64,000 nucleotides of DNA from Sphaerotilus montanus (lineage in GTDB: Bacteria > Pseudomonadota > Gammaproteobacteria > Burkholderiales > Burkholderiaceae_C): positions 2,170,001 through 2,234,000 of the forward strand of contig NZ_JACCFH010000001.1 of assembly GCF_013410775.1 (NCBI RefSeq), given 5' to 3'. The notes under the pieces are model-generated. The model saw only the letters and a program-made list of their open reading frames with translations, was not told where the DNA came from and searched no databases. Numbering within the stretch: position 1 is the stretch's first letter; every line of letters starts with the position of its first letter. A program made the translations under genes and the position numbers. This document shows, piece by piece, positions 1 through 64,000 of the stretch.

Positions 1-483
1 CCAGCCGAGCTGGAAGGCGAACAGCCACTGCCCGACGATGACGTAGACGAGGAAGCTGATCGACAGCGCGACCGTCGTCACCACCATGATTGCCCGGTCG
101 GTCAGCGAGCCGCGCACCGCCGCCACCGCCAGCGCGAACGGAATCGCCAGCAGCGCGTCGAGGACCAGGATCGGCGCCATCACCGTCAGCGTCGCCGGCA
201 AGCGCGACGCGAACAGGCTGGCGACCGACTCGTTCGTCGCCCAGCTCTTGCCCCAGTCGAAGCGCAGGATCTGCTGCACGAAGATCCAGAGCTGTTCCCA
301 GACGGGCTTGTTCAGGCCAAGCTGCTCGCGGATCTGGTCCACCTGGGCGGCGGAGGCGTTCAGGCCGGCGAGGATCTCGGCCGGATCGCCCCCGAAGGAC
401 TTGAACAGGAAGAACACCAGCAGTACGACACCGACCAGCGTCGGCACCATCTGCCAGAGGCGGCGGAGCAGGTAAGCACCCAT
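1..483 (-). CDS. ABC transporter permease, DppB/OppB type (5' part, truncated by window edge)
   Basis: The visible 161 residues are the N-terminal part of an inner-membrane permease for peptide or nickel-type ABC importers. They begin MGAYLLRRLWQMVPTLVGVV, a first membrane helix typical of DppB/OppB, followed by the family-typical periplasmic stretch (GGDPAEILAGLNAS, then REQLGLNKPVWEQ) and a second helix around residues 110-130. The rest, including the EAA loop, lies beyond position 1. The ATG shares one base with the stop codon of the upstream amidotransferase gene (TGATG), so the two are probably translationally coupled. Substrate cannot be told from this fragment. Confidence 0.85.
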   Translation of the reverse strand, partial: MGAYLLRRLWQMVPTLVGVVLLVFFLFKSFGGDPAEILAGLNASAAQVDQIREQLGLNKPVWEQLWIFVQQILRFDWGKSWATNESVASLFASRLPATLTVMAPILVLDALLAIPFALAVAAVRGSLTDRAIMVVTTVALSISFLVYVIVGQWLFAFQLGW

Positions 484-1235
484 CAGAGGCGGTCTCCATC
501 GACGAACACGGCCAGCTCGCCCGCCTGCAGCGCCACCCAGTCCTCGTTGCAGGTCAGCGGCTCGGTGACCACCACGGCGACGCGGTCCTGCGGCGTCGTC
601 AGGTCGGCGAAGTCCACGGTCAGGTCGGCGTCCTGCAGTTGCGCGGCGGCGAAGGGGTGGCGGCGCAGCACGTAGTGCAATTTGGTCGAGCAGTGGGCCC
701 AGAGCGCCTCGCCCTGGCTGAGCAGGAAGTTGAAGGTGCCGTGGCGGGCGATGGTGGGCGCCAGCTCGGCCAGCGTCTGCGTCAGGTCCGGGATGCTGGG
801 CATGCGGGCGTGGTTCTTGGCCAGCTCCTGCAGTAGCCAGCAGAAGGCGCGCTCGCTGTCGGTGTCGCCCACCGGATGAAAATTGGCGTGCAGCTTGGGC
901 TGGAAATCGACCAGGTTGCCGTTGTGCGCGAAGACCCAGTAGCGGCCCCAGAGTTCGCGCATGAAGGGGTGCGTGTTCTCCAGCGCGACGCGGCCCTGGG
1001 TGGCCTTGCGGATGTGGGTGACGATGTGGCGGCTGCGGATCGGGTAGCGGCGCACCATCTCGGCCACGGGCGAAACGGTGGCGCTCTGGTGGTCGACGAA
1101 GAGCCGCACGCCCGGGCCCTCGAAGAAGGCGATGCCGAAGCCGTCCTTGTGCTCGGCGGCGCGGTGGGCGAAGCCGGTGAAGCTGAAGACCAGGTCGGTC
1201 GGGGTATTCGCGTTGAGGCCGAGCAGCTGACACAT
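483..1235 (-). CDS. Class II glutamine amidotransferase (YafJ-like)
   Basis: A 250-residue Ntn-type glutamine amidotransferase. The start at 1235 is chosen because it yields MCQLLGLNAN: removal of Met exposes the catalytic Cys required in class II amidotransferases, whereas the longer frame from 1262 would bury it. Conserved elements include HRAAEHKDGFGIAFFEG, HIRKATQGRV and the ENTHPF/HNGNL block near residues 95-115. These proteins release ammonia from glutamine; the acceptor for the stand-alone YafJ type is not established. The gene ends in a one-base overlap with a peptide-type ABC permease. Confidence 0.9.
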   Translation of the reverse strand: MCQLLGLNANTPTDLVFSFTGFAHRAAEHKDGFGIAFFEGPGVRLFVDHQSATVSPVAEMVRRYPIRSRHIVTHIRKATQGRVALENTHPFMRELWGRYWVFAHNGNLVDFQPKLHANFHPVGDTDSERAFCWLLQELAKNHARMPSIPDLTQTLAELAPTIARHGTFNFLLSQGEALWAHCSTKLHYVLRRHPFAAAQLQDADLTVDFADLTTPQDRVAVVVTEPLTCNEDWVALQAGELAVFVDGDRL

Positions 1236-1307
1236 GGGCCGAGACATTACCATGCCGCCCAAGCCTTTCCAGCGCTTTCCAGTCTTGCAATCCCGGGAGT
1301 TCGATCA

Positions 1308-2477
1308 ATGGATGCTTTCCTGACGCAGCTCGGCCGCCACCTGGCGGACCGCTGGCGTGCCCAGCGCCAGCCGCGCACGCTGCGTGCATTCCGCTGCCTC
1401 TGCAGCGCGCCGGTGTTCTTCCGCAACAGCGGCTGTCTGTCGTGCGGGCGTGCGCTCGGCTATGACCCGGCGCAGCGGCGGCTGCTGGCGCTGGATGTGC
1501 GCGGCGATGCGCTGATCGAGGCCCGGCCGGCGTCGTCGCTGCACCTGCGCAGCGCGCGGCAGTTCCACCGCTGCGCCAACGCCGTGTCCGCCGCCAACTG
1601 CAACTGGCTCGTGCCGGACGACGAGCGCAATGGCGCGGGCGAGCGGCCACTGTTCTGCGTGGCCTGCCGCCTGAACCGCGTCATCCCGGACCAGACCGTG
1701 GCCGAGAACCAGCGCGACTGGGCGCTGATCGAGCAGGCCAAGCGCCGGCTGGTGTCGCAGTTGCTGGCGCTGGGCCTGCCGGTGCAGTCACGGCTGGCCG
1801 GTGCGGGCGGCGAGGACACGCAGCGCGGGCTGGCCTTCGACTTCCTGCGCCCGCTCGATGGCCAGCCCGTGCTCACCGGCCACGCCAGCGGCATCGTCAC
1901 GCTCAACGCCGACGAGGCCGACGACCCCACCCGCGAGCGCATCCGCGCCAGCCTGCGCGAGCCCTACCGCACGCTGCTGGGCCATTTCCGGCACGAGGTC
2001 GGCCACTATTACTGGGACCGTCTGGTGGCCACGACCGCCTGGCTGCCCGCCTTCCGCCAGACCTTCGGCGACGAGCGCGCCGACTACCGCGCCGCGCTGG
2101 AGCGCAACTACCGGCTCGGCCCGCCGCCGGACTGGGCCGACTGGCACGTCAGCGCCTACGCGAGCTGCCACCCCTGGGAGGACTGGGCCGAGACCTGGGC
2201 GCATTACCTGCACATGGTCGATGCGCTCGACACGGGCCTGAGCTTCGGGCTGGACGCGGACGATGTCGAGGTCGATGTGGAGCCCTTCGACGAGGCGGTG
2301 CTGGCGCAGCCGGATGCGGAATTCCTGCGGCTGGTGAATGCCTGGGTCGAGCTGACGGCGCTGCTCAACGAACTCTCGCGCAGCATGGGCGAGCCGGACT
2401 TCTACCCCTTCGTGCTGAGCCAGACGGTGGTGCGCAAGCTGCACCTGGTGCACCGGGTGGTCACGCGGTCGGCGTGA
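1308..2477 (+). CDS. Putative zinc-binding metallopeptidase with N-terminal zinc ribbon
   Basis: A 389-residue cytoplasmic protein. Near residues 28-50 is a zinc-ribbon-like pair of Cys pairs (CLCSAP and CLSCGRALGYDP). Around residue 227 is HEVGHYYWD, an HExxH zincin motif, followed by a conserved HPWEDWAETWAHYLHM block that could supply the third metal ligand. This is the layout of the putative zinc-binding peptidase family (Peptidase_Mx/DUF2248 type, named from memory). Start ATG at 1308 gives MDAFLTQLGRHL; upstream codons in the frame are antisense to the amidotransferase. The 3' end overlaps the convergent GGDEF-EAL gene by 17 bases. Substrate unknown. Confidence 0.82.
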   Translation: MDAFLTQLGRHLADRWRAQRQPRTLRAFRCLCSAPVFFRNSGCLSCGRALGYDPAQRRLLALDVRGDALIEARPASSLHLRSARQFHRCANAVSAANCNWLVPDDERNGAGERPLFCVACRLNRVIPDQTVAENQRDWALIEQAKRRLVSQLLALGLPVQSRLAGAGGEDTQRGLAFDFLRPLDGQPVLTGHASGIVTLNADEADDPTRERIRASLREPYRTLLGHFRHEVGHYYWDRLVATTAWLPAFRQTFGDERADYRAALERNYRLGPPPDWADWHVSAYASCHPWEDWAETWAHYLHMVDALDTGLSFGLDADDVEVDVEPFDEAVLAQPDAEFLRLVNAWVELTALLNELSRSMGEPDFYPFVLSQTVVRKLHLVHRVVTRSA

Positions 2478-4806
2478 GTTCCACGGCGGCCCTGGCGAGC
2501 AGCAGGGCCGTGAAGTCGTGGCGCGGCATGGGGCGTCCGAAGAGCCAGCCCTGCGCCAGCGCGCAACCCTGTTCGCGCAGGAAACACGCCTGTTCCTTGG
2601 TCTCGACGCCCTCGGCGACCAGGTCGAGCTGCAGGCTGTGGCCCATCGAGATGATGGCGCGCACGACGCCGGCCTGGTCGCTGCGCGTGGTGATGTCGCG
2701 CATGAAGGACTTGTCGATCTTCAGCGTGCTGATCGGGTACTTGGTCAGGTAGCTCAGGGCGGAGTGGCCCGTGCCGAAGTCGTCGATCGCCAGTGTCAGG
2801 CCCATGGCACGCAGGCCGTCCAGCGTCTCGCCGGCCTGGCCGCGTTCGTCGAGCAGCAGCCGCTCGGTGATCTCCAGCTCGATCCACTCGGCGCGGCAGC
2901 CGGTGCGGGCCAGTGCCGCGGTGACGGTGCCGATCAGGTCGTGGTTGAGGAACTGGCGCGGCGAGAGGTTGACCGCGATGCGCAGCGGCGGATCGCCCGG
3001 CGCACGGGCGCGGTTCCAGTCGGCCGCCGCCGCGCAGGCATCGCGCAGCACCCAGGCGCCGATGGCCACGATCAGTCCGCTGTCTTCGGCCACCGGGATG
3101 AAGACATCGGGCGAGACCGGCCCGCGCTCCGGATGGTGCCAGCGCAGCAGCGCCTCGGCACCGACGATGCGGCCATCGGCCAGCGCCACCTTGGGCTGGA
3201 AATGGACGCTGAACTGGCGTTCGGAAAGGCCACGGCGCAGATCGGCCTCCAGCGTGACCCGGTCGCGGGTGCGCTGGCTGAGGTCTTCCGAGTGGAACTG
3301 GTGGCGCGAGCGGCCACCCGCCTTGGCGGCGAACAGGGCGGTATCGGCCTGCTGCATCAGGGTGTCGGGATCGGTGGTGGTGCTGCTGCCATCGCAACCC
3401 CGTACCGCGATGCCCACGCTGGCCGAGACGAAGATGTCGTGGTCGTCGATGCGGCAGGGGGCCGACAGGGCCTCGACCAGCCGGCGCGCGATGCGGTCGA
3501 GCTGTCCGTGGTCCGCTGCGTCGTGGATCAGCACGGCGAACTCGTCGCCGCCGAGCCGGGCGATCGTGTCCTGGCTGCGCAGGCAGGTGCCCAGGCGCTG
3601 CGCCATCATCACCAGCAGCCGGTCGCCGGTGGCGTGGCCGAGCGTGTCGTTGACGTACTTGAAGTGGTCCAGGTCCAGCATCAGCACGGCCTGCACCGGC
3701 CGATCGTGCAGCCGCTGCGTGAAGCCGGCACGGTTGACCAGCCCGGTCAGCACATCCTGGAAGGCCAGCGTGTGCAGCTCGCGCTGGGTGGCCTTCAGCT
3801 CGGTGATGTCCTGGGTGGTGGTCATCGTCCGGGTGACGTGGCCGGTCGGGTTGTAGTCGAAGCGTTGCACCACCCGCAGGTCGCGCAGGCCGAACGGCCC
3901 CAGGATCCTGGTGTCGAAGCGCAACTCCCGGTCGCCATGCGCCAGGGCCTGTGCCGAGAGCTGGATCACCCGGCTCCGGTCCTCCTCGATGACACGTCCC
4001 CAGAGCAGGCGTGCGTCATCGACGGTCGGACTGTCGAAGCCGAGCTGGCGCTGGGCTTCGGCGGACAGGGTGGAGCACCGGGCGGCCTCGTTCCAGATCA
4101 GGTGACCCATCTGGCCGACCCGCTCGGCGTCTTCGAGGCGGGCGACCAGCCGGTCGCGGTCACGGCGGTTGGCATGCTGTTCCGCCATCGCGCCGCTGAT
4201 CCGGGACGGTCCCTTGACCATCACGAGGTAGACGTAATAGACCAGTGCGGCACCCATGTAGACCTGGGTCAGATCGCCGCGGGTCAGCAGAACGCCAATG
4301 AGCGGGCCCATCGCGAGCACGCCGAACACCGGCAGCGTGCCCCGGATCGACCCGATCAGCGCCGCGCTGCCTGCGCACGTCCCCATCAGCGTCATCAGCA
4401 GGGCCGTGCGCGCCGCGTGGTCGTCGATCACGGCATAGAACAGACCGAGCGTGCCCCAGCTCACGCCGCTCAGCACAGTCTGGGCGTGGGCCACGGCGCA
4501 CCACTGCCGCATCGACCAGCGCGCGCGACCGCCGCCGTACAGGAAATAGTGGGCGACCAGCAGGCGCAGCGCCATCATCGTCTCGACGCCGGCCAGCCAC
4601 TGGACCAGCCTCGCGTGCGGAGCGGTGCCCCACAGCACCCAGGCAATCAGCGCCGACAGCGCCATGCCCGAAATCACCGCCTGCGGTGTGTGCTGGTAGT
4701 GGCTCAGCAGGAGCCGGGAACTCCACTCGGCCGCATCCTCCGCGTCCGACCGGAGGGGACGCGACTCGGGCGGTGCAGCAGTGGAAGGTTCGGGCGTGCG
4801 CGTCAT
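2461..4806 (-). CDS. Membrane-bound GGDEF-EAL c-di-GMP enzyme with PAS domain
   Basis: A 781-residue protein with about five or six N-terminal membrane helices (residues 35-200), a PAS-like segment ending ITELKATQRELHTLAFQDVLTGL, a GGDEF domain with an intact active-site loop (RLGGDEFAVL) and an EAL domain with intact EALLRWHH, NLSPRQF, ITERLLL, DDFGTGHSALSYL, KIDKSF and EGVET motifs. Both cyclase and phosphodiesterase motifs look functional, so net activity is not predictable. It lies about 1.4 kb downstream of the chemosensory/stressosome operon on the same strand, separated by a flavoprotein gene, and could be an output of that system; that link is inference. Confidence 0.92.
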   Translation of the reverse strand: MTRTPEPSTAAPPESRPLRSDAEDAAEWSSRLLLSHYQHTPQAVISGMALSALIAWVLWGTAPHARLVQWLAGVETMMALRLLVAHYFLYGGGRARWSMRQWCAVAHAQTVLSGVSWGTLGLFYAVIDDHAARTALLMTLMGTCAGSAALIGSIRGTLPVFGVLAMGPLIGVLLTRGDLTQVYMGAALVYYVYLVMVKGPSRISGAMAEQHANRRDRDRLVARLEDAERVGQMGHLIWNEAARCSTLSAEAQRQLGFDSPTVDDARLLWGRVIEEDRSRVIQLSAQALAHGDRELRFDTRILGPFGLRDLRVVQRFDYNPTGHVTRTMTTTQDITELKATQRELHTLAFQDVLTGLVNRAGFTQRLHDRPVQAVLMLDLDHFKYVNDTLGHATGDRLLVMMAQRLGTCLRSQDTIARLGGDEFAVLIHDAADHGQLDRIARRLVEALSAPCRIDDHDIFVSASVGIAVRGCDGSSTTTDPDTLMQQADTALFAAKAGGRSRHQFHSEDLSQRTRDRVTLEADLRRGLSERQFSVHFQPKVALADGRIVGAEALLRWHHPERGPVSPDVFIPVAEDSGLIVAIGAWVLRDACAAAADWNRARAPGDPPLRIAVNLSPRQFLNHDLIGTVTAALARTGCRAEWIELEITERLLLDERGQAGETLDGLRAMGLTLAIDDFGTGHSALSYLTKYPISTLKIDKSFMRDITTRSDQAGVVRAIISMGHSLQLDLVAEGVETKEQACFLREQGCALAQGWLFGRPMPRHDFTALLLARAAVELTPTA

Positions 4807-4897
4807 CAGGGCAGGCGCCAGCAGGAACGCGGCACCTTCGAGCGCTATCGGCAGTGTGTCGCCCGACTGAAGCTGCCCTGCGTGTTCCGGCGGGCGT

Positions 4898-6142
4898 TCA
4901 GCGCGCCAGCAGCCGGAGCATGCCGCGCACCGACAGCAGGTGGCCCGGGTTCGAGGTCTCGTCGAGCACGCCGCTCATGCGCCGCCGCAGCGAGGCACTG
5001 CGCTGCGCACGCCAGATCACCAGATCGGCCAGCCAGGGGTGGCGGTTGACGCTGTTGGCCTTCTCGTAGAGCGCGAATTTCGGCCGCAGCGTGGCGAGAT
5101 GCTGGTCGTAGCGCTGCCGCACGGCAGCTTCGTCGAGGCCGTCCCGCGCGCCGCTCAGGAGCGCATCGGCGGCCATCAGCCCGGTTTCGAGTGCCTTGCC
5201 GATGCCTTCGCCCGTGAAATCGTAGGTCGAGCCCAGGGTCTCGCCGGTGGCGAGCAGGCCGGGGCGGCCGCTCGCGGCGCCTTCGAGCGTGCAGCGCAGC
5301 GGTGCGCCCTTGAGATCGCCCTGCAATGTGCCGCCGTCCATCAGCGCGCGGGCCGGGGCGTAGACGCGGGTGAAGTCGTCGAACATCTGGCGCAGGTTGG
5401 CGTCTGCGGCCTGGCCCTGGCGGAAGAAGGCGCCGACACCGATGTTGTAGGTGTCCTCCCCACACGGAAAGATCCAGCCATAACCCGGTCGCAGCGCCCG
5501 GTCCCACACCACGTCCATCGTCGTCTGCCGGCCCGCCAGCGAAGGGTTGTGCACATAGCCGCGCAGCGCGATGCCGCTCGGGGTGCGCCGGGTGCACAGT
5601 CCCGTGGCGACCAGCGGTTGCACGCCGGCGCCAGTGGCCAGCACCACCCAGCGTGCGCGCACTTCGGGCCGCGCCTCGCCCTGGCGCAGCCGGGCGCCGA
5701 CGACGCGGCCGTTCTCCTCGATCACCGCGTCGAACTTCACCGGCGTCACCAGTTGCGCGCCCTGGCGCTGCGCGTGCTGCACCAGCAGGTGGTCCAGCAC
5801 CCGGCGCGGCAGCACGGCCAGTGTTCCCGGCACATCGACCTGCCCGCCGCGCGGCGCCACGCAGCGCACATGGCTGACGTGCTGGGCATGCGCCATCACC
5901 TCGTCGAGCACGCCCAGTCGCCGCAGCGCGGCATGGGCATCGGGAATCAGGCCGTCGCCGCAGACCTTCTCGCGGGGGAAGTCGTGCTGATCGACCAGGC
6001 AGACCGACCAGCCGGCCGCTGCCAGCGTCGCGGCACAGGCGCTGCCGGACGGGCCGGCGCCGATGACCAGCACATCGCAGGAGGCAGGCAGGCTCAAGGC
6101 GCTGACAGTGGCAGAAACAGGGCGGGTGGCAGACTGGGACAT
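4898..6142 (-). CDS. FAD-dependent oxidoreductase, geranylgeranyl reductase family
   Basis: A 414-residue flavoprotein. A Rossmann GAGPSG motif sits at residues 28-33, followed by the family's FPREKVCGDGL signature and the C-terminal FAD-binding block LLATGETLGSTYDFTGEGIGKALETG. Family members reduce isoprenoid chains or act as related flavin monooxygenases; the substrate here is unknown. It lies about 55 bases downstream of the histidine kinase gene and upstream of the GGDEF-EAL gene, all on the same strand, so it may be a late member of that transcription unit. Confidence 0.85.
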   Translation of the reverse strand: MSQSATRPVSATVSALSLPASCDVLVIGAGPSGSACAATLAAAGWSVCLVDQHDFPREKVCGDGLIPDAHAALRRLGVLDEVMAHAQHVSHVRCVAPRGGQVDVPGTLAVLPRRVLDHLLVQHAQRQGAQLVTPVKFDAVIEENGRVVGARLRQGEARPEVRARWVVLATGAGVQPLVATGLCTRRTPSGIALRGYVHNPSLAGRQTTMDVVWDRALRPGYGWIFPCGEDTYNIGVGAFFRQGQAADANLRQMFDDFTRVYAPARALMDGGTLQGDLKGAPLRCTLEGAASGRPGLLATGETLGSTYDFTGEGIGKALETGLMAADALLSGARDGLDEAAVRQRYDQHLATLRPKFALYEKANSVNRHPWLADLVIWRAQRSASLRRRMSGVLDETSNPGHLLSVRGMLRLLAR

Positions 6143-6197
6143 CGAGAACTCCGGAAGGGCCTCCGGATTCTAGAAGTGGTCCGTATCGGCTGCCCGG

Positions 6198-7547
6198 TCA
6201 ACTGCCCATTGGCAACAGCAGTGCGAAGACCGTTTCAACCCCGGGGGTGCTGGAGACTTCAAGGTGTCCGCCGTGGTGGCGGATGATGCCGTGGGCCGCA
6301 GACAGGCCCAGCCCCGAACCATCACCTGCAGGCTTGGTGGTGAAGAACGGGTCGAAGATGTGTGGCAGGTCCTCGGGCAAGATGCCTTCACCCTGGTCGA
6401 TGACCTGGATGCGGACCACCTCGGGGTGGTTCTCCAGGCGGACCCGGTCCACCACCAGCTGCACCTCGCCGCTGCGTTCGCGCATGGCGTAGCCGGCATT
6501 CTTGACCAAGTTGAGGAGCACCTGCTCGATGCGCGCGGCGTCGATCAGTACCACCGCGTCCTGCCGCAGCTCGATCCGCAGCGGCACGTGGCGCGGCAAG
6601 CTCACCGCCAGCAGTGGCTCGCAGTGGTGCAGCCATGCCCCGAGCGCGACTGGGTGTGGCTGCAGGGGCGTTTCGCGCGCGAAGTGCAGCAGCTCCTTCA
6701 CCAGACCGGCCGCGCGGTTGCTGGCTTGGAGGATGCCGCCCAGGTTGCGGGCCTGGGCCGAACCGGCCTCGGCCTGCAGGGCGCACAGCTCGGCCAGCCC
6801 GATGATCGAGCCCAGCAGGTTGTTGAAGTCGTGCGCGACACCAGCAGCCAGGGTCGTGACGGCGCGCAGCTTGTCGTTCTGCCGCACGCGCTCTTCGAGT
6901 CGCCGCAGCGGGGTGATGTCGCGCCCGATGCACACATGGCTGAGCAACTGGCCATCCTGGTCGCGGATCGGAGAGATCGACCAGGTGGCGGGGAAACTGG
7001 TGCCATCGGTGCGGATCTGGTCGTTGGTCCAGTGGCCGGTGTGCTGTGCAGGCAACTCGGTCGGCCACAGCTCGGCCTGCCGGGGACGTGCCTGGTGCAG
7101 CCGCCAGCCGGTGGCGTGCTTGAAGGCGGGGTTCAGGTAGTCGAGCTGACCTTGCGCGTCGAACACCAGCACGAAGTCGTCGGTCTGCTCGAACATGACC
7201 AGCACCTTGCCGTGCTCTTCCTGCCAGCGTTTGCTGGCCTTGCGTGTCTCTTCCAGTTGCCGAGGCAGCATCACAGCCAGCATCAGCGGCGTCACGTCGC
7301 CCGACGCCAGTCGCCGGTAGGCCTGCGCTTGCAGGCTGCCTGCCGGCGCAGCGCTCCAGTCCTCCGCCAGCAGGGCCTGGGTGCGCTGGTGCAAGCCGAG
7401 CATGTCGTCGAGCGAGACGACATGTGGCAGCAGCGACTTGGCCAGGTCACTGGCAGCCAGCAGCACCGCCTCGCGCTGCAGGTCGTCGCTCGCACAGAGG
7501 TAGCGCTCGAACAGCGCCCGGTAGGTCGGTGCCAGCGATTCCAGCAT
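6198..7547 (-). CDS. Hybrid-input histidine kinase: RsbU-like N-terminus, PAS, HisKA, HATPase
   Basis: A 449-residue soluble sensor kinase. Residues 1-100 (YRALFERYLCASDD...DLAKSLLPHVVSLDDMLGLH) resemble the N-terminal RsbT-binding domain of RsbU phosphatases. A PAS domain covers about 110-215, the phosphoacceptor is His239 in AAGVAHDFNNLL, and the ATPase has N (NLVKNAGYAM) and G (GDGSGLGLSAAHGI) boxes. No receiver or membrane segment is seen. The start at 7547 shares one base with the RsbX stop (TGATG). By analogy with RsbU, freed RsbT would bind the N-terminus and switch the kinase on; this is inference. Its partner may be the lone receiver at 10345-10722. Confidence 0.88.
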   Translation of the reverse strand: MLESLAPTYRALFERYLCASDDLQREAVLLAASDLAKSLLPHVVSLDDMLGLHQRTQALLAEDWSAAPAGSLQAQAYRRLASGDVTPLMLAVMLPRQLEETRKASKRWQEEHGKVLVMFEQTDDFVLVFDAQGQLDYLNPAFKHATGWRLHQARPRQAELWPTELPAQHTGHWTNDQIRTDGTSFPATWSISPIRDQDGQLLSHVCIGRDITPLRRLEERVRQNDKLRAVTTLAAGVAHDFNNLLGSIIGLAELCALQAEAGSAQARNLGGILQASNRAAGLVKELLHFARETPLQPHPVALGAWLHHCEPLLAVSLPRHVPLRIELRQDAVVLIDAARIEQVLLNLVKNAGYAMRERSGEVQLVVDRVRLENHPEVVRIQVIDQGEGILPEDLPHIFDPFFTTKPAGDGSGLGLSAAHGIIRHHGGHLEVSSTPGVETVFALLLPMGS

Positions 7548-8194
7548 CACGGTGATCCGTTCAGATCCGGTGGGACGTGTGCGACCAGCACGGCGGCGTC
7601 GTCGCGCGTCGGATGTCCTTGCGCCATCAGGTGCCGACACAGCCGTCCGGGTTCGCGCACCCACTCGGGCAGCATCACGCCGACGGTCAGCGATTCGTCC
7701 AGGCCGTCGGTGAACAGCAGGAGCCAGTCGCCAGGCAGCAAGTCGAGGTCCAGTACCGTCACCCGGCGGCTGCCGTGGCCTGCGCTGAGCTGGCCATCAC
7801 CGACGATGCCGTAGGACGAGGGCAGTCGCTGCGTCCGACCTGTTCGCCAGCGCAAGGTCCTGGTGTTGCCTACACCAGCGTGGCGCAAGCGACCCGGTGT
7901 GATCCAGGTCAGCCCGATGGCCGCGCCCCGGGTGCCGGCCAGGGCGGTGTCCAGGTGCAGCAGCATCTGGTCTGGGTGGCCGGCCAGTTCGGGCTGATTC
8001 GCGGTCTGTTCCAGGATGTTCCGGGCGGCCTGGGCAGCGCGCGCCGCCTCGGGACCGTGGCCGAGTCCGTCGATGACCGCCAGCCAGTGCCCGACGGCGG
8101 CTGGCGGTGCGGTAGTTACCACGGCCACCACATCGCCGCACACCGTCTCGCCCGCGATCGGCTGGCTCAGGCAGTCCCAGTGCAGCGAGGTCAT
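7547..8194 (-). CDS. rsbX: RsbX-like PP2C/SpoIIE-type serine phosphatase
   Basis: A 215-residue single-domain PPM phosphatase with acidic metal-binding motifs GDVVAVV, AVIDGLGHGPEA, LFTDGLDES and TRDDAAVLVAH. RsbX resets stressosomes by dephosphorylating RsbR and RsbS. The start at 8194 overlaps the upstream RsbT-like stop by ATGA, and the stop overlaps the kinase start, so translation is probably coupled in both directions. There is no sensor or membrane part, as in Bacillus RsbX. Confidence 0.88.
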   Translation of the reverse strand: MTSLHWDCLSQPIAGETVCGDVVAVVTTAPPAAVGHWLAVIDGLGHGPEAARAAQAARNILEQTANQPELAGHPDQMLLHLDTALAGTRGAAIGLTWITPGRLRHAGVGNTRTLRWRTGRTQRLPSSYGIVGDGQLSAGHGSRRVTVLDLDLLPGDWLLLFTDGLDESLTVGVMLPEWVREPGRLCRHLMAQGHPTRDDAAVLVAHVPPDLNGSP

Positions 8195-8643
8195 GCGCCG
8201 AGCTTCGCCCACTTGCAGGCCCTCACCCAGGTGCCGACACCGGGTGTCGATCGGATCTCGAACTCGTCCATCAGGCGCTGCACCCCCGGCAGGCCGCAGC
8301 CCAGGCCGCCGCCGGTGCTGTAGCCCTCCTGCTGCGCCAGGGCCAGGTCGACGATGCCCGGCCCCTCGTCACCGGACTGCAGCTCGACCCCGCGGCGCAT
8401 CGATGGCGCTTGGGACGAGGACAGGGGCAGCAAGCGCAGCGTGATCGTGCCGCCGCGGGTGGTGTGCATCCACAGGTTGTTGGCCAGCTCCGACGCGGCG
8501 GTCGCGACATGGGCGGCCAGCAGCGGTGACAGGCCGTGGTCGAGGCAGAAATGGCGGGCAGCGGCCACCACATGCGGCACGTCGGTCTCGCGCTCCACCG
8601 TGCAGACCGCACTGTCTTGAAGATGACCTGGTGGTCGTGTCAT
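8191..8643 (-). CDS. Second RsbT-like serine kinase (anti-sigma-type HATPase)
   Basis: A 150-residue GHKL ATPase of the RsbT/RsbW family. The N-box is ASELANNLWMHT, the G1 box GDEGPGIVD and the lid GYSTGGGLGCGLPGVQRLMDEFEI, closest in pattern to RsbT. The start at 8643 (MTRPPGHLQ) lies four bases after the stop of the first rsbT; the longer frame would run through that gene. Two neighbouring RsbT paralogues are unusual. It may phosphorylate a different STAS protein, or one copy may engage the kinase and the other the RsbR/RsbS core; the sequence does not decide. Confidence 0.85.
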   Translation of the reverse strand: MTRPPGHLQDSAVCTVERETDVPHVVAAARHFCLDHGLSPLLAAHVATAASELANNLWMHTTRGGTITLRLLPLSSSQAPSMRRGVELQSGDEGPGIVDLALAQQEGYSTGGGLGCGLPGVQRLMDEFEIRSTPGVGTWVRACKWAKLGA

Positions 8644-8647
8644 GGGC

Positions 8648-9055
8648 TCAGTGGTGGCGACGGCGGCGCACGATCTGGATGCATACCACCGTGCCGCCCG
8701 TGCCGGACTGGATGTCGAAGTGGTCCACCAGCCGCTGGGTGCCCGGCAGGCCGGCACCCAGGCTTCCGCTGGTGGAAAAGCCGTCGCTCATGGCCTGTTG
8801 CAGGTCGTCGATGCCAGGTCCGCTGTCGCGCACCTCGGCCTGCAACCGGATCTGGGCGTGGTCGGAGAGGTCGCGCAGCTCGCACCGGCCACCCGAGGCG
8901 TACACCAGCGCATTGCGGCTCAGCTCGGACACCGCCGTGGCGAAGCGCGTCTGGTCCATCACGCCCAGTCCAATGTCCTTGGCCAGGGCGCGTGCGGCCA
9001 GCCGGGCACGCAGCAGATCGGCGCTGTTCGCCAGCTCAATCGTTTGCGAACTCAT
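8648..9055 (-). CDS. rsbT: RsbT serine/threonine kinase of the stressosome switch
   Basis: A 135-residue GHKL kinase with SELSRNALVYASGG (N-box), VRDSGPGIDD and DGFSTSGSLGAGLPGTQRLVDHF, very close to the Bacillus RsbT pattern. In known stressosomes RsbT phosphorylates RsbR and RsbS, leaves the complex and activates a downstream enzyme through an RsbU-type N-terminus. The start at 9055 is preferred because AGGAG lies 8 bases upstream on the coding strand; it overlaps the end of rsbS by 20 bases. Confidence 0.92.
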   Translation of the reverse strand: MSSQTIELANSADLLRARLAARALAKDIGLGVMDQTRFATAVSELSRNALVYASGGRCELRDLSDHAQIRLQAEVRDSGPGIDDLQQAMSDGFSTSGSLGAGLPGTQRLVDHFDIQSGTGGTVVCIQIVRRRRHH

Positions 9056-9458
9056 CGGGCGCTCCTGTGAGATGTCCAGTGAGGAGGTCACCGGTATCAG
9101 TCGCCGCGATCAATCGTTCCAGTCGGACGAGTGCACGTTCCAGGTTGAAGGCGGTCGGCACATCGACCAGGTTGCGGCCCATCTCCACCAGGGTCAGCGC
9201 CACCGCGGGCTGCACGCCGCAGACCACGACACACGCGCCCAGGATGCGCAGCATGCGGGCCGTGTCGTTGAGCACCCGCGCCATGTACGAATCGACCACG
9301 TCGAGCGCACTGACGTCGATCACGACGCCGCGGACCTGGTCCTGCGCCACCCGTTCTGTGAGGTCGCTCTGGAAACTGAGCACGCCTTCGTCATCCACGT
9401 CGGCGTGCAGGGGCACGATCAGGATGTGGGCGTTCAGTCGAAGCAGGGGTACGCGCAT
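9036..9458 (-). CDS. rsbS: RsbS-like STAS protein (stressosome scaffold)
   Basis: A 140-residue single STAS domain. The phosphorylatable serine is Ser57 in IDVSALDVVDSYMARVL, followed by VVVCGVQPAVALTLVEMG, which matches the RsbS pattern closely. RsbS forms the stressosome core with RsbR and holds RsbT until phosphorylated. It is four bases downstream of rsbR and overlaps rsbT. Confidence 0.92.
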   Translation of the reverse strand: MRVPLLRLNAHILIVPLHADVDDEGVLSFQSDLTERVAQDQVRGVVIDVSALDVVDSYMARVLNDTARMLRILGACVVVCGVQPAVALTLVEMGRNLVDVPTAFNLERALVRLERLIAATDTGDLLTGHLTGAPDEFAND

Positions 9459-9461
9459 CGG

Positions 9462-10325
9462 TCAGCCCCCCTTTTGCAGATGGCCGTTCAACTGCCGCCC
9501 GGTCATGCGCAGCGCCAGGACCACGCCCGCCTTGAGCGAGCCGCGGGTGGGCACTGCGGACAGGTCGATCCCGAGCTTGACCATGGTCAGCGCAGTGCTC
9601 GGGCTGATGCCGGTCAGGATCACCTGCGTGCCGAGCATCTCGGCAGCAGCCACGGTGCGCAGCAGGTGCCGCGCGACGCTGGTGTCCATCACGGGCACAC
9701 CGGTCACGTCGATCAGCGTGACCTCCGCCTCGGTGCGCCCGATGGCTTCGAGCAGCCGCTCGGCCACCTGCACCGCTCGCACGGAATCGACGATGCCCAC
9801 CAGCGGCAGCAGCAGGATCGAGTCCCACAGCGTGATCACCGGCGTGGACATGTCGAGCAGCGACTGCGCCTGGCTGCGGATCACGGATTCTCGCGTGGTG
9901 ACGAATTGCGATACCAGCGTCATCACGCAGCGGTCGAGCAGGGACTGCAGGCGCCACAGCGCTTCGGTCTGCAGGGTCGGGTCGCATGTACCGGGTGCCA
10001 TCAGCCGCGCCAGCAGGACGTCCTTGCACGACTGGACAAACCGGACGGAGGCTTCCGGTGCCTGGCCGCGCGCGGCGCGCACCTGGCTGGCCGAGCGCAG
10101 CACGCCGTCGAGTTGCTGCTGGGCGGCGGCGGCCTCCAGCTGGTCGGTCTGTCCGAGGGCGTGTCGCAGGGCGTCCAGCAATTCGTTCATCTCCGCATGC
10201 AGGCTGTCCATGTCGGCGCCAGCGAGCGCGGGACTGCCCAGCCGAGCCTTCCAGTCCGTCAGCAGTTCATCGTGGTGATCAGAGATCAGTTGCTGCAGCG
10301 CGGGCGCTACGGAAGGCGAGGGCAT
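9462..10325 (-). CDS. rsbR: RsbR-like stressosome sensor protein
   Basis: A 287-residue protein with a helical N-terminal sensor region (residues 1-155) and a C-terminal STAS domain (160-275). The STAS part reads IDVTGVPVMDTSVARHLL and ILTGISPSTALTMVKLGIDLS, as in RsbR. Thr215 and Thr247 sit about where RsbR phosphothreonines are expected. The N-terminus resembles the RsbRD_N-type helical domain rather than PAS; ligand unknown. The start at 10325 (MPSPSVAPAL) is chosen because an earlier Met at 10385 would overlap the upstream receiver gene by 41 bases. Confidence 0.88.
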   Translation of the reverse strand: MPSPSVAPALQQLISDHHDELLTDWKARLGSPALAGADMDSLHAEMNELLDALRHALGQTDQLEAAAAQQQLDGVLRSASQVRAARGQAPEASVRFVQSCKDVLLARLMAPGTCDPTLQTEALWRLQSLLDRCVMTLVSQFVTTRESVIRSQAQSLLDMSTPVITLWDSILLLPLVGIVDSVRAVQVAERLLEAIGRTEAEVTLIDVTGVPVMDTSVARHLLRTVAAAEMLGTQVILTGISPSTALTMVKLGIDLSAVPTRGSLKAGVVLALRMTGRQLNGHLQKGG

Positions 10326-10344
10326 GGGTGATCCATTCCGGAAT

Positions 10345-10722
10345 TCAGGGCGGTAGCACCGAACGGACTGCGGCTTGCAAGGCATCGCGACCGAAGGGTT
10401 TGGGGAGAGATTTTGCCACTCCGAGCAGATTTGCCGTGTCGAGATTGAACTGAGGGGACAGTGTCCGGCGCCCCCCGGAGATGGCGATCACGGGCAGACC
10501 AGGGTGGGACTGCTTCAATTGCACGATGAATTGCGCCCCATCCATCACCGGCATCAGCATGTCGGTGATCACGAGGTCCACACCTGAGGCGTGCTGGGCC
10601 AGGTGCAGCAGGCCGGCTGCGCCACCTGCCACGTCGATGACCCGGTGACCGTCGAGTTCAAGCAACTGGCGCACGGTATCGCGCAACAGCGCGTCGTCAT
10701 CGACTAGGAGGATGGTGTGCAT
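10345..10722 (-). CDS. Single-domain response regulator
   Basis: A 125-residue receiver. Acidic pocket DDD near residues 8-10, phosphoacceptor Asp in VITDMLMPVMDG, Thr/Ser position in VIAISGG and Lys in AKSLPKPFG. No output domain. It sits at the junction between the last receptor-like gene (14 bases away) and rsbR (19 bases away), so it is well placed to carry phosphate from CheA or from the operon's histidine kinase. Partner unproven. Confidence 0.9.
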   Translation of the reverse strand: MHTILLVDDDALLRDTVRQLLELDGHRVIDVAGGAAGLLHLAQHASGVDLVITDMLMPVMDGAQFIVQLKQSHPGLPVIAISGGRRTLSPQFNLDTANLLGVAKSLPKPFGRDALQAAVRSVLPP

Positions 10723-10735
10723 GTGTGTGACGCAG

Positions 10736-11908
10736 TCAGAACAGTTCGATGTGCTGTGAGACCGTCCGGTCTGCAGGACTGTCGGTGTGCGGATCAGGGG
10801 GGCGGTGTGCTTTCTCGATGGTCATGTACTGGTCCAGCAGTGCCCGTGCACGCGCATCGAGATCGGCCAGATCAGGCTGTCCGCTTTCAACCTGGGTGAG
10901 CAGGTGGCCCAGCAGCGCGTGCCGCTGCTCGAAAACAGGTGCCTGTCGGCCGATGATCTGCTTGAATACGTCGTGGTACTGTCCCGCATCAAGCAGGGAC
11001 AGAATGCCCTTGCTGAGTTCGGTGTTGTGCTCGGTGATGGCGGTCAGGAGCATGTTGTAGAACTGGCGCATGTCGAGGTAGCCTTCGTCGAACTTGCCGG
11101 TCAGTGTCAGCAGCCGTGCCACTTCGCGCTCGTTGTACTGCATGCGCTGGGCAAATTCGCCCGCCAGGCGCGCCTGAACGGTATCCACCAGATGGCGGAT
11201 GTTCTGTTCGATGCTCTTGGCGGAGTTGCTCGATTGCAGTGCCAGACGCCGGACCTCGCTGGCCAGCACCGAGAACGCGCGGCCAGCCTCGCCGGCATGG
11301 GCAGCGGCGATCGCCGCGTTGATCGACAGGATCTCCGTCTGGCGGGCCATGTCGCGGATGGTCTCGGAAATCGACGACAGTTGTCCCACCTCGGTGACCA
11401 GTCGTTCCAGATAGGCGCGCTCTTGTGCGATCTGCTCGGGGAGTGCTTGAACGAAGTTGGAAAACTCGGTCGCGATCGAGCCATTGTGTTCGATCATCGA
11501 CTGCATCTCGATGCTCTGCCGGTTGGCCGTCTGCAGGTAGTCGAGCAACCGCCCGGCCAGCTGGTGCAGGTGCGTGACACGATCGATGGTGTTCAGCGAA
11601 GAGGTTTCCGACAGGCTGACTGCACGGTCCAGTTGCTGCAGCATCTGCTGGTCCAGTGCTTCCATGGTCTGCCGCACGCCGGTATCAGCCTCGGTGTGCG
11701 TCGTTGCCTGGCGCTGCAGTCGGTAGCGCAATGTCCTCCACCAGAACAGCACGCCGGACCCTGTCAGCAGCAGCCCGCCCAGGTCGGATGCCAGTGTCCA
11801 GCCGGTTCGCAGCAGATCGGACGTCACCAATCCTGTTCCGCATAGCCCGACCAGTATCAGCGCCTGTTCCAGGGTCGTGAATTGTTTCAGGATGACGGTA
11901 GTTCTCAT
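10736..11908 (-). CDS. Membrane-anchored methyl-accepting chemotaxis-like receptor, IELF tail
   Basis: About 390 residues. Two closely spaced N-terminal membrane helices with almost no periplasmic loop, then a coiled coil and a signalling tip RDMARQTEILSINAAIAAA followed by EAGRAFSVLASEVRRLA. No HAMP or ligand-binding domain. The tip has AAIAAAHAG where most receptors have ASIEAARAG, so it is divergent. The protein ends VSQHIELF; the neighbouring receptor ends in the same IELF. ATG at 11908 is used; a GTG at 11926 in frame is an alternative. Confidence 0.8.
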   Translation of the reverse strand: MRTTVILKQFTTLEQALILVGLCGTGLVTSDLLRTGWTLASDLGGLLLTGSGVLFWWRTLRYRLQRQATTHTEADTGVRQTMEALDQQMLQQLDRAVSLSETSSLNTIDRVTHLHQLAGRLLDYLQTANRQSIEMQSMIEHNGSIATEFSNFVQALPEQIAQERAYLERLVTEVGQLSSISETIRDMARQTEILSINAAIAAAHAGEAGRAFSVLASEVRRLALQSSNSAKSIEQNIRHLVDTVQARLAGEFAQRMQYNEREVARLLTLTGKFDEGYLDMRQFYNMLLTAITEHNTELSKGILSLLDAGQYHDVFKQIIGRQAPVFEQRHALLGHLLTQVESGQPDLADLDARARALLDQYMTIEKAHRPPDPHTDSPADRTVSQHIELF

Positions 11909-11943
11909 GAGCCGGTTCTGTGTCACTGTGTGGCGAGCCTCGG

Positions 11944-13158
11944 CTAGAAAAGCTCGATGGGCGGCCCCATCGCGTTGTTTTCAGTCGGCATGGCGACATT
12001 CTTTTCGTTCGTCTGCACCTGCTGGTGGGGACTCCATTGACTTTGCATCACGTAGTTTTCTGTCCAGCGGGTCACCAGCTCTTCCAGTTGAACGGGAGGT
12101 GGCGGTGCCTGTCCGTCGATCAGTTGATAGAGCTGGGCAAAATGGTCCGACAGGCTGCTCAAGGCACTGTTCACCTGTTCCAGCATCTGGCGGTTGATGT
12201 CCTGGAACTGCATGTCGCCCAGCGTGTCGATGACGTCCCGGGTCATGAGTTGGATGCCTGAGTCCATGGTGCCCGACAGCTCGCTCAGGTAGGGCACTGT
12301 CTCGGACAGCGTGCGGCTCATCAGCTCGATCTGGTGGGCGATCTCGCCGAGCTGTTGGGTGGTGTCCCCTGCGCGTGTCGATTCGGCGGCCGCCATTTCC
12401 CGGTCGATCTGCTCGGCGGCTTGCAAGATGCCCCGTGTGATCTGCAGAGCGGCTTCTTCCGTCTGTGCGGAGAGGTTGCGGACCTCGGCGGCGACCACTT
12501 TGAAGCCGGCGCCTTCCGGCCCCGCCCGAGCGGCTTCGATGGACGCATTGAGCGACAGCAGGTGGGTCTGGCGCGAGATGTTCGAGATCAGCTCGGCCAG
12601 CGGCATCAGTTGGCGGACTTGCTTCGCCACGGCCCGTATCCGATAGCGGTTTTCGAGGTCGGCCGACTCGGCTGCCTTCTGGTGTTCGGACAGGGTATTC
12701 ACCGCTTTTGTGTGGCGTTCCACACCTGATAGCGAATCGGCAGACAGGGTGTGCGAGTGCCCCACTGCCTGCTCGATGCGCTCATGCAGTTGCACCACGT
12801 TGCCATGCACCCGTTGCATGCGCTCCATCATCGACAGCACCGCTTGCTCGGAGGTCTTGATGGTCGTCATGACTTGCGCCTTCAGGATGCCAAGCGCCTG
12901 GTGCAGCGTACCGATGTCCTGCGCCACGACTTGGTGTGCAGTGCCCTGTCCCGCGGTCTGCAGAGGCTTCTGGAACCGACCGAGCACGAGGCCGATCAGT
13001 AGTCCGCCGAGCATTTCCATGACACCGGTCCATGTCACCCGTTCGGGCCAGAGCTGTTGCAGCAGCAAGGCCAGTGCACTGACAAGCAGCACGCCCAGGT
13101 CACGCCATGTCAAACGACGCCAGGGCGTGAAGGTTGATGGCGTCAGCATGATCTTCAT
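11944..13158 (-). CDS. Membrane-anchored methyl-accepting chemotaxis-like receptor, IELF tail
   Basis: A 404-residue receptor with two N-terminal membrane helices (about 18-33 and 45-60), no periplasmic sensor and no HAMP. The signalling tip is [20 protein letters not shown] followed by [18 protein letters not shown]. The C-terminal extension after the coiled coil is polar ([14 protein letters not shown]) and ends GPPIELF. Start ATG at 13158 follows the CheY stop by seven bases; the longer frame overlaps that gene. With no sensor domain it probably reads membrane state or another protein; that is inference. Confidence 0.85.
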
Positions 13159-13165
13159 GCTGGTT

Positions 13166-13531
13166 TCATGCCCCCGGAATGACTTGTCTGATGACCTTGA
13201 CCAGATCGGCACCACCGACGGGCTTGACCAGCCAGCCGGTGGCGCCATTTTTCTTGGCTTCATCACGCTTGCCTTGCTGGCTTTCTGTCGTCAGCGCCAG
13301 GATGGGTGTGAAGCGCAGCAGCTTGCGGGCTTCGCGGATCAGCTCGATGCCGTCCATCTTGGGCATGTTGATGTCCGTGATGATGAGGTCGGGCTTGAGG
13401 CCGGCCTTTAGCTTGCCCAGTGCTGCCTGGCCGTCGCTGGCCGTGTCAACCTTGAACCCGCTGATCTCCAGCGTGCCTTTCAGGCTCATCAGCATGGTGG
13501 CGGAATCATCGACCAGAAAAACGTGTTTCAT
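13166..13531 (-). CDS. CheY-like response regulator
   Basis: A 121-residue receiver with DD at residues 8-9, phospho-Asp in [19 protein letters not shown] for the switch Thr, and the conserved Lys in WLVKPVGG. It is CheY-sized with no output domain. Encoded between the small STAS-like gene and the first membrane receptor, it is the second CheY of this operon. Two CheYs for one CheA often mean one output protein and one phosphate sink; which is which cannot be told. Confidence 0.92.
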
Positions 13532-13563
13532 CGGAATTCTCGGTTGGCGCAGAAGGTGTCAGG

Positions 13564-13800
13564 TCAGTTCGATCGGGGGGCGGCCAGCACAGCCTGCAGC
13601 CACGGATCCGCCGGCTGGCCGATGATCCGCGGGCGCAGGGCCAGCAGTACTTGCAGGACGGCGGCGTGCATCTGCTGGCACCGTGTCACGTTTACGGCCG
13701 ATCCAGGTCGGGACTTGAGCCATTCCAGAAGAATTTCAGCGTCTTCCGCGCTCACCAGGCCCTGCAGGGTGGCCGACTTTTTCAGATACCGGATGCCCAT
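13564..13800 (-). CDS. Small STAS-like protein in the chemotaxis operon
   Basis: A 78-residue protein whose pattern (ATLQGLVSAEDAEILLEWL, then AVNVTRCQQMHAAVLQVLLA) resembles a compact STAS or anti-sigma-antagonist fold. The usual DSS phosphorylation site is replaced by a CQQMHAAV segment, so it may be non-phosphorylatable. Its ATG shares one base with the cheA stop (TGATG), implying coupled translation and a role with CheA. The family assignment is tentative. Confidence 0.65.
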   Translation of the reverse strand: MGIRYLKKSATLQGLVSAEDAEILLEWLKSRPGSAVNVTRCQQMHAAVLQVLLALRPRIIGQPADPWLQAVLAAPRSN

Positions 13801-16085
13801 CAGACAAGCTCCTTCGGGTTGAGGATCATCAGCACGCTGCCGTCGCCCATCAGCGCCGTGCCAGCAAACCCGGTGATGCCGGTCAGCACGCCTTCGAGCG
13901 GCTTGAGGATGATGTCGGAGGTGCCGTGGAAGTTGTCCACCAGCAAGCCGACGTTTTCGCTGCCGAGCCGCACCACCAGCACGGCCAGTTCGCCGTCCTC
14001 GTTCGGCCGGGGCGCGCAGTCCAGGCCCAGCAGCTCGTTCAGCGCCCGCAGCGGCACGATGCGCCCGCGCAGCACGGTGGTCTGAGAACGCTTGAAGTGG
14101 TGGATGTCCTCGGCTGGCACCCGCACCGTCTCGACGATCAGGTCCATCGGCACGCCGAACCGGCGCTCGCCTGCCTCGATCATCATCACGTTGGTGACCG
14201 CCATCGACAGCGGCAGCGTCAACCGCACCGTGGTGCCCTGGCCGCGCACGCTGTCGAGTTCGACCTGGCCGTTGATGCGCTCGACTGCGTTGCGCACCAC
14301 GTCCATGCCGACGCCGCGCCCGGACAGGTCCGAGATCGCGTCGGAGGTGGAGAACCCTGGCAGGAACACCAGTTGCACTGCTTCGGTCTCGGTCAGGCTG
14401 GAGGCCCGGTCCGAGGGGATCAGGCCGCGTTCGACTGCCTTGAGACGCACGCGGTCGGTGTCGATGCCGGTGCCGTCGTCGCTGATGGTGAGCATCACGC
14501 GGTCGCCTTCCTGACGCGCCGCGACGCGCAGTGTGCCCTGGGCGGGTTTGCCGGCGGCCAGGCGAACCTCCGGCGTTTCCAGCCCATGGTCCAGGCTGTT
14601 GCGCAGGATGTGGATCAGCGGATCCGCCAGCGACTCGATGACGTTCTTGTCCGCTTCGGTGTCCTCGCCCTCGATGACCAGGCTGACGTCCTTGCCGAGC
14701 TTCTTGCTCAAGTCGCGCACGAGCCGACCGAAGCGCTGGAAGATGATGCCGACCGGCAGCATGCGCACCTGCATGATGGCGTGCTGCATGTCCTCGGCGA
14801 TGCGGTTGATCACCGAATACTGGGTCTTGATCTCGCGGGCCAGTTCCCGCTGTCCGAACAGCGACTCAGCCCGCGTGGCCAGGTAGGGCAGGGCGTTCTT
14901 GGCCACCACCATCTCGCCGATCAGCTCCATGAGTCGGTCGATCTTGTCCTGCGACACCTTGAGCACCTTCTGGCCGCGCTCGGCGCCGCCCTCCTCGGCA
15001 GTCGGGTGGGTCGCGTTGCGGCGGGGGGGCTGCGGCATCGCCTGCGGGTGGCCGGGCGGGTGGGCGTGACCGTGTCCATCGGGGTGGTACTGCTGTGCCC
15101 ATTGCGCCAGCGGCACCGGGCCCGGTGCCAGCCCCTGCAACGCCGTGCGGGCCTGACTGACGAGCGCATGATCGTCCCGGCAGGCCAGCAGGTTCGCCAG
15201 CGTCTGCCGCACGGCAGCCACCGTGCCAGCCGAAACCCCGGTGCGGCCCAGCAAGCGGCGCTGGTCGTCCCACACCTGCTGGAGACGGGTATTCAGCAGG
15301 TCCACGTGGGGAGCCGGGGTGGGTACAGCGACGGCCACCGGGGGCGCCAGCACGCGCCAGTAGTCCACCTGTTCTGGCACATAGCGGAAGTGGGCCTCGA
15401 CCTCGGCCAGAGGTGCTTCGCTCACCAGGCGAATGTCCAGGTTGCAGGCGTAGCAGTCGAACTGATCGCCCTCGGGCCACGGCGCGTTTGGCCGCACGTC
15501 CAGGTGCAGCAGCCCCGGCGCCGTGCGGGCCAGGTGCCAGGGATCTTCGCCCTTGAAGAAGCAGGTCTCTTCGGGCACGTAGCGCACGAGCACCCGCCCG
15601 GGCTGGCGCCACTCGGCGGGCAGCGGGTTCGACCAGTCGGGCGCGGCCAGGGCCGCCTCGCTCCGTCCTGCCACAGGGGCTACAACCGGCTCGCCAATCT
15701 GGTCCCGCAGCGCGGCGGCCAGCAGGCGCGCACGGTCCTGCGTGCCTTCAGGCAGGGTACCTTCGGCCTCGATCACGTCGATCAGCGAGGCGGTGTAGTC
15801 CATCGCCTCCAGCAGCGCGTCGGCGATCGATTCGTTGTACGACAGGCGGCCGTTGCGGATGCGGTCCAGCACGTCTTCCCCGGCATGGACCACCAGCTCC
15901 AGCGCCTTGAACTCGAACAGTCCGCAGTTGCCCTTGAGGGTGTGGACTTGCCGGAACAGGTCGTTGAGCAGGTCGGGGTCCTGTGGGGCCTTCTCCACGT
16001 CCAGCAGTCGCTGGCCGACACGTTCCAGGCACTCGCGCGACTCCAGGATGAACTGGTCGAGCAGTTCCGTCGAATTCAGACTCAT
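13800..16085 (-). CDS. cheA: Chemotaxis histidine kinase CheA
   Basis: 761 residues. N-terminal HPt domain with His48 in VHTLKGNCG; a middle region of about 150-340 (two VRYVPE-type repeats, probably the response-regulator docking part); a His/Pro-rich linker near 345-365; dimerisation helices; an HATPase with HILRNSLDHGLE, DDGTGID and GRGVGMDVV; and a C-terminal CheW-like domain. CheA phosphorylates CheY and CheB when stimulated by receptors. It overlaps cheY by four bases and the small STAS gene by one. Confidence 0.97.
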   Translation of the reverse strand: MSLNSTELLDQFILESRECLERVGQRLLDVEKAPQDPDLLNDLFRQVHTLKGNCGLFEFKALELVVHAGEDVLDRIRNGRLSYNESIADALLEAMDYTASLIDVIEAEGTLPEGTQDRARLLAAALRDQIGEPVVAPVAGRSEAALAAPDWSNPLPAEWRQPGRVLVRYVPEETCFFKGEDPWHLARTAPGLLHLDVRPNAPWPEGDQFDCYACNLDIRLVSEAPLAEVEAHFRYVPEQVDYWRVLAPPVAVAVPTPAPHVDLLNTRLQQVWDDQRRLLGRTGVSAGTVAAVRQTLANLLACRDDHALVSQARTALQGLAPGPVPLAQWAQQYHPDGHGHAHPPGHPQAMPQPPRRNATHPTAEEGGAERGQKVLKVSQDKIDRLMELIGEMVVAKNALPYLATRAESLFGQRELAREIKTQYSVINRIAEDMQHAIMQVRMLPVGIIFQRFGRLVRDLSKKLGKDVSLVIEGEDTEADKNVIESLADPLIHILRNSLDHGLETPEVRLAAGKPAQGTLRVAARQEGDRVMLTISDDGTGIDTDRVRLKAVERGLIPSDRASSLTETEAVQLVFLPGFSTSDAISDLSGRGVGMDVVRNAVERINGQVELDSVRGQGTTVRLTLPLSMAVTNVMMIEAGERRFGVPMDLIVETVRVPAEDIHHFKRSQTTVLRGRIVPLRALNELLGLDCAPRPNEDGELAVLVVRLGSENVGLLVDNFHGTSDIILKPLEGVLTGITGFAGTALMGDGSVLMILNPKELV

Positions 16086-16513
16086 GCCCGCACTCCTTGC
16101 AACGACTGGGCATCGGCTGCCCGCCGGGCCGCCTCGGCATCCCCGAGCATCAGGGCGGCGGTCAGTACCAGCCCCTGTGGTCGGGCGGGCTTGATCAGGT
16201 AGCCGTTGGCCCCGGCTTCCTCCGCGACCAGGGCGTCCTGGGGCTGCGCTTCGGTGGAGACCATCAGCACGGGCGCCTGGGCCCCATGAGGCAGGCGCCG
16301 CAGCTCCCGCACGAAGGTGTAGCCGTCCATCTTGGGCATGTTGATGTCCACCACGTACAGATCGAATGGCTGTTCCGGCGGCTGGTTCATCACCCGCTCC
16401 AGTGCTTCGAGGCCATTGACGGCCTCCTCGACGTGCCAGCCGGCGTCGCCGAGCATCTTGCGGTGGTACATGCGCACAGTGGCGGCGTCATCAACCACGA
16501 GGATGTTCTTCAT
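16082..16513 (-). CDS. cheY: CheY response regulator
   Basis: 143 residues. Receiver with DDAATVRMYHRKML at the N-terminus, phospho-Asp in [23 protein letters not shown] for the switch residue and YLIKPARP with the conserved Lys. It is a little longer than classic CheY because of a 15-residue tail. Stop and start overlap its neighbours cheA and cheR by four bases each (ATGA), the tightest part of the operon. Confidence 0.95.
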   Translation of the reverse strand: MKNILVVDDAATVRMYHRKMLGDAGWHVEEAVNGLEALERVMNQPPEQPFDLYVVDINMPKMDGYTFVRELRRLPHGAQAPVLMVSTEAQPQDALVAEEAGANGYLIKPARPQGLVLTAALMLGDAEAARRAADAQSLQGVRA

Positions 16514-17373
16514 GAGCGGTTCCCCGACATGGGTTTCTGGTAGACCATTGCGTCCGGGAAACGGCGCACGGTGTAGAGCGACGAGATGCGGCTCATCGAT
16601 TCCGAGTGGCCCAGGCAGACAAAGCCGCCCGGCGTGAGGGCGTCGTACATGGCCTCTGCCGCCAGGCGGCGCGACAGGTCGTCGAAATAGATCAGCAGGT
16701 TGCGACAGAAGATGACATCGATGTCGCGGAACCGGCGCGTGTCATTGGCGTCGCTGAGGTTGACGCGGCTGAAGTCCACCGCCGCGACCAGGTCGCGCGA
16801 GATCTCGAACTCGTTGTCCGAGCGGCGGTGGAAGTATTTGTCCAGGTAGGGTTTGGGCAACTGGCCGACCGAGCGCGCCGAGTACACCCCGCGCTGCGCC
16901 GCACTCAGCACGGTCGTGTCGATGTCCGACGACAGGATCTCCACCTCGTACTGGTCGATCAGCGGCCAGCGTTCCAGCAGGTAGATCGCGATCGAGTACG
17001 GCTCCTCGCCGGTGGACGACGGGATCGACCAGATCCGGATGCGGCTGCCCGGGCGCTTGTGGCGCACGACCTCGGCGAGCATGTCCCTGACCAGACAGTC
17101 GAACTGGTAGAACTCGCGGAAGAAGTAGGTCTCGTTGACCGTCATCGCGTTGACCAGTTGCTGCAGCTCGGCCCCGTCGGCCTCGAAACGCAATGCGATG
17201 AAGTACGATCGGAAGTTGTCCGCGCGGGTGGCCTCGATGCGGTCGATCAGCCGCTTGTCCACGAAATAGCGCTTGTTGTCCTCGAAATAGATGCCGGTCT
17301 TGCGGTAGAAGAATTCCCTGAATTTGAGGAAGTCCGAGTCCGTGATGACGGGTTGGGTGACGGCGGTTCTCAT
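16510..17373 (-). CDS. cheR: Chemoreceptor glutamate methyltransferase CheR
   Basis: 287 residues. N-terminal helical domain (FREFFYRKTGIYFEDNKRY), then the SAM-binding domain with SSTGEEPYSIAIYLLE, YEVEILSSDID, the FCRNLLIYF strand and a final LGHSES. CheR methylates receptor glutamates using SAM, opposing CheB. The start at 17373 lies four bases after the stop of the HEAT-repeat gene. No TPR extension is present. Confidence 0.96.
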   Translation of the reverse strand: MRTAVTQPVITDSDFLKFREFFYRKTGIYFEDNKRYFVDKRLIDRIEATRADNFRSYFIALRFEADGAELQQLVNAMTVNETYFFREFYQFDCLVRDMLAEVVRHKRPGSRIRIWSIPSSTGEEPYSIAIYLLERWPLIDQYEVEILSSDIDTTVLSAAQRGVYSARSVGQLPKPYLDKYFHRRSDNEFEISRDLVAAVDFSRVNLSDANDTRRFRDIDVIFCRNLLIYFDDLSRRLAAEAMYDALTPGGFVCLGHSESMSRISSLYTVRRFPDAMVYQKPMSGNRS

Positions 17374-17377
17374 GGGG

Positions 17378-18004
17378 TCAGGGTGACTCGATGCGGGCGA
17401 TGACCATGTCAGCGGTGAAGCCGATGAATGGATCCTGGGCAAAACGCTGTCGGGTGGCGCGCAGGGCCGCTACATGCTCGGGCTGGCCCACTTCGGCCAG
17501 CACATCAATCGCGGCGGCCACCACGTTCACCTCCTGCTCGTTGGCCAGCACCATCAGCAGCCACTGAGGCACCTGCTCGTGGCGGAGTTCGCCCAGCAGG
17601 TTGACCGTGAAAATCCGGACATCCACATCGGTGTCACCGAGCAGCGCAGTGATGCGGGGTGCGACCGCGCGCGGCATGCCGGCCAGCGCCTCGATCGCCC
17701 GGTTGCGCAACTGCGCGTCGTCGCGGCGCAGCAGTGGCAGCAGCGCGCTCACGCTGTCCGGCGTGGCCATGGTGCCCAGCGAGGTGAACAGCGCTTCGCG
17801 CACGCTACTGTCCTGCTCCTGCAACAACTGTTCGCCTAGCGCTCTGACCGTGTCGGGGTGGGCGGCCAAGTCGCGCGCCGCCCAGCGCCGCAGTTCGATT
17901 TCCGGGCTGCGCAACTGGGCGATCAGGCCCTGGGCATCGCGGGGCAGTGCTCGGTCAATGACCGGGCGCAGCGGGTCGAGTTCGGAGTTCTTGCGCAGTC
18001 CCAT
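17378..18004 (-). CDS. HEAT-repeat protein in the chemotaxis operon
   Basis: A 208-residue alpha-solenoid. At least four HEAT-type helix pairs are visible, e.g. IAQLRSPEIELRRWAARDLA, LLPLLRRDDAQLRNRAIEAL and ITALLGDTDVDVRIFTVNLL. No catalytic motif. It lies between cheB (10 bases) and cheR (4 bases). HEAT proteins are protein-protein scaffolds, so it may tether or tune the adaptation enzymes; this is inference. Confidence 0.85.
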   Translation of the reverse strand: MGLRKNSELDPLRPVIDRALPRDAQGLIAQLRSPEIELRRWAARDLAAHPDTVRALGEQLLQEQDSSVREALFTSLGTMATPDSVSALLPLLRRDDAQLRNRAIEALAGMPRAVAPRITALLGDTDVDVRIFTVNLLGELRHEQVPQWLLMVLANEQEVNVVAAAIDVLAEVGQPEHVAALRATRQRFAQDPFIGFTADMVIARIESP

Positions 18005-18014
18005 CAGATGGCCT

Positions 18015-19103
18015 TCATGCGGTTTTCTGGATCCAGTGACGCAGTTGGCGGGTCACGTCACCACAGGGCAGCACCACGCTGGCACCCCCACGCTCGATCA
18101 GTTCTGACGGCATGCCGAACACGACCGCGGTCTCTTCTGACTCTGCAATCGTCCTTCCGCCGGCAGACTTGAGTTCGGCCATCGCGCGGGCGCCGTCGTA
18201 GCCCATGCCGGTCAGCAGCACGCCGACCAGTTTCTGCGCCGGCATCACCCGCATCGCGCTTTCCATGAGCACGTCCACCGACGGGTGCCAGAGGTGGCCG
18301 GGCGTTTCCGGGTGCGGCTGGACCATCAGCCGTCCAAGGCGCTCGACCACGACCATGTCGGTGTTGCCACGGCCGATGTAGATGTGGCCCGGCTCGATGG
18401 GCATCTGCGTCGAGGCTTCGCAGACCTGCAGGGCGCACAGCCGATCCATGCGCTGCGCGAACGCCTGGGTGAAGTTGCCGGGCATGTGCTGGGCCAGCAG
18501 CACTGGCCAGGGAAAGTTCGCTGGCAACTGCGGCAGGATGTCCTCCAGCGTCCGCGGCCCGCCCGTGGAAACGCCGATCACGACCAGCCCTGGCAAGGCG
18601 GCAGCGCTGGTGCCGAGGCGGGTGCCCGCGTGCGAGGGGGCGCGCACGGGCGCCGGGTTCGGTGTACTGACCGGGCGTGTTGCCAGGGGCGGGCGCGTCG
18701 AGGGCCTGCGCATGCGTGACTGCGCCGCCGTGCGCACTTTCTGAAGCAACTGGAGCGCGATCTGGTCGATGCTCAGCGAGATCGTGCCGCCCGGTTTGGC
18801 GATGAAGTCCACCGCACCAAGCGCCAGCGCCTCAATGGTGGCCTGGGCACCCTGCTCGGTCAGCGACGACACCATCACGACCGGCGTTGGTCGCGCCTGC
18901 ATCATCAGTGACAGCGCCGTCAGCCCGTCCATCTCGGGCATGTTGATGTCGAGCGTGACCACGTCGGGCTCCCACTCGATCAGCCGCTCGATCCCTTCCC
19001 GGCCATTGCGGGCTGTGGTGACCTCGTGGCCTTCCTGGGTCAGCACGGTGCTCAGCAGGCGCCGCATCAGCGCCGAATCGTCTACCACCAGAACCTTGGA
19101 CAT
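18015..19103 (-). CDS. cheB: Chemotaxis protein-glutamate methylesterase CheB
   Basis: 362 residues. N-terminal receiver with DDSALMRRLL, phospho-Asp in VVTLDINMPEMDGL and Lys in DFIAKPGG; a linker; a C-terminal methylesterase with the Ser in GVSTGGPRTLE, the His in LAQHMPGNFTQ and the Asp in GMGYDGARAM. It demethylates and deamidates receptors and is activated by CheA. The start at 19103 begins MSKVLVVDDS; upstream Met codons would add a 23-residue tail not seen in CheB. Confidence 0.96.
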   Translation of the reverse strand: MSKVLVVDDSALMRRLLSTVLTQEGHEVTTARNGREGIERLIEWEPDVVTLDINMPEMDGLTALSLMMQARPTPVVMVSSLTEQGAQATIEALALGAVDFIAKPGGTISLSIDQIALQLLQKVRTAAQSRMRRPSTRPPLATRPVSTPNPAPVRAPSHAGTRLGTSAAALPGLVVIGVSTGGPRTLEDILPQLPANFPWPVLLAQHMPGNFTQAFAQRMDRLCALQVCEASTQMPIEPGHIYIGRGNTDMVVVERLGRLMVQPHPETPGHLWHPSVDVLMESAMRVMPAQKLVGVLLTGMGYDGARAMAELKSAGGRTIAESEETAVVFGMPSELIERGGASVVLPCGDVTRQLRHWIQKTA

Positions 19104-19140
19104 GTCGCTGTGCTTCCTTCCGTGGGGGAGCGCGTGCGGA

Positions 19141-20826
19141 TCAGGCTGCCCGTGCCAGTCGGCGCGGTTCATCCGGGTGCTGAGGTGACTGCGGGTGCGA
19201 GGGTTCGGTGCCTGGCTCGGCCATGGTGTTCATGGCCTGGATCTCGCGGGCGGCCAGCAACTGGTTCGGGTCGATCAGCATCACCAGCCGCCGCTCGCCG
19301 TCGAGCTTGGCCACACGCCCGATGAGGCTCATCTGCTCGTCGGAAAGTCGCGGTGCGGGGTCGATGTGCTGGCGCGGAATGCGCAGCACCTCGGCCACCG
19401 AATCGACGATGAAGCCGGTGCGCAGCCCGTTGAGCGTGTAGACCATGATGCGCTGGCGGTCATTGCGCTCGATGGCGGGCATGCCCAGGCGCGTGCGCTG
19501 GTCGATCACCGGCAGCACGGTGCCGCGCAGGTTGATCACGCCCTCGACGAAGCGGGGCGTCTTGGGCACCCGCGTCAGCGTATCCGGCAATCGGACGATT
19601 TCCTGCACGCTCATGATCGGCACACCGAACTCCTCGGCGCCGAGCCGGAAGATCACCACCTGGGCGTCGTCATCGTCGGGTTGTGTGCTGGACGCGGCGG
19701 CGTTGGAAGAGATCGAGGCGTTCATGTCGGTGTCGTGCGTGAATGCGTGGTGAGCCGGGTCGGTCCTGGACATCTGCAGGGCCTCGCTGATGGCGGGCAT
19801 GCCGAGCAGCTTGTCGGTGGCGATGATCGACACCAGGCGCCGGCCGTTGTCGAGCCTGCAGATCGAGGAGAACTCCTGCAGCTGCTCGTCGCGCGCCAGC
19901 AGGCCGGGCATCGCGTCGGCCTGGCTGCGCGGTACGCTCAGCACCTCCTTCACCGAGTCCGTCACCAGCCCGATCTGGCCGCCGCCGGGCAGGGCGACGA
20001 CGACGATGCGGTGGTGCTCGGTCAACTCGGCGGGCGCCAGATCGAACAGCGTGCGCAGGCTCACCAGCGGCAGCAGACGCTGGCGCAGCGAGATCAGCCC
20101 GAGCACGTGCGCCGGCGTGTTGGGCACTGCGGTGATCGTGCTGGGTACCTGGACGATTTCCTGCACATCGGCGATGTCGATGGCGTATTCCTGGCCGCAG
20201 ACGGTGAAGCTCACCAGGCGCAGTTCGTCCGAAGCGTGTTCGCTGTCCGCGTCAGCCGACTTCGATGGCTCGGCCGATTGGTGCGAGCCACCGACCTGGC
20301 GGGTGCTGATCTGCGTGAAATGCTGTTGCACCAGCCGTGCGAAGTCCAGCACCAGCAGCAACTGGCGCTGGCCATCGGGCCCGGTCCGGTTGATCACGCC
20401 CGTGAGGTAGTCGGCCTGCACGACCGACTGGATCGACCGCACGGGCTCGATGTCGCCCGCGTCGATGCTGATCACGCTGGAGACCCGGTCCACGACGAAG
20501 CCCAGCGACTGGCCGAGGTTGATCACCAGCGCGCGGCTGGCATCGTCGTTGACGCGCTCTGCGGTGTTGAACAGCCGGCGCAGGTTGATGATGGGCAGTA
20601 CCCGGCCGCGCAGGTTCGATAGCCCGTCCAGCGCGGCAGGGGTCAGCGGCATCCGGGCCACGTCGGGCACCCGGATGATTTCCTGAACCGGTGCCATCGG
20701 CACGGCGAACATCTCGTTGGCCACGGAGAACGTGACGAACTGGAGGCCCTGCGCCGTGGAGGGCTCCTGGGCAGCGTGGGGGTCGGCGCCGGGCTCGCGA
20801 GCCGTCTCGAATTCGGTGACAGGCAC
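19141..20826 (-). CDS. Triple-CheW scaffold protein
   Basis: A 561-residue protein built of three CheW domains in tandem, about residues 28-165, 202-340 and 385-530. Each starts with a FSVANEMFAVPM-, FTVCGQEYAIDI- or FRLGAEEFGVPI-type strand, then VQEII/VQEIV, and ends with a LRGRVLPIINLR-, LRQRLLPLVSLR- or LRGTVLPVIDQR-type strand. CheW couples receptors to CheA; three linked copies could cross-link an array. No separate single-domain CheW gene is present in the cluster. It is 37 bases upstream of cheB and 11 bases downstream of the receptor gene. Confidence 0.93.
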   Translation of the reverse strand: MPVTEFETAREPGADPHAAQEPSTAQGLQFVTFSVANEMFAVPMAPVQEIIRVPDVARMPLTPAALDGLSNLRGRVLPIINLRRLFNTAERVNDDASRALVINLGQSLGFVVDRVSSVISIDAGDIEPVRSIQSVVQADYLTGVINRTGPDGQRQLLLVLDFARLVQQHFTQISTRQVGGSHQSAEPSKSADADSEHASDELRLVSFTVCGQEYAIDIADVQEIVQVPSTITAVPNTPAHVLGLISLRQRLLPLVSLRTLFDLAPAELTEHHRIVVVALPGGGQIGLVTDSVKEVLSVPRSQADAMPGLLARDEQLQEFSSICRLDNGRRLVSIIATDKLLGMPAISEALQMSRTDPAHHAFTHDTDMNASISSNAAASSTQPDDDDAQVVIFRLGAEEFGVPIMSVQEIVRLPDTLTRVPKTPRFVEGVINLRGTVLPVIDQRTRLGMPAIERNDRQRIMVYTLNGLRTGFIVDSVAEVLRIPRQHIDPAPRLSDEQMSLIGRVAKLDGERRLVMLIDPNQLLAAREIQAMNTMAEPGTEPSHPQSPQHPDEPRRLARAA

Positions 20827-20837
20827 GGAGCGCCTCC

Positions 20838-22766
20838 TCAGTTGCTCTGCAGTTCGTCAGCCAGCGAGGCGATTTCCTCGATGGCGGCCGACAGCTCCTC
20901 TGCGCCCTGGGACTGCTGCTTTGCGGCGGTGGCGGCTTGTTCGGCGGCACGCTCGGCTTCCTGGGCGGCCGAGGCGACCTGGTCAACGGCGACCTTCACC
21001 TGCGCCAGTGCGGTGACGATCTCCTGGGCGGCGAGGGCGGCTTCCGCATTGCCTTTCTCGACTTCGATCACGTCCCCGTCCATCAGCAGCAGGTTGCTGG
21101 TGATCGAGCGGGCCTTGTCCACTTCGCTGAGGGCCGAGGCCGTGATCTCGGTCAGGTCGCGGCCCACCATGCCGATCTGGTCCTGGATGCTCTTGACCAG
21201 ATCTTTGATCCGGTCGGCGTTTTCGGCCGAATCGTGGGCGAGGTTGCGGATGTCGGTGGCGACGACGACGAAGCCCTTGCCGTACTCGCCTGCGCGGGCC
21301 GCTTCGATCGAGCCATTGACGGCGAGCATGTTGGTCTGGATCGACACCTGCGTGATCGCGTCCACGATCTTGTCGATCTTGCGGCTCACCAGTTCCAGCT
21401 CCTTGATCTGTTGCAGGCTGGTGCGGGTGGAGCTGACGCTGGAGGTGATGCTGCCGACCAGGCTGTCGATCAGCCGCCGGTTTTCGCCCATCAGGCCCTT
21501 GATGGCGCCGGCGCGTTCACGGGCGTTGCGGGCACGTTCTTCGGCGACCTGCGCGCCTTTTTCGATCTGGACGACCGCGGCGGCCGACTCGGTGGTGGCG
21601 GACGCCTGGGCCTGCGCACCCTTTCGGATCTGCTCCAGCGCCACCATGATCTGGGCGGCCGAGCGGTTGATTTCCTGGACCGCACTGGAGAGTTCCTCGG
21701 CGGCGCTGGCCACTTCCTCGGCGCTCTTGCCGATGTCCGACGAGTTCTTCAGGTCGTCGGCGATCTCCGACAGGTTCTGGGCGGTCTGCTCGCATTCGGC
21801 CAGCGCGGCGCTCTGCTCCTCGGCAGTCTTGGCGGCTTCCTCGCAGGCCGAGGACTGCTCGGTGGACGCCGAGGCGATCTGCTCCGCCCCCTTGAGCGCT
21901 TGCTGGGCGGCGACGCTGGACTGCTGGGCGGCGGACGCGATCTCGGCCGAACCGGTGACGATCTCGGTCGCATCGACGCGGATCTGCTCCAGTTGCTTCA
22001 GGATGGTGCCGCTCTTCTCTACCTCGGTCTGAATGGCGTCGGCCGACTGGTTGATGCCGCTGGCGATGGTCTTGACCTCGCCCTGGATCTGACCCACCAG
22101 GTCCTGGATCTGCTTGGCGCTCTTCTCGCTGGTTTCGGCCAGCGTGCGCACCTCGTCCGCGACGACGGCGAAGCCCTTGCCGTGCTGGCCGGCGCGGGCG
22201 GCTTCGATGGCGGCATTCAGCGCGAGCAGGTTGGTCTGGTCTGCGATGCGCGCCACGGCCTTGACGATGTCGCCGATGTTGGCCGCCTGGCGCTCCAGCT
22301 CGGCCACCATCTTGACGGACTCGGCCTGGCGGCGCGCGGCCAGGGTGACATTGGTGACCGTGCTGCGCACTTCGCCGTCGATGCGGCCGGTCATGGTCTG
22401 CATGCTCTGGGCCTTGGACTGGGCCAGACTGACCGCATTGAGCTGTCGCACGATCGAGCTGGAGACCTGGGTGATGGCGGCCAGCGACTCCTGCGCGGCG
22501 CCTGAGGCTTCTTCGGCTCCGCTGGCAATCAGGTCAGAGGCGCGCTTGAGTTCTTCTGACGCGGAGGCGGCCTCGTTGATGCCGGCCGACAGTTGGCTGG
22601 TCGCGCTGGCCACCCGCTCGGCGGCCTGCTGTTGTTTGGCCATCGTGCGTGCGCGTTTGCGGTTCGCTTCGGCGTCGCGCGTCATGCTGCGGGTCAATCC
22701 CTTGGCGACCACAGGCGTGGCGGCAGCGGGTTGTGCGGATTCTCGTGATTTGGTGACCAGCGCCAT
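20838..22766 (-). CDS. Soluble chemoreceptor with two signalling hairpins
   Basis: 642 residues, no membrane segment, no HAMP, no recognisable sensor. It contains two complete signalling tips: one near residues 175-205 ([19 protein letters not shown]) and one near 475-505 ([18 protein letters not shown]). Their IEAARAG motifs are exactly 300 residues apart, and each is flanked by long alanine-rich coiled coil, so the protein looks like a duplicated cytoplasmic receptor. It is the first gene of the operon, followed by the triple-CheW gene. Confidence 0.93.
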
Positions 22767-22930
22767 GAAGGGGCTCCGAATGAGGTAACGAGGTGACCCG
22801 CTCCGGGGTCGGTGATCAAGGCAGAGAGTCAGAGGATTTCAGCACCGTGGCAAAAAGCTGGTCGCATGATGTAGTCGGTGTTTGGCGTTCATAGAACGCG
22901 AACAAGGGCCTCAACCGGCACAATCTGGCC

Positions 22931-25231
22931 ATGAATGGACGGTTGTCATGTCTGGCGGTACTGGTACTGTGCTGGCTCGGGCTGGTCGGGGCTGCGGTGG
23001 CCGAATCCGCCGAGATTGGCCCTACGCTGGGCCGCCCGCGCATCGGCCTGGTGCTCTCGGGCGGTGGCGCGCGCGGGCTGGCGCATGTGGGCGTGCTCAA
23101 GGTGCTGGAGCGCGAACACATCCCCATCGATGCCATTGCCGGCACGTCCATGGGCGCGATCATTGGCGGCCTGTACGCCAGCGGCTTGCGCGCCGATGAC
23201 CTGGAGCGCGAGCTGCTGGCGCTCGACTGGACCACCCTGTTCGCCAACCGCCTGCCGCGCGAGACGCTGAGCGAGCGGCGCAAGGAGGAGGACTTCGAGA
23301 TCTCGCCCGCGCTGGAGGTGGGCCTCAGCCGCAGCACCGGCGAGCTGATGCTGCCGATCGGCTCGGTGTCGAGCCGCGGGCTGGAGCTGCTGCTGCGTCG
23401 CTACACGCTGCCGGTGCGCCAGCTGCCGAGCTTCGACGTGCTGCCGATCCCTTTTCGCGCGGTGGCCACCGACATGGAGTCCGGCGAGGCGGTGATCTTC
23501 CGCGAGGGCGATCTGGCGCAGGCGCTGCGGGCGAGCATGTCGGTGCCGGGGGTCTTCCCGCCGACCGAGGTCGATCACCGCATCCTCGGCGACGGCGGGC
23601 TGGTCAACAACCTGCCGGTGGACGTCGTGCGGGCGATGGGCGTGGACCTGGTGATCGCCGTCAACATCGGCACGCCGCTGGCCGGGCGCGACAGCCTGGG
23701 CACGGTGCTCGGGCTGACCTCGCAGATGGTCAACATCCTGACCGAGCAGAACGTGCAGCGCTCGATCGCCACGCTCGACCCGGCGCACGACCTGCTGATC
23801 GCGCCCCCGCTGGGCCGGCTGACCTCGGGCGATTTCGACCGGGCCATCGACCTGATCGCCGCGGGCGAGCAGCACACCGTGCGGATGCTGCCGCAGCTGG
23901 CGGCGCTCCGTCTGAACGAGGTGGACTGGCAGGCGCTGCGCCGCGCCCAGACGCGGCCGGAGAATCCCCCGAAACCGATCACCTCGGTGCGCTTCGAGGG
24001 CCAGGACATCACGGCACCCGAGCGCCTGCGCGGTGTGCTGGCCGTCCAGCCGGGCCAGCCGTTTTCCGTCGAACGCGCCGAGCGCGACAGCCGCGCGATG
24101 GCCGCCAGCGGCGACTACCTGCATGTCGACTACCGCGTCGAGGACCTGCCCGCCGGCTCCGGGCTGGTCTACCGCGTGGAGGAGAAACCCTGGGGGCCGC
24201 ACTATTTCCGGCTCGGACTGGACATGCAGAGCGACTTCGCCGGCCGCGGCGACTTCAACGTCAAGCTCAGCCACAACCGCCACTGGCTCGACGACAGTGG
24301 CACCGAGTGGCGCAACCGGGGCCAGCTCGGGTCGGTGCCGCGCTGGTTCAGCGAGCTGTACGTGCCGTTGGTGGCGGGCAGCGGTCCGGCCAGCGACTGG
24401 TTCCTGGCGGGCTGGGCCGAGGTCGAACGCCGCCGCCTGACCACCTACCAGCCGCTGCAGCCCGACGAGAGCGCGCGGGCGCTGGCCGTGCTGGGCCGGC
24501 AGGTGCGCGGACAGCTGCGGATCGGGATCGATCTCGGTCAGCCGCTGGGAGACCTGGGCGAGTGGCGCGTGGGGCTGGTGCGCGACATGCTGAGCCTGGA
24601 TCCCGAGATCACCGCCGGCACCTCCGACCCCGCCAGCCTGAACGCCGGCCGCAGCCGCGAGTGGGCGCTGCGCAGCGGACTGGTGATCGACCAACTGGAC
24701 CATGCGAGCTTTCCGCGCCAGGGCTGGCGCATGAAGCTGGGCGTGCAGGCGGGCCGGCGCTGGCTGTCCGGCGGCGGTGCGGCCGGGGAGAGCGATGTCT
24801 TCCACCGCGTCGAGGCCGACCTGACGCAGGTGGCCAGCAGCGGCCGCCAGACGGTCGAGACCACGCTGCGCCTGCGCCATGCCCACCAGCACGAGGCGCC
24901 GGGGCAGGTCGGGCACTACACGCTGGGTGGCTTCCACAACCTCTCGGGCTACGAGACCGACCAGCTCGCCGGCAACAATACCCTGCTCGGGCGCCTGACC
25001 TGGATGGTGCGGCTCAACCGCCAGCCGGTGCTGACCCGGGGCGTGTTCGCGGGCGCCACGCTGGAGGCGGGCAATGCGTGGCTGTCCTCCCGCTCGGTCA
25101 GCCTGCAGGACCTGCGCTGGGGCAGCAGTGCCTTCCTGGGCGCGGACACGGGGCTGGGGCCGCTCTACCTCGGGCTGACCTGGGCGCCGCGCGGCCGGAC
25201 CGGTGTGTACCTGATGCTCGGGCGGCCCTGA
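22931..25231 (+). CDS. PlpD-like patatin phospholipase with POTRA and outer-membrane barrel (type Vd secretion)
   Basis: 766 residues. Signal peptide 1-24; patatin domain with oxyanion motif GGGARG at 44-49, nucleophile Ser73 in GTSMG and catalytic Asp in DGGLVNN; a POTRA-like segment (about 335-410, SVRFEGQDITAPERLRGVL); and a C-terminal 16-strand Omp85-type barrel (about 430-766). This is the layout of type Vd autotransporters such as Pseudomonas PlpD. It probably displays or releases a lipase. It starts 165 bases from, and divergent to, the chemosensory operon. Confidence 0.92.
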   Translation: MNGRLSCLAVLVLCWLGLVGAAVAESAEIGPTLGRPRIGLVLSGGGARGLAHVGVLKVLEREHIPIDAIAGTSMGAIIGGLYASGLRADDLERELLALDWTTLFANRLPRETLSERRKEEDFEISPALEVGLSRSTGELMLPIGSVSSRGLELLLRRYTLPVRQLPSFDVLPIPFRAVATDMESGEAVIFREGDLAQALRASMSVPGVFPPTEVDHRILGDGGLVNNLPVDVVRAMGVDLVIAVNIGTPLAGRDSLGTVLGLTSQMVNILTEQNVQRSIATLDPAHDLLIAPPLGRLTSGDFDRAIDLIAAGEQHTVRMLPQLAALRLNEVDWQALRRAQTRPENPPKPITSVRFEGQDITAPERLRGVLAVQPGQPFSVERAERDSRAMAASGDYLHVDYRVEDLPAGSGLVYRVEEKPWGPHYFRLGLDMQSDFAGRGDFNVKLSHNRHWLDDSGTEWRNRGQLGSVPRWFSELYVPLVAGSGPASDWFLAGWAEVERRRLTTYQPLQPDESARALAVLGRQVRGQLRIGIDLGQPLGDLGEWRVGLVRDMLSLDPEITAGTSDPASLNAGRSREWALRSGLVIDQLDHASFPRQGWRMKLGVQAGRRWLSGGGAAGESDVFHRVEADLTQVASSGRQTVETTLRLRHAHQHEAPGQVGHYTLGGFHNLSGYETDQLAGNNTLLGRLTWMVRLNRQPVLTRGVFAGATLEAGNAWLSSRSVSLQDLRWGSSAFLGADTGLGPLYLGLTWAPRGRTGVYLMLGRP

Positions 25232-25247
25232 GCCACCGGCGGCCGGC

Positions 25248-26297
25248 TCAGCGCAGCGAACTGCGCCGCACCACCAGCTCGACCGGGAGCGTGCGGGGGG
25301 GCACCACCTCGCCAGCGACGATGGCGAGCAGCGCGTCGACGATCTCGATCCCTGCGACCGAGACCGGCTGGCGCACCGTGGTCAGCGGCGGGTAGGCGTG
25401 GCTGGCCCATTCGATGTCGTCGTAGCCCACCACCGCCACGTCGCGCGGCACCTCCTTGCCATGCGCGCGCAGCACCTGCACCACCGCCATCGCCAGCACG
25501 TCCGAACAGGCGAACACCGCATCGAAACCGGTGCCCGATTCGATGAGCCGGGACAGGTCGGCGCGCGCCTGGTTGGCGTCGAACGGGGTGTGCAGCTCCA
25601 GTGTCGGCTCGGTCTCCCGCTCCGCCTCGGCCAGCGCCTGCCGGTGGCCGCGCAGGCGCTGGGCCACCTCGGGCAGGTCCGGGTCGCCCATGAAGACAAT
25701 GCGCTGGCAGCCCTGTTCCAGCAGGTGCTGCGTGGCCAGGGCGCCGCCGGTGGCGTTGTCGCCACCGACCGAGCAGTAGCGCTGCACGGGGATCTGCGCG
25801 CCCCATACCACCAGCGGCACGCCGCGCTCGGCCATCTGGTTGATCTGCTCGTGGCGGTGCCACTGGCCGATCAGGACCACGCCCATCGCGGTGCCGGTGT
25901 CCCAGGCCTGCGCGGCGAGTTCCAGCCGGTCGGCGTCCACCCGCGACACCAGCATGTCGAAGCCACGGTCGGTCAGCGCATCGGCCAGGCTGCCGAGCAT
26001 GGCCAGGAAGAACGGGTCCGACACATGCTGGCGCGAACGCCGGTCGTAGGGAATCACCACCGACACGGTCTTGTTGTGGCGCAGGCGCAGGTTCTTGGCA
26101 CCGACGTTGATGGTGTAGTTCAGCGAACGCGCCAGCTCGGAGATGCGCTGGCGCGTCGCGGCACTGACCTCCGCGCTGCCATTGAGCGCCCGCGACACCG
26201 TGGCGACCGACACCCCGGCGATCCGGGCGATGTCGGCCATCTGCAGGCGCTGGCGTTCGGGGCGTTCGGCAGGGGGCGGGTCAGGCTGATGGGTCAT
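25248..26297 (-). CDS. LacI-family transcriptional repressor
   Basis: 349 residues. A LacI helix-turn-helix at residues 20-45 (MADIARIAGVSVATVSRALN), hinge (SLNYTINVGAKNLR) and a periplasmic-binding-protein-like effector domain with DAVFACSDVLAM and VAVVGYDDIEWASHAYPPLTTV. No sugar operon is adjacent, so the effector is unknown. ATG at 26297 overlaps the end of engB by 17 bases; an internal Met at 26240, right at the HTH, is an alternative start. Confidence 0.9.
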   Translation of the reverse strand: MTHQPDPPPAERPERQRLQMADIARIAGVSVATVSRALNGSAEVSAATRQRISELARSLNYTINVGAKNLRLRHNKTVSVVIPYDRRSRQHVSDPFFLAMLGSLADALTDRGFDMLVSRVDADRLELAAQAWDTGTAMGVVLIGQWHRHEQINQMAERGVPLVVWGAQIPVQRYCSVGGDNATGGALATQHLLEQGCQRIVFMGDPDLPEVAQRLRGHRQALAEAERETEPTLELHTPFDANQARADLSRLIESGTGFDAVFACSDVLAMAVVQVLRAHGKEVPRDVAVVGYDDIEWASHAYPPLTTVRQPVSVAGIEIVDALLAIVAGEVVPPRTLPVELVVRRSSLR

Positions 26298-27051
26298 GCG
26301 AGGGGTTCCCGGCGACCGGCTCGATGACCACGGGCGCAGCGGCGATGGCGGCTGCAGCGTCCAGTGACGGCTGCGCCACCCAAGCGTGCAGGATCTCCGC
26401 CACCTCGCCCACGCCCTGGCGCTTGAGCGACGAGAACAGCGTGATGCGGATGTCGGACTCTTCGGTGGACAGCGCGGCCAGCACCGCCCGGGCCTTGCGC
26501 AGCGAGTCGGCGGCTTCGTTGCGGTTGAGCTTGTCGGCCTTGGTCAGCAGCACCAGCAGTCGCACCTCGCCGTTGGCGAGACGCGGTGCGACGAAATTCA
26601 GCAGTTGCCGGTCGAGGTCGGTGAAGCCGTGGCGGGAGTCGACCATCTGCACCACGCACGCCAGGTTGCGCCGCACGCGCAGGTAGTCGGCCATCACCTC
26701 CTGCCAGCGCACCTTGGCCGCCTTGGCCACCGCTGCGTAGCCGTAGCCGGGCAGGTCGGCCCAGTACGCCTGCGGGGCATCCTTGGGACCGACCTCGAAC
26801 AGGTTGATGTGCTGGGTGCGGCCAGGCGTCTTGGACGCATAGGCCAGCTGCCGCTGCTGGGCCAGCGTGTTGATGGCGGTCGACTTGCCCGCATTGGACC
26901 GGCCGACGAAGGCGATCTCGGGCAATTCGTGCGCCGGGAGCTGGTCCAGACGGCTCGCGGTGGTCAGAAAGCGGGCCGTGTGGGTCCAGGCGAGGGCGAC
27001 TCGCGTGGCATCGGCGCCACCGACGAGAGGGGCAGTGGTGGGGGTCATCAT
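26281..27051 (-). CDS. engB: Ribosome-biogenesis GTPase EngB/YsxC
   Basis: 256 residues. P-loop GRSNAGKS at 50-57, switch region TPGRTQHINLF, G3 DLPGYGYA, G4 TKAD in LLTKADKLNRNE and G5 SSLK. YihA/YsxC GTPases act in large ribosomal subunit assembly. It has a longer than usual C-terminal tail (about 30 residues, Ala-rich). It is divergent from the cytochrome c4 gene with about 50 bases between starts. Confidence 0.96.
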   Translation of the reverse strand: MMTPTTAPLVGGADATRVALAWTHTARFLTTASRLDQLPAHELPEIAFVGRSNAGKSTAINTLAQQRQLAYASKTPGRTQHINLFEVGPKDAPQAYWADLPGYGYAAVAKAAKVRWQEVMADYLRVRRNLACVVQMVDSRHGFTDLDRQLLNFVAPRLANGEVRLLVLLTKADKLNRNEAADSLRKARAVLAALSTEESDIRITLFSSLKRQGVGEVAEILHAWVAQPSLDAAAAIAAAPVVIEPVAGNPSHDPSA

Positions 27052-27102
27052 TCGGCATTGTAAAATCTTCAGGTTTCACGTCTGCCTTTGCGCCGCTCAA
27101 CC

Positions 27103-27741
27103 ATGAAATCGCACGTCAAGTCGCTTCTTGCCCTGCTCGCGGCGGCCGCCATGGCCACCCCGCTCGCTGTCCAAGCCAATGAGGCCCAGCCGGCCGCTGC
27201 CAAGGTCGATCCGGCCAAGGGGCAAGCCCTCTCTACCCAGGTCTGTGCTGCCTGCCACACCGCCGACGGCTCGCGCGGTTCGCCCGCCTACCCGATCCTG
27301 CAGGGTCAGCACCCCGAGTACCTCGCCAAGCAGTTGGCCGAGTTCAAGGCAGGCAAGCGTGAAAACGCCATCATGAAGGGCTTCGCCTCCGCGCTCAGCG
27401 ACGAGGACATGAAGAACGTCGCCGCTTTCTATTCCAGCAAGCAGGCCAAGCCGGGTGCCGCGAAGAACAAGGACCTCGTCGTCCTGGGCGAGAAGATCTA
27501 CCGCGGTGGCATCGCCGACCGCAAGGTGCCCGCCTGCGCAGGCTGCCACAGCCCGTCCGGCGCTGGCATGCCCGCCCAGTACCCGCGCCTGTCGGGTCAG
27601 CACGCCGACTACACCGCCGTGCAGCTGACGGCGTTCCGCGATGGCATCCGCAAGAACAACGCCGTCATGACGGGTGTGGCTGCCAAGATGAACGACCGCG
27701 AGATCAAGGCCGTCTCCGATTACATCGCCGGGCTGCACTGA
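27103..27741 (+). CDS. Cytochrome c4 (dihaem)
   Basis: 212 residues. Signal peptide ends after about residue 26 (AVQANEA). Two c-type haem sites, CAACH at 48-52 and CAGCH at 145-149, each followed by a Met ligand region (NAIMKGFASAL and NAVMTGVAAKM). The duplicated fold is typical of cytochrome c4, a periplasmic electron carrier to terminal oxidases. The start at 27103 (MKSHVKSLL) gives a standard signal peptide. A strong hairpin terminator follows, then cytochrome c maturation genes. Confidence 0.95.
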   Translation: MKSHVKSLLALLAAAAMATPLAVQANEAQPAAAKVDPAKGQALSTQVCAACHTADGSRGSPAYPILQGQHPEYLAKQLAEFKAGKRENAIMKGFASALSDEDMKNVAAFYSSKQAKPGAAKNKDLVVLGEKIYRGGIADRKVPACAGCHSPSGAGMPAQYPRLSGQHADYTAVQLTAFRDGIRKNNAVMTGVAAKMNDREIKAVSDYIAGLH

Positions 27742-27794
27742 GCTCCTCCCCACGGCGGCAGGCCACTGCGTCGCCGTCGTTGATGCAGATCAAT

Positions 27795-27820
27795 AAGGCC
27801 GGTCTCTGACCGGCCTTTCC
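27795..27820 (+). terminator. Rho-independent-type terminator after cytochrome c4
   Basis: A perfect 10-bp stem AAGGCCGGTC / GACCGGCCTT with a TCT loop, starting about 50 bases after the cytochrome c4 stop. The descending arm ends in three Ts (CTTTCC). It separates the cytochrome gene from resB and could work in both directions because of its symmetric A and T runs. Confidence 0.8.
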
Positions 27821-27867
27821 GCATCTTTACGCTGCATTCAGCTTTCGTTCGCATAATTCCACCCGCC

Positions 27868-29985
27868 ATGTCCGCATCCCCTTCCGGCTCAGAAGTCCAG
27901 GGCGGTTCGCGCTGGAAGCAGGAGACCGTGGAACTGCTGTCGTCGATGCGTTTTGCCATCGCGCTGTTCACGATCATCTGCATCGCCTCGGTGATCGGCA
28001 CCGTGGTCCAGCAGCACCAGCCGCCTGTCAATTACGTCAACCAGTTCGGCCCCTTCTGGGCCGAGGTGTTCGGCCGCCTGGGCCTCTACGCGGTCTACAG
28101 CACCGCCTGGTTCCTGCTGATCCTGGTGTTCCTGGTGGTCTCGACCAGCCTGTGCGTGGCGCGGCACACGCCCAAGATCCTCGCGGACCTGCGCAACTAC
28201 AAGGAAAACATCCGCGAGTCGGCGCTGCTGGCCTTCCACCTGAAAGCCAGCGGTGCGCTGCCACTGGACCGCGCACAGGCGCTGGCCCGTGTCAGCGAGG
28301 TGCTCGCCAACGACGGCTGGAAGGGCAAGGCGCAGGTCCGCGAGGGCGGCGTGATGGTCGCCGCGCGCCAGGGGGCGGCCAACAAGCTCGGCTACATCGC
28401 CGCGCACAGCGCCATCGTGCTGATCTGCATCGGCGGGCTGCTGGACGGGGACCTGATCGTCAACGCCCAGATGGCGCTGCTGGGCAAGTCCACCTACGCC
28501 GGTGGCGGACTCATCAAGGACGTGGCGCCCGAACACCGGCTGTCCACCGCCAACCCCACCTTCCGCGCCAATCTCTACGTGCCTGAAAAGGCCGTCGCCG
28601 GCACCGCGGTGATCAACCTCACCAGTGGCATCGTGCTGCAGGACCTGCCCTTCCAGGTCGAGCTGAAGAAGTTCGTGGTGGAGTACTACGACACCGGCAT
28701 GCCCAAGCTGTTTGCCAGCGACATCGTCGTGCATGACGCCGACGGCACGAAGACCGAAGCCAAGGTCAAGGTCAACGAGCCCTTCATCCACAAGGGCATC
28801 GCCATCTACCAGTCGAGCTTCGAGGACGGTGGCTCGAAGCTGACGCTGATGGCCCGTCCGATGGGCCGTCCCGGCGCCCCGTTCGAGGTCAAGGGCGAGG
28901 TGGGCGGTGTCACCACGCTGACCAACGCGGCATCCCAGACCGACAAGCTCCAGCTCGAATTCACCGGTCTGCGCACCATCAACGTCGAGAATCTGGCCGC
29001 CGAGAACGCGGGTTCGACGTCGGGCGCCGACGTGCGCAAGGTCGATCTGGTCGGCTCGCTCGGCGAGCACCTCGGCTCCGGCGCCCGCGTCAAGGCCGAC
29101 AAGAAGCTGCACAACGTCGGCCCGTCGGTGACCTACAAGCTGCGCGATGCCTCCGGCCAGGCGCGGGAATACAGCAACTACATGATCCCGGTGGAACTGG
29201 ATGGCCAGAAGGTCTTCCTCGCCGGGGTGCGCGACTCGCCCGACCAGGCCTTCCGCTACCTGCGCATTCCCGCCGACGAGCGCAGCACGCTCGACGACTG
29301 GATGCAGATGAAGGCCGCGCTGGCCGACCCCGCCAGCCGCATGGAGGCGGCGCGCCGCTACGTGCGCCAGTCCGCGCCGGCCGACAAGCCCGAACTCGCG
29401 CAGCAGCTCGAAGCCTCCGTGCTGCGCGCGCTGACGCTGTTCGCCGGTGCCGAGGCCGTGCGCAAGGATGCCCCGAGTGCCGGACTGGTGGCGCTGCAGG
29501 ACTTCATCGAGACCAATGTGCCCGAGGCCGACCGCAGCCGCACCTCCGAGGTGCTGATCCGCATCCTCAACGGCGGGCTGTTCGAGCTGCTCAACCTCGT
29601 GCGCGAACGCGCCGGGCGGGCCGCGCTGCCGCCGGGCGAGGATGCCCAGCGCTTCATGGGCCAGGCGGTGCTGTCGCTGTCGGACTCGTTCGCCTATCCC
29701 GCGCCGCTGCTGCTGTCGCTGACCGGCTTCGACCAGGTGCAGGCCAGCGTGTTCCAGGTCACCCGCGCGCCCGGCCAGAAGCTGGTCTACCTGGGTTGCG
29801 GATTCCTGATCCTCGGCGTGTTCGCGATGCTCTACATTCGCGAACGCCGCCTGTGGATCTGGATCGAAGGTCCGGCGGACGCGCCGTCCACCACCGTGAC
29901 CCTGGCCCTGTCGGCCACCCGACAGACCATGGACACGGACAAGGACTTCGACGCCTTGAAAACCAGGATGCTGCAGACACCATGA
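27868..29985 (+). CDS. resB: Cytochrome c biogenesis protein ResB/Ccs1
   Basis: 705 residues. N-terminal membrane helices (FAIALFTIICIASVIGTVVQ and STAWFLLILVFLVVSTSLC), a third helix after residue 170 (YIAAHSAIVLICIGGLL), a large periplasmic domain and a last helix (VYLGCGFLILGVFAMLYI). ResB with CcsA/CcsB forms the system II haem lyase that delivers haem to apocytochromes c. Its stop overlaps the next gene's start by ATGA. Confidence 0.95.
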   Translation: MSASPSGSEVQGGSRWKQETVELLSSMRFAIALFTIICIASVIGTVVQQHQPPVNYVNQFGPFWAEVFGRLGLYAVYSTAWFLLILVFLVVSTSLCVARHTPKILADLRNYKENIRESALLAFHLKASGALPLDRAQALARVSEVLANDGWKGKAQVREGGVMVAARQGAANKLGYIAAHSAIVLICIGGLLDGDLIVNAQMALLGKSTYAGGGLIKDVAPEHRLSTANPTFRANLYVPEKAVAGTAVINLTSGIVLQDLPFQVELKKFVVEYYDTGMPKLFASDIVVHDADGTKTEAKVKVNEPFIHKGIAIYQSSFEDGGSKLTLMARPMGRPGAPFEVKGEVGGVTTLTNAASQTDKLQLEFTGLRTINVENLAAENAGSTSGADVRKVDLVGSLGEHLGSGARVKADKKLHNVGPSVTYKLRDASGQAREYSNYMIPVELDGQKVFLAGVRDSPDQAFRYLRIPADERSTLDDWMQMKAALADPASRMEAARRYVRQSAPADKPELAQQLEASVLRALTLFAGAEAVRKDAPSAGLVALQDFIETNVPEADRSRTSEVLIRILNGGLFELLNLVRERAGRAALPPGEDAQRFMGQAVLSLSDSFAYPAPLLLSLTGFDQVQASVFQVTRAPGQKLVYLGCGFLILGVFAMLYIRERRLWIWIEGPADAPSTTVTLALSATRQTMDTDKDFDALKTRMLQTP

Positions 29986-31331
29986 ACCAGACCACCACCC
30001 TGACCCTCGGCCGGGCCTCGCCGCTGAGCCGGCGCAGCGCCTTCGACTGGCTGTTCGCGCTGCTCGTGATCGGCGGCGCGGGCTTCGTCTGGCAGCGCTA
30101 CGGGCTGTCGATGGACGGCTACGAGCGCGGCATCCTGCTGTGTGCCGTGCCGAGTCTCATCGCGCTGGGCTGGTTCTGGGCGCCGCTGCGGGGACTGAGC
30201 CTGGGCGTCGGTGCGGTCAGTCTGCTGGCGATTGCCCTCTACATGCGCCAGACCGACGCCTTCGGCGCCGATCTCGCCGCCGCGGACAAGGTCTTCTGGC
30301 TCAAGTACCTGCTGTCCAGCCAGAGCGCCATCATGTGGATGTGCGTGCTGGTGTTCATGAGCACGCTGGCCTACTGGATCGGCCTGCTGATCGGTCGCGG
30401 CAGCGACACGGCGCAGCGCATCGGCTCCTGGCTGGCCTGGGCCGCCGTCTTCATGGCGCTGACCGGCACCTTCGTGCGCTGGTTCGAGAGCCACCAGATC
30501 GGCCCCGACATCGGCCACATCCCGGTCAGCAACCTCTATGAAGTGTTCGTGCTCTTCATCTGGCTGACCACGCTGATCTACCTGCACATCGAAGGCCACT
30601 ACAAGACCCGCGCGCTGGGCGGGTTCGTGATGCTGATCGTCAGCGCCGCGGTGGGGTTCCTGCTGTGGTATTCGCTGGTGCGTGGCGCGGACCAGATCCA
30701 GCCGCTCGTGCCGGCGCTGCAGAGCTGGTGGATGAAGATCCACGTGCCGGCCAACTTCGTCGGCTATGGCACCTTCGCGCTGTCGGCCATGGTCGCGCTG
30801 GCCTACCTGGTCAAGACGGCGCCGGTGCGTTCGCTGTGGACCGGGCTGGTGGGGGTGCCGGGGGCGCTGCTGCTGGTGCTGGCCGGTTTCTGGTTGCTGG
30901 GTGATCTCGCCCCGCAGACCTCGACGGCGGTGATGAAATCCATGCGCATGCTGGGTGGCTGCATGGCGCTGTTCGCCTTCACCATTGCGGTACGGGGTGT
31001 CCTCAATGCCCGCACGCCAGCACCGGAAGTGCTCGACGACGTGATGTACCGCGCCATCGCCCTCGGCTTCGCCTTCTTCACCATCGCCACCATCCTCGGC
31101 GCCTTCTGGGCCGCGGAGGCCTGGGGCGGCTACTGGAGCTGGGACCCGAAGGAAACCTGGGCGCTGATCGTCTGGCTGAACTACGCCGCCTGGCTGCACA
31201 TGCGGCTCATGAAGGGCCTGCGCGGCTCGATGGCGGCGTGGTGGGCGCTGGTCGGACTGGTGGTGACCACGTTCGCGTTCCTGGGCGTCAACATGTTCCT
31301 GTCGGGGCTGCACTCCTACGGCGAGCTCTGA
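29982..31331 (+). CDS. ccsB: System II cytochrome c biogenesis protein CcsB/CcsA (haem lyase subunit)
   Basis: 449 residues, polytopic. The haem-handling tryptophan-rich WWD motif is WGGYWSWDPKETWALIVWL near residues 382-400, with nearby conserved His positions (WMKIHVPANFVGYG and HMRLMKG). It exports or holds haem for ligation to CXXCH. ATG at 29982 overlaps the resB stop by four bases, so the pair is co-translated. The nearby cytochrome c4 is a likely client. Confidence 0.95.
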   Translation: MNQTTTLTLGRASPLSRRSAFDWLFALLVIGGAGFVWQRYGLSMDGYERGILLCAVPSLIALGWFWAPLRGLSLGVGAVSLLAIALYMRQTDAFGADLAAADKVFWLKYLLSSQSAIMWMCVLVFMSTLAYWIGLLIGRGSDTAQRIGSWLAWAAVFMALTGTFVRWFESHQIGPDIGHIPVSNLYEVFVLFIWLTTLIYLHIEGHYKTRALGGFVMLIVSAAVGFLLWYSLVRGADQIQPLVPALQSWWMKIHVPANFVGYGTFALSAMVALAYLVKTAPVRSLWTGLVGVPGALLLVLAGFWLLGDLAPQTSTAVMKSMRMLGGCMALFAFTIAVRGVLNARTPAPEVLDDVMYRAIALGFAFFTIATILGAFWAAEAWGGYWSWDPKETWALIVWLNYAAWLHMRLMKGLRGSMAAWWALVGLVVTTFAFLGVNMFLSGLHSYGEL

Positions 31332-31408
31332 CCCCGCGTCCGGTTCCTGCCGCGGCAACTCAAGCCGCCGCGCGTGCCGCCGATAGGGCAGAACAGAGAG
31401 GTTCTGCC

Positions 31409-31798
31409 ATGCCCTACGTACACAGAGATGCCCGCGGCCAGATCGACCGCATCCACCGCGATGAAGTGCCCGGGGCGGAATTCCTGCCGCCGGAGCATCC
31501 GGAGCTGCTCCAGATGCTGGGCGGCTCCGCCAAGGGGGCCTCGTTCGCGCACTTGGACACCGGCCTGATCCGTGTCCTGGAGGATCTGGTGGACGTGCTG
31601 GTGTCGCACAACGTCATCTGCATCACCGACCTGCCGATCGAGGCGCAGCAGAAACTGTTCGCGCGCAAGAATTTCCGGGACCGCTTTCAGAGGAATGCCC
31701 TGCAGCTCGGTGCACCGGAAGTGCCCTTGGGCCATGATTCGCTGATTCCCACGGTCGCCATGCCCGTCGCCCCCGCCCGGGTGAAGCGACGGGGCTGA
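31409..31798 (+). CDS. Conserved small protein of unknown function
   Basis: 129 residues, soluble, beginning MPYVHRDARGQIDRIHRD and continuing PEHPELLQMLGG, with a helical middle (VLEDLVDVLVSHNVICITDLP) and a C-terminal QKLFARKNFRDRF. Similar short proteins are common in Burkholderiales and are sometimes mislabelled as tryptophan synthase beta-like; there is no PLP-binding motif here. The start at 31409 is chosen because the 5' extension lies mostly inside ccsB. Function unknown. Confidence 0.75.
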   Translation: MPYVHRDARGQIDRIHRDEVPGAEFLPPEHPELLQMLGGSAKGASFAHLDTGLIRVLEDLVDVLVSHNVICITDLPIEAQQKLFARKNFRDRFQRNALQLGAPEVPLGHDSLIPTVAMPVAPARVKRRG

Positions 31799-31860
31799 TC
31801 CGGTGTAAGAAACCGGGTCGCTGCGGCGACTGAGGGAGGACGCATCCCAAGGAGCCCTCC

Positions 31861-32880
<1,020 letters not shown>

Positions 32881-32892
32881 CCGGAGCGCGCC

Positions 32893-33567
32893 ATGAACCT
32901 CGCTGCCGTGAACCGGGTGCTGCTGCACCCGGCGGCCAAGCCATTGCTGTGGCTGCTGTGCCTGGTGCCGCTTGCCGGCTGGATCTGGGGAGGGTTCCAC
33001 GGCAGCCTGGGGGCCAATCCGGCGGAGACCATCCTGCGCGGCACCGGATCGTGGACGCTGCGTTTCCTGTGCATCGTGCTCGTCGTGACCCCCCTGCGCC
33101 AGTGGACCGGCCTGAACGCGCTGGCCCGCTGGCGGCGCCTGCTGGGGCTGTACGTCTTTTTCTACAGCGTGCTGCACTTCCTGGCCTATGCCTGGCTGGA
33201 CATGGGCTTCGATCCGGCGGCGGTCGTGAAGGACCTGGCCCGGCGGCCGTTCGCGCTCGTGGGGTTCCTTGCCTTCGTGCTGCTGGTCCCGCTGGCGGCG
33301 ACCTCGTTCAACCGCGCCATCAAGGCGATGGGGGCGGCGCGCTGGCAGCGCCTGCACCGGCTGGTCTACGCCATCGCCTTGCTGGGCCTGCTGCACTTCT
33401 TCTGGATGCGGGCCTCCAAGCACCGCTACGACGAGGTGCTGGTGTACGCCGTGGTGATCGGGGGATTGCTGGGCGTGCGCCTGTGGCGCCGGTTGCAGGC
33501 GGCACCATCGCCCCGTGCGGCGCCTGTGGCGCGGAATGCGCAACCTTCCCGCGTTACAGGGTCATGA
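32893..33567 (+). CDS. msrQ: Haem-binding membrane subunit MsrQ
   Basis: 224 residues with about six membrane helices. Histidines for b-haem sit in FFYSVLHFLAYAW, RLHRLVYAIALLGLLHFFW and related helices. MsrQ passes electrons from the quinone pool or a flavin reductase to MsrP. It follows msrP closely and is most likely co-transcribed with it. Confidence 0.94.
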   Translation: MNLAAVNRVLLHPAAKPLLWLLCLVPLAGWIWGGFHGSLGANPAETILRGTGSWTLRFLCIVLVVTPLRQWTGLNALARWRRLLGLYVFFYSVLHFLAYAWLDMGFDPAAVVKDLARRPFALVGFLAFVLLVPLAATSFNRAIKAMGAARWQRLHRLVYAIALLGLLHFFWMRASKHRYDEVLVYAVVIGGLLGVRLWRRLQAAPSPRAAPVARNAQPSRVTGS

Positions 33568-33644
33568 CTTGCCTCAAATCCCCCTGAATGGGGGGTTGAG
33601 TTCGCCTGATTTCACCCGTTACCGTGACAAAGTTGGCAAAATCA

Positions 33645-33673
33645 TTGACATGTGATTTTCGCCCACTTACGAT
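33645..33673 (+). promoter_or_regulatory. Sigma-70-type promoter for the membrane protein gene
   Basis: TTGACA at 33645-33650, a 17-base spacer and TACGAT at 33668-33673. The -35 matches consensus fully and the -10 matches TATAAT at four of six positions. It lies about 35 bases upstream of a strong Shine-Dalgarno and the GTG start of the next gene. Confidence 0.7.
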
Positions 33674-33708
33674 CAGTCAAAACGTAACAGTGTGTTAAGG
33701 AGGTGAAC

Positions 33709-34959
33709 GTGGCTAGCGCGAACAGCATGACCGGTCCGGGTGACGACCTCTCCGCCGGAGCTGCGTCTTCGCTGGAGGGGCAGCCGCCCTGGGACCTGAT
33801 CGCGCTGTTGACGCTCGCGTTCATCGTCTTCGGTTGGATGGCGCTGGCGGTGTCCTACAACCCCAGCCATGGCGCACAGTTCGCGTTCGAGAGCTTCCAC
33901 ACGGTCGCGCTGCACCAGTTCCAGACCCTGCCCTGGGACCGCTTCCTGCACGAGATGCACACGACCTACGGTCCGGCGTTCTATGCGCTGGTCGGCAGTC
34001 TGCACCTGCCGACCGACGGTGTGCGGGCGGTCGGGCTGGTCATGCACCTGGTCTCGACGCTGGTGCTGCTGCAGGTGGGCTTGCGCATCGGCGCCCCCTG
34101 GCAGCGGGCGGCGCTGCTGTCGGCGGCTTTCTTCGTGTCCCCGTTCCAGTTCGGCCCGGCGCTCTGGGGGCACCCGGACGCGCTCGCGACGCTGCTGATG
34201 ATGCTGGGTCTCGGCGCCACGATGCTGCCCGGTCGCGGCACGCACCGCTCGGTCTCGATCGCGCTGCTGCCCGTGACGGTGCTGGTCCACCAGGCCGGCG
34301 CGGCGGTGGTGGCCGCGTCCTGCCTGGACGATCTGCGTCTGAAGCGTTACGCCGACATGGCCGTCAAGCTGGTGGTCACGTCCGCGATGCTCTACCTGCT
34401 GTACCGGGTCTGGGACGGGTTCACGCCGCCCTCGCTCCAGACGGCTGCACGCATCAACACGCGGGCCTTCCTGATGGCCTTCACGCTGCTGGTGCTCGGT
34501 CTGCATGCCTGGGACCGCCTCAACACCCGCACGCGCGGGATCGTGCTGCTGGCCCGCTTCACGCTGCTGTGGCCGCTGTTCACGCTGGTCTACGCGCTGT
34601 CGGATCCGTTCGCGGCCGGTGGCTTCGTGTTCTCGCGGCTGGATGCGCTGGAGGGCGGGAGGCTCCCCGTCAACCTCGCCAGTCCGGCGCTGATGGCGCT
34701 CGTGGTGGCCTGGTGCTGGCGATCGCTGCTGGGCTACCGGCTCTCGACCGCACAGATCACGCTCGGTGCCGCCGTGCTCGCCACGGGGTCGGCGCTTTAT
34801 CTGAAGGATGTCGACTTCTTCTTCTGGCCGCTGCTGCTGATCCGGCTGGTGCGCTGGGGCGCACAGCGGCCGAGCGTGCGCGATGCGCTGATGCGCAGCG
34901 CAGTGGTCTGGACGCTGGTCAGCCTGACGCTGGCAACCCTGTCCTACAGCCAGCTCTGA
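33709..34959 (+). CDS. Polytopic membrane protein of unknown function
   Basis: 416 residues with about nine or ten membrane helices. A cytoplasmic N-terminus of about 30 residues is followed by a first helix (DLIALLTLAFIVFGWMALAV) and an external loop with conserved-looking HEMHTTYGP. The overall plan resembles GT-C-type glycosyltransferases or mannosyltransferase-like membrane proteins, but no clear catalytic motif is certain. The start is GTG at 33709, not the in-frame GTG at 33703: AAGGAGG occupies 33697-33703, so the earlier codon would lie inside the ribosome-binding site. Confidence 0.75.
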   Translation: MASANSMTGPGDDLSAGAASSLEGQPPWDLIALLTLAFIVFGWMALAVSYNPSHGAQFAFESFHTVALHQFQTLPWDRFLHEMHTTYGPAFYALVGSLHLPTDGVRAVGLVMHLVSTLVLLQVGLRIGAPWQRAALLSAAFFVSPFQFGPALWGHPDALATLLMMLGLGATMLPGRGTHRSVSIALLPVTVLVHQAGAAVVAASCLDDLRLKRYADMAVKLVVTSAMLYLLYRVWDGFTPPSLQTAARINTRAFLMAFTLLVLGLHAWDRLNTRTRGIVLLARFTLLWPLFTLVYALSDPFAAGGFVFSRLDALEGGRLPVNLASPALMALVVAWCWRSLLGYRLSTAQITLGAAVLATGSALYLKDVDFFFWPLLLIRLVRWGAQRPSVRDALMRSAVVWTLVSLTLATLSYSQL

Positions 34960-35128
34960 CCTGCGCGGCTTCGCGGTGGGCGAGGTGCGTGCGGATCGCA
35001 CGTCCAGCCGCCCGGTGATCGCGGATCTCCCTGAGCTGCGGGATCCCCCGCTTCCCCTGCCGTTCGTACCATGCTTCGCAAGACGGTCGGCCCGAAGCCG
35101 GCTGCACAACCACGGTGCGGGGGCATCC

Positions 35129-35716
35129 ATGATTTCCAGGGAACACACAGAGACCGATCGATCCGAGGCGGGCACCGAGCTCCGCAGCGAGGGCTGGCCG
35201 CAGCGCATGGAGCGGGCCCGACAGGAGCGCAACCACCGCGAGATGGCCCGGCTGCTGCTCGACGGTGCGGACACCGCGATGGCGGATGCCGGCGACGACG
35301 AGTCGCTGGAGCGGGCGCAGTGGCTGCTGACGCGCACGCAGCGCTCGCTCGACGCCTGTGGCCCGCACCCGGACTGCCTGCAGCTGCTGTGCGAGCTGAT
35401 GGAGCGCCAATGGCAGCTCGCGCAGCACTGGCAGCAGCTCGGCCATCCCGGGCAGCGCCATGCTGCCCGCGAGCAGGTCCGCGATCTGGCGTTCGAGGTG
35501 GCCCGCCGCGGCGAGCGCACCGAGGACCTGGGCCTGCGGGTGTCGGTGATCCTGCGGGCCGCCGAGGCTCTGGAGGCGCTGGGCGACCAGAGCGATGCCC
35601 ACGCGCTGCGGGCACGGGCCTTTCACAGGCTGGGGGCCGCCAGTCTGCGCGAGACCTCGTCGCGCTTGCCCGAGGCGGCCTCGTCGCCCTGCCGCGCGGC
35701 CACGTCGTACCAGTAA
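35129..35716 (+). CDS. Hypothetical helical protein
   Basis: 195 residues, soluble and mostly alpha-helical with TPR-like spacing (RMERARQERNHREMARLLLD, LERAQWLLTRTQRSL, LGLRVSVILRAAEALEAL). No known family recognised. The ATG at 35129 follows GGGGGC. The last 94 bases overlap the convergent Sel1 gene, and the C-terminal 26 residues are low-complexity, so the original stop may have been lost. A Burkholderiales-restricted protein is possible. Confidence 0.55.
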   Translation: MISREHTETDRSEAGTELRSEGWPQRMERARQERNHREMARLLLDGADTAMADAGDDESLERAQWLLTRTQRSLDACGPHPDCLQLLCELMERQWQLAQHWQQLGHPGQRHAAREQVRDLAFEVARRGERTEDLGLRVSVILRAAEALEALGDQSDAHALRARAFHRLGAASLRETSSRLPEAASSPCRAATSYQ

Positions 35717-36315
35717 CGCGCCAGCCGCAGGTCGGCCTCGGTGCCGAGGCCGGTTTCGTACATCGAGGCCAGCAGGTACTGCGCCCCCACGTCGCCCGCC
35801 TGCGCGGCCTGGCGGTACCACTGCAGCGCCCGGGCTTCGTCCCGCGGCACGCCGCGGCCCAGGTAGTAGCCGGTGCCAATGGCCACCTGCGCATCGACGC
35901 TGCCCGACTCGGCCGCCCGCTGGTACCACGCCATCGCGCGGGGCAGATCGATGGGGGCGTAGCGTCCGGACTCGTGGAACTCGGCCAGCGCCACCTGCGA
36001 GGTGACAAACCCGGCGTCGGCCGCTGCCTGCAGATGGCGCAGGGCGACCGCGGTGCGCGCGCCGGGCAGCTCGCGCTGCAGGTGCATCACCGCGAGGTTG
36101 TGGTGGGCGGCCGGCACGCCGGCGCGGGCGAGCTGCTCGAAGGCCTCGCGTGCCGGGCGGAAATGGCCCTGGGCGTGGTCGGCCAGCGCCCGTTCCAGTT
36201 GCTGGTGCTGGGCCGGTGTGACGGCCTGGGCAGGCCCGGCCAGTGCCAGCAGCAGGCCGAGCAGCCCGCCCAGGCGGGAAACGGTGCGCGGATATCGACG
36301 CGGGTGCAGGAACAT
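35623..36315 (-). CDS. Periplasmic Sel1-repeat protein
   Basis: 230 residues. Signal peptide (GLLGLLLALAGPAQA) followed by about four Sel1-type 36-residue repeats, e.g. AMAWYQRAAESGSVDAQVAI, ALQWYRQAAQAGDVGAQYLL and LARYWYDVAARQGDEAASGK. Sel1 solenoids bind partner proteins. It is the last gene of the DUF4331-lipoprotein-TPR-HupE cluster, which is on the same strand 66 bases upstream. Its 3' end overlaps a convergent hypothetical gene. Confidence 0.85.
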   Translation of the reverse strand: MFLHPRRYPRTVSRLGGLLGLLLALAGPAQAVTPAQHQQLERALADHAQGHFRPAREAFEQLARAGVPAAHHNLAVMHLQRELPGARTAVALRHLQAAADAGFVTSQVALAEFHESGRYAPIDLPRAMAWYQRAAESGSVDAQVAIGTGYYLGRGVPRDEARALQWYRQAAQAGDVGAQYLLASMYETGLGTEADLRLARYWYDVAARQGDEAASGKRDEVSRRLAAPSL

Positions 36316-36381
36316 GGATGGATCCTCCGTGCTGGTGGCATCGACCGTAGCGCGGCCCGCCTCGGCTGTCAGCGCCGCGGC

Positions 36382-37542
36382 TCAAGACCCCAGCAGCTTC
36401 AGGTCGAATACCCGCTCGACCACCCAGGCCGCGGCGATCAGCGCCACCGCCGACGAGCCGCCGATCAGCACGCCGCGCTGGTAGAAGCGCGTGCCGCGCG
36501 CCCACCACGCCAGCGGCAGGAACAGCGCCACCAGCGACAGCTGCCCCAGCTCGACCCCGAGGTTGAAGCCCAGCAGCGACGCGGCCAGCGAGCCGCCACC
36601 CAGCCCCAGATCCTTGAGTGCGCCGGCAAACCCGAAGCCGTGCACCAGTCCGAATACCAGCGTCAGCCGCCAGCGGTGCTGCGGCGCTAGCATCGGCCGC
36701 AGGTTGTCGATCGCCGTGAAGACCACCGAGGCGGCGATCAGCGACTCGACCCAGCGCGAGGGCGGATCGACGATGTCCAGCACCGCCAGCGCCAGCGTCA
36801 CCGAATGCGCCGCCGTGAAGGCGGTGACGATTTTCAGCACCTCGGCCAGCATCGGGCGCCACTGCGTCGCGGCTTCCCGCCGGCCGGCCGCGCCCGCGAC
36901 GAGTACCGCCGGCAGCAGCAGCGCCAGCAGGAAGAGCACGTGGTCGGTGCCGATCAGGATGTGGTGGATGCCCTCGGCGACAAAGCCTGCGAAGCCGCTC
37001 GGTGTCTCTCCGTCGGCGGAGGCTGCGAGTGCGAGGGTGGTGGGCGGCGTGCTGCCGGGCACCAGCACGGCGGTCTGTGGGGCGCCGGCGCCATGGCTCA
37101 GGCGCAGCAGGCCGCGGTGGCTGGCGTCGGTGTCGGCGAAGAGCCGGTAGTCGATGGTCAGCGCCTGCGCGCCGGCCGGGCAGGTCCAGCGGCTGCGCAG
37201 CACGGCGTAGGCACCGTCGGTGTGCTCGTCCAGCTGCGGCTCGCCGGTGGCGACCGAGCTGCAGGGCTGGCCGGCCACGCTCAGGCGCACCCGCTCGGCG
37301 GTGTAGCGCTGCAACTCCTCCCAGCGCGTGCGCACCTCGGCCCACTGCAGGCGGCCGTCGTCGTTGTGGTCCAGCACCAGTTCGCGGTCCAGGTCGCGCA
37401 GGTGGACGTCCAGCCGCTGGTCGATCTGCGTGTCCGCCACCTGCAGGGTCAGGTAGGCGTCGCTCGGCTTGTGGGCCACGGCGGCCGGTCCGAACGACAG
37501 GGCGGCCAGCGCGAGCAGCCAGGGAACGAGGCGGTGGGTCAT
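36382..37542 (-). CDS. HupE/UreJ-family membrane protein with EF-hand loop
   Basis: 386 residues. Signal peptide, a periplasmic N-terminal domain and a C-terminal membrane domain of about seven helices with GTDHVLFLLALLLPA, AHSVTLALAVL and FGLVHGFGFAGALKDLGL, which are the His-rich HupE/UreJ motifs linked to metal transport. Residues 58-69 form a complete EF-hand loop (DHNDDGRLQWAE), so calcium may be sensed on the periplasmic side. It is six bases downstream of the TPR gene. Confidence 0.85.
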   Translation of the reverse strand: MTHRLVPWLLALAALSFGPAAVAHKPSDAYLTLQVADTQIDQRLDVHLRDLDRELVLDHNDDGRLQWAEVRTRWEELQRYTAERVRLSVAGQPCSSVATGEPQLDEHTDGAYAVLRSRWTCPAGAQALTIDYRLFADTDASHRGLLRLSHGAGAPQTAVLVPGSTPPTTLALAASADGETPSGFAGFVAEGIHHILIGTDHVLFLLALLLPAVLVAGAAGRREAATQWRPMLAEVLKIVTAFTAAHSVTLALAVLDIVDPPSRWVESLIAASVVFTAIDNLRPMLAPQHRWRLTLVFGLVHGFGFAGALKDLGLGGGSLAASLLGFNLGVELGQLSLVALFLPLAWWARGTRFYQRGVLIGGSSAVALIAAAWVVERVFDLKLLGS

Positions 37543-37548
37543 GGCGGG

Positions 37549-38793
37549 TCAGCGTTCGGGAACAGGAGCGGGGGTGGGCGCAGGCGCGGCCAGTGCTGCC
37601 GTCAGCCGGACATCGCGCCGATGGTAGACGCGCAGATGGCGCAGCACGTCGCGCGCGGCCTGGGGCTGGCCGGCGGCATTGGCGCAGTCGAGCAGCAGCC
37701 GGGCGTCCGCCGGCTCCTTCTGCACCGCCCAGTTGGCGAGCGCCAGCGGCAGCGCCGCCTGCGGCTGGCCGCGCAGTTCCAGCAGGTAGCGCGCCTGCTC
37801 GCGCCGGTGGGTGGTGTCGCCGCGTTCGCGGGTGGCGTCCAGGCGCTGGCCGAGCAGGTCGGCAGCGGCGGCGGCACGCGGGTCCCCCAGCCGCTTCAGC
37901 GCGATCGCGCGGCGCAGCAGCAGGCTGTCGGGCAGGTCTTCCAGCGGGATGTCGGACAGGCGCAGCACCTCGGCGTGGCGCTGGCGGTCCAGCAGCCAGT
38001 CGGCCAGTGAGGCGCGGGTGTAGGCCTCGGGCTGCAGTTGCAGGGCGCGTTCGAACAGGCCGAGCGCGGCTGGATCGCCGCGCCGCTCGGCCAGTTCGCC
38101 TTGTACCAGCGCCAGCCAGGCGGCGGTGCCGGGGTCCGATTGCGGCGTGACCTTGGCGGCCAGCGCGGCGAGTTCGCGGGCGCCGCGGCCCTCGTCGCCC
38201 ATCAGGCTGGCGAGTTCGGCGGCACAGACGGCGGCCGGCAGCTGCACGCTGTCGCCGAGCGTGGCGTAGCGGGCGCTGCCCAGCCGTTCGCAGCCGAGGC
38301 GGGCGTCTTCGAGCCGGCCCTGCGCCTGCAGCAGCGCCAGGCGGATCAGCTCCGCCTGGGCCTGCAGCGGCAGCGGTGCCTGCGGGCTGGCGATCAGCGC
38401 GTCCAGGTCGGTCAGTGCGGGGCCGAAGTCGTGCTGGGTCTGGAGGATCGAGGCACGCAGCAGCCGCACAGCCGGTGGCGGAGCGGCCTGGGTCCACCAC
38501 GGCGTCAGCGCGGCACGGGCCACGCCGATCTCGCGGGGATCGCCATCGCGGCGGAAGCGGTCGATGGCGGCGCGGGCCAGTTGCAGCGCTGCCGGCAGGG
38601 CGGCCGGCGACGTGCCGAGTGCGTGGACCTGGCGCGCCAGCTGCCGCGCCTGTCGGCGGGCGGCCGTCGTGCCGGGCAGGGTGGCGACCACGGTCTGGTC
38701 GTCGGTGGGGGTGTGCGGGGTGGCGCCGCTCGGCCCGCCCAGGCCGATGGCGAGCAGCGCCACCACGAGCGTGCGGGCGAGCGGCGTGTTCAC
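37549..38793 (-). CDS. Periplasmic tetratricopeptide-repeat protein
   Basis: 414 residues. Signal peptide ([17 protein letters not shown]) and a long helical solenoid of TPR type, e.g. [21 protein letters not shown] and [20 protein letters not shown]. The start is GTG at 38793, which overlaps the stop of the lipoprotein gene by GTGA; the longer open frame merely runs through that gene. Probably an assembly or binding partner for the DUF4331 and HupE proteins. Confidence 0.8.
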
Positions 38794-39032
38794 AGCGTCA
38801 CCGGCTCGTCGGTGTCGCTGGTCGGCGGCGTGACGCTGGACACGTCCAGCGGCTCCGACGTGTCGACCGCGTCCAGCATGCCGGCGTAGCTGGCGAAGGC
38901 GGCGACGCTGACCGTGGCGGTGGCGGGCACCTCGTTGGTCGTGGCCGTCACCGGCGTGTCGTCGCTGCCGCCGCCGCACGCCACCAGCGTGGCGCTGGCG
39001 AGCAGCAGGGGGAGAAGGGCAAGGGTTCTCAT
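38790..39032 (-). CDS. Small lipoprotein of the DUF4331 cluster
   Basis: 80 residues. A type II signal peptide with lipobox LVAC (Cys19) followed by GGGSDD, then a Thr/Val-rich acidic tail ([15 protein letters not shown]). It would be anchored to a membrane through Cys19. It is coupled by GTGA overlap to the TPR gene and follows the DUF4331 gene by 36 bases. No family recognised. Confidence 0.75.
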
Positions 39033-39068
39033 GGCAGTACTCCTGTGGGGTCCTGGGGGCGGGCCGGG

Positions 39069-40622
39069 TTACTTCGTGCCGCCAATCGGCGTGTTCAGGT
39101 AGGGGAAGCCGGCCAGCAGCGGAACCACGGCCTGGTCGACCGCGTCGTGCAGCTTGAACGCCGTCGCGCCCAGCGGCACCGCCGACGGCTTGCACGCGGC
39201 GCCGAAGCCGAAGGCGTTGGTGTCGCCATTGGCCATGCACAGGCCGCCCATCACCGCGACCAGCGAGATGTCCACCACGTCGTCCTTCGGGCGGCGGCCG
39301 TTCGGGTAGCCCGCGTTGTCGGTGCCACCGGCCAGCACGTTGCCGACGATGCCCAGGCGGTTCTGCTGCGCGTACGCCACCGGCGCGATGGCCGTGTTCA
39401 GGCGCAGCATTTCCGAGGCGACCACGTTGGCGGGCTGGTTCACGCCCTTGATGCCGGTCAGGAAGGTGGTGACCAGGTCCGTGCGCGGGTAGTTGGTCGG
39501 CGCGGTGCCGGGGAGGTTCAGCGCGATCTCCAGCAGCTTGGGCAGTGTCGGGTGGGTCACGTAGTCGGCGAACTGGCCGTCGTCCTTGGGCTTGGCGGCG
39601 TTGAACTTGTCCTTGTCCTTCAGGCCGATCACCACTTCGTTGACCAGCGGCATGCCCAGACGCGACACCTGCGTCCACGCGCCGCCCGCCTTCTCGCCCA
39701 TGTGGTGGCCGGAACCCGGCTTGCCGTCGAGCAGGCGGGCCTGGCGCAGGCTGGCCGTGGTCCAGCCGCCGATGACGGTTTCGCTGCCCGCGGTCAGGCA
39801 GCTCTTGTGGACTTCGAGCGCCAGCGTGGTGACGTTCTTGTCGCCGAGCGGGTTCGGCACGGCGCCCTTCAGGTCCGGGTTGGTGATGACGGAGACCGGC
39901 GCGTTGACCAGGTCGAAGATGGTGCCGAGGTTGACGGCGAACGGGTCCTGGCGCTGACCGACGAAGACGCGACCGGGCTGGTCGCAGCCGGGAATCTTGA
40001 CCGCGTGGATGTGCTTGGCGGCGTAGCCGGCGTAGTCGGGAATGGTCTTGATGCCGATGTTGTCCACCGGCTTGTCGAAGGTGGCGCTGCCGCTGGAGGC
40101 CTGGGTCAGCGCGCCGCCCGTGCCCTTGCGGCGGTCACCGCGCTTGACCTCGACCGTGAAGGTCTCGGCGAGCTGCAGGCTGGCGTCCTTGACATTGGCG
40201 ATCTGGCCCGCCTGGATCAGCGGGATGTTGACCGTCTTGTCGCCGACCGGCAGGTTCACGCCGGCGCCGTTGCCCGCCAGCGTGTTCTTGAAGCGGAACT
40301 GGAAGCTGATGTCCTCGACCGCGTCGCCGTTGTTGTCCACATGGATCTCGTACAGCGCGTTCGGGTCCATCGAGAAGTAGTTCGGGCCGCCGTAGGCGTC
40401 CTGCAGCGGCTGGTAGTTGGCGATCAGCGTCACGTAGTCGCTGCGGTTCGCCTCGTAGCTGCGGAACAGGTAGAAGTCGGTCGCGTCCACCTTGGGCGCG
40501 GTGGTGATGAACGGCGCTTCCCGGTGGCTGGACGCCAGGCTCACGCCGGTGGCCAGCGTCATCGCGGCAGCGATGGCCAGGGTGGTGAGGTGGGGGCGGG
40601 CGGTGCGGGGGGCGAAGGTCAT
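39069..40622 (-). CDS. Secreted DUF4331 protein
   Basis: 517 residues. Signal peptide ends around LASSHREAP, followed by the DUF4331 signature: [36 protein letters not shown] and [19 protein letters not shown]. These repeat the family's acidic, calcium-binding-looking strands; the likely fold is a beta-propeller-like secreted protein. It is the first gene of a five-gene envelope cluster. Function unestablished. Confidence 0.9.
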
Positions 40623-40745
40623 GGTGGAACTCCTGGTGTGCGGTTGGGGCTGGCCGGTCGCAAGGGATATTCAGCCGGTCAGATCTCCTTACGCAGGACC
40701 TGTCCGGCTGGATGCAGGTTTTTCGACGCACCGCGGTGGGAAAAT

Positions 40746-41453
40746 ATGGGGATGAGCCCTCTTGACCCTGCCGAGCCTTTGTTGCGCCTCCTGGGCCGCG
40801 TGCCCTACGAGCCGACCTACGCCGCGATGCGCGCCTTCACCGACGCCCGCACGCCCGACACGCCCGACGAACTCTGGCTGTGCGAGCACGACCCGGTCTA
40901 CACCCAGGGCATCGCCGGCAAGCCGGAACACGTCTTCGCGCCCGAGGGCGTGCCCATCGTGCAGACCAACCGCGGCGGGCAGGTGACCTACCACGGCCCC
41001 GGCCAGGTCGTCGCCTACCCGCTGATCGACCTGAAGCGCCTCGGGCCGCAGGGCATCTACGTCAAGGAATACGTCTACCGCATCGAGGAAGCCGTGATCC
41101 GCACGCTGGCCGACCTCGGCGTCACCGGCCACCGGGTGCTGAGCGCACCGGGCATCTATGTGCGGCTCGATGACCCCTTCGCGCACGGCGCGCTGCGCGG
41201 GCCGGCCGATCCGCGCGATCCCTTCCGCGGGCTGGGCAAGATCTCGGCGCTGGGCATCAAGATCGCCAACCACCGGACGTACCACGGCGTGGCGCTCAAT
41301 GTGGCGATGGACCTGTCGCCCTACCAGCGCATCAATCCGTGTGGCTACGCAGGGTTGCAGACAGTCGACTTGGCTACACTCGGCGTTCACGCCGACCTCG
41401 GCGACGTGGCTGCGCGCCTGGGCACCCACCTCACCCGGCTGCTGAGTCCCTGA
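40746..41453 (+). CDS. lipB: Octanoyl-[ACP]:protein octanoyltransferase LipB
   Basis: 235 residues. [17 protein letters not shown] at about 77-92, the catalytic Lys165 in [12 protein letters not shown] and Cys199 in INPCGYAG, as in LipB. It moves octanoate from ACP to lipoyl domains before LipA inserts sulphur. Met codons at 40746 and 40752 are both possible starts. It is followed 67 bases later by lipA. Confidence 0.96.
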
Positions 41454-41520
41454 CCCGCCTGATCCCCGCGGGTCGCGCCTTCCTTCTTCCCCGTCGATCC
41501 GTCCCGCCGCGAGGCCCCGC

Positions 41521-42528
41521 ATGTCCCAAGATCCGCAGAACACCCCCGTCGCCCCGACCACCGCGCCCGCCTACGACGCCACGGCCAAGCAGAAGTCGCA
41601 GGCCAAGACCTCGCGCATCCCGATCAAGATCGTGCCGGCCGAGACGCTGAAGAAGCCGGACTGGATCCGCGTCAAGGCCGGCTCGCCGACCACGCGCTTC
41701 TACGAGATCAAGGAGGTCCTGCGCGAGCACAAGCTCCACACGGTCTGCGAGGAAGCCAGCTGCCCCAACATCGGTGAGTGCTTCGGCAAGGGCACGGCCA
41801 CCTTCATGATCATGGGCGACAAGTGCACCCGGCGCTGCCCCTTCTGCGACGTGGGCCATGGCCGTCCCGATCCGCTGGACGTGAACGAGCCGGCCAACCT
41901 CGCCAAGACGATCGCGGCGCTGAAGCTGAAGTACGTGGTCATCACCAGCGTGGACCGCGATGACCTGCGCGACGGCGGTGCCGGCCACTTCGTCGAGTGC
42001 ATCCGCCAGATCCGCGAACAGTCGCCGCAGACGCAGATCGAGATCCTCGTGCCCGATTTCCGCGGCCGGGACGACCGGGCGCTGGAGATCCTGAAGGCCG
42101 CGCCGCCCGACGTGATGAACCACAACCTGGAAACCACGCAGCGCCTGTACAAGGAAGCGCGCCCGGGTTCGGACTACGCTTTCAGCCTGAACCTGCTGAA
42201 GAAGTTCAAGGCCCTGCACCCGGACGTGCCGACCAAGAGCGGCGTGATGGTCGGCCTCGGCGAGACGGACGAGGAGATCCTGGAGATCATGCGCGACATG
42301 CGCGCGCACGACATCGACATGCTGACCATCGGCCAGTACCTCGCCCCGTCAGGCCACCACCTGCCGGTGCGGCGCTACGTGCACCCGGACACCTTCAAGA
42401 TGTTCGAGGCCGAGGCCTACAAGATGGGCTTCTCGCACGCCGCCGTGGGCGCCATGGTGCGCAGTTCGTACCACGCGGACCAGCAGGCGGCCCACGCCGG
42501 CGTGGGCACTGTGAGTGACTCGGAGTAG
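41521..42528 (+). CDS. lipA: Lipoyl synthase LipA
   Basis: 335 residues. A radical-SAM enzyme with the auxiliary cluster CysX4CysX5Cys at 76, 81 and 87, the SAM cluster CTRRCPFC at 102-109 and the C-terminal RSSY motif. It inserts two sulphurs into octanoylated domains of dehydrogenase complexes. It forms an operon with lipB. It is also the last clearly core gene before the accessory region. Confidence 0.97.
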
Positions 42529-42530
42529 AT

Positions 42531-42590
42531 AAGAAAATCTCGAAGCCATCGAGAAAATGACTAACTTTCTCGAAGTTAGTGAGAAAACGA
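42531..42590. repeat. Two tandem 30-bp imperfect repeats containing nested inverted repeats
   Basis: Two adjacent 30-base units. CTCGAAG starts at 42539 and again at 42569, and GAGAAAA at 42551 and 42581, so the period is exactly 30. Within them are TCTCGA-N5-TCGAGA (42538-42554), TTTCTC-N9-GAGAAA (42566-42586) and CTAACTT-N5-AAGTTAG (42561-42579). They start two bases after the lipA stop and end 43 bases before the next gene, so they may be an operator or transposase-type binding array. Confidence 0.7.
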
Positions 42591-42633
42591 TCGAACACTG
42601 CCCTCCACAGAAGAGGGCGTGGGGGAGACAAAG

Positions 42634-44349
42634 ATGGAACAGCCTCAGGCACCAGCGGGGAGCTTTGAGCCTCCGCCGCCTCAGATCCGTAATTTTCCGA
42701 CAGGCCCTGGGCTTTGGCGGATCGATTGGTTCGGGCTGGTCATGTTCCCCGATCGGGCGATGCGGGCGCGTCAACCGTCGGTGCTCGTGTACCTGTCGCT
42801 GGTCGTGGCACCGAATGCACTGACCGACCCATCCGTGTTGCTGAAACCGGACGCCACGATGGCCCGCCGACAGACCAAGCGATGGGTTTCGGTCGGCACC
42901 CTGATGCTGCTACGCATCGGTGATATCTGGTCAGACCAGAAGCCCGTGGCTTCGCCGGACTACGAGTCCGCTGTCTTCGAAAAGCTCCAGATCAGCCGTG
43001 AAACCACCGACCTGATAAAGGCCGGCGTGAGCCTGGACAAGGGCTTGTTCCTTCTGCCGCTCGGCGAGCACCCCTGGCATGGAGAGAACACCCATTCGTA
43101 TTGTTTGCGCGTGCAGCTACCCGACGGCCGATCACTCGTTGTGCCCTGCATGGAACTGATCCGTTTCTACTTCGGCTCATCCAGTGCGCTTCTGTCTCGG
43201 CTTTTTGATTCGCCTTTGCTGAAAGAGAACCTGTTCAGCAATGTCATCTTCAATCCGAAGACCAAGTGGATGAGCCTTGATCTGGCTGAGGGCCTTCCTC
43301 GGGCCAGTGCAAGCGATGTTGCGCGGATCGCTGGTAGCCACACCGCATGGTTGGCGGCACTGAGGATCGTGACCTCCTGTCTGAAGGCTTCCACAGCAGG
43401 GCAGGACATCTACCCGCAAGCCGTGTTCCCGTTCGAGGGCCTGACGGACCTGACCGTGACAGGAAAATGGCTTTCGCTTGGCGGCCGGGCCAACCAGACG
43501 TTTCTTGTCTATCACCTCGACGTTTGCACACACGAGTTCCCGTTCAACTCCGTTCGGTACCGGACCTTCAATGAGCGCAAACGGCGATCGTCGGTGATGC
43601 CAGGGACAGGCGCTGAAGCCAAGCCGAAAGTGGTCACGAAGACCGGCAAAGCAACCGAGCCTGGTCTGGTCGAGAAGGATGCTTCCACCACGCTGGGCGA
43701 AACCCAGGTTCCGGTCTGGCGAAAGCGACACTTCCCTGATCTTGATCGCAAGAAACTGGTGGGGCGTCGGAATCTGACCACACCGCCCCCGATAGTTTCC
43801 TCGGGGCCTGCTGCGCCGCCTGTCACTGAAGTGGCGGTCGGCGACCCTGGATCATCGAAGCGAGTGCGCAGCGTCATGCTGGCGGAATCCGCACCGCTGC
43901 AAGAACTTGGCATGCCGAACTTCCTGAAGTCGGTGGTGAAAGCGATGGAAGGCTTGGATCGCTTCGAGGTCAGCCTGCTGACTGCAAGTGACGACGATGG
44001 CTGGACTGTTCCCGTCGAACTGCTCAACGATGGTGATGGCGTGATCGCCAATGAACTGTTCATCGATCGCGACGGACGTTCGCAGCAACGGCGTGCTGCG
44101 GCATTCGGACTGTCTCATCAGTCCGAACATGCAGTTCTTGTGGTGCTGGAAGGAGAGCAGTTGATCCCGCTCGTCTACCCAGTCGATCAGGCAGGACTCC
44201 AGGATCCATGGCCGGCACTGCGTTGTGCGGCACAGGACTTCGTGTCCAAGGTGACCCATCCGAATCGGATCGATGTGGCTTTCTACAACGGGGACACGCC
44301 GAGCCAACGTGAGGCCATCAGGGGCTGGATCAGGGATCTGTGGGCGTAA
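42634..44349 (+). CDS. TnsE-like protein (orphan), function unproven
   Basis: 571 residues. Two segments recall Tn7 TnsE: LVVPCMELIRFYFGSSSALL, like the IPQLELARSLF region, and LTVTGKWLSLGGRANQTFLV with the following HLDVCTHEFPF, like TnsE's KLHVKGRS segment. The C-terminal 150 residues (AAFGLSHQSEHAVLVVLEG onward) fit a TnsE_C-type fold. No tnsABCD gene is nearby. ATG at 42634 follows GGGGGAGA with a good spacing; GTG at 42619 is less likely. Base composition is lower in GC than lipA. The relation is from remembered sequence patterns and needs a profile search. Confidence 0.5.
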   Translation: MEQPQAPAGSFEPPPPQIRNFPTGPGLWRIDWFGLVMFPDRAMRARQPSVLVYLSLVVAPNALTDPSVLLKPDATMARRQTKRWVSVGTLMLLRIGDIWSDQKPVASPDYESAVFEKLQISRETTDLIKAGVSLDKGLFLLPLGEHPWHGENTHSYCLRVQLPDGRSLVVPCMELIRFYFGSSSALLSRLFDSPLLKENLFSNVIFNPKTKWMSLDLAEGLPRASASDVARIAGSHTAWLAALRIVTSCLKASTAGQDIYPQAVFPFEGLTDLTVTGKWLSLGGRANQTFLVYHLDVCTHEFPFNSVRYRTFNERKRRSSVMPGTGAEAKPKVVTKTGKATEPGLVEKDASTTLGETQVPVWRKRHFPDLDRKKLVGRRNLTTPPPIVSSGPAAPPVTEVAVGDPGSSKRVRSVMLAESAPLQELGMPNFLKSVVKAMEGLDRFEVSLLTASDDDGWTVPVELLNDGDGVIANELFIDRDGRSQQRRAAAFGLSHQSEHAVLVVLEGEQLIPLVYPVDQAGLQDPWPALRCAAQDFVSKVTHPNRIDVAFYNGDTPSQREAIRGWIRDLWA

Positions 44350-44448
44350 TCTGTGGCCTGCGGATGGCTGCTGCCTAGCACCCGGGCGTCATCGCCGAGT
44401 GCGAAGCATGCGCTCGCATACATTGAGATCTAAAAAATCTGAGGCAAC

Positions 44449-44496
44449 AAAGCACATTTTTTGCGAACGGAACTTCTCCGTTTGCGGGGTGCTTTT
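44449..44496 (+). terminator. Extended hairpin with T-run, probable terminator
   Basis: Inner stem GCGAACGGA / TCCGTTTGC (44463-44471 with 44477-44485, one G-T pair) and an outer AAGCAC / GTGCTT pairing, followed by a run of Ts. It lies about 100 bases after the TnsE-like gene and would end its transcript. Confidence 0.6.
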
Positions 44497-44593
44497 TTAT
44501 CGTTTTACAGTTGCAGACCAACTTTTTGTTGGCAACTTATTTGTAACACATCTTGAGGGGGACGAGAGCTGATGAAAGAATGCTTTGAAGTAA

Positions 44594-44625
44594 TAAAAAC
44601 ACCTGATTAGCAACGATCCTCAGCA
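44594..44625. repeat. IS1595 left end: target duplication plus inverted repeat
   Basis: TAAAAACA (44594-44601) then the 24-bp left inverted repeat. The transposase stop codon lies inside the repeat. Confidence 0.93.
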
Positions 44626-45646
44626 TTCCCCCGAACGACCCGCTGAGCCCGAGGCTTGCACCGCGCGACATCGATGATGAGCCGAGCCACCAGCCCGCGC
44701 AGGTCGAACCGGCGGTTGAAGCGGTAGGCGAACGCTGCCAGATAGCTGCTGGCGTACTTGGGGTACTTGAACGCATGGAACGCACCCGACAACGTCGTCT
44801 TCAGGTTGCCCAGCACCGTGTTGACCCAGGTGAACTCGGGCAGCTCGCGCGGCTTGCGCTGGCCCACCACGATCGGCGTGTGCAGGCAGCCCGCGCTGGT
44901 GACCGCGGCGAAGCACCCCAGCCCGTCGCTGACCACCCGCGTTCCCGGCATCAGCGCCGCCTGCGCCCACTGGCCCACCGCCTCCAGCGTGAAGCCGCTC
45001 ACCGGCGCGAGCTTGACGTACTGCGGATGCCCCTGGTCATCGACCGAGACCGCCGCCACGAACGGCACCTTGTTCTCCGAACCCCGGCCCGCCTTGCCGC
45101 CGCTGCGCTCTCCGCCAAGGTAGGCATCGTCGAGCTGCACCGTGCCGTCGAGTCGGTACTGGTCCACCCGCTCGGCCATCGCGTGCATGATCTTCTGGTG
45201 CATCAGCCACGCCGTCGGGTAGCTCACGCCCACCTGCCGCTTGAGCGCCAGCGCCGACAGTCCCGTCTTGGCCTGGCTGAGCAGGTAGATCGCCAGGAAC
45301 CACGTCTTCAGTGGCAGCTTGGTGCTGGCGAACAGGCTGCCCGCGGTCAGCGATGTCTGGTGGCGGCAGCCGTTGCACTGGAACAGCTTGCGCGCCCCGT
45401 GGCCCACCACGTAGTGCGCCGCACTGCCGCAGCGCGGGCACTCGAAGCCCTGCGGCCAGCGCGCCTGCTTGACCGCCTCGGCGCATTGCTCTTCCGTGCC
45501 GAAGCTGGCCATGAACTCTGGCAGCGACATCCCCTGCTGGAACTGGATTCGGTTCATCGGCATGTGCTCGCTCCTGCGCTTGGTCTGTCTTCTACGCTAC
45601 GCCTGATCGTCAGTTGGCACCTTGCTGAGAATCATTGCTAATCAGG
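44602..45646. mobile_element. Complete IS1595-family insertion sequence
   Basis: 1045 bp bounded by 24-bp inverted repeats (44602-44625 and 45623-45646) that match at 22 of 24 positions, both starting CCTGATTAGCAA when read inward. The 8-bp target duplication TAAAAACA is present and identical on both sides (44594-44601 and 45647-45654). One intact transposase gene occupies nearly the whole element. Intact ends plus an exact duplication indicate a recent insertion. Confidence 0.95.
44607..45563 (-). CDS. IS1595-family transposase
   Basis: 318 residues. N-terminal zinc ribbon with CPRC (42-45) and CNGC (63-66), then a DDE domain with LDDAYLGGERSGGK, VVSDGLGCFAAV and HAFKYPKYASSYLAAFAYRFNRRF. 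The frame is intact from ATG to stop inside the left inverted repeat. It catalyses transposition of its own element. Confidence 0.95.
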   Translation of the reverse strand: MPMNRIQFQQGMSLPEFMASFGTEEQCAEAVKQARWPQGFECPRCGSAAHYVVGHGARKLFQCNGCRHQTSLTAGSLFASTKLPLKTWFLAIYLLSQAKTGLSALALKRQVGVSYPTAWLMHQKIMHAMAERVDQYRLDGTVQLDDAYLGGERSGGKAGRGSENKVPFVAAVSVDDQGHPQYVKLAPVSGFTLEAVGQWAQAALMPGTRVVSDGLGCFAAVTSAGCLHTPIVVGQRKPRELPEFTWVNTVLGNLKTTLSGAFHAFKYPKYASSYLAAFAYRFNRRFDLRGLVARLIIDVARCKPRAQRVVRGNAEDRC

Positions 45647-45654
45647 TAAAAACA
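45623..45654. repeat. IS1595 right end: inverted repeat plus target duplication
   Basis: The right inverted repeat (45623-45646) differs from the left at two bases. TAAAAACA follows at 45647-45654; its last A is also the first base of an in-frame ATG at 45654. Confidence 0.93.
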
Positions 45655-45677
45655 TGTACATCCCGTGGGGATCGTGC

Positions 45678-46433
45678 ATGACAACGAACGTATTTGATAG
45701 CAATGCTGGCCTGATCTGTACGGATAGCCGGTGGTCGATGCGTTTCGGAAGTTGGCTTCTCTACGTTGATGACGTCAATTATCACAAGATAGCACTGCGT
45801 TCGGACCATGCGGTCATGTTCGCAGGACAGTCGCTGCGCATTGATGAGTGGAAGGCTTGGCTTAGGCTGGATCCGTTTGATGTAACGCAGATGCCAAGCA
45901 CAGAAGGCGTGGTTGTTTGCTTGATTCGGCTGTCTAGTGGGAAGGTAGCCTTCAAACGCGGTGTAGACGTTGAGCGCGATGGCGCCTACTTTGCGGGAAG
46001 TGGCAGCAGAGCTGCCGTTGAGTGCTGGATGCGCAACCGGTGCGCGCAGACTGCTGTTCAGTCCGCGATAGGCGTAGACGTTTGCTCCGGTGGAGAGGTG
46101 AAATTTTTTGATGTGAAGAAGAGGCAGCACAATCTGTCACCGGCACCTCAAACAGTAGCGTCATTGACCGATGTACATACAGCGATAACGACACGAGGAA
46201 TAGTCATGAACATCTCTTCAACAAGAAGCTTGGCTCCCATACCCTTTGCCAAGTTGAAGTCTCTGGGCATTGATGGATGCACTGCGCAGGATCTGAGCGA
46301 TCTGCAGCAGTTGGTGGCGAGTGTGGACAACAAGGAGTTGATGCTTTCAGCTCCCTGCGATGGCATGTACGAGGCTTGGACCGATGATGAGGTTCAGCGA
46401 TGCAAGGAAGCCTTTCGAGAGGCGTTTTGCTGA
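45678..46433 (+). CDS. Proteasome-like Ntn-hydrolase candidate
   Basis: 251 residues. The N-terminus MTTNVFDSNAGLICTDSRWS resembles proteasome beta subunits and HslV: Thr directly after Met, the LICTDSR strand and, later, YHKIALRSDHAVMFAG, which places Lys37 and an FAG strand as in the Thr1-Asp17-Lys33 catalytic set. So a threonine-nucleophile hydrolase is plausible but unproven. The C-terminal 60 residues are unlike HslV. ATG at 45678 is preferred because it gives the exposed Thr and follows GTGGGGATC; the frame is open from 45654. The IS1595 insertion lies just upstream and cuts it off from its natural leader. Confidence 0.55.
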   Translation: MTTNVFDSNAGLICTDSRWSMRFGSWLLYVDDVNYHKIALRSDHAVMFAGQSLRIDEWKAWLRLDPFDVTQMPSTEGVVVCLIRLSSGKVAFKRGVDVERDGAYFAGSGSRAAVECWMRNRCAQTAVQSAIGVDVCSGGEVKFFDVKKRQHNLSPAPQTVASLTDVHTAITTRGIVMNISSTRSLAPIPFAKLKSLGIDGCTAQDLSDLQQLVASVDNKELMLSAPCDGMYEAWTDDEVQRCKEAFREAFC

Positions 46434-46459
46434 CTCTTTTGCTTTGTACTGAGCTAGAG

Positions 46460-46482
46460 CGCTCGCTTCGTGCGGGCGTTTT
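46460..46482 (+). terminator. Hairpin terminator after the Ntn-hydrolase-like gene
   Basis: Stem CGCTCGC / GCGGGCG (one T-G pair) around a TTCGT loop, followed by TTTT. It begins about 27 bases after the stop. Confidence 0.75.
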
Positions 46483-46587
46483 GCTTTGGTGGTGACTTGC
46501 ATCCTCAATGTGGCATTGAGGCTTAAAAGCATTTAAGTTCTCCTAATTTTCATCATTTACGGTCATAGGCAGCCGTCCTGTGCTGTG

Positions 46588-46860
46588 TCATTCCGTCGCG
46601 ACGTGGCCCTTTACCATGGCCTTCTCCACGAGCGTGACCAGCGCCCCAGCCTCATACCCCAGCGCCGCCGCCACTTTGAGGATCACGTGCAGCGTCGGCT
46701 GGTTCTGCCCCCGCTCGATCCGCCCGAAGTACGACCGCTCCACACCGGCCATGTAGGCAAGCGACTCCTGGGAGATGCCAGCCTCCAGGCGCGCCTGTCG
46801 GACCACACGCCCGAATGCAGCAGCCGTCGCCGGATCGAAGCTGGTCGAGCCGGGAGGTCT
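46588..46860 (-). pseudogene. 3' part of an XRE-family regulator gene split by IS66
   Basis: Encodes the C-terminal 90 residues, including the helix-turn-helix VRQARLEAGISQESLAYMAGVERSYFGRIERGQNQPT. Removing IS66 and one copy of its GGAGGTCT duplication joins this frame to 49507-49542 and restores a 102-codon gene starting MTTRPQTPLKRGRPPGSTSF. As it stands the frame continues into IS66 sequence with no natural start, so the gene is broken. The stop region faces the Ntn-hydrolase-like gene. Confidence 0.88.
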
Positions 46861-46942
46861 GTGAGCGACCAGCCATGCCCACTTGAAGGAGCTGGATAGC
46901 TCCGAGACGATGGTGTCCAGCAATGTGAATTGGTGGACAGCA

Positions 46943-47395
46943 ATGGAACACAAGGACAAGACTCGGCGAGTGCACGACGCCGAGTTCAAGGCGAAGGTGC
47001 TGGGCGAATGCCGACAGCCTGGAGCGTCGATCGCGGCAGTGGCGCTCAGGCATGGGCTGAACGCGAACGTGGTGCGTCAGTGGCTGGCGGGTCGGGGAGT
47101 CAAGCGGGCAGGCCTGCTGGGACCTGGGTGTGAGGTGCCGGCGGCGGCGTCAGCACCCATGGCCATGGGCAACCCGGCGCCGGTGGTCGATGCCCAGTTC
47201 GTAGCGCTGGCCTTGCCAGCACCGGACAAGCCGCGGCCGAGCGCCGAAGACCCTGCCATGGCGAACCCGAGCACGCCAGACATTCACATCGAGTGGCGCA
47301 GCGGTGCAGCCCGGCTGACGGTGAGCTGGCCGGCAGCGCAGGCCGAGTCGTGTGCGGCGTGGCTGCGCGAACTGGCCGCCGGGGTGACGAAGTGA
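46943..47395 (+). CDS. tnpA: IS66 accessory protein TnpA
   Basis: 150 residues. N-terminal helix-turn-helix of transposase-8 type (RRVHDAEFKAKVLGECRQPG, then SIAAVALRHGLNANVVRQWL) and a variable Ala/Pro-rich C-terminus. Needed with TnpB for transposition in many IS66 elements. Ends in a GTGA overlap with tnpB. Confidence 0.9.
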   Translation: MEHKDKTRRVHDAEFKAKVLGECRQPGASIAAVALRHGLNANVVRQWLAGRGVKRAGLLGPGCEVPAAASAPMAMGNPAPVVDAQFVALALPAPDKPRPSAEDPAMANPSTPDIHIEWRSGAARLTVSWPAAQAESCAAWLRELAAGVTK

Positions 47396-47730
47396 TCCGC
47401 ATAGACGCGCTGTGGGCATGCACGGCGCCGGTGGACATGCGCGCCGGGGCGGACCGGCTGCTGGCGTGTGTGGTGCAGACGCTGGGGGCGGCGCAGGCCC
47501 ACCACGGCTACCTGTTCGCGAATGCGCGGGCCACGCGCGTCAAGCTGATCGTCCATGACGGCTGGGGGGTGTGGTGCGCGGCCCGGCGGCTCAACGCGGG
47601 GCACTTCGTGTGGCCGCGGGGGTTGGAGTCGAGCACCCCGCTGGCCCTGACGCAGGAGCAGTTCGATGCGCTGGTCGTGGGGCTGCCGTGGCAGCGGCTG
47701 CACGAGCGGCGGGTGATCACCCGGGTGTGA
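47392..47730 (+). CDS. tnpB: IS66 accessory protein TnpB
   Basis: 112 residues starting at GTG 47392, which overlaps the tnpA stop. Contains the family pattern MRAGADRLLACVVQTL, LFANARATRVKLIVHDGWGV and LTQEQFDALVVGLPWQRL. Coupled with tnpA and tnpC. Confidence 0.92.
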   Translation: MIRIDALWACTAPVDMRAGADRLLACVVQTLGAAQAHHGYLFANARATRVKLIVHDGWGVWCAARRLNAGHFVWPRGLESSTPLALTQEQFDALVVGLPWQRLHERRVITRV

Positions 47731-47734
47731 GCGG

Positions 47735-49462
47735 ATGCCGGAGGCGCAATTGCTGAAGTTGCCGATGGCGGGGCTGGCCTCGTGCGGGCAGCATGGGCGC
47801 ATGCATGACGTGGACGCGCTCCAGAGCCAGGACCTGAGGGGCCTGACGCCACAGGCCCTGGAGGCCCTGGCGCAGCACCTGCTGGTGCGCGTGCAGCAGC
47901 AGTCGCGCGAGATCGTGTGGCGGGACGCGAAGATCGAGAAGATCACGTTCGAGCTGGCGCGGCTCAAGCGCTGGAAGTTCGGCGCGCGCACCGAGGCGAT
48001 GGATGCGCAGCAGCGACAGCTCTTCCTGGACACGCTGGTCGAGGACGAGGCGGACCTGCAGGCGCAGCTCGCCGAGTTGCAGGCCCGGCAGTCGCCGCCG
48101 CCAGTCACTCCCGAGAAGGCGCCCCAGCCGCCGCGCCGGCAGGCGCTGCCCGAGCACCTGCGCCGCGTGGAGCATCACCACGAGCCGGCCGACACCCACT
48201 GCCCGGCGGTGGACTGCGGCGAGCCGATGACCCGGGTGGGCGAGGACGTCAGCGAGCGGCTGGACATCGTGCCGGCGGAGTTCTTCGTGCACCGGCACAT
48301 CCGAGGCAAGTGGGTCTGCCGGTGCTGCCAGCGCCTGGGCGTCGATCGCCTGGTGCAGGAGCCCGCCGAGCCGCAGCTCATCGAGCGGGGCATCCCGGCG
48401 AGCGGACTGGTGGCGTACACGCTCATCAGCCGGTTCGCCGACCACGTGCCGTACTACCGGCAGGAGGCGATCAATGCCCGCTCGGGCGTGCACACCCCGC
48501 GCTCGACGCTGGCCGCGTGGGCCGGTCAGGCGGGCGCGGCGCTGCACCCGCTGTACGAGGCGCTCAAGTGCTTCGTGCTGGGCAGCGCGGTCGTGCAGGC
48601 CGACGAGACGACGGTGGCCATGCTGGACCCGGGGGCGGGCAAGACCAGGAAAGCGTACGTCTGGGCCTATGCACGCGGGGAATTCGATCCCCAGCCCGGC
48701 GTGGTCTACGACTTCTGCCTGGGGCGGGGCAGCAAGTACCCGCTGGCCTTCCTGGGCGGGCTGCCCAGTCCACCCGACAGCCAGACCGACCGGCCCGCCG
48801 AGAACCGGGACCCGCCCTGGAGCGGCACGCTCGTGTGCGATCGCTATGGCGGCTATGACTCGGTGCTCGACCCCAAGGTCTTCCCGCAGCGCGTCTCGGC
48901 GGCCTGTGCCGCACATGCCCGGCGCAAGTTCGACGAACTCGCCAAGTCCGGCAAGAGCACCCTGGCCACCCAGGCGATCGTGCGCTTCGCGGCGATCTAC
49001 CACGCCGAGAAGTCGTTCGCCGGCATGGACGACCCGACGCGAACGCAGGCCCGTCAACGTATCGCCGCGCCGCTGTGGCAGGAGTTGCACACCTGGCTCA
49101 AGCTCGAACGCGGTCGTGTCGCCGATGGCGGCGCCACGGCCAACGCCATCGACTACAGCCTCAACCATTGGGAGGCGCTGACGCGCCACCTGCTCGACGG
49201 GGCCGTGCCCGTGGACAACAACTATCTGGAGCGCCAGATCAAGCCCTGGGCCATGGGCAGGAAGGCCTGGTTGTTCTGTGGCAGCGAACTCGCCGGCCAG
49301 CGTGCAGCCGTGGTCATGAGCCTGGTGCAGTCGGCCAAGCTCAACGGGCTCGAACCCTGGGCCTACCTGCGCGACGTGCTCGATCGGCTGCCCACCCACC
49401 TCAACAGCCGCATCGACGACTTGTTGCCTCATCGCTGGCAGCCTCGGCAAATCCCGGACTGA
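47735..49462 (+). CDS. tnpC: IS66 transposase TnpC
   Basis: 575 residues. Leucine-zipper-like N-terminus, zinc ribbon (HCPAVDCGEPM and KWVCRCCQ) and a DDE domain with VQADETTVAML, LVCDRYGGYDSVL and NNYLERQIKPWAMGRKAW. The frame is intact and stops about 36 bases before the right end of the element. Confidence 0.93.
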   Translation: MPEAQLLKLPMAGLASCGQHGRMHDVDALQSQDLRGLTPQALEALAQHLLVRVQQQSREIVWRDAKIEKITFELARLKRWKFGARTEAMDAQQRQLFLDTLVEDEADLQAQLAELQARQSPPPVTPEKAPQPPRRQALPEHLRRVEHHHEPADTHCPAVDCGEPMTRVGEDVSERLDIVPAEFFVHRHIRGKWVCRCCQRLGVDRLVQEPAEPQLIERGIPASGLVAYTLISRFADHVPYYRQEAINARSGVHTPRSTLAAWAGQAGAALHPLYEALKCFVLGSAVVQADETTVAMLDPGAGKTRKAYVWAYARGEFDPQPGVVYDFCLGRGSKYPLAFLGGLPSPPDSQTDRPAENRDPPWSGTLVCDRYGGYDSVLDPKVFPQRVSAACAAHARRKFDELAKSGKSTLATQAIVRFAAIYHAEKSFAGMDDPTRTQARQRIAAPLWQELHTWLKLERGRVADGGATANAIDYSLNHWEALTRHLLDGAVPVDNNYLERQIKPWAMGRKAWLFCGSELAGQRAAVVMSLVQSAKLNGLEPWAYLRDVLDRLPTHLNSRIDDLLPHRWQPRQIPD

Positions 49463-49498
49463 TCAGGGGTGCCTGACGGGGGATCGCTGGCCGCTCAC

Positions 49499-49542
49499 GG
49501 AGGTCTGCCACGCTTGAGCGGCGTTTGGGGACGGGTGGTCAT
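49499..49542 (-). pseudogene. 5' part of the XRE regulator gene split by IS66
   Basis: ATG at 49542 opens MTTRPQTPLKRG, then the frame meets the GGAGGTCT duplication at 49506. Joined to 46860 it restores the regulator. This stretch is too short to be called alone; the reconstruction gives it meaning. Confidence 0.85.
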
Positions 49543-49578
49543 CCACCCGAGGTTCCCGGAGTCGTTCTATCTGGACCA

Positions 49579-49592
49579 CGTTATAAAAAACG
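49579..49592. promoter_or_regulatory. Candidate operator/promoter of the split XRE gene
   Basis: CGTTATAAAAAACG, 37 bases upstream of the split gene's ATG. It differs at one base from the perfect palindrome at 50110-50123. Read on the minus strand it contains TATAAC, a plausible -10 element, so a repressor bound here could block its own promoter. Confidence 0.5.
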
Positions 49593-49670
49593 CAGGCCAC
49601 ATCGGATGCGTGACTGCTTGCGGCTCACTGCCCTGCTCATCACCCCACTCGCTCAGCCCGGTTGCCCAAC

Positions 49671-49982
49671 CTACGACGGATCTCCCCGACGGATCCGCGC
49701 CACCCGCCGCGCCCGGAACATGGCGTCCGGAATCGGCAGCCCCTCCAGCCGGTTGTTCAACTCGCTCATGAAGGCCGAGAAATCGACATCCAGTGCGCGC
49801 AGCCAGGCCAGCAGTTCGATGACATCGAGTCGCCGCTCGCCGCGCTCGACCTTGCTGATGGTGGCCTGATCCCGGCCCAGGCGGATGGCCAGATCCGATT
49901 GACGCAAGCGCTGCGCTTCCCGGCTGCTGCGCAGCATGTCCAGGAACACGTGGTTGTGCCGGGTGTGGATCGACTTGAGCAT
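49671..49982 (-). CDS. XRE-family transcriptional regulator
   Basis: 103 residues. Helix-turn-helix REAQRLRQSDLAIRLGRDQATISKVERGERRLD in the N-terminal half, followed by a helical tail (LLAWLRALDVDFSAFMSELN). It is different in sequence from the split XRE gene to its left. No toxin-like partner is directly adjacent, although the Lon-type AAA+ module is downstream on the other strand. Confidence 0.88.
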   Translation of the reverse strand: MLKSIHTRHNHVFLDMLRSSREAQRLRQSDLAIRLGRDQATISKVERGERRLDVIELLAWLRALDVDFSAFMSELNNRLEGLPIPDAMFRARRVARIRRGDPS

Positions 49983-50109
49983 GGCGACCTTTCTTGGATC
50001 ACCCTAGACCCGTTGGCGCCGTATTCGGAAAGCGAATCTATGGCCTGACACCCTCGTCACCTTCGTGCATCCAAGTTGGTGTTTCGGCCAGCTTCGCACA
50101 AAATGAAGA

Positions 50110-50123
50110 CGTTATAAATAACG
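50110..50123. promoter_or_regulatory. Candidate operator palindrome between the XRE gene and the downstream accessory genes
   Basis: CGTTATAAATAACG, a perfect 14-bp palindrome 128 bases upstream of the XRE start and 84 bases upstream of the 50207 gene. AAGTTGGTGT occurs as a direct repeat on both sides (about 50073 and 50126). It probably serves an XRE-type repressor controlling both directions. Confidence 0.55.
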
Positions 50124-50206
50124 CGAAGTTGGTGTCCCGCAGACTCAGTTCCGCGGGCACGCCAACCCTCTGCAATGTCTGCACACCCGTGCGCGACCTG
50201 ACCACC

Positions 50207-50686
50207 ATGACTGACCGCATCGGCGCCTTGCAGACCTACCCGGACGACGAATGGATGCCGGCGGATCCCCAAGCTCGGAGCGACTGCCGCTACTGGACGA
50301 GCGCCGAAATCGCCAGCGACTACTGGTTCCTCGTCGAGTTCCACGGTGATCCGTCGGCACGAGAGCGGCCCGTGCGCCAGATGTGGATCACCGTCTGTGC
50401 CGAGACGGCGGTCAAGTTGACCCAGCGACCGGACCAGGGTCCGGCCAGCCTGATGGCCTGCCTGCCCGCACCTCGTGATGGCCACACCGAACGCATCTTC
50501 CTGTTCGGCGAGGTCGAAGAAATCCTGGCGGATCAGACCAGTGACCGGCAGGTCGTTCGCTTGCGCGATGGCCGCGCGTTCTGGGTCGAGCGACAGGATG
50601 ACTCTGGTGTTCGGTCCAGCACCCACTTGAGCCGCCTGTACGTCGCGCCGCCCGACAACCCTGCCTCCATGGTCTCTGCGCCGTAA
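50207..50686 (+). CDS. Hypothetical accessory protein
   Basis: 159 residues, soluble, beginning MTDRIGALQTYPDDEWMPAD. Several short beta-strand patterns (YWFLVEFHGD, RIFLFGEVEEI, QVVRLRDGRAFWVERQ) suggest a small beta-rich domain, perhaps SH3- or OB-like. No family recognised. The start at 50207 is the first Met after the palindromic region; the longer frame has no coding look. It is the first plus-strand gene upstream of the AAA+ module. Confidence 0.55.
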   Translation: MTDRIGALQTYPDDEWMPADPQARSDCRYWTSAEIASDYWFLVEFHGDPSARERPVRQMWITVCAETAVKLTQRPDQGPASLMACLPAPRDGHTERIFLFGEVEEILADQTSDRQVVRLRDGRAFWVERQDDSGVRSSTHLSRLYVAPPDNPASMVSAP

Positions 50687-51147
50687 CCGGCTCGCCTTCC
50701 TGAGTCCGCACTGAACACCTACTGGACCGTTCAACCGCGTGATCGTCATGCTGTCAGGGTCGAGCGCTCCGGCGCCTCGAACGATTCTCTTCCTGCTTGT
50801 GGTGCTCATTCCGCCCGTCCGCGATCTCGCGACCGACGCTGGCACCTGCATCCACCCCTGTGCAACGCAGCACCTCCGCTGCGTGACAAGACCCCACCGA
50901 TCCCTTCGGCCTCGGTGACTCATCCACCACCTCCTGTCTCGCCCTTGCGGTTCATGTCCTCTTCCAAGGGAAGCGGATCCGACCGACGGACCTCACCAAG
51001 CGCTGGTCCGCGCTGCCCGATGCCACTGCGCTGCCGCCGGTGGCTGCTCTGCAGGTCAAGCCTGCAGGCGTCCTGGTTGCATGACTGCGACCGTCCAACC
51101 GACCACTCCCCCTATCGCACACCACACCTAGACCGCCACGGCGCGAC
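50687..51147. other. 461-bp stretch without a supportable gene
   Basis: An open frame of about 63 codons without a start codon runs to TGA at 51081-51083 and reads protein-like (LFQGKRIRPTDLTKRW), overlapping an ATG by ATGA. It may be the tail of a decayed gene. No promoter, terminator or RNA gene was recognised. Confidence 0.5.
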
Positions 51148-53607
51148 ATGACAGCCATGAATATGAACCACACCCACCGCCCATCCAGGGCGCACAACAC
51201 CTCGGCGCCTGGAGGCTCACCGAGTCGGCGGAAATCTGACGACGCCATGGCTGCAGCGATGCGGCGCGTGCGCACCGCGGTCCGAGACGGTGACGCAAAC
51301 CGGTTGCTGGCGGCGATGGCCCGACAGCCCGATGTCGGTTTGCAGGGGGTGCTGTTCGGGGCCTGGACGGTGGCTTCAGGCGCCCTGGCATGGCGTCGGC
51401 CGGCGGGCGCGACAGCCATGACGCCTGAGCAGGTGCAGCGGGTCAAGCGGTGTCTGTGGGGATTGGCAGGTGATGCGGTCTGGGTGGAGGCGTCCGTTGA
51501 CCTGCTGACCAGCGAGCCCCGCCGACTGGTGGCCCTGGCGCCGCAGCTTTCTCGACCCGAGGCGCTGGACCATCTGCTCGGAATGGTGGTGGCACGAGTG
51601 GCACTCGACCGGATGCCTGGGCGATCGGGTGGAGGATCCAGTGGCGGGGGCCATGAACCGTTTCGCCACCCCACGGCGGAGCGTCACGAAGCGCCTTCCG
51701 AGGGGCCGGGCGCGGTAGTGGGTGGCCGTGCCACCGAAGGGGATCCTTTGGCAGACGAACCGCCTCCAGTCCAGCGCATCCACCTGAAATCACCGGTGCT
51801 GGTCATGCTCGCCAGCGCAGAGGGTCTGACGGGGGTGGCGCTGGCCGCGGCCAAGCCTTTGCGTCTGGCACTGGATGAGCAACGCTCCCGCATCGCCCGG
51901 CTGGATGCCCTGGATGTCTGCGTCGACCGGCTGTGGGCCGTGATGCCCGAGGCTCGGGCTCTGGAGTGCTTGACCGAGGAGTTGCTGACGGCGGTCGAGA
52001 CTGCGCTGCACGGGCCTCGCCACCGGGAGTTGCAGCTCAAGCCGGCTGTTCGTCGGATTGGCGTCAAGTGGCGCGATTTGCGAACAGAAGGTTGGGACAG
52101 TGACAACCCCGACGGACTGACCGACCTGCTGACCATCCCGGGTGCGGACCAGCTCAGAAAGGATCTGGCCCCGATCATGAGGCTGTGCTGGCGCGAACCA
52201 CTCGACGAGCAGTTGCACGACACCGAAGAGGCGGCGGCGCTGATCCGGCTGCTGCGGCTCTACGTGCAGTTGAACCTGGACACCTCGCTGGACCAGCCGG
52301 CACAGCCGACGCTGAATGCGTGCGCGCGGGCATTCGGGATGTGGGCCGCGGTCGAGCAGCGGCTGCCGGACTTGCCGACACGCCCCGGTGGGCCCGCAGC
52401 GCTGTACTGGGACGAAGAGTCGGACGAGACTTCAGCCATGGAGCCTGGTGCCGCTCTGCGGGCGTTGCTGCGGGACAGCGTGCAAGTGCGTCAGCAGGCA
52501 ACGTTCCAAGTGGCGGGTCACACCGACATCATGGACGCGGTGCACCCGCCATCGGCGTCGAAATCAGCGGACTCCAGTCCGATGACGCCGAGACCGACGT
52601 CAACACAGGCGGCGATCACCGCCGCGCGGGACGCGGCAGTGACCGCCTCGGCGATGGCGGTGGCGGCGCACCAGGAGATGCTGGCCGAGCGATTCCCTCA
52701 GCAGTCGCTGAGCACATTGGTCGAGCACACCACGTGGGTGGTGATCCGCGAGCCGATTGCGGAGATGCGCGACAAGGACGACCGCTTGATCCTGGCGTCC
52801 TATGAAGGGCTGCGGGTGCCGTTGCCACTGGCACTGCTTCCGGAGGCGGTCGAACTGGAAGCACGCATCGCGCAGTTGCACGCAGAATTCCCCTGGGCAA
52901 CCCGGGCGATCGAGATCGTGGCGGGCGAGATGCTGGCCCGGCGCCGGCTGGGGGCGGTGAGCTTCGCGTGGGCGCCGATCCTGCTCGTCGGCCCGCCGGG
53001 TACGGGCAAAACTCGGCTGGCGCGGCGGCTGGCCGAGGTGATGGGGCTGTCGTTCCTGCCGCTGGGTGTCGGGGGCAGCAGCGACAACAAGCTGCTGACG
53101 GGGACAAACCGAGGCTGGGCCAGTGGCGAGCCGTCACCGATCGTGCGGGCGCTGCGGGACCGGCGGATGGCGCAGATTCTGGTGCTGCTCGACGAGGTGG
53201 ACAAGTGCAGCCATCACACGGCAAACGTGGCACCGATCCAGGCGGCGCTGCTCGGGCTGCTGGAGCCGGAATCCAGTCGGAACTGGATCGACCCCTACTT
53301 GCAGGTTCCCTGCGATCTCAGCAAGCTGCTGTTCGTCGCGACGGCGAATCGGCTGGGGACGCTTGACGCGGCGCTGATGTCGCGGTTGCAGCCGGTGCTG
53401 GTGCCGACGCCGGAGCGGCGGCATTACCCGGCGATCATCGAGCAGGTGGTGCGGGATGTGGCCAGCGACTGGGGACTGCCGCAGGAGGTGATGCCGGAAC
53501 TGGATGTGTCGGGCATTGCGCAAGCGGCGGGGTCGGTGCGGGAACTCGTGCGGCTGGTGCGCAGGGAGATCGTGCGGGAGGTTTCCTCCACCGGGGCTCG
53601 GCATTGA
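51148..53607 (+). CDS. Large AAA+ ATPase with Lon-type ATPase module
   Basis: 819 residues. The N-terminal 500 residues are helical and of no known family, with a Gly/Pro-rich break near 150-200. The C-terminal third is an AAA+ domain: Walker A GPPGTGKT at 615-622, Walker B VLLDEVDK, sensor 1 FVATANRL and an arginine-finger region ALMSRLQPVLV. The helix before Walker A resembles that of Lon, but no peptidase domain follows. It is 19 bases upstream of two phosphoesterase genes. The start lacks a strong ribosome-binding site; MNMNHTH at 51160 is an alternative. Confidence 0.8.
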   Translation: MTAMNMNHTHRPSRAHNTSAPGGSPSRRKSDDAMAAAMRRVRTAVRDGDANRLLAAMARQPDVGLQGVLFGAWTVASGALAWRRPAGATAMTPEQVQRVKRCLWGLAGDAVWVEASVDLLTSEPRRLVALAPQLSRPEALDHLLGMVVARVALDRMPGRSGGGSSGGGHEPFRHPTAERHEAPSEGPGAVVGGRATEGDPLADEPPPVQRIHLKSPVLVMLASAEGLTGVALAAAKPLRLALDEQRSRIARLDALDVCVDRLWAVMPEARALECLTEELLTAVETALHGPRHRELQLKPAVRRIGVKWRDLRTEGWDSDNPDGLTDLLTIPGADQLRKDLAPIMRLCWREPLDEQLHDTEEAAALIRLLRLYVQLNLDTSLDQPAQPTLNACARAFGMWAAVEQRLPDLPTRPGGPAALYWDEESDETSAMEPGAALRALLRDSVQVRQQATFQVAGHTDIMDAVHPPSASKSADSSPMTPRPTSTQAAITAARDAAVTASAMAVAAHQEMLAERFPQQSLSTLVEHTTWVVIREPIAEMRDKDDRLILASYEGLRVPLPLALLPEAVELEARIAQLHAEFPWATRAIEIVAGEMLARRRLGAVSFAWAPILLVGPPGTGKTRLARRLAEVMGLSFLPLGVGGSSDNKLLTGTNRGWASGEPSPIVRALRDRRMAQILVLLDEVDKCSHHTANVAPIQAALLGLLEPESSRNWIDPYLQVPCDLSKLLFVATANRLGTLDAALMSRLQPVLVPTPERRHYPAIIEQVVRDVASDWGLPQEVMPELDVSGIAQAAGSVRELVRLVRREIVREVSSTGARH

Positions 53608-53626
53608 ACAGACAAAAGGTGCCACG

Positions 53627-54460
53627 ATGAAACTGCTGATCCTGTCGGACTTGCACCTGGAGTTCCACCCGATGCGGGTGCCCCCGGGGGATTTTGATGC
53701 GGTGGTTCTGGCTGGAGATATCCAGGCGCCGGGCCGCCGAGGCGTGGCCTGGGCGGCGGCAGAGCCGGCCTTCGCAGACAAGCCGGTGCTGTACGTGCCG
53801 GGCAACCACGAGTTCTACGGGCAAGTGCTGGCATCGGAGCTGGCGGAGATGCGCGCAGCGGCGCAGGGCACCAATGTGCAGGTGCTCGATCAGGACGTGG
53901 TGACGCTCGCGTCTGACGCGGGTCCGGTCCGCGTGCTCGGCGCCACCTTGTGGACGGATTTCAGGCTGAAGGTGCTGGGGGCCGACGGCCAGTGGCGGCG
54001 CGATGCGCGGCTGGCCGCAGCGGAGGCCGGCGTCGGGTTGAACGATTTCAGCGTCATTCGGGTCAAGCGCACGGCGCCAGAGTCGGGCGTGCGACGGCTC
54101 CGCCCGCTGGACACGGTGCATTGGCACCAGGCGACACGGCGCTGGATGCACGATCGACTGGCAGAGCCCTGGGGCGGGAGCACGGTGGTCATCACGCACC
54201 ATGCGCCGCATCGCGGCTCGCTGGCGGCATGTTTTGAGCGTAGCGGCTTGAGCCCGGCGTTCGTGAACGACCTGCCGGCCGCCTGCTTCGACGGGGTGGA
54301 CCTGTGGGTGCATGGACACACGCACGATAGCTTCGACTACCCGGTGGCTCGGCCGGGTGGGGGAACCTGTCGGGTGGTGTGCAACCCCAGGGGCTATGTG
54401 CGCTGGGACAGCGCACTGGAGAACCGGGGGTTCGATCCCGGGTGCATGGTGGTCGTGTGA
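53627..54460 (+). CDS. Calcineurin-like metallophosphoesterase 1 of the AAA+ module
   Basis: 277 residues. The five metallophosphoesterase motifs are present: DLHLEF (DxH), VVLAGDIQAPG (GD), YVPGNHEFYG (GNHE), VITHHAPH (H) and VHGHTHDSFD (GHxH). Two divalent metals are expected. The substrate may be a nucleotide or phosphoprotein. It overlaps the second phosphoesterase by GTGA. Confidence 0.9.
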   Translation: MKLLILSDLHLEFHPMRVPPGDFDAVVLAGDIQAPGRRGVAWAAAEPAFADKPVLYVPGNHEFYGQVLASELAEMRAAAQGTNVQVLDQDVVTLASDAGPVRVLGATLWTDFRLKVLGADGQWRRDARLAAAEAGVGLNDFSVIRVKRTAPESGVRRLRPLDTVHWHQATRRWMHDRLAEPWGGSTVVITHHAPHRGSLAACFERSGLSPAFVNDLPAACFDGVDLWVHGHTHDSFDYPVARPGGGTCRVVCNPRGYVRWDSALENRGFDPGCMVVV

Positions 54461-55209
54461 TCTGGCTCTGCGGGGACGTGCATGGGCGCTTCGAGCACCT
54501 GATCGAGGCGGTGCTGCAGTTGCCGCCCGAGCAGCGACCAGCGGCCGTCATCCTGCTGGGAGACCTGCAGGCGCAGCAGCCGTTGGAGGTGGAACTGGCG
54601 ACGATCCTGGCACACACCGAGGTGTGGTTCATCCCCGGCAACCACGACACCGATTCGGACGCGGACCACGATCACCTGTTCGGCTCGGCACTGGCGGGGC
54701 GGAACCTGCACGGCCGAGTGGTCGAGATCGCAGGGGTGCGCGTCGCAGGGCTGGGCGGGGTGTTCCGGGGGCAGGTCTGGATGCCGCCGAATCCGTCGGA
54801 GGTCGAGACGGCACGGAGCTATGTGGCGAGGGCCGGGCGCGGCAACCTCTGGCGCGGTGGCCTGCCGCGGCGGCACCGCAGCACGATTTTCCCGGCGGAG
54901 GTCCAGGCGCTGAGCCGGCAGCGGGCTGACGTGCTGGTCACGCACGAGGCGCCGAGCTGTCACCCGCACGGGTTCCAGGCCCTCGACGCGCTGGCCCGCT
55001 GCCTGCAGGTGCGCCAAGCGTTTCATGGACATCACCATGATCGGCGGGACTACCGCCCCGAGTGGCCAAGGCTGGGATTCGAAGCCCATGGCGTGGGGCT
55101 GCGGGGGATCACAGCACTCGACGGGCAAGTGATTCGGGTGGGGGAACTGGACGAGCGCAGGGCTATCCGAGGTGGGTATGCCGCTCCACCTGGGTGTCGG
55201 CTTCCATAG
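54457..55209 (+). CDS. Calcineurin-like metallophosphoesterase 2 of the AAA+ module
   Basis: 250 residues from GTG 54457. Motifs DVHGRF, VILLGDLQAQQ, FIPGNHDTDSD, LVTHEAPS and FHGHHHDR. It is a different subfamily from its neighbour (RNA- or nucleotide-type phosphodiesterase look). The start is coupled to the stop of phosphoesterase 1; the 3' end overlaps the convergent merR gene by 47 bases. Confidence 0.88.
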   Translation: MIWLCGDVHGRFEHLIEAVLQLPPEQRPAAVILLGDLQAQQPLEVELATILAHTEVWFIPGNHDTDSDADHDHLFGSALAGRNLHGRVVEIAGVRVAGLGGVFRGQVWMPPNPSEVETARSYVARAGRGNLWRGGLPRRHRSTIFPAEVQALSRQRADVLVTHEAPSCHPHGFQALDALARCLQVRQAFHGHHHDRRDYRPEWPRLGFEAHGVGLRGITALDGQVIRVGELDERRAIRGGYAAPPGCRLP

Positions 55210-55594
55210 CGGCCAGCCCACGCAAGATGCCGCAGGCATCGACCGCCTGTTTCACCTGGCATTGCTGGCGCAGCGCCCCGAGCTGCTGCTTCAGGTGCAG
55301 CAGTTCAGCGATCCGGGCATCGACATGCCCGATGTGGTCGTCCAGCAGCGTGTTGACGGCTCCGCAGTCCTCGGCCGGCGCGTCCTTCAGGCGCAGCAGC
55401 CCGCGGATTTCCTCGTGGGTCATGTCGAGTGCGCGGCAGTTGCGGATGAAGCGCAGGCGTTCAAGGTGTGTCGCGTCGTAGTGCCGGTAGTTGGCCTCTG
55501 TCCGGCTGGCCTTGACCAACAGTCCTTCCCTTTCGTAGAAGCGCACTGTCTCGGTTGTGCATCGGGCAGCATTCGCCAGCTCGCCGATCTTCAT
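55163..55594 (-). CDS. MerR-family Cd/Pb-responsive regulator (CadR/PbrR type)
   Basis: 143 residues. MerR helix-turn-helix (MKIGELANAARCTTETVRFYEREG), a long dimerisation helix and the metal-binding cysteines of the CadR/PbrR group: the DCGAVN Cys and a C-terminal CQVKQAVDACGIL pair. The start at 55594 is chosen because GAGG lies seven bases upstream. It is divergent from the DUF3703 gene and should act on the MerR-type promoter at 55628-55658. Confidence 0.9.
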   Translation of the reverse strand: MKIGELANAARCTTETVRFYEREGLLVKASRTEANYRHYDATHLERLRFIRNCRALDMTHEEIRGLLRLKDAPAEDCGAVNTLLDDHIGHVDARIAELLHLKQQLGALRQQCQVKQAVDACGILRGLAAMEADTQVERHTHLG

Positions 55595-55627
55595 CTGCAT
55601 GCCTCGGGTAGTTCCAGTGATCATTGC

Positions 55628-55658
55628 TTGACATTGTAGTTACACAAAGGTTTCTACT
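55628..55658 (+). promoter_or_regulatory. MerR-type promoter with 19-bp spacer, driving the DUF3703-czcI genes
   Basis: TTGACA at 55628-55633, a 19-base spacer and TCTACT at 55653-55658. The spacer contains the dyad GTAGTTAC-N6-GTTTCTAC (55636-55657), the kind of operator MerR proteins untwist. It lines up well with the known pbrA promoter (from memory). The DUF3703 ATG lies only seven bases after the -10 element. Confidence 0.75.
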
Positions 55659-55664
55659 GAGTGC

Positions 55665-56063
55665 ATGACAAATGCATTGCATGACCCCATCGACTTCGAT
55701 CCGATCCTGTACGCACACCTGATGAAGAAGTATCGGGAGTCTGCGCCGCATGATCTTGCAGACCAGTGGCTGTTGCTGGAGACGCTCCATGTCGTGAGCC
55801 AGACGCAGTTCATCCCTCACTTGAGGGTGCATGACCTCATGCTCCATCAGGCATGGCGGACCCGTGACTGGGCTGAGGTGAGCGGGCAAATTCTGCGGCT
55901 GCTGCTGGTCCCCTTGGGCCATCTCACCGGCCGGCTACCCCTTGGCAACTCCGGACGCTCCGACATCAGCCCGTTCAAGCCGATGCCGCCGCGTCGTGAC
56001 ATGGCCGAAGTCGTTGCACAAGCACACCGCACCATTGCCCGTGCGGCAGAGATCCCGTCGTGA
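55665..56063 (+). CDS. DUF3703 protein of metal-resistance loci
   Basis: 132 residues with the DUF3703 pattern: LETLHVVSQTQFIPHLRVHDLML, then GQILRLLLVPLGHLTGRLPLG and NSGRSDISPFKPMPPRRDMA. DUF3703 genes usually sit beside czc or mer loci; role unknown. ATG at 55665 falls at the expected transcription start, so the mRNA may be leaderless; MKKYRES at 55722 is an alternative start. Confidence 0.85.
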   Translation: MTNALHDPIDFDPILYAHLMKKYRESAPHDLADQWLLLETLHVVSQTQFIPHLRVHDLMLHQAWRTRDWAEVSGQILRLLLVPLGHLTGRLPLGNSGRSDISPFKPMPPRRDMAEVVAQAHRTIARAAEIPS

Positions 56064-56087
56064 GGAGGCTGGCCCTACAATCTGCCG

Positions 56088-56453
56088 ATGCGCAAGTGGT
56101 TGGCCATCCTTTTGTTGGTGCTGGTACCTCTGCAGTTTTCGTGGGCTGCGGTAAACGCCTATTGCCAGCACGAGAGTGGGCCGACCGCCTCACATGCAGG
56201 TCACCACACCCATGACCACCAGCCGCAAGCCCAGTCAGACGAGACCGAGGGCGGAACGAACGCGATGATGTCGGCCGACGCCGATTGCGTGACCTGTCAT
56301 GCAGGTTGTGTGCTGTGGACCATGCCCAGCCACCACGATCCTGTGCGTATCCTTGCGTCGTTGACCAGTTCAGCCGACCCCGGCGCCATGCTGGTCTCAC
56401 CACCTGCTGCACGGCCGGAACGCCCGCAGTGGGCGAGCTTCTCGCCGATCTAG
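56088..56453 (+). CDS. czcI: CzcI-family periplasmic metal-resistance protein
   Basis: 121 residues. Signal peptide (LAILLLVLVPLQFSWA), then the CzcI-type YCQHESG and a His-rich segment HAGHHTHDHQ, and two Cys in DCVTCHAGC. CzcI is a small periplasmic protein of Co/Zn/Cd efflux loci. It follows DUF3703 by 24 bases. No czcCBA efflux genes follow, so this is a partial locus. Confidence 0.82.
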   Translation: MRKWLAILLLVLVPLQFSWAAVNAYCQHESGPTASHAGHHTHDHQPQAQSDETEGGTNAMMSADADCVTCHAGCVLWTMPSHHDPVRILASLTSSADPGAMLVSPPAARPERPQWASFSPI

Positions 56454-56630
56454 CAGGAGCGGTGGCCTGCAGGCTCGGACCAGTGCTGAGCCTGTGACCT
56501 GCACGGCCATGACCGTCGCAGACCGGCCGTCCCATTTTCCAATGTGAACCGATTCCGAACTTTGGTTGCTAACGCACCGAGGGCAGGACATGGCACGCAC
56601 TCGGGCTTGTGTGTCTGAGCGAGGATTGAC

Positions 56631-57050
56631 ATGAACAGCAAGACCTGGTTGCTCCTGATGGGGGCGTGGCTTATCGCGATGCTGGCCACGGTTGGCGCAT
56701 TGTTCATCGGTGAAGTCATGATGATGACCCCCTGCACGCTGTGCTGGTACCAGCGCATCTTCATGTTTCCGATGGCCATCGTCTTGACCATCGCCTGTTT
56801 CAGCGAAGACCGCCGCGGTGCAGTCTATGCCTGGGTGCTGGCGGCCGGTGGCCTTGCGGTGGCGGGGTATCACACCCTGCTCGTTGCGGGATGGATTCCA
56901 AAATCCTGGCTGCCGTGCCAAGCCGGTATTTCATGTGCAGATCAAAAATTAGAAATACTGAGCGGTGTCCAGATCCCTTGGCTGTCTTTGGCTGCGTTTA
57001 GTTTGATCTTGGCCCTCCTCACCTATCTTTTACGGAAAACCTCTCGATGA
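56631..57050 (+). CDS. DsbB/BdbC-type disulfide bond oxidoreductase
   Basis: 139 residues with four membrane helices. Two Cys pairs: CTLC in MTPCTLCWYQRIFMF and PCQAGISC near residue 102. It re-oxidises its DsbA partner and passes electrons to quinone. ATGA overlap with the downstream dsbA gene. Its shortness fits the BdbC group. Confidence 0.88.
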   Translation: MNSKTWLLLMGAWLIAMLATVGALFIGEVMMMTPCTLCWYQRIFMFPMAIVLTIACFSEDRRGAVYAWVLAAGGLAVAGYHTLLVAGWIPKSWLPCQAGISCADQKLEILSGVQIPWLSLAAFSLILALLTYLLRKTSR

Positions 57051-57703
57051 ATACAAAGAAAATCGCTGTAGCCGTTGTGCTTGGTGTCATTGCACTGGCT
57101 TTTCTGATCGGCGTGAACGCTTACCAGCGAAGTGTTCAGAATGATCAGGAGGAGAAGGTCAGCCAACAGAATGACAGACTGGTTCGTCCCCACTCCCCAA
57201 TCTTCGGCCCGAAAAAAGCGCCCGTGACCATTGTCGAATTCTTTGACCCTGCTTGCGAAAGCTGTCGATATTTTTACCCGATCGTCAAGGATATTCTCAA
57301 GAAATACCCGGAAGATGTACGGCTTGTCCTGCGATATGCCCCCTTCCACAGAGGGTCCGAGCAAGTCGTGGCGCTGTTGATCGCCGCCAAATCACAGAAT
57401 CAATACCAGCCAGTGTTGGAGGCGCTCTTGGATGCCCAGCCGCAGTGGGCCGACCACGGCACGCCAAATATCGCCCTTGCGTTCAAATCCGCTCAGCAGG
57501 CTGGCCTTGACATGGACAAAGCTGCAATCCAAGCACAAAGTCCTGAGACGGAAGCTGTGATTCGACAAGAGATGCAAGATCTGACGTCCTTGGGCGTCAC
57601 TAGAACACCTACGTTTTTTGTCAATGGGCGCAGTCTGTTGAATTTCGGCCCCGAGCAACTGGCTTCCTTGGTAGCCGAAGAGGTGGCGAAGGTCAAAAAA
57701 TGA
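57047..57703 (+). CDS. DsbA/BdbD-family thiol oxidase
   Basis: 218 residues. N-terminal membrane anchor (AVAVVLGVIALAFLIGVNA), a thioredoxin fold with CESC in DPACESCRYFYP and the cis-Pro loop TRTPTFFVNGR. It would oxidise cysteines in exported proteins and pairs with the preceding DsbB. Base composition is clearly lower in GC than the P-type ATPase nearby. Confidence 0.9.
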   Translation: MNTKKIAVAVVLGVIALAFLIGVNAYQRSVQNDQEEKVSQQNDRLVRPHSPIFGPKKAPVTIVEFFDPACESCRYFYPIVKDILKKYPEDVRLVLRYAPFHRGSEQVVALLIAAKSQNQYQPVLEALLDAQPQWADHGTPNIALAFKSAQQAGLDMDKAAIQAQSPETEAVIRQEMQDLTSLGVTRTPTFFVNGRSLLNFGPEQLASLVAEEVAKVKK

Positions 57704-57721
57704 CATCAGCCCTCAATCGAC

Positions 57722-57790
57722 AGGTACGCTGGCAAACAGATGCGTTGGCATTTCGTACCTTGAACCCTTGATGCAGTGCAGGACTAAACC
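57722..57790 (+). promoter_or_regulatory. Candidate promoter/operator of the merR-cadA-eptA group
   Basis: An inverted repeat AGGTACG / CGTACCT (57722-57728 and 57754-57760) is followed by TTGAAC (57760-57765), a 19-base spacer and TAAACC (57785-57790). The long spacer fits a MerR-type promoter, but the dyad in it is degenerate, so this is tentative. Confidence 0.35.
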
Positions 57791-57814
57791 TTGTCAAGAA
57801 AGGTTGTGTTTATC

Positions 57815-58210
57815 ATGCGTATAGGGGAAGTTGCCCAAGCCAGTGGCGCATCGGTCACTACGGTCAGATTTTATGAGCGGGAAGGGTTGCTGTCTGAGCC
57901 AATGCGTTCCGATGGGAATTACAGAGTCTACGAAAGGCACCATGTCAGCTCGCTGAGATTCATCTTGCATTGTCGCAGCTTGGGTATGACGCTGGATGAG
58001 GTGCGTTCACTTCTGAAATTCATGGAAACCCCTGATCAAGGATGTCAGCTTGTGAACAAGCTACTGGATGAGCACATTGCTCAGGTCGCAGAAAAAATTG
58101 GGCAACTCCAGGCGCTGAAAAATGAGCTTCAACGAGTCAGAGCGAAATGTCATGGAGCTGATTCAATAAACCAGTGCGGCATCCTTCGTGAACTGACGCA
58201 CCAAGCTTGA
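57815..58210 (+). CDS. MerR-family Cd/Pb-responsive regulator (second copy)
   Basis: 131 residues. MRIGEVAQASGASVTTVRFYEREG helix-turn-helix, then the conserved Cys in DQGCQLVN and CHGADSINQCGIL, as in CadR/PbrR. The start at 57815 is chosen because the TTG at 57791 gives a non-homologous tail. It is followed 52 bases later by the metal-transporting ATPase, its likely target. GC is about 50%, well below the core genome. Confidence 0.9.
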   Translation: MRIGEVAQASGASVTTVRFYEREGLLSEPMRSDGNYRVYERHHVSSLRFILHCRSLGMTLDEVRSLLKFMETPDQGCQLVNKLLDEHIAQVAEKIGQLQALKNELQRVRAKCHGADSINQCGILRELTHQA

Positions 58211-58262
58211 CTTTAAAGCCACTTCAAGGTGTCCACTGGGTTCTGTTCATCAAGGAGTCCCC

Positions 58263-60494
58263 ATGGCCGGCTGCTGCGACCACCCACACGACAAGAAATC
58301 CACGCATGAGGTCCATCACCACGGACACGATCATCCCGGTGCCTCCTGCGACTCGGCGTCCACTGTGCGGGCTGATCTGCCTGTGCCTGAACCGATGGTG
58401 GATGGGATGCGTACTCCGATCCGGATCTTGCAGATGGATTGCCCTACCGAGGAAGCACTGATCCGTCAGGCGCTGGGTCGCCTGCCCTCGGTCAAAGGCA
58501 TGGAGTTCAACCTGATGCAGCGCGTGCTGACCGTGGTGCATGCGCCCGATGCCCTCGACACTGTGCTGCAGGCCGTGCGTTCGCTCGGTTTCCAGCCCGA
58601 GGTATTGACGGCTGGTCGGCCTGCTGAGCAGGCTGTTGAGCCACCCAAGCCCTGGTGGCCCCTGGCGCTAGCGGGTGCAGCCGCCGTGTCTGCTGAAGCG
58701 GTGGGTTGGTTGGGCCTGCCCGAATGGCTGGCGGCGGCTCTTGCGCTGCTGGCCGTGGTGTCTTGTGGATTGACTACTTACCGCAAGGGCTGGGTGGCGC
58801 TGCGCCACGGCAACCTGAACATCAACGCACTGATGAGCATCGCCGTGACGGGTGCGCTGCTGCTGCGGCAGTGGCCGGAAGCGGCCATGGTGATGGTGCT
58901 GTTCACGGTCGCCGAGTTGATCGAAGCCAAGTCGCTCGACCGTGCCCGCCACGCCATCTCTAGCCTGATGAAGCTGGCCCCGGAGACCGCCACGGTACAG
59001 CAGGCTGACGGAACCTGGCGTGACACCGTGGCGGCAGAGGTGACCGTGGGCAGCCTGGTGCGGGTCAAACCCGGCGAGCGCATCGGGCTGGACGGCACGA
59101 TCTTCCAGGGCCGTTCGGCAGTGAACCAGGCCCCGATCACCGGAGAAAGCCTGCCAGTGGACAAGGCACCCGGGGACGCCGTGTTCGCTGGAACGATCAA
59201 TGCGTCTGGCGCCTTCGACTACCGGGTCACGGCGGCAGCGAGCAACACCACGCTTGCCCGCATCATCCATGCCGTCGAGGAGGCCCAAGGCGCCAAGGCC
59301 CCCACACAACGCTTCGTCGATCAGTTCGCTCGTGTCTACACGCCGATTGTGTTCGCGACGGCCCTGCTGGTCGCTGTCGTGCCCCCGCTGCTGTTGAATG
59401 GCAACTGGCACGACTGGATCTACAAGGCCCTGGTGCTGCTCGTGATCGCTTGTCCCTGCGCGCTGGTGATCTCGACGCCGGTCACCATCGTCAGCGGACT
59501 GGCTGCAGCGGCCCGACGCGGCATCCTGATCAAGGGCGGTGTCTACCTGGAGGAAGGTCGCAAACTGGTGTGGCTGGCCCTCGACAAGACCGGCACGGTC
59601 ACCCATGGCAAGCCGGTGCAGACCGAGTTCGAGTTGCGTGCCGAGGCGGACACTGCACTGTGTCGCCGACTGGCCGCCAGTCTGGCCGGTCGCTCCGATC
59701 ACCCGGTGTCGCGGGCCGTGGCTCAGGCCGCTGATCGCGACGGTGTCACCCGCGAGAGCGTCGAAGCCTTCGAGGCGTTGCCCGGCAGGGGCGTGCGCGG
59801 GGTGATTGGCGGCAAGGCGTATTCGCTGGGCAACCACCGCCTGGTGCATGAACTCGACCGCTGCTCTCCTGAACTGGAAGTGCGACTGGACACCCTGGAG
59901 CGGCAAGGTAAAACGGTGGTCATGCTGGTCGATGACCGGCAGGTACTGGCCTTGTTCGCCGTGGCCGACACGGTGAAGGACAGCAGTCGCGCTGCCATCG
60001 CCGAGCTGCATCAGTTGGGGGTCAAGACCGTGATGTTGACCGGCGACAACCCGCACACGGCGCAGGCGATTGCCGGGCAGGTGGGGATCGACCAGTCGCG
60101 TGGCAACCAGTTGCCCGAGGACAAGCTGAAAGCGGTCGAGGCGTTCGCCACCGAAGGCCCGGTGGGCATGGTCGGCGACGGCATTAACGATGCCCCGGCG
60201 CTGGCACGCGCCGACATCGGCTTCGCCATGGGCGCCATGGGCACTGACACCGCGATCGAGACGGCCGATGTCGCCTTGATGGACGACGACCTGCGCAAGA
60301 TCCCGGTCTTCATCCGCCTGTCGCGGACCACGCACGCGGTGCTAGTGCAGAACATCGTGCTGGCCCTGGGCATCAAGGCAGTGTTTCTGGTTCTGACGCT
60401 GATGGGTCTGGGGTCGATGTGGATGGCGGTATTCGCTGACGTAGGGGCCAGTCTGCTGGTGGTGGGAAATGGCTTGAGATTGCTGCGCAAATAA
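58263..60494 (+). CDS. cadA: Cd/Pb/Zn-translocating P1B-type ATPase
   Basis: 743 residues. His-rich N-terminus (HEVHHHGHDHPG), a heavy-metal domain with MDCPTEE (Cys60), membrane helices, the phosphatase-loop TGES, the transport motif CPC in VIACPCALV, the phosphorylation motif DKTGT and GDGINDAPAL. This is a P1B-2 efflux pump. A good AAGGAG site precedes the ATG. It sits between merR and eptA. Confidence 0.94.
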   Translation: MAGCCDHPHDKKSTHEVHHHGHDHPGASCDSASTVRADLPVPEPMVDGMRTPIRILQMDCPTEEALIRQALGRLPSVKGMEFNLMQRVLTVVHAPDALDTVLQAVRSLGFQPEVLTAGRPAEQAVEPPKPWWPLALAGAAAVSAEAVGWLGLPEWLAAALALLAVVSCGLTTYRKGWVALRHGNLNINALMSIAVTGALLLRQWPEAAMVMVLFTVAELIEAKSLDRARHAISSLMKLAPETATVQQADGTWRDTVAAEVTVGSLVRVKPGERIGLDGTIFQGRSAVNQAPITGESLPVDKAPGDAVFAGTINASGAFDYRVTAAASNTTLARIIHAVEEAQGAKAPTQRFVDQFARVYTPIVFATALLVAVVPPLLLNGNWHDWIYKALVLLVIACPCALVISTPVTIVSGLAAAARRGILIKGGVYLEEGRKLVWLALDKTGTVTHGKPVQTEFELRAEADTALCRRLAASLAGRSDHPVSRAVAQAADRDGVTRESVEAFEALPGRGVRGVIGGKAYSLGNHRLVHELDRCSPELEVRLDTLERQGKTVVMLVDDRQVLALFAVADTVKDSSRAAIAELHQLGVKTVMLTGDNPHTAQAIAGQVGIDQSRGNQLPEDKLKAVEAFATEGPVGMVGDGINDAPALARADIGFAMGAMGTDTAIETADVALMDDDLRKIPVFIRLSRTTHAVLVQNIVLALGIKAVFLVLTLMGLGSMWMAVFADVGASLLVVGNGLRLLRK

Positions 60495-60505
60495 CCTGCT
60501 GCGTC

Positions 60506-62197
60506 ATGATCTCCTTGCTTTCAAAATACATACGGTTATCCGAACGAAATCGCGAAACCGTATTGCTGGCCGTGGCGCTGTGGTGGGCGCTGACTTGTCA
60601 TCGGCCGCTGTTAGGGGCCGCACTGGCGGGGCGTGATCCGCTTGCTCCCGGCACTTGGGGTTTTGCAGTGGTAGTGCTGCTGGCAGCGACGGCACTTAAC
60701 ACCGTGTTATTGATGCTGCTCACGCCAGGGCGACTGCTGCGGCCTGTTGTGACGTTGTTGTTGGTCATTGCAGCAGGGGCGAGATACTTCATGGAGGAAT
60801 TTGGCGCCTATCTTGACCCGTCGATGCTGCGCAATGCGCTGCGCACCGATCTGGCCGAAGCGCGCGAATTGTTGAGCATGAACTTCGCACTGGGCCTGCT
60901 GGTGCAAGCAGGGCTGCCGGTGCTGCTGGTGTGGGTTATCCCGCTACGCGAGCGGTCGTGGGGTCGGGCGATTGGTATGCGATCACTGTGGACTGGCGGA
61001 GCGGTGGTGGTCTTGGTTAGTGCTGTGCTGGCAGTGTTCCAGCCGCTGGCCTCGCTGATGCGTAACCACAAGGAGGTGCGCTACCTGATCACGCCAGCCA
61101 ATGTGCTGTGGTCGGCAGGGAACGTGCTGGCAGCCGATCTGAAGGGGGCCGCCAAGCCGCGCCAGTCGCTTGGTCTTGACGCGCAGCCTGGTCCGGTGAT
61201 GGCAACGCGCGCACGACCGATGGTGCTTGTCATCGTCATCGGCGAAACCGCGCGTGCTGCCAACTGGGGCCTGAGCGGCTATATTCGCCAGACAACACCC
61301 GAATTGGCAAAAATTCCTGGGCTAATAAATTTCCCGCAAGTCACGAGTTGTGGCACCAACACCGAGGTGTCACTGCCGTGCATGTTCGCTCCAGTGGGGC
61401 GGCGCGACTACGATGAAAACCGTATCCGTGGCAGCGAGTCGTTGCTGCATGTACTCAATCGCGCTGGCGTCGGCGTACTCTGGCGTGACAACCAATCGGG
61501 TTGCAAGGGCGTATGCAATGGCTTGCCGACCGAAGACATGACGGTACGAAACCCTCCAGGATTATGTGCAGATGGGCGCTGTCTCGATGAGGCGCTGCTG
61601 ACGGGTCTCGACGAGCGGCTGGCGCAAGCGCGTGGTACGCAGGTAATCGTGCTGCATCAGCTCGGCAACCATGGGCCGTCATACTTTCGTCGCATCCCGC
61701 CCGCTTTTGCCTACTATCAGCCGGTATGCGAAAGCGATGACCTGCGGCAGTGCGAGGTGCCGGCCATCGTTAATGCCTACGATAACGCACTGCGCTACAC
61801 AGATCACCTGCTCGCATCGCTGATCGCGCGGCTGCAAGCTCAAGCAGACACGCTCGACAGCGCGTTTGTGTACATTTCGGACCACGGTGAATCGTTGGGT
61901 GAATCCAATCTGTTTCTACACGGGATACCATATGCTATCGCACCGGACGTGCAGAAGCGGGTGCCCATGGTGATGTGGCTGTCCGGTGGAATGACCGCCT
62001 CAGCACGCATCGATACTGCCTGTCTACGAATGCTTGCCGCGCAGCCGGCCGCCCATGACAACCTTGTTCACACATTGCTTGGACTGATCGACGTGCGCAC
62101 CGCACTCTACGAGCCAGCACTCGACCTGACTGCCGATTGCCGGCTTGGTGCAGGGCCGAAAGTTGCCGGCCAGGCAAGTGGGCGTGACGTTGATTGA
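60506..62197 (+). CDS. eptA: Lipid A phosphoethanolamine transferase, EptA/MCR family
   Basis: 563 residues. Five N-terminal membrane helices then a sulfatase-like periplasmic domain. The nucleophile is Thr248 in IGETARAANWGLSGY; other conserved parts are SCGTNTEVSLPCMF, LHQLGNHGPSYFRR and YISDHGESLGESNLFLHG, with Cys pairs typical of the family. It adds phosphoethanolamine to lipid A, which lowers affinity for cationic peptides. It begins 11 bases after cadA, so it is probably part of the metal-regulated transcript. Confidence 0.92.
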   Translation: MISLLSKYIRLSERNRETVLLAVALWWALTCHRPLLGAALAGRDPLAPGTWGFAVVVLLAATALNTVLLMLLTPGRLLRPVVTLLLVIAAGARYFMEEFGAYLDPSMLRNALRTDLAEARELLSMNFALGLLVQAGLPVLLVWVIPLRERSWGRAIGMRSLWTGGAVVVLVSAVLAVFQPLASLMRNHKEVRYLITPANVLWSAGNVLAADLKGAAKPRQSLGLDAQPGPVMATRARPMVLVIVIGETARAANWGLSGYIRQTTPELAKIPGLINFPQVTSCGTNTEVSLPCMFAPVGRRDYDENRIRGSESLLHVLNRAGVGVLWRDNQSGCKGVCNGLPTEDMTVRNPPGLCADGRCLDEALLTGLDERLAQARGTQVIVLHQLGNHGPSYFRRIPPAFAYYQPVCESDDLRQCEVPAIVNAYDNALRYTDHLLASLIARLQAQADTLDSAFVYISDHGESLGESNLFLHGIPYAIAPDVQKRVPMVMWLSGGMTASARIDTACLRMLAAQPAAHDNLVHTLLGLIDVRTALYEPALDLTADCRLGAGPKVAGQASGRDVD

Positions 62198-62284
62198 TCG
62201 TACTTGTGTGTCTTGCAAGGTCACCTGAGTTGAGCGCGTAAAAATGAACCTCAACTTTCACATCCTAGGTTAAGTCGAAACAAC

Positions 62285-62638
62285 ATGGACTTCAGCACAG
62301 CCGCTAGTTTTGTCAGAACACTTGGACTGTTTTTCGCCACGGCAATTGCGGAGATTGTTGGCTGCTTCCTTCCATACCTGTGGTTGAGAAAACAGGGGTC
62401 CGCATGGCTACTGTTGCCTGCCGTAGCCAGTCTTGTGTTATTCGTATGGCTTTTGACATTACACCCAGCCGCCAGCGGTCGCATTTACGCCGCATATGGT
62501 GGCGTGTATGTCGCTACGGCACTGGTCTGGCTCCGTATCGTCGATGGGGTACGTTTATCGGCGCTGGATTGGCTCGGCGCTGGTGTGGCGATGTTGGGAA
62601 TGTTGATCATCGTGGCAGGCTGGGGCAGCAGAAATTAG
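62285..62638 (+). CDS. ynfA: YnfA/UPF0060-family small membrane protein
   Basis: 117 residues with four membrane helices: [53 protein letters not shown] and [17 protein letters not shown]. YnfA proteins resemble SMR transporters. Its stop overlaps the convergent epsI gene by four bases. It lies downstream of eptA in an otherwise metal-linked area. Confidence 0.9.
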
Positions 62639-63318
62639 TCACGCAAACCAGCCAGCCGCAGTCGGTCTGCGGCTGTGATCGATGTCAGCATTTCTTGGAT
62701 GAATTTTTGCTGCATTGAAAATGCACGAGGCTTGTCAGGGTCAATACTGGAAACTCTGAACAAGAGTCCATCTGCGATATCACCTTGCATCGCGTATGAA
62801 ATTTCCTTCAGTTTCTTGTCCAGCCCGGACTTGACGGTGTGATTGCCGATGGTTGTCCAGTAGGTGACTGGCTCGACCCTGCGGGACTGAAATGTGGTTT
62901 CCAATTGCTTGGTGGGAATGTCACCGTAGGGCGTTGTCAGGGTCAGTTTTCGCGAGTCACCAACCTGAAATCCTTGCGCTGGGTAACATATCTCTGGTAG
63001 ATGCACTTGGAAGGAATCGTTCTGGTTTTTGCCGTAGGCAATCGATAACATAATCACGTAACCTTCGTTTGATACGTAAGTTCTTGCAACCAGCTCGGTG
63101 TAAAGTTCATCGAGTAACTGCTGCTGCTGTGGATTAACTATCCCTGTTGATACGTCCATTTTTTTCCAGGAGCCAAATTTCTCTGGAATTATGCTGGATA
63201 TTTTAATGCCGCCTCTCGTGTCAGACATGAAATTGGTTGGTTTGATTTGATTTGCGGAAAATCCGCTGAGCAACATTGCCGCACACAAAATGATGGCGGA
63301 TATAATTTCACGAGTCAT
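62635..63318 (-). CDS. epsI: EpsI-family exosortase-associated protein
   Basis: 227 residues. N-terminal membrane or signal segment ([19 protein letters not shown]) and the EpsI pattern [26 protein letters not shown] and [10 protein letters not shown]. EpsI accompanies exosortases B/D in exopolysaccharide and PEP-CTERM loci. It overlaps the exosortase gene by four bases. The segment is much richer in AT than the core genome. Confidence 0.88.
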
Positions 63319-64000
63319 GATTTTTTAACGAAGATAAATCTGAGAAATCCATCAAATAAAATTATCAACAGCAAGGCTGCCATGAAAAGTACCATTCCGG
63401 CAAAGTCATGTAGAAAACCTTGCCCGGCTTCATCGCCAAGATGATAAGTGATTAGTGTCAACGCAATGACGCGAATGACGTTGGCGACAAAACTGATCGG
63501 CACTATGCAGATGGCTAAGACGATGTTTCGTGCTATTGATTGGTGTTTCACCAAGTTCAAGTAGAGTAGTCCCAGAGCCTCTAGTGTGAATAGTGTGTTC
63601 AATCCTGCGCAGGCATCCGCCACCAGTAACTGGTACTGTCCGATTTGCAAGATGACCCCACTACGGCTGATAGGATACCCAACAGCATAAAGTACCGACT
63701 CAACCACATAGGACACGGCGGTTTTCATGGGCTGAGTCATGGCATCGACAAACACGCCTGGCAGAGGAATCATGAAGATCATGAAAACCAGTGGAAACCA
63801 TAAATACCGCAAGGCTTCTGTTCCCCGAAGTATAAGCACGGTACATGCGACAATAACAATGAGTGAGCCAACCTCAAATATTAATATATTTTGAGATCTT
63901 CCAATTATATATATCAGCAATCCAAAAATCAGCAATGCCCAACCTACAAAAAAAGTAGGCCGTAGCGGTGCCGCAATGACTTGGAATGCTTGCTTCCAAA
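63315..64000 (-). CDS. xrtB: Exosortase, XrtB-like (5' end beyond window)
   Basis: At least 228 residues, open through the right edge. Polytopic membrane protease with the catalytic Cys in [12 protein letters not shown], Arg in [11 protein letters not shown] and His in GFLHDFAG. Exosortases cut PEP-CTERM proteins for surface sorting. The segment is AT-rich (many TAT and ATA codons), unlike the high-GC chromosome, and opens a polysaccharide-type locus. Confidence 0.88.

Follow-up and report, generated by a model that had tools for sequence, protein, structure and literature searches.

Among the described chemosensory systems, those closest to the locus considered here belong to the F9 class, whose signature, as given in the sections available to us, is a DosM-like receptor with tandem signaling domains (PMC9321776). 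In the accessible accounts of cluster I of V. cholerae, the F9 array is a purely cytoplasmic sandwich (PMC7534058), its listed genes do not include cheZ (PMC11940527), and its function is described as still elusive (PMC7534058, PMC9321776). The McpA/CttP- and VC1394-like 24H receptors, encoded with F7 or F9 genes, combine a 24H signaling domain with a transmembrane region (PMC7534058); the portions of the literature at hand further report cheZ for F6 and not for early F7 clusters, and describe the McpA-like receptors of F7 as dispensable for array formation. On the side of partner switching, the excerpted account of the RsbRSTX modules includes histidine kinase outputs and some outputs with an RsbU_N domain (PMC9237108). 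The Che1 system of Shewanella is tied, in its partially available description, to the stress regulator RpoS, with a CrsR–CrsA switch acting on a sigma factor (PMC9855816).

The window, i.e., the whole 64,000-nucleotide stretch of Sphaerotilus montanus DNA analyzed here, contains a run of 18 open frames (g1–g18), all on the minus strand and transcribed from 22766 to 6198, with intergenic gaps of −20 to +37 bases after start-codon adjustment. The first-pass annotation had claimed 18 same-strand genes with no gap exceeding 37 bases and a complete CheA/CheB/CheR/CheY set ahead of an RsbR–RsbS–RsbT–RsbX module, and both statements agree with our open-frame and Pfam mapping: the order is tandem MCP, three CheW, REC–CheB, HEAT, CheR, REC, CheA, a 78-aa protein, REC and MCP, followed by a second MCP (g11), REC, RsbRD_N–STAS, STAS, two successive HATPases, SpoIIE/PP2C and PAS–HisKA–HATPase. 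By domain content, g1–g10 are an F9-class chemosensory system and g11–g18 are a second receptor and receiver joined to an RsbR–RsbS–RsbT–kinase–RsbX–histidine kinase module. Hence, we propose, with moderate confidence, that this is a conserved super-operon, whose linkage and domains are read directly from the sequence, and which couples an F9-class array to a stressosome through separate kinases, stand-alone receivers and shared receptor-borne phosphatases.

The chemosensory half begins with g1 (20838..22766), a DosM-like receptor with two MCP signaling hairpins in tandem (Pfam MCPsignal, two stretches, 1e-61), in which Pfam detected no sensor domain, a lone sub-cut-off match being all that it returned besides the two stretches. 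It is followed by g2 (19141..20826), with three concatenated CheW domains (Pfam CheW, three stretches, 2e-99); this protein and the sensor-less tandem receptor are the features by which we assign the cluster to F9. Next come g3, a CheB with REC and methylesterase domains (18015..19103; Pfam 2e-57 and 4.8e-25); g4, a HEAT-repeat protein (17378..18004; HEAT_2 1.1e-22); g5, CheR (16510..17373; Pfam CheR 1.8e-53); g6, a stand-alone receiver (16082..16513; Response_reg 3.7e-26); g7, a CheA with Hpt, dimerization, HATPase and CheW domains by Pfam (13800..16085); the small protein g8, taken up below; and g9, a stand-alone CheY-like receiver (13166..13531; Response_reg 3.2e-26). The CheA has matches of at least 64% identity, some covering part of the protein, in 11 of the 60 genomes searched, its own included.

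The stressosome half comprises, after g11, a stand-alone receiver g12 (10345..10722; Response_reg 5.4e-20), RsbR with RsbRD_N and STAS domains by Pfam (g13, 9462..10325; solved RsbR chain 1.3e-29), RsbS (g14, 9036..9458; Pfam STAS 7.6e-13, solved RsbS chain 8.7e-26), an RsbT-like switch kinase (g15, 8648..9055; HATPase_c_2 1.8e-11), a second switch-kinase-like protein (g16, 8191..8643; HATPase_c_2 1.4e-11), an RsbX-like PP2C/SpoIIE phosphatase (g17, 7547..8194; SpoIIE 3.3e-13) and a histidine kinase (g18, 6198..7547) with an RsbU_N-like region and PAS, HisKA and HATPase domains by Pfam. Alignments with solved stressosome chains retain the serine of RsbS and both threonines of RsbR, which we take to be the phospho-acceptor sites; going by these features and the RsbR, RsbS, RsbT-like and RsbX-like order, g13–g17 is a complete stressosome core with its kinase and phosphatase. 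A second HATPase_c_2-type match after RsbT recurs in many of 80 stressosome loci. RsbU_N is the usual docking site of RsbT, and g18 probably begins with a version of it: its N-terminus stays below the Pfam RsbU_N cut-off (0.011; 16.3 of 25.5 bits), and against four Bacillus-type RsbU N-termini it scores 31.3 (P 4.5e-5) versus 23.1 for the best of 100 shuffles. A PDB sequence search with this N-terminus gave two weak matches, neither to RsbU, and RsbU_N was not reported in three of the nine output proteins (L031, L032, L045).

Between the cores of the two halves lie g10 (11944..13158; MCPsignal 3.6e-22), with a hydrophobic N-terminus, and g11 (10736..11926; MCPsignal 5.1e-19), each an MCP hairpin with a putative CheZ-like C-terminal domain. 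The earlier statement that the operon is without CheD or CheZ thus holds for separate genes, Pfam finding neither cheD nor cheZ among the 18, but not for these candidate phosphatase domains. The sole CheZ match above the curated cut-off in the genome lies outside the operon (C1:2614257); in S. mobilis an additional canonical cheZ overlaps the end of g18. Across the small receptors a QxxDxxxQ motif is invariant, its DxxxQ lying on the same helix as in CheZ, with homology, and presumably the CheZ residue roles apply. Profile comparison with CheZ scored 31.7 (probability 46%) versus a maximum of 19.0 in 60 shuffles, with one of five upstream windows reaching 26.6; the CheZ profile also matches six of eight fetched short frames found with the receptor–CheZ C-terminal profile. 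From the alignment we dropped L212_9046, a wrong-frame reading overlapping a real gene. The curated CheZ score is not reached by g10 (NCBIfam Phos_CheZ 0.01, 15.4 of 350 bits), g11 has no such match, and Pfam CheZ appears, below cut-off, in relatives only. A model of g11 (pLDDT 73, pTM 0.39) did not recover CheZ: it matched chemoreceptors at E < 0.001 and other helical proteins, with CheZ absent among the 50 matches listed; long helices carry little information in such a search. Both proteins end in IELF. The NWETF pentapeptide is a CheR/CheB tether, and the IELF-type end could instead be one too, although it mismatches the tether pattern [HFYW]xx[HFYW] as given in the published text available to us. 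In G000 and G003, g11 has an altered hairpin tip and so may not enter the array. Among 80 RsbS loci the receptor–CheZ C-terminal profile found five frames, each directly upstream of rsbR save for an intervening receiver or STAS gene; MCP genes beside other stressosomes (Massilia L081 and L098; Oxalobacteraceae L066, contig-cut) were rejected as members, having no CheZ-like end.

Briefly, we advance the following mechanism, of which we infer the phosphotransfer and the final target. Upon stress, RsbT would leave the stressosome and bind the RsbU_N-like domain of g18, altering the activity of this kinase towards g12, the rsb-associated receiver. Signals from the array would alter the phosphorylation of g6 and g9 by CheA, and the g10/g11 receptor-phosphatases would strip phosphate, inside the array or beside it where hairpin tips are intact; the receivers would act on targets outside the operon. 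With separate kinases and, in this model, common receptor-phosphatases, both inputs would set the phosphorylation of a small receiver pool. The first-pass suggestion that receptor and stressosome signals converge on one output is plausible and in part supported. Its own refuting condition, a lack of conserved linkage in relatives, did not hold in the genomes searched; the halves can, however, separate (in G003 and G480).

The joined order was found in 16 genomes: G000, G002 and G008 from the Sphaerotilus genus, two Rubrivivax (L045, seen only from mid-cheA, where its contig begins, and L048), one of another genus of the family (G573) and 10 of 99 from a Methylobacterium-like genus. Within these 99, 11 have this RsbS type and 10 this CheA type; every one of the 10 CheA genes is on the same contig as RsbS, 3.5–4.2 kb away, so that 10 of 11 stressosomes are joined (Fisher 7e-13, uncorrected for shared descent). 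Methylobacterium bullatum (L055) was rejected as a joined copy and left out of the 16, as it has the order only from the cheA end (locus position 1512) onward, the preceding sequence being unrelated to L170; the break reflects a rearrangement or an assembly fault. The same order in two classes of Proteobacteria is more than chance, and the same gene row in bacteria so distant indicates that array and stressosome probably work together.

An alternative that we hold unlikely is joint expression and inheritance of the two systems without any exchange of signals, the operon being a horizontally moving signaling island. The distribution is indeed sporadic, at 10 of 99 in the Methylobacterium-like genus and, across the phylum sample, just two of the 34 genomes that have a stressosome, our own counted, and frequent horizontal movement of F9 clusters is reported in the sections consulted (PMC9321776). 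The halves can also be separated, which tells against the coupled reading: che genes occur without this rsb module in G001, G006, G010, G023, G033, G036 and all five further Methylobacterium-like loci fetched (of eight such loci), and rsb genes without adjoining che genes in G003 and G480. In favor of an island, too, the CheA of G000 groups with those of the unlinked G001/G006/G010 (100/96) and its Rsb proteins with the split G003 (98/94), a pattern that losses could also explain. Against this alternative stands a gene order kept the same at just 28–58% identity between the proteins of L170 and those of the window. Further, a receptor–CheZ gene and a receiver gene are found where the two halves meet, and in G003, whose che genes are elsewhere, the g11 and g12 counterparts remain beside rsb; a Syntrophobacteraceae MAG also keeps the receptor–CheZ gene with rsb, but G480 does not, having none within the 20 kb examined. 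In the RsbS+RsbT tree, 12 joined or partly joined loci form one branch (98/97) with G003, G480 and this MAG, apart from seven other stressosomes. The RsbU_N-like domain of the g18 kinase also speaks for signal exchange.

Quite improbable, in our estimate, is a direct action of the stressosome on the array, with RsbT or the second kinase binding or phosphorylating g8 or another part so that the array is the effector, or the reverse. The case for it draws on the two switch kinases (g15, g16) and on g8 (13564..13800), a 78-aa protein with no Pfam match, whose gene has cheA on one side and a cheY on the other in the F9 clusters seen. The first-pass annotation had named a small STAS; by sequence profile g8 fails as one, the score of 13.8 falling within the range of 60 shuffles (one reached 22.1), in an alignment that contained a wrong row, the CheA fragment L229. 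In the AlphaFold model (pLDDT 85.6), built from an alignment without L229, the predicted fold is STAS-like, Foldseek placing anti-sigma antagonists first (E 1.7e-3, probability 1.00; none below 0.001). However, g8 is retained in F9 clusters without rsb genes, and the position that we equate with the usual STAS phospho-serine site is Ala, Thr, Ser or Gly in the aligned rows, so that phosphorylation would not be general. That these are two merely adjoining transcription units, the second beginning at g11, has very little probability: a hairpin of 7 pairs, followed by a T-rich tail (11972–11955, minus strand), does lie at the end of g10, exactly at the g10/g11 junction, and g11–g18 stands on its own in G003, but the gap is 17 bases, a sigma-70-like promoter scan for a break between the halves found none, terminator-like sites number six in the region versus 7.6 expected (two on the operon strand, this hairpin included), no more than chance would give, and G002, G008, L045 and the Methylobacterium-like loci have a single receptor–CheZ gene directly after the CheY-like receiver rather than a g10/g11 pair.

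Returning to the coupled super-operon, a conserved F9–stressosome linkage would give the F9 array a direct, testable partner. Should a CheZ-like domain be confirmed in the 24H/McpA-like receptors, it would supply a missing phosphatase and fit the dispensability of McpA-like receptors for F7 arrays in the reports as available. A wider generalization, which we offer as speculative and rather doubtful, gives F9 arrays the role of front end, at array scale, to a stress circuit built on partner switching, with one branch having the stressosome in the same operon. In this reading the 24H/McpA-like receptors in F9 and F7 generally would be phosphatases of the CheZ type, held in place by an MCP hairpin, and stress and chemosensory signals would meet where these phosphatases sit in the array. 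Our search of open-access full text turned up no paper on an F9–stressosome operon.

Among known systems, Che1 of Shewanella shares with the window the presence of chemosensory genes and a partner switch (CrsR–CrsA) at one locus, whereas it is of class F7 and its description, in the part available, has no RsbR/RsbS/RsbT stressosome (PMC9855816). With V. cholerae cluster I, as far as its accessible description goes, the window has in common the tandem-domain receptor, triple CheW, CheB, CheR, two CheY, CheA and a membrane 24H receptor; unlike it, the window cluster, a predicted array, continues into a stressosome module, and its small receptors are recognized as having a CheZ-like domain. Similarly, the McpA/CttP- and VC1394-like proteins are described as receptors, with a CheZ domain unmentioned in the passages at hand, whereas g10 and g11 have a CheZ-like end; in the Pseudomonadaceae genomes L232 and L234, g10/g11-type genes adjoin cheA and cheY and are probably McpA/CttP. 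Finally, with the RsbRSTX modules, in the portion of their survey consulted, the window shares the RsbR–RsbS–RsbT–RsbX order and a downstream signaling protein (PMC9237108), and it differs from the modules described there in the second switch kinase between RsbT and RsbX and in the receptor–CheZ gene, the receiver and the whole F9 cluster that lie ahead.

On the minus strand of the window, 18 genes run from 22766 to 6198 with intergenic gaps of -20 to +37 bases once start codons are adjusted, bearing out the single-strand row with gaps of at most 37 bases described in the first-pass annotation. The parts of this operon, their order, domains and linkage are direct observations: by Pfam, g1-g9, in transcription order, encode a tandem MCP, triple CheW, CheB, HEAT, CheR, REC, CheA, an unmatched protein of 78 residues and REC; g10-g18 encode two MCPs, REC, RsbR, RsbS, an RsbT-like kinase, a second kinase, an RsbX-like phosphatase and a PAS histidine kinase. 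A consensus scan of the operon region returned no sigma-70-like promoter, a result carrying little weight at its G+C content, and six terminator-like sites where 7.6 would be expected, both strands counted; the operon strand holds two, of which one sits at the g10 end, where the halves meet. Two further same-strand genes follow the operon (2461-6142), coding for a geranylgeranyl-reductase-like FAD protein, without a match in seven related operon loci, and a GGDEF-EAL protein. A divergent gene for a patatin-Omp85 protein (22931-25231) has its upstream region in common with g1. Elsewhere in the window, an IS66 transposase, a heavy-metal P-type ATPase and a G+C content down to 0.49 (47735-49462 and 56000-64000) suggest acquired DNA.

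We assign the first half to the F9 class because a double-signalling receptor with a triple CheW is the F9 signature, as described in PMC9321776. The 78-residue g8 product gave no significant STAS profile match; the best structural matches of its predicted model (pLDDT 85.6) are RsbV, SpoIIAA, RsbS and similar anti-sigma antagonists (E 1.7e-3 to 1e-2), with other folds, e.g., Mglu and ClpP, also among the 50 matches listed. The HEAT and small-STAS genes are presumably also part of Vibrio cholerae cluster I.

In the second half, both RsbS and RsbR find matches among stressosome chains of known structure and keep what we take to be the phosphorylated positions of those chains. The order RsbR-RsbS-RsbT-kinase-RsbX-output recurs in many of 80 loci scanned (for a module with a downstream output, compare PMC9237108). 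The N-terminus of g18, the output kinase, is a helical stretch matching Pfam RsbU_N at 0.011, under the cut-off. Such a match, N-terminal to PAS or kinase domains, is present in six of nine output proteins (window, L033, L047, L048, L055 and L170), and a scan reaching E 1 found none in the outputs of L031, L032 and L045. Instead of a histidine kinase, L047 has a PAS-SpoIIE-HATPase protein as its output. When 17 kinase N-termini were made into a profile and compared with four N-termini of RsbU proteins encoded in Bacillus-type loci, the score was 31.3 (P 4.5e-5), the best of 100 column shuffles reaching 23.1; in the two of these four RsbU proteins that were checked, RsbU_N and SpoIIE score far above cut-off. 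RsbT docks on the RsbU_N domain, and histidine kinases carrying this domain next to stressosome genes are already on record (PMC12143880).

Gene-order linkage in relatives, named beforehand as a test of the arrangement, is kept, with 16 genomes in all carrying joined halves. Among 13 sampled genomes of the window's genus, including its own, eight have an F9-type CheA and four a window-type RsbS; three of these four are joined, and in G003 the halves lie on different contigs. This genus includes S. mobilis DSM 10617, which, with Rubrivivax gelatinosus IM 151 (visible only from mid-cheA onward) and a Rubrivivax MAG, makes up the three joined cases among the best 80 RsbS loci in named genomes. 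In the window's family RsbS occurs in 34 of 299 genomes; ten of the 34 were examined, G000 (the window's own) and G573 being joined and G003 split. The phylum sample has an RsbS-like gene in 34 of 397 genomes and the joined operon in two of the 34, G000 and G087. The class of the latter has RsbS in 12 of 385 genomes; an examination of all 12, some of them on short contigs, showed the join in G087 alone. The genus of G087 (99 genomes) we term Methylobacterium-like because L055, from M. bullatum LMG 24788, shares 96% identity with it along 6.6 kb. There, the RsbS type occurs in 11 genomes and the CheA type in ten; all ten are joined, in the same order from CheW to kinase, the tandem receptor appearing at the edge of eight. 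The eleventh RsbS genome, G480, has the rsb genes, with no che or receptor-CheZ gene (an MCP hairpin gene with a CheZ-like C-terminal domain) within the 20 kb examined. Eight further genomes have a CheA only 45-48% identical; the five fetched are all F9 without rsb. Among the 80 RsbS loci, that of M. bullatum, left out of the 16, holds the rsb half, a receptor-CheZ gene and the end of cheA only; upstream of that, the operon match stops, L055:1-1512 being unrelated to L170, a break that is either a rearrangement or a misassembly.

An RsbS+RsbT tree of 22 loci (leaving out G573 and four Methylobacterium-like joined loci) has a single branch (98/97) that holds its 12 loci with complete or partial joining, along with those of G003, G480 and a Syntrophobacteraceae MAG; seven other stressosomes fall outside it. 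On a CheA tree built from 25 loci, three changes of the joined label are required. The rsb half of G003 retains a receptor-CheZ gene and its receiver; that of the MAG (L047:109-6392), whose contig begins there, runs receptor-CheZ, STAS, RsbR-S-T, second kinase, RsbX and an RsbU_N-PAS-SpoIIE-HATPase output. Judged from these trees and gene orders, one ancient joining followed by losses and one move would fit, as would repeated joining.

The first-pass annotation had CheZ missing: by Pfam there is indeed no separate cheZ among the 18 genes, but the short receptors g10 and g11 carry a CheZ-like C-terminal domain. The motif Q[FYG]xDxxxQ occurs in the C-terminal part of all 31 relatives, which were gathered by similarity from joined loci and from loci with che or rsb alone (one wrong-frame row left out). 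Across a 17-row alignment there is no variation in the Q, D and Q or in the terminal E and F; ITFF, IQLF or IILF endings occur in more distant members. Direct matches all lie under cut-offs (NCBIfam CheZ on g10, 0.01; Pfam CheZ on two relatives, 0.13 and 0.0051). Profile comparison aligns the motif with the catalytic one of CheZ at a score of 31.7 (P 2.1e-4, probability 46%). Among the controls, 60 shuffles gave at most 19.0, reversal 15.2 and five upstream windows at most 26.6, a value closer to the motif's score than we would like. Most telling for the CheZ reading, in our view, is the overlap of short-frame matches with the canonical profile, together with the unflagged receptors: eight short-frame matches were fetched with the new profile, and the canonical CheZ profile also finds six of them (L240-L245, 194-250 residues) but misses L238 and L239; at E 0.01 the 13 further MCP-like frames of the regions examined all went unflagged. 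L238 and L239 are short stand-alone proteins (182-191 aa) with the same motif and an IELF/VELF end, adjoining a receiver. The new profile matches 84 of 397 phylum-sample genomes at E 1e-4, some matches being canonical CheZ. MCP-CheZ-like fusions adjoin CheY and CheA in two Pseudomonadaceae genomes (L232, L234); the window's own genome has the domain on an MCP beside another cheA cluster (G000:C1:366926-367213, L236) and in a 307-aa frame beside CheY (G000:C1:3538473-3538736, L237). At its tip, g11 of G000 and G003 has AAIAAAH or AAIAAAQ, the corresponding tip being AAIEAAR in G002, G008, L045 and L048; this alteration suggests that in the former two g11 may act outside the array and g10 inside it.

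Briefly, we advance the following plausible mechanism. RsbT would pass from the stressosome to g18, which might then act on the receiver g12; CheA would act on the receivers g6 and g9; g10 and g11 would drain phosphate, and the stand-alone receivers would form the common output. In S. mobilis a canonical cheZ (L032:16828-17454, Pfam 1.6e-55) overlaps the end of the g18 counterpart, as expected if receiver dephosphorylation is the common control point.

Open-access full-text searches found no paper on an F9 system joined to a stressosome. Among chemosensory loci with a partner switch, the closest precedent is Shewanella Che1 with CrsR-CrsA (PMC9855816). V. cholerae cluster I, made up of the same components as the first half, including the 24H receptor (PMC7534058; gene list in PMC11940527), forms a two-layer cytoplasmic array with no known function (PMC7534058). 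The F9-stressosome operon makes the function of F9 arrays testable in an unusually clear way.
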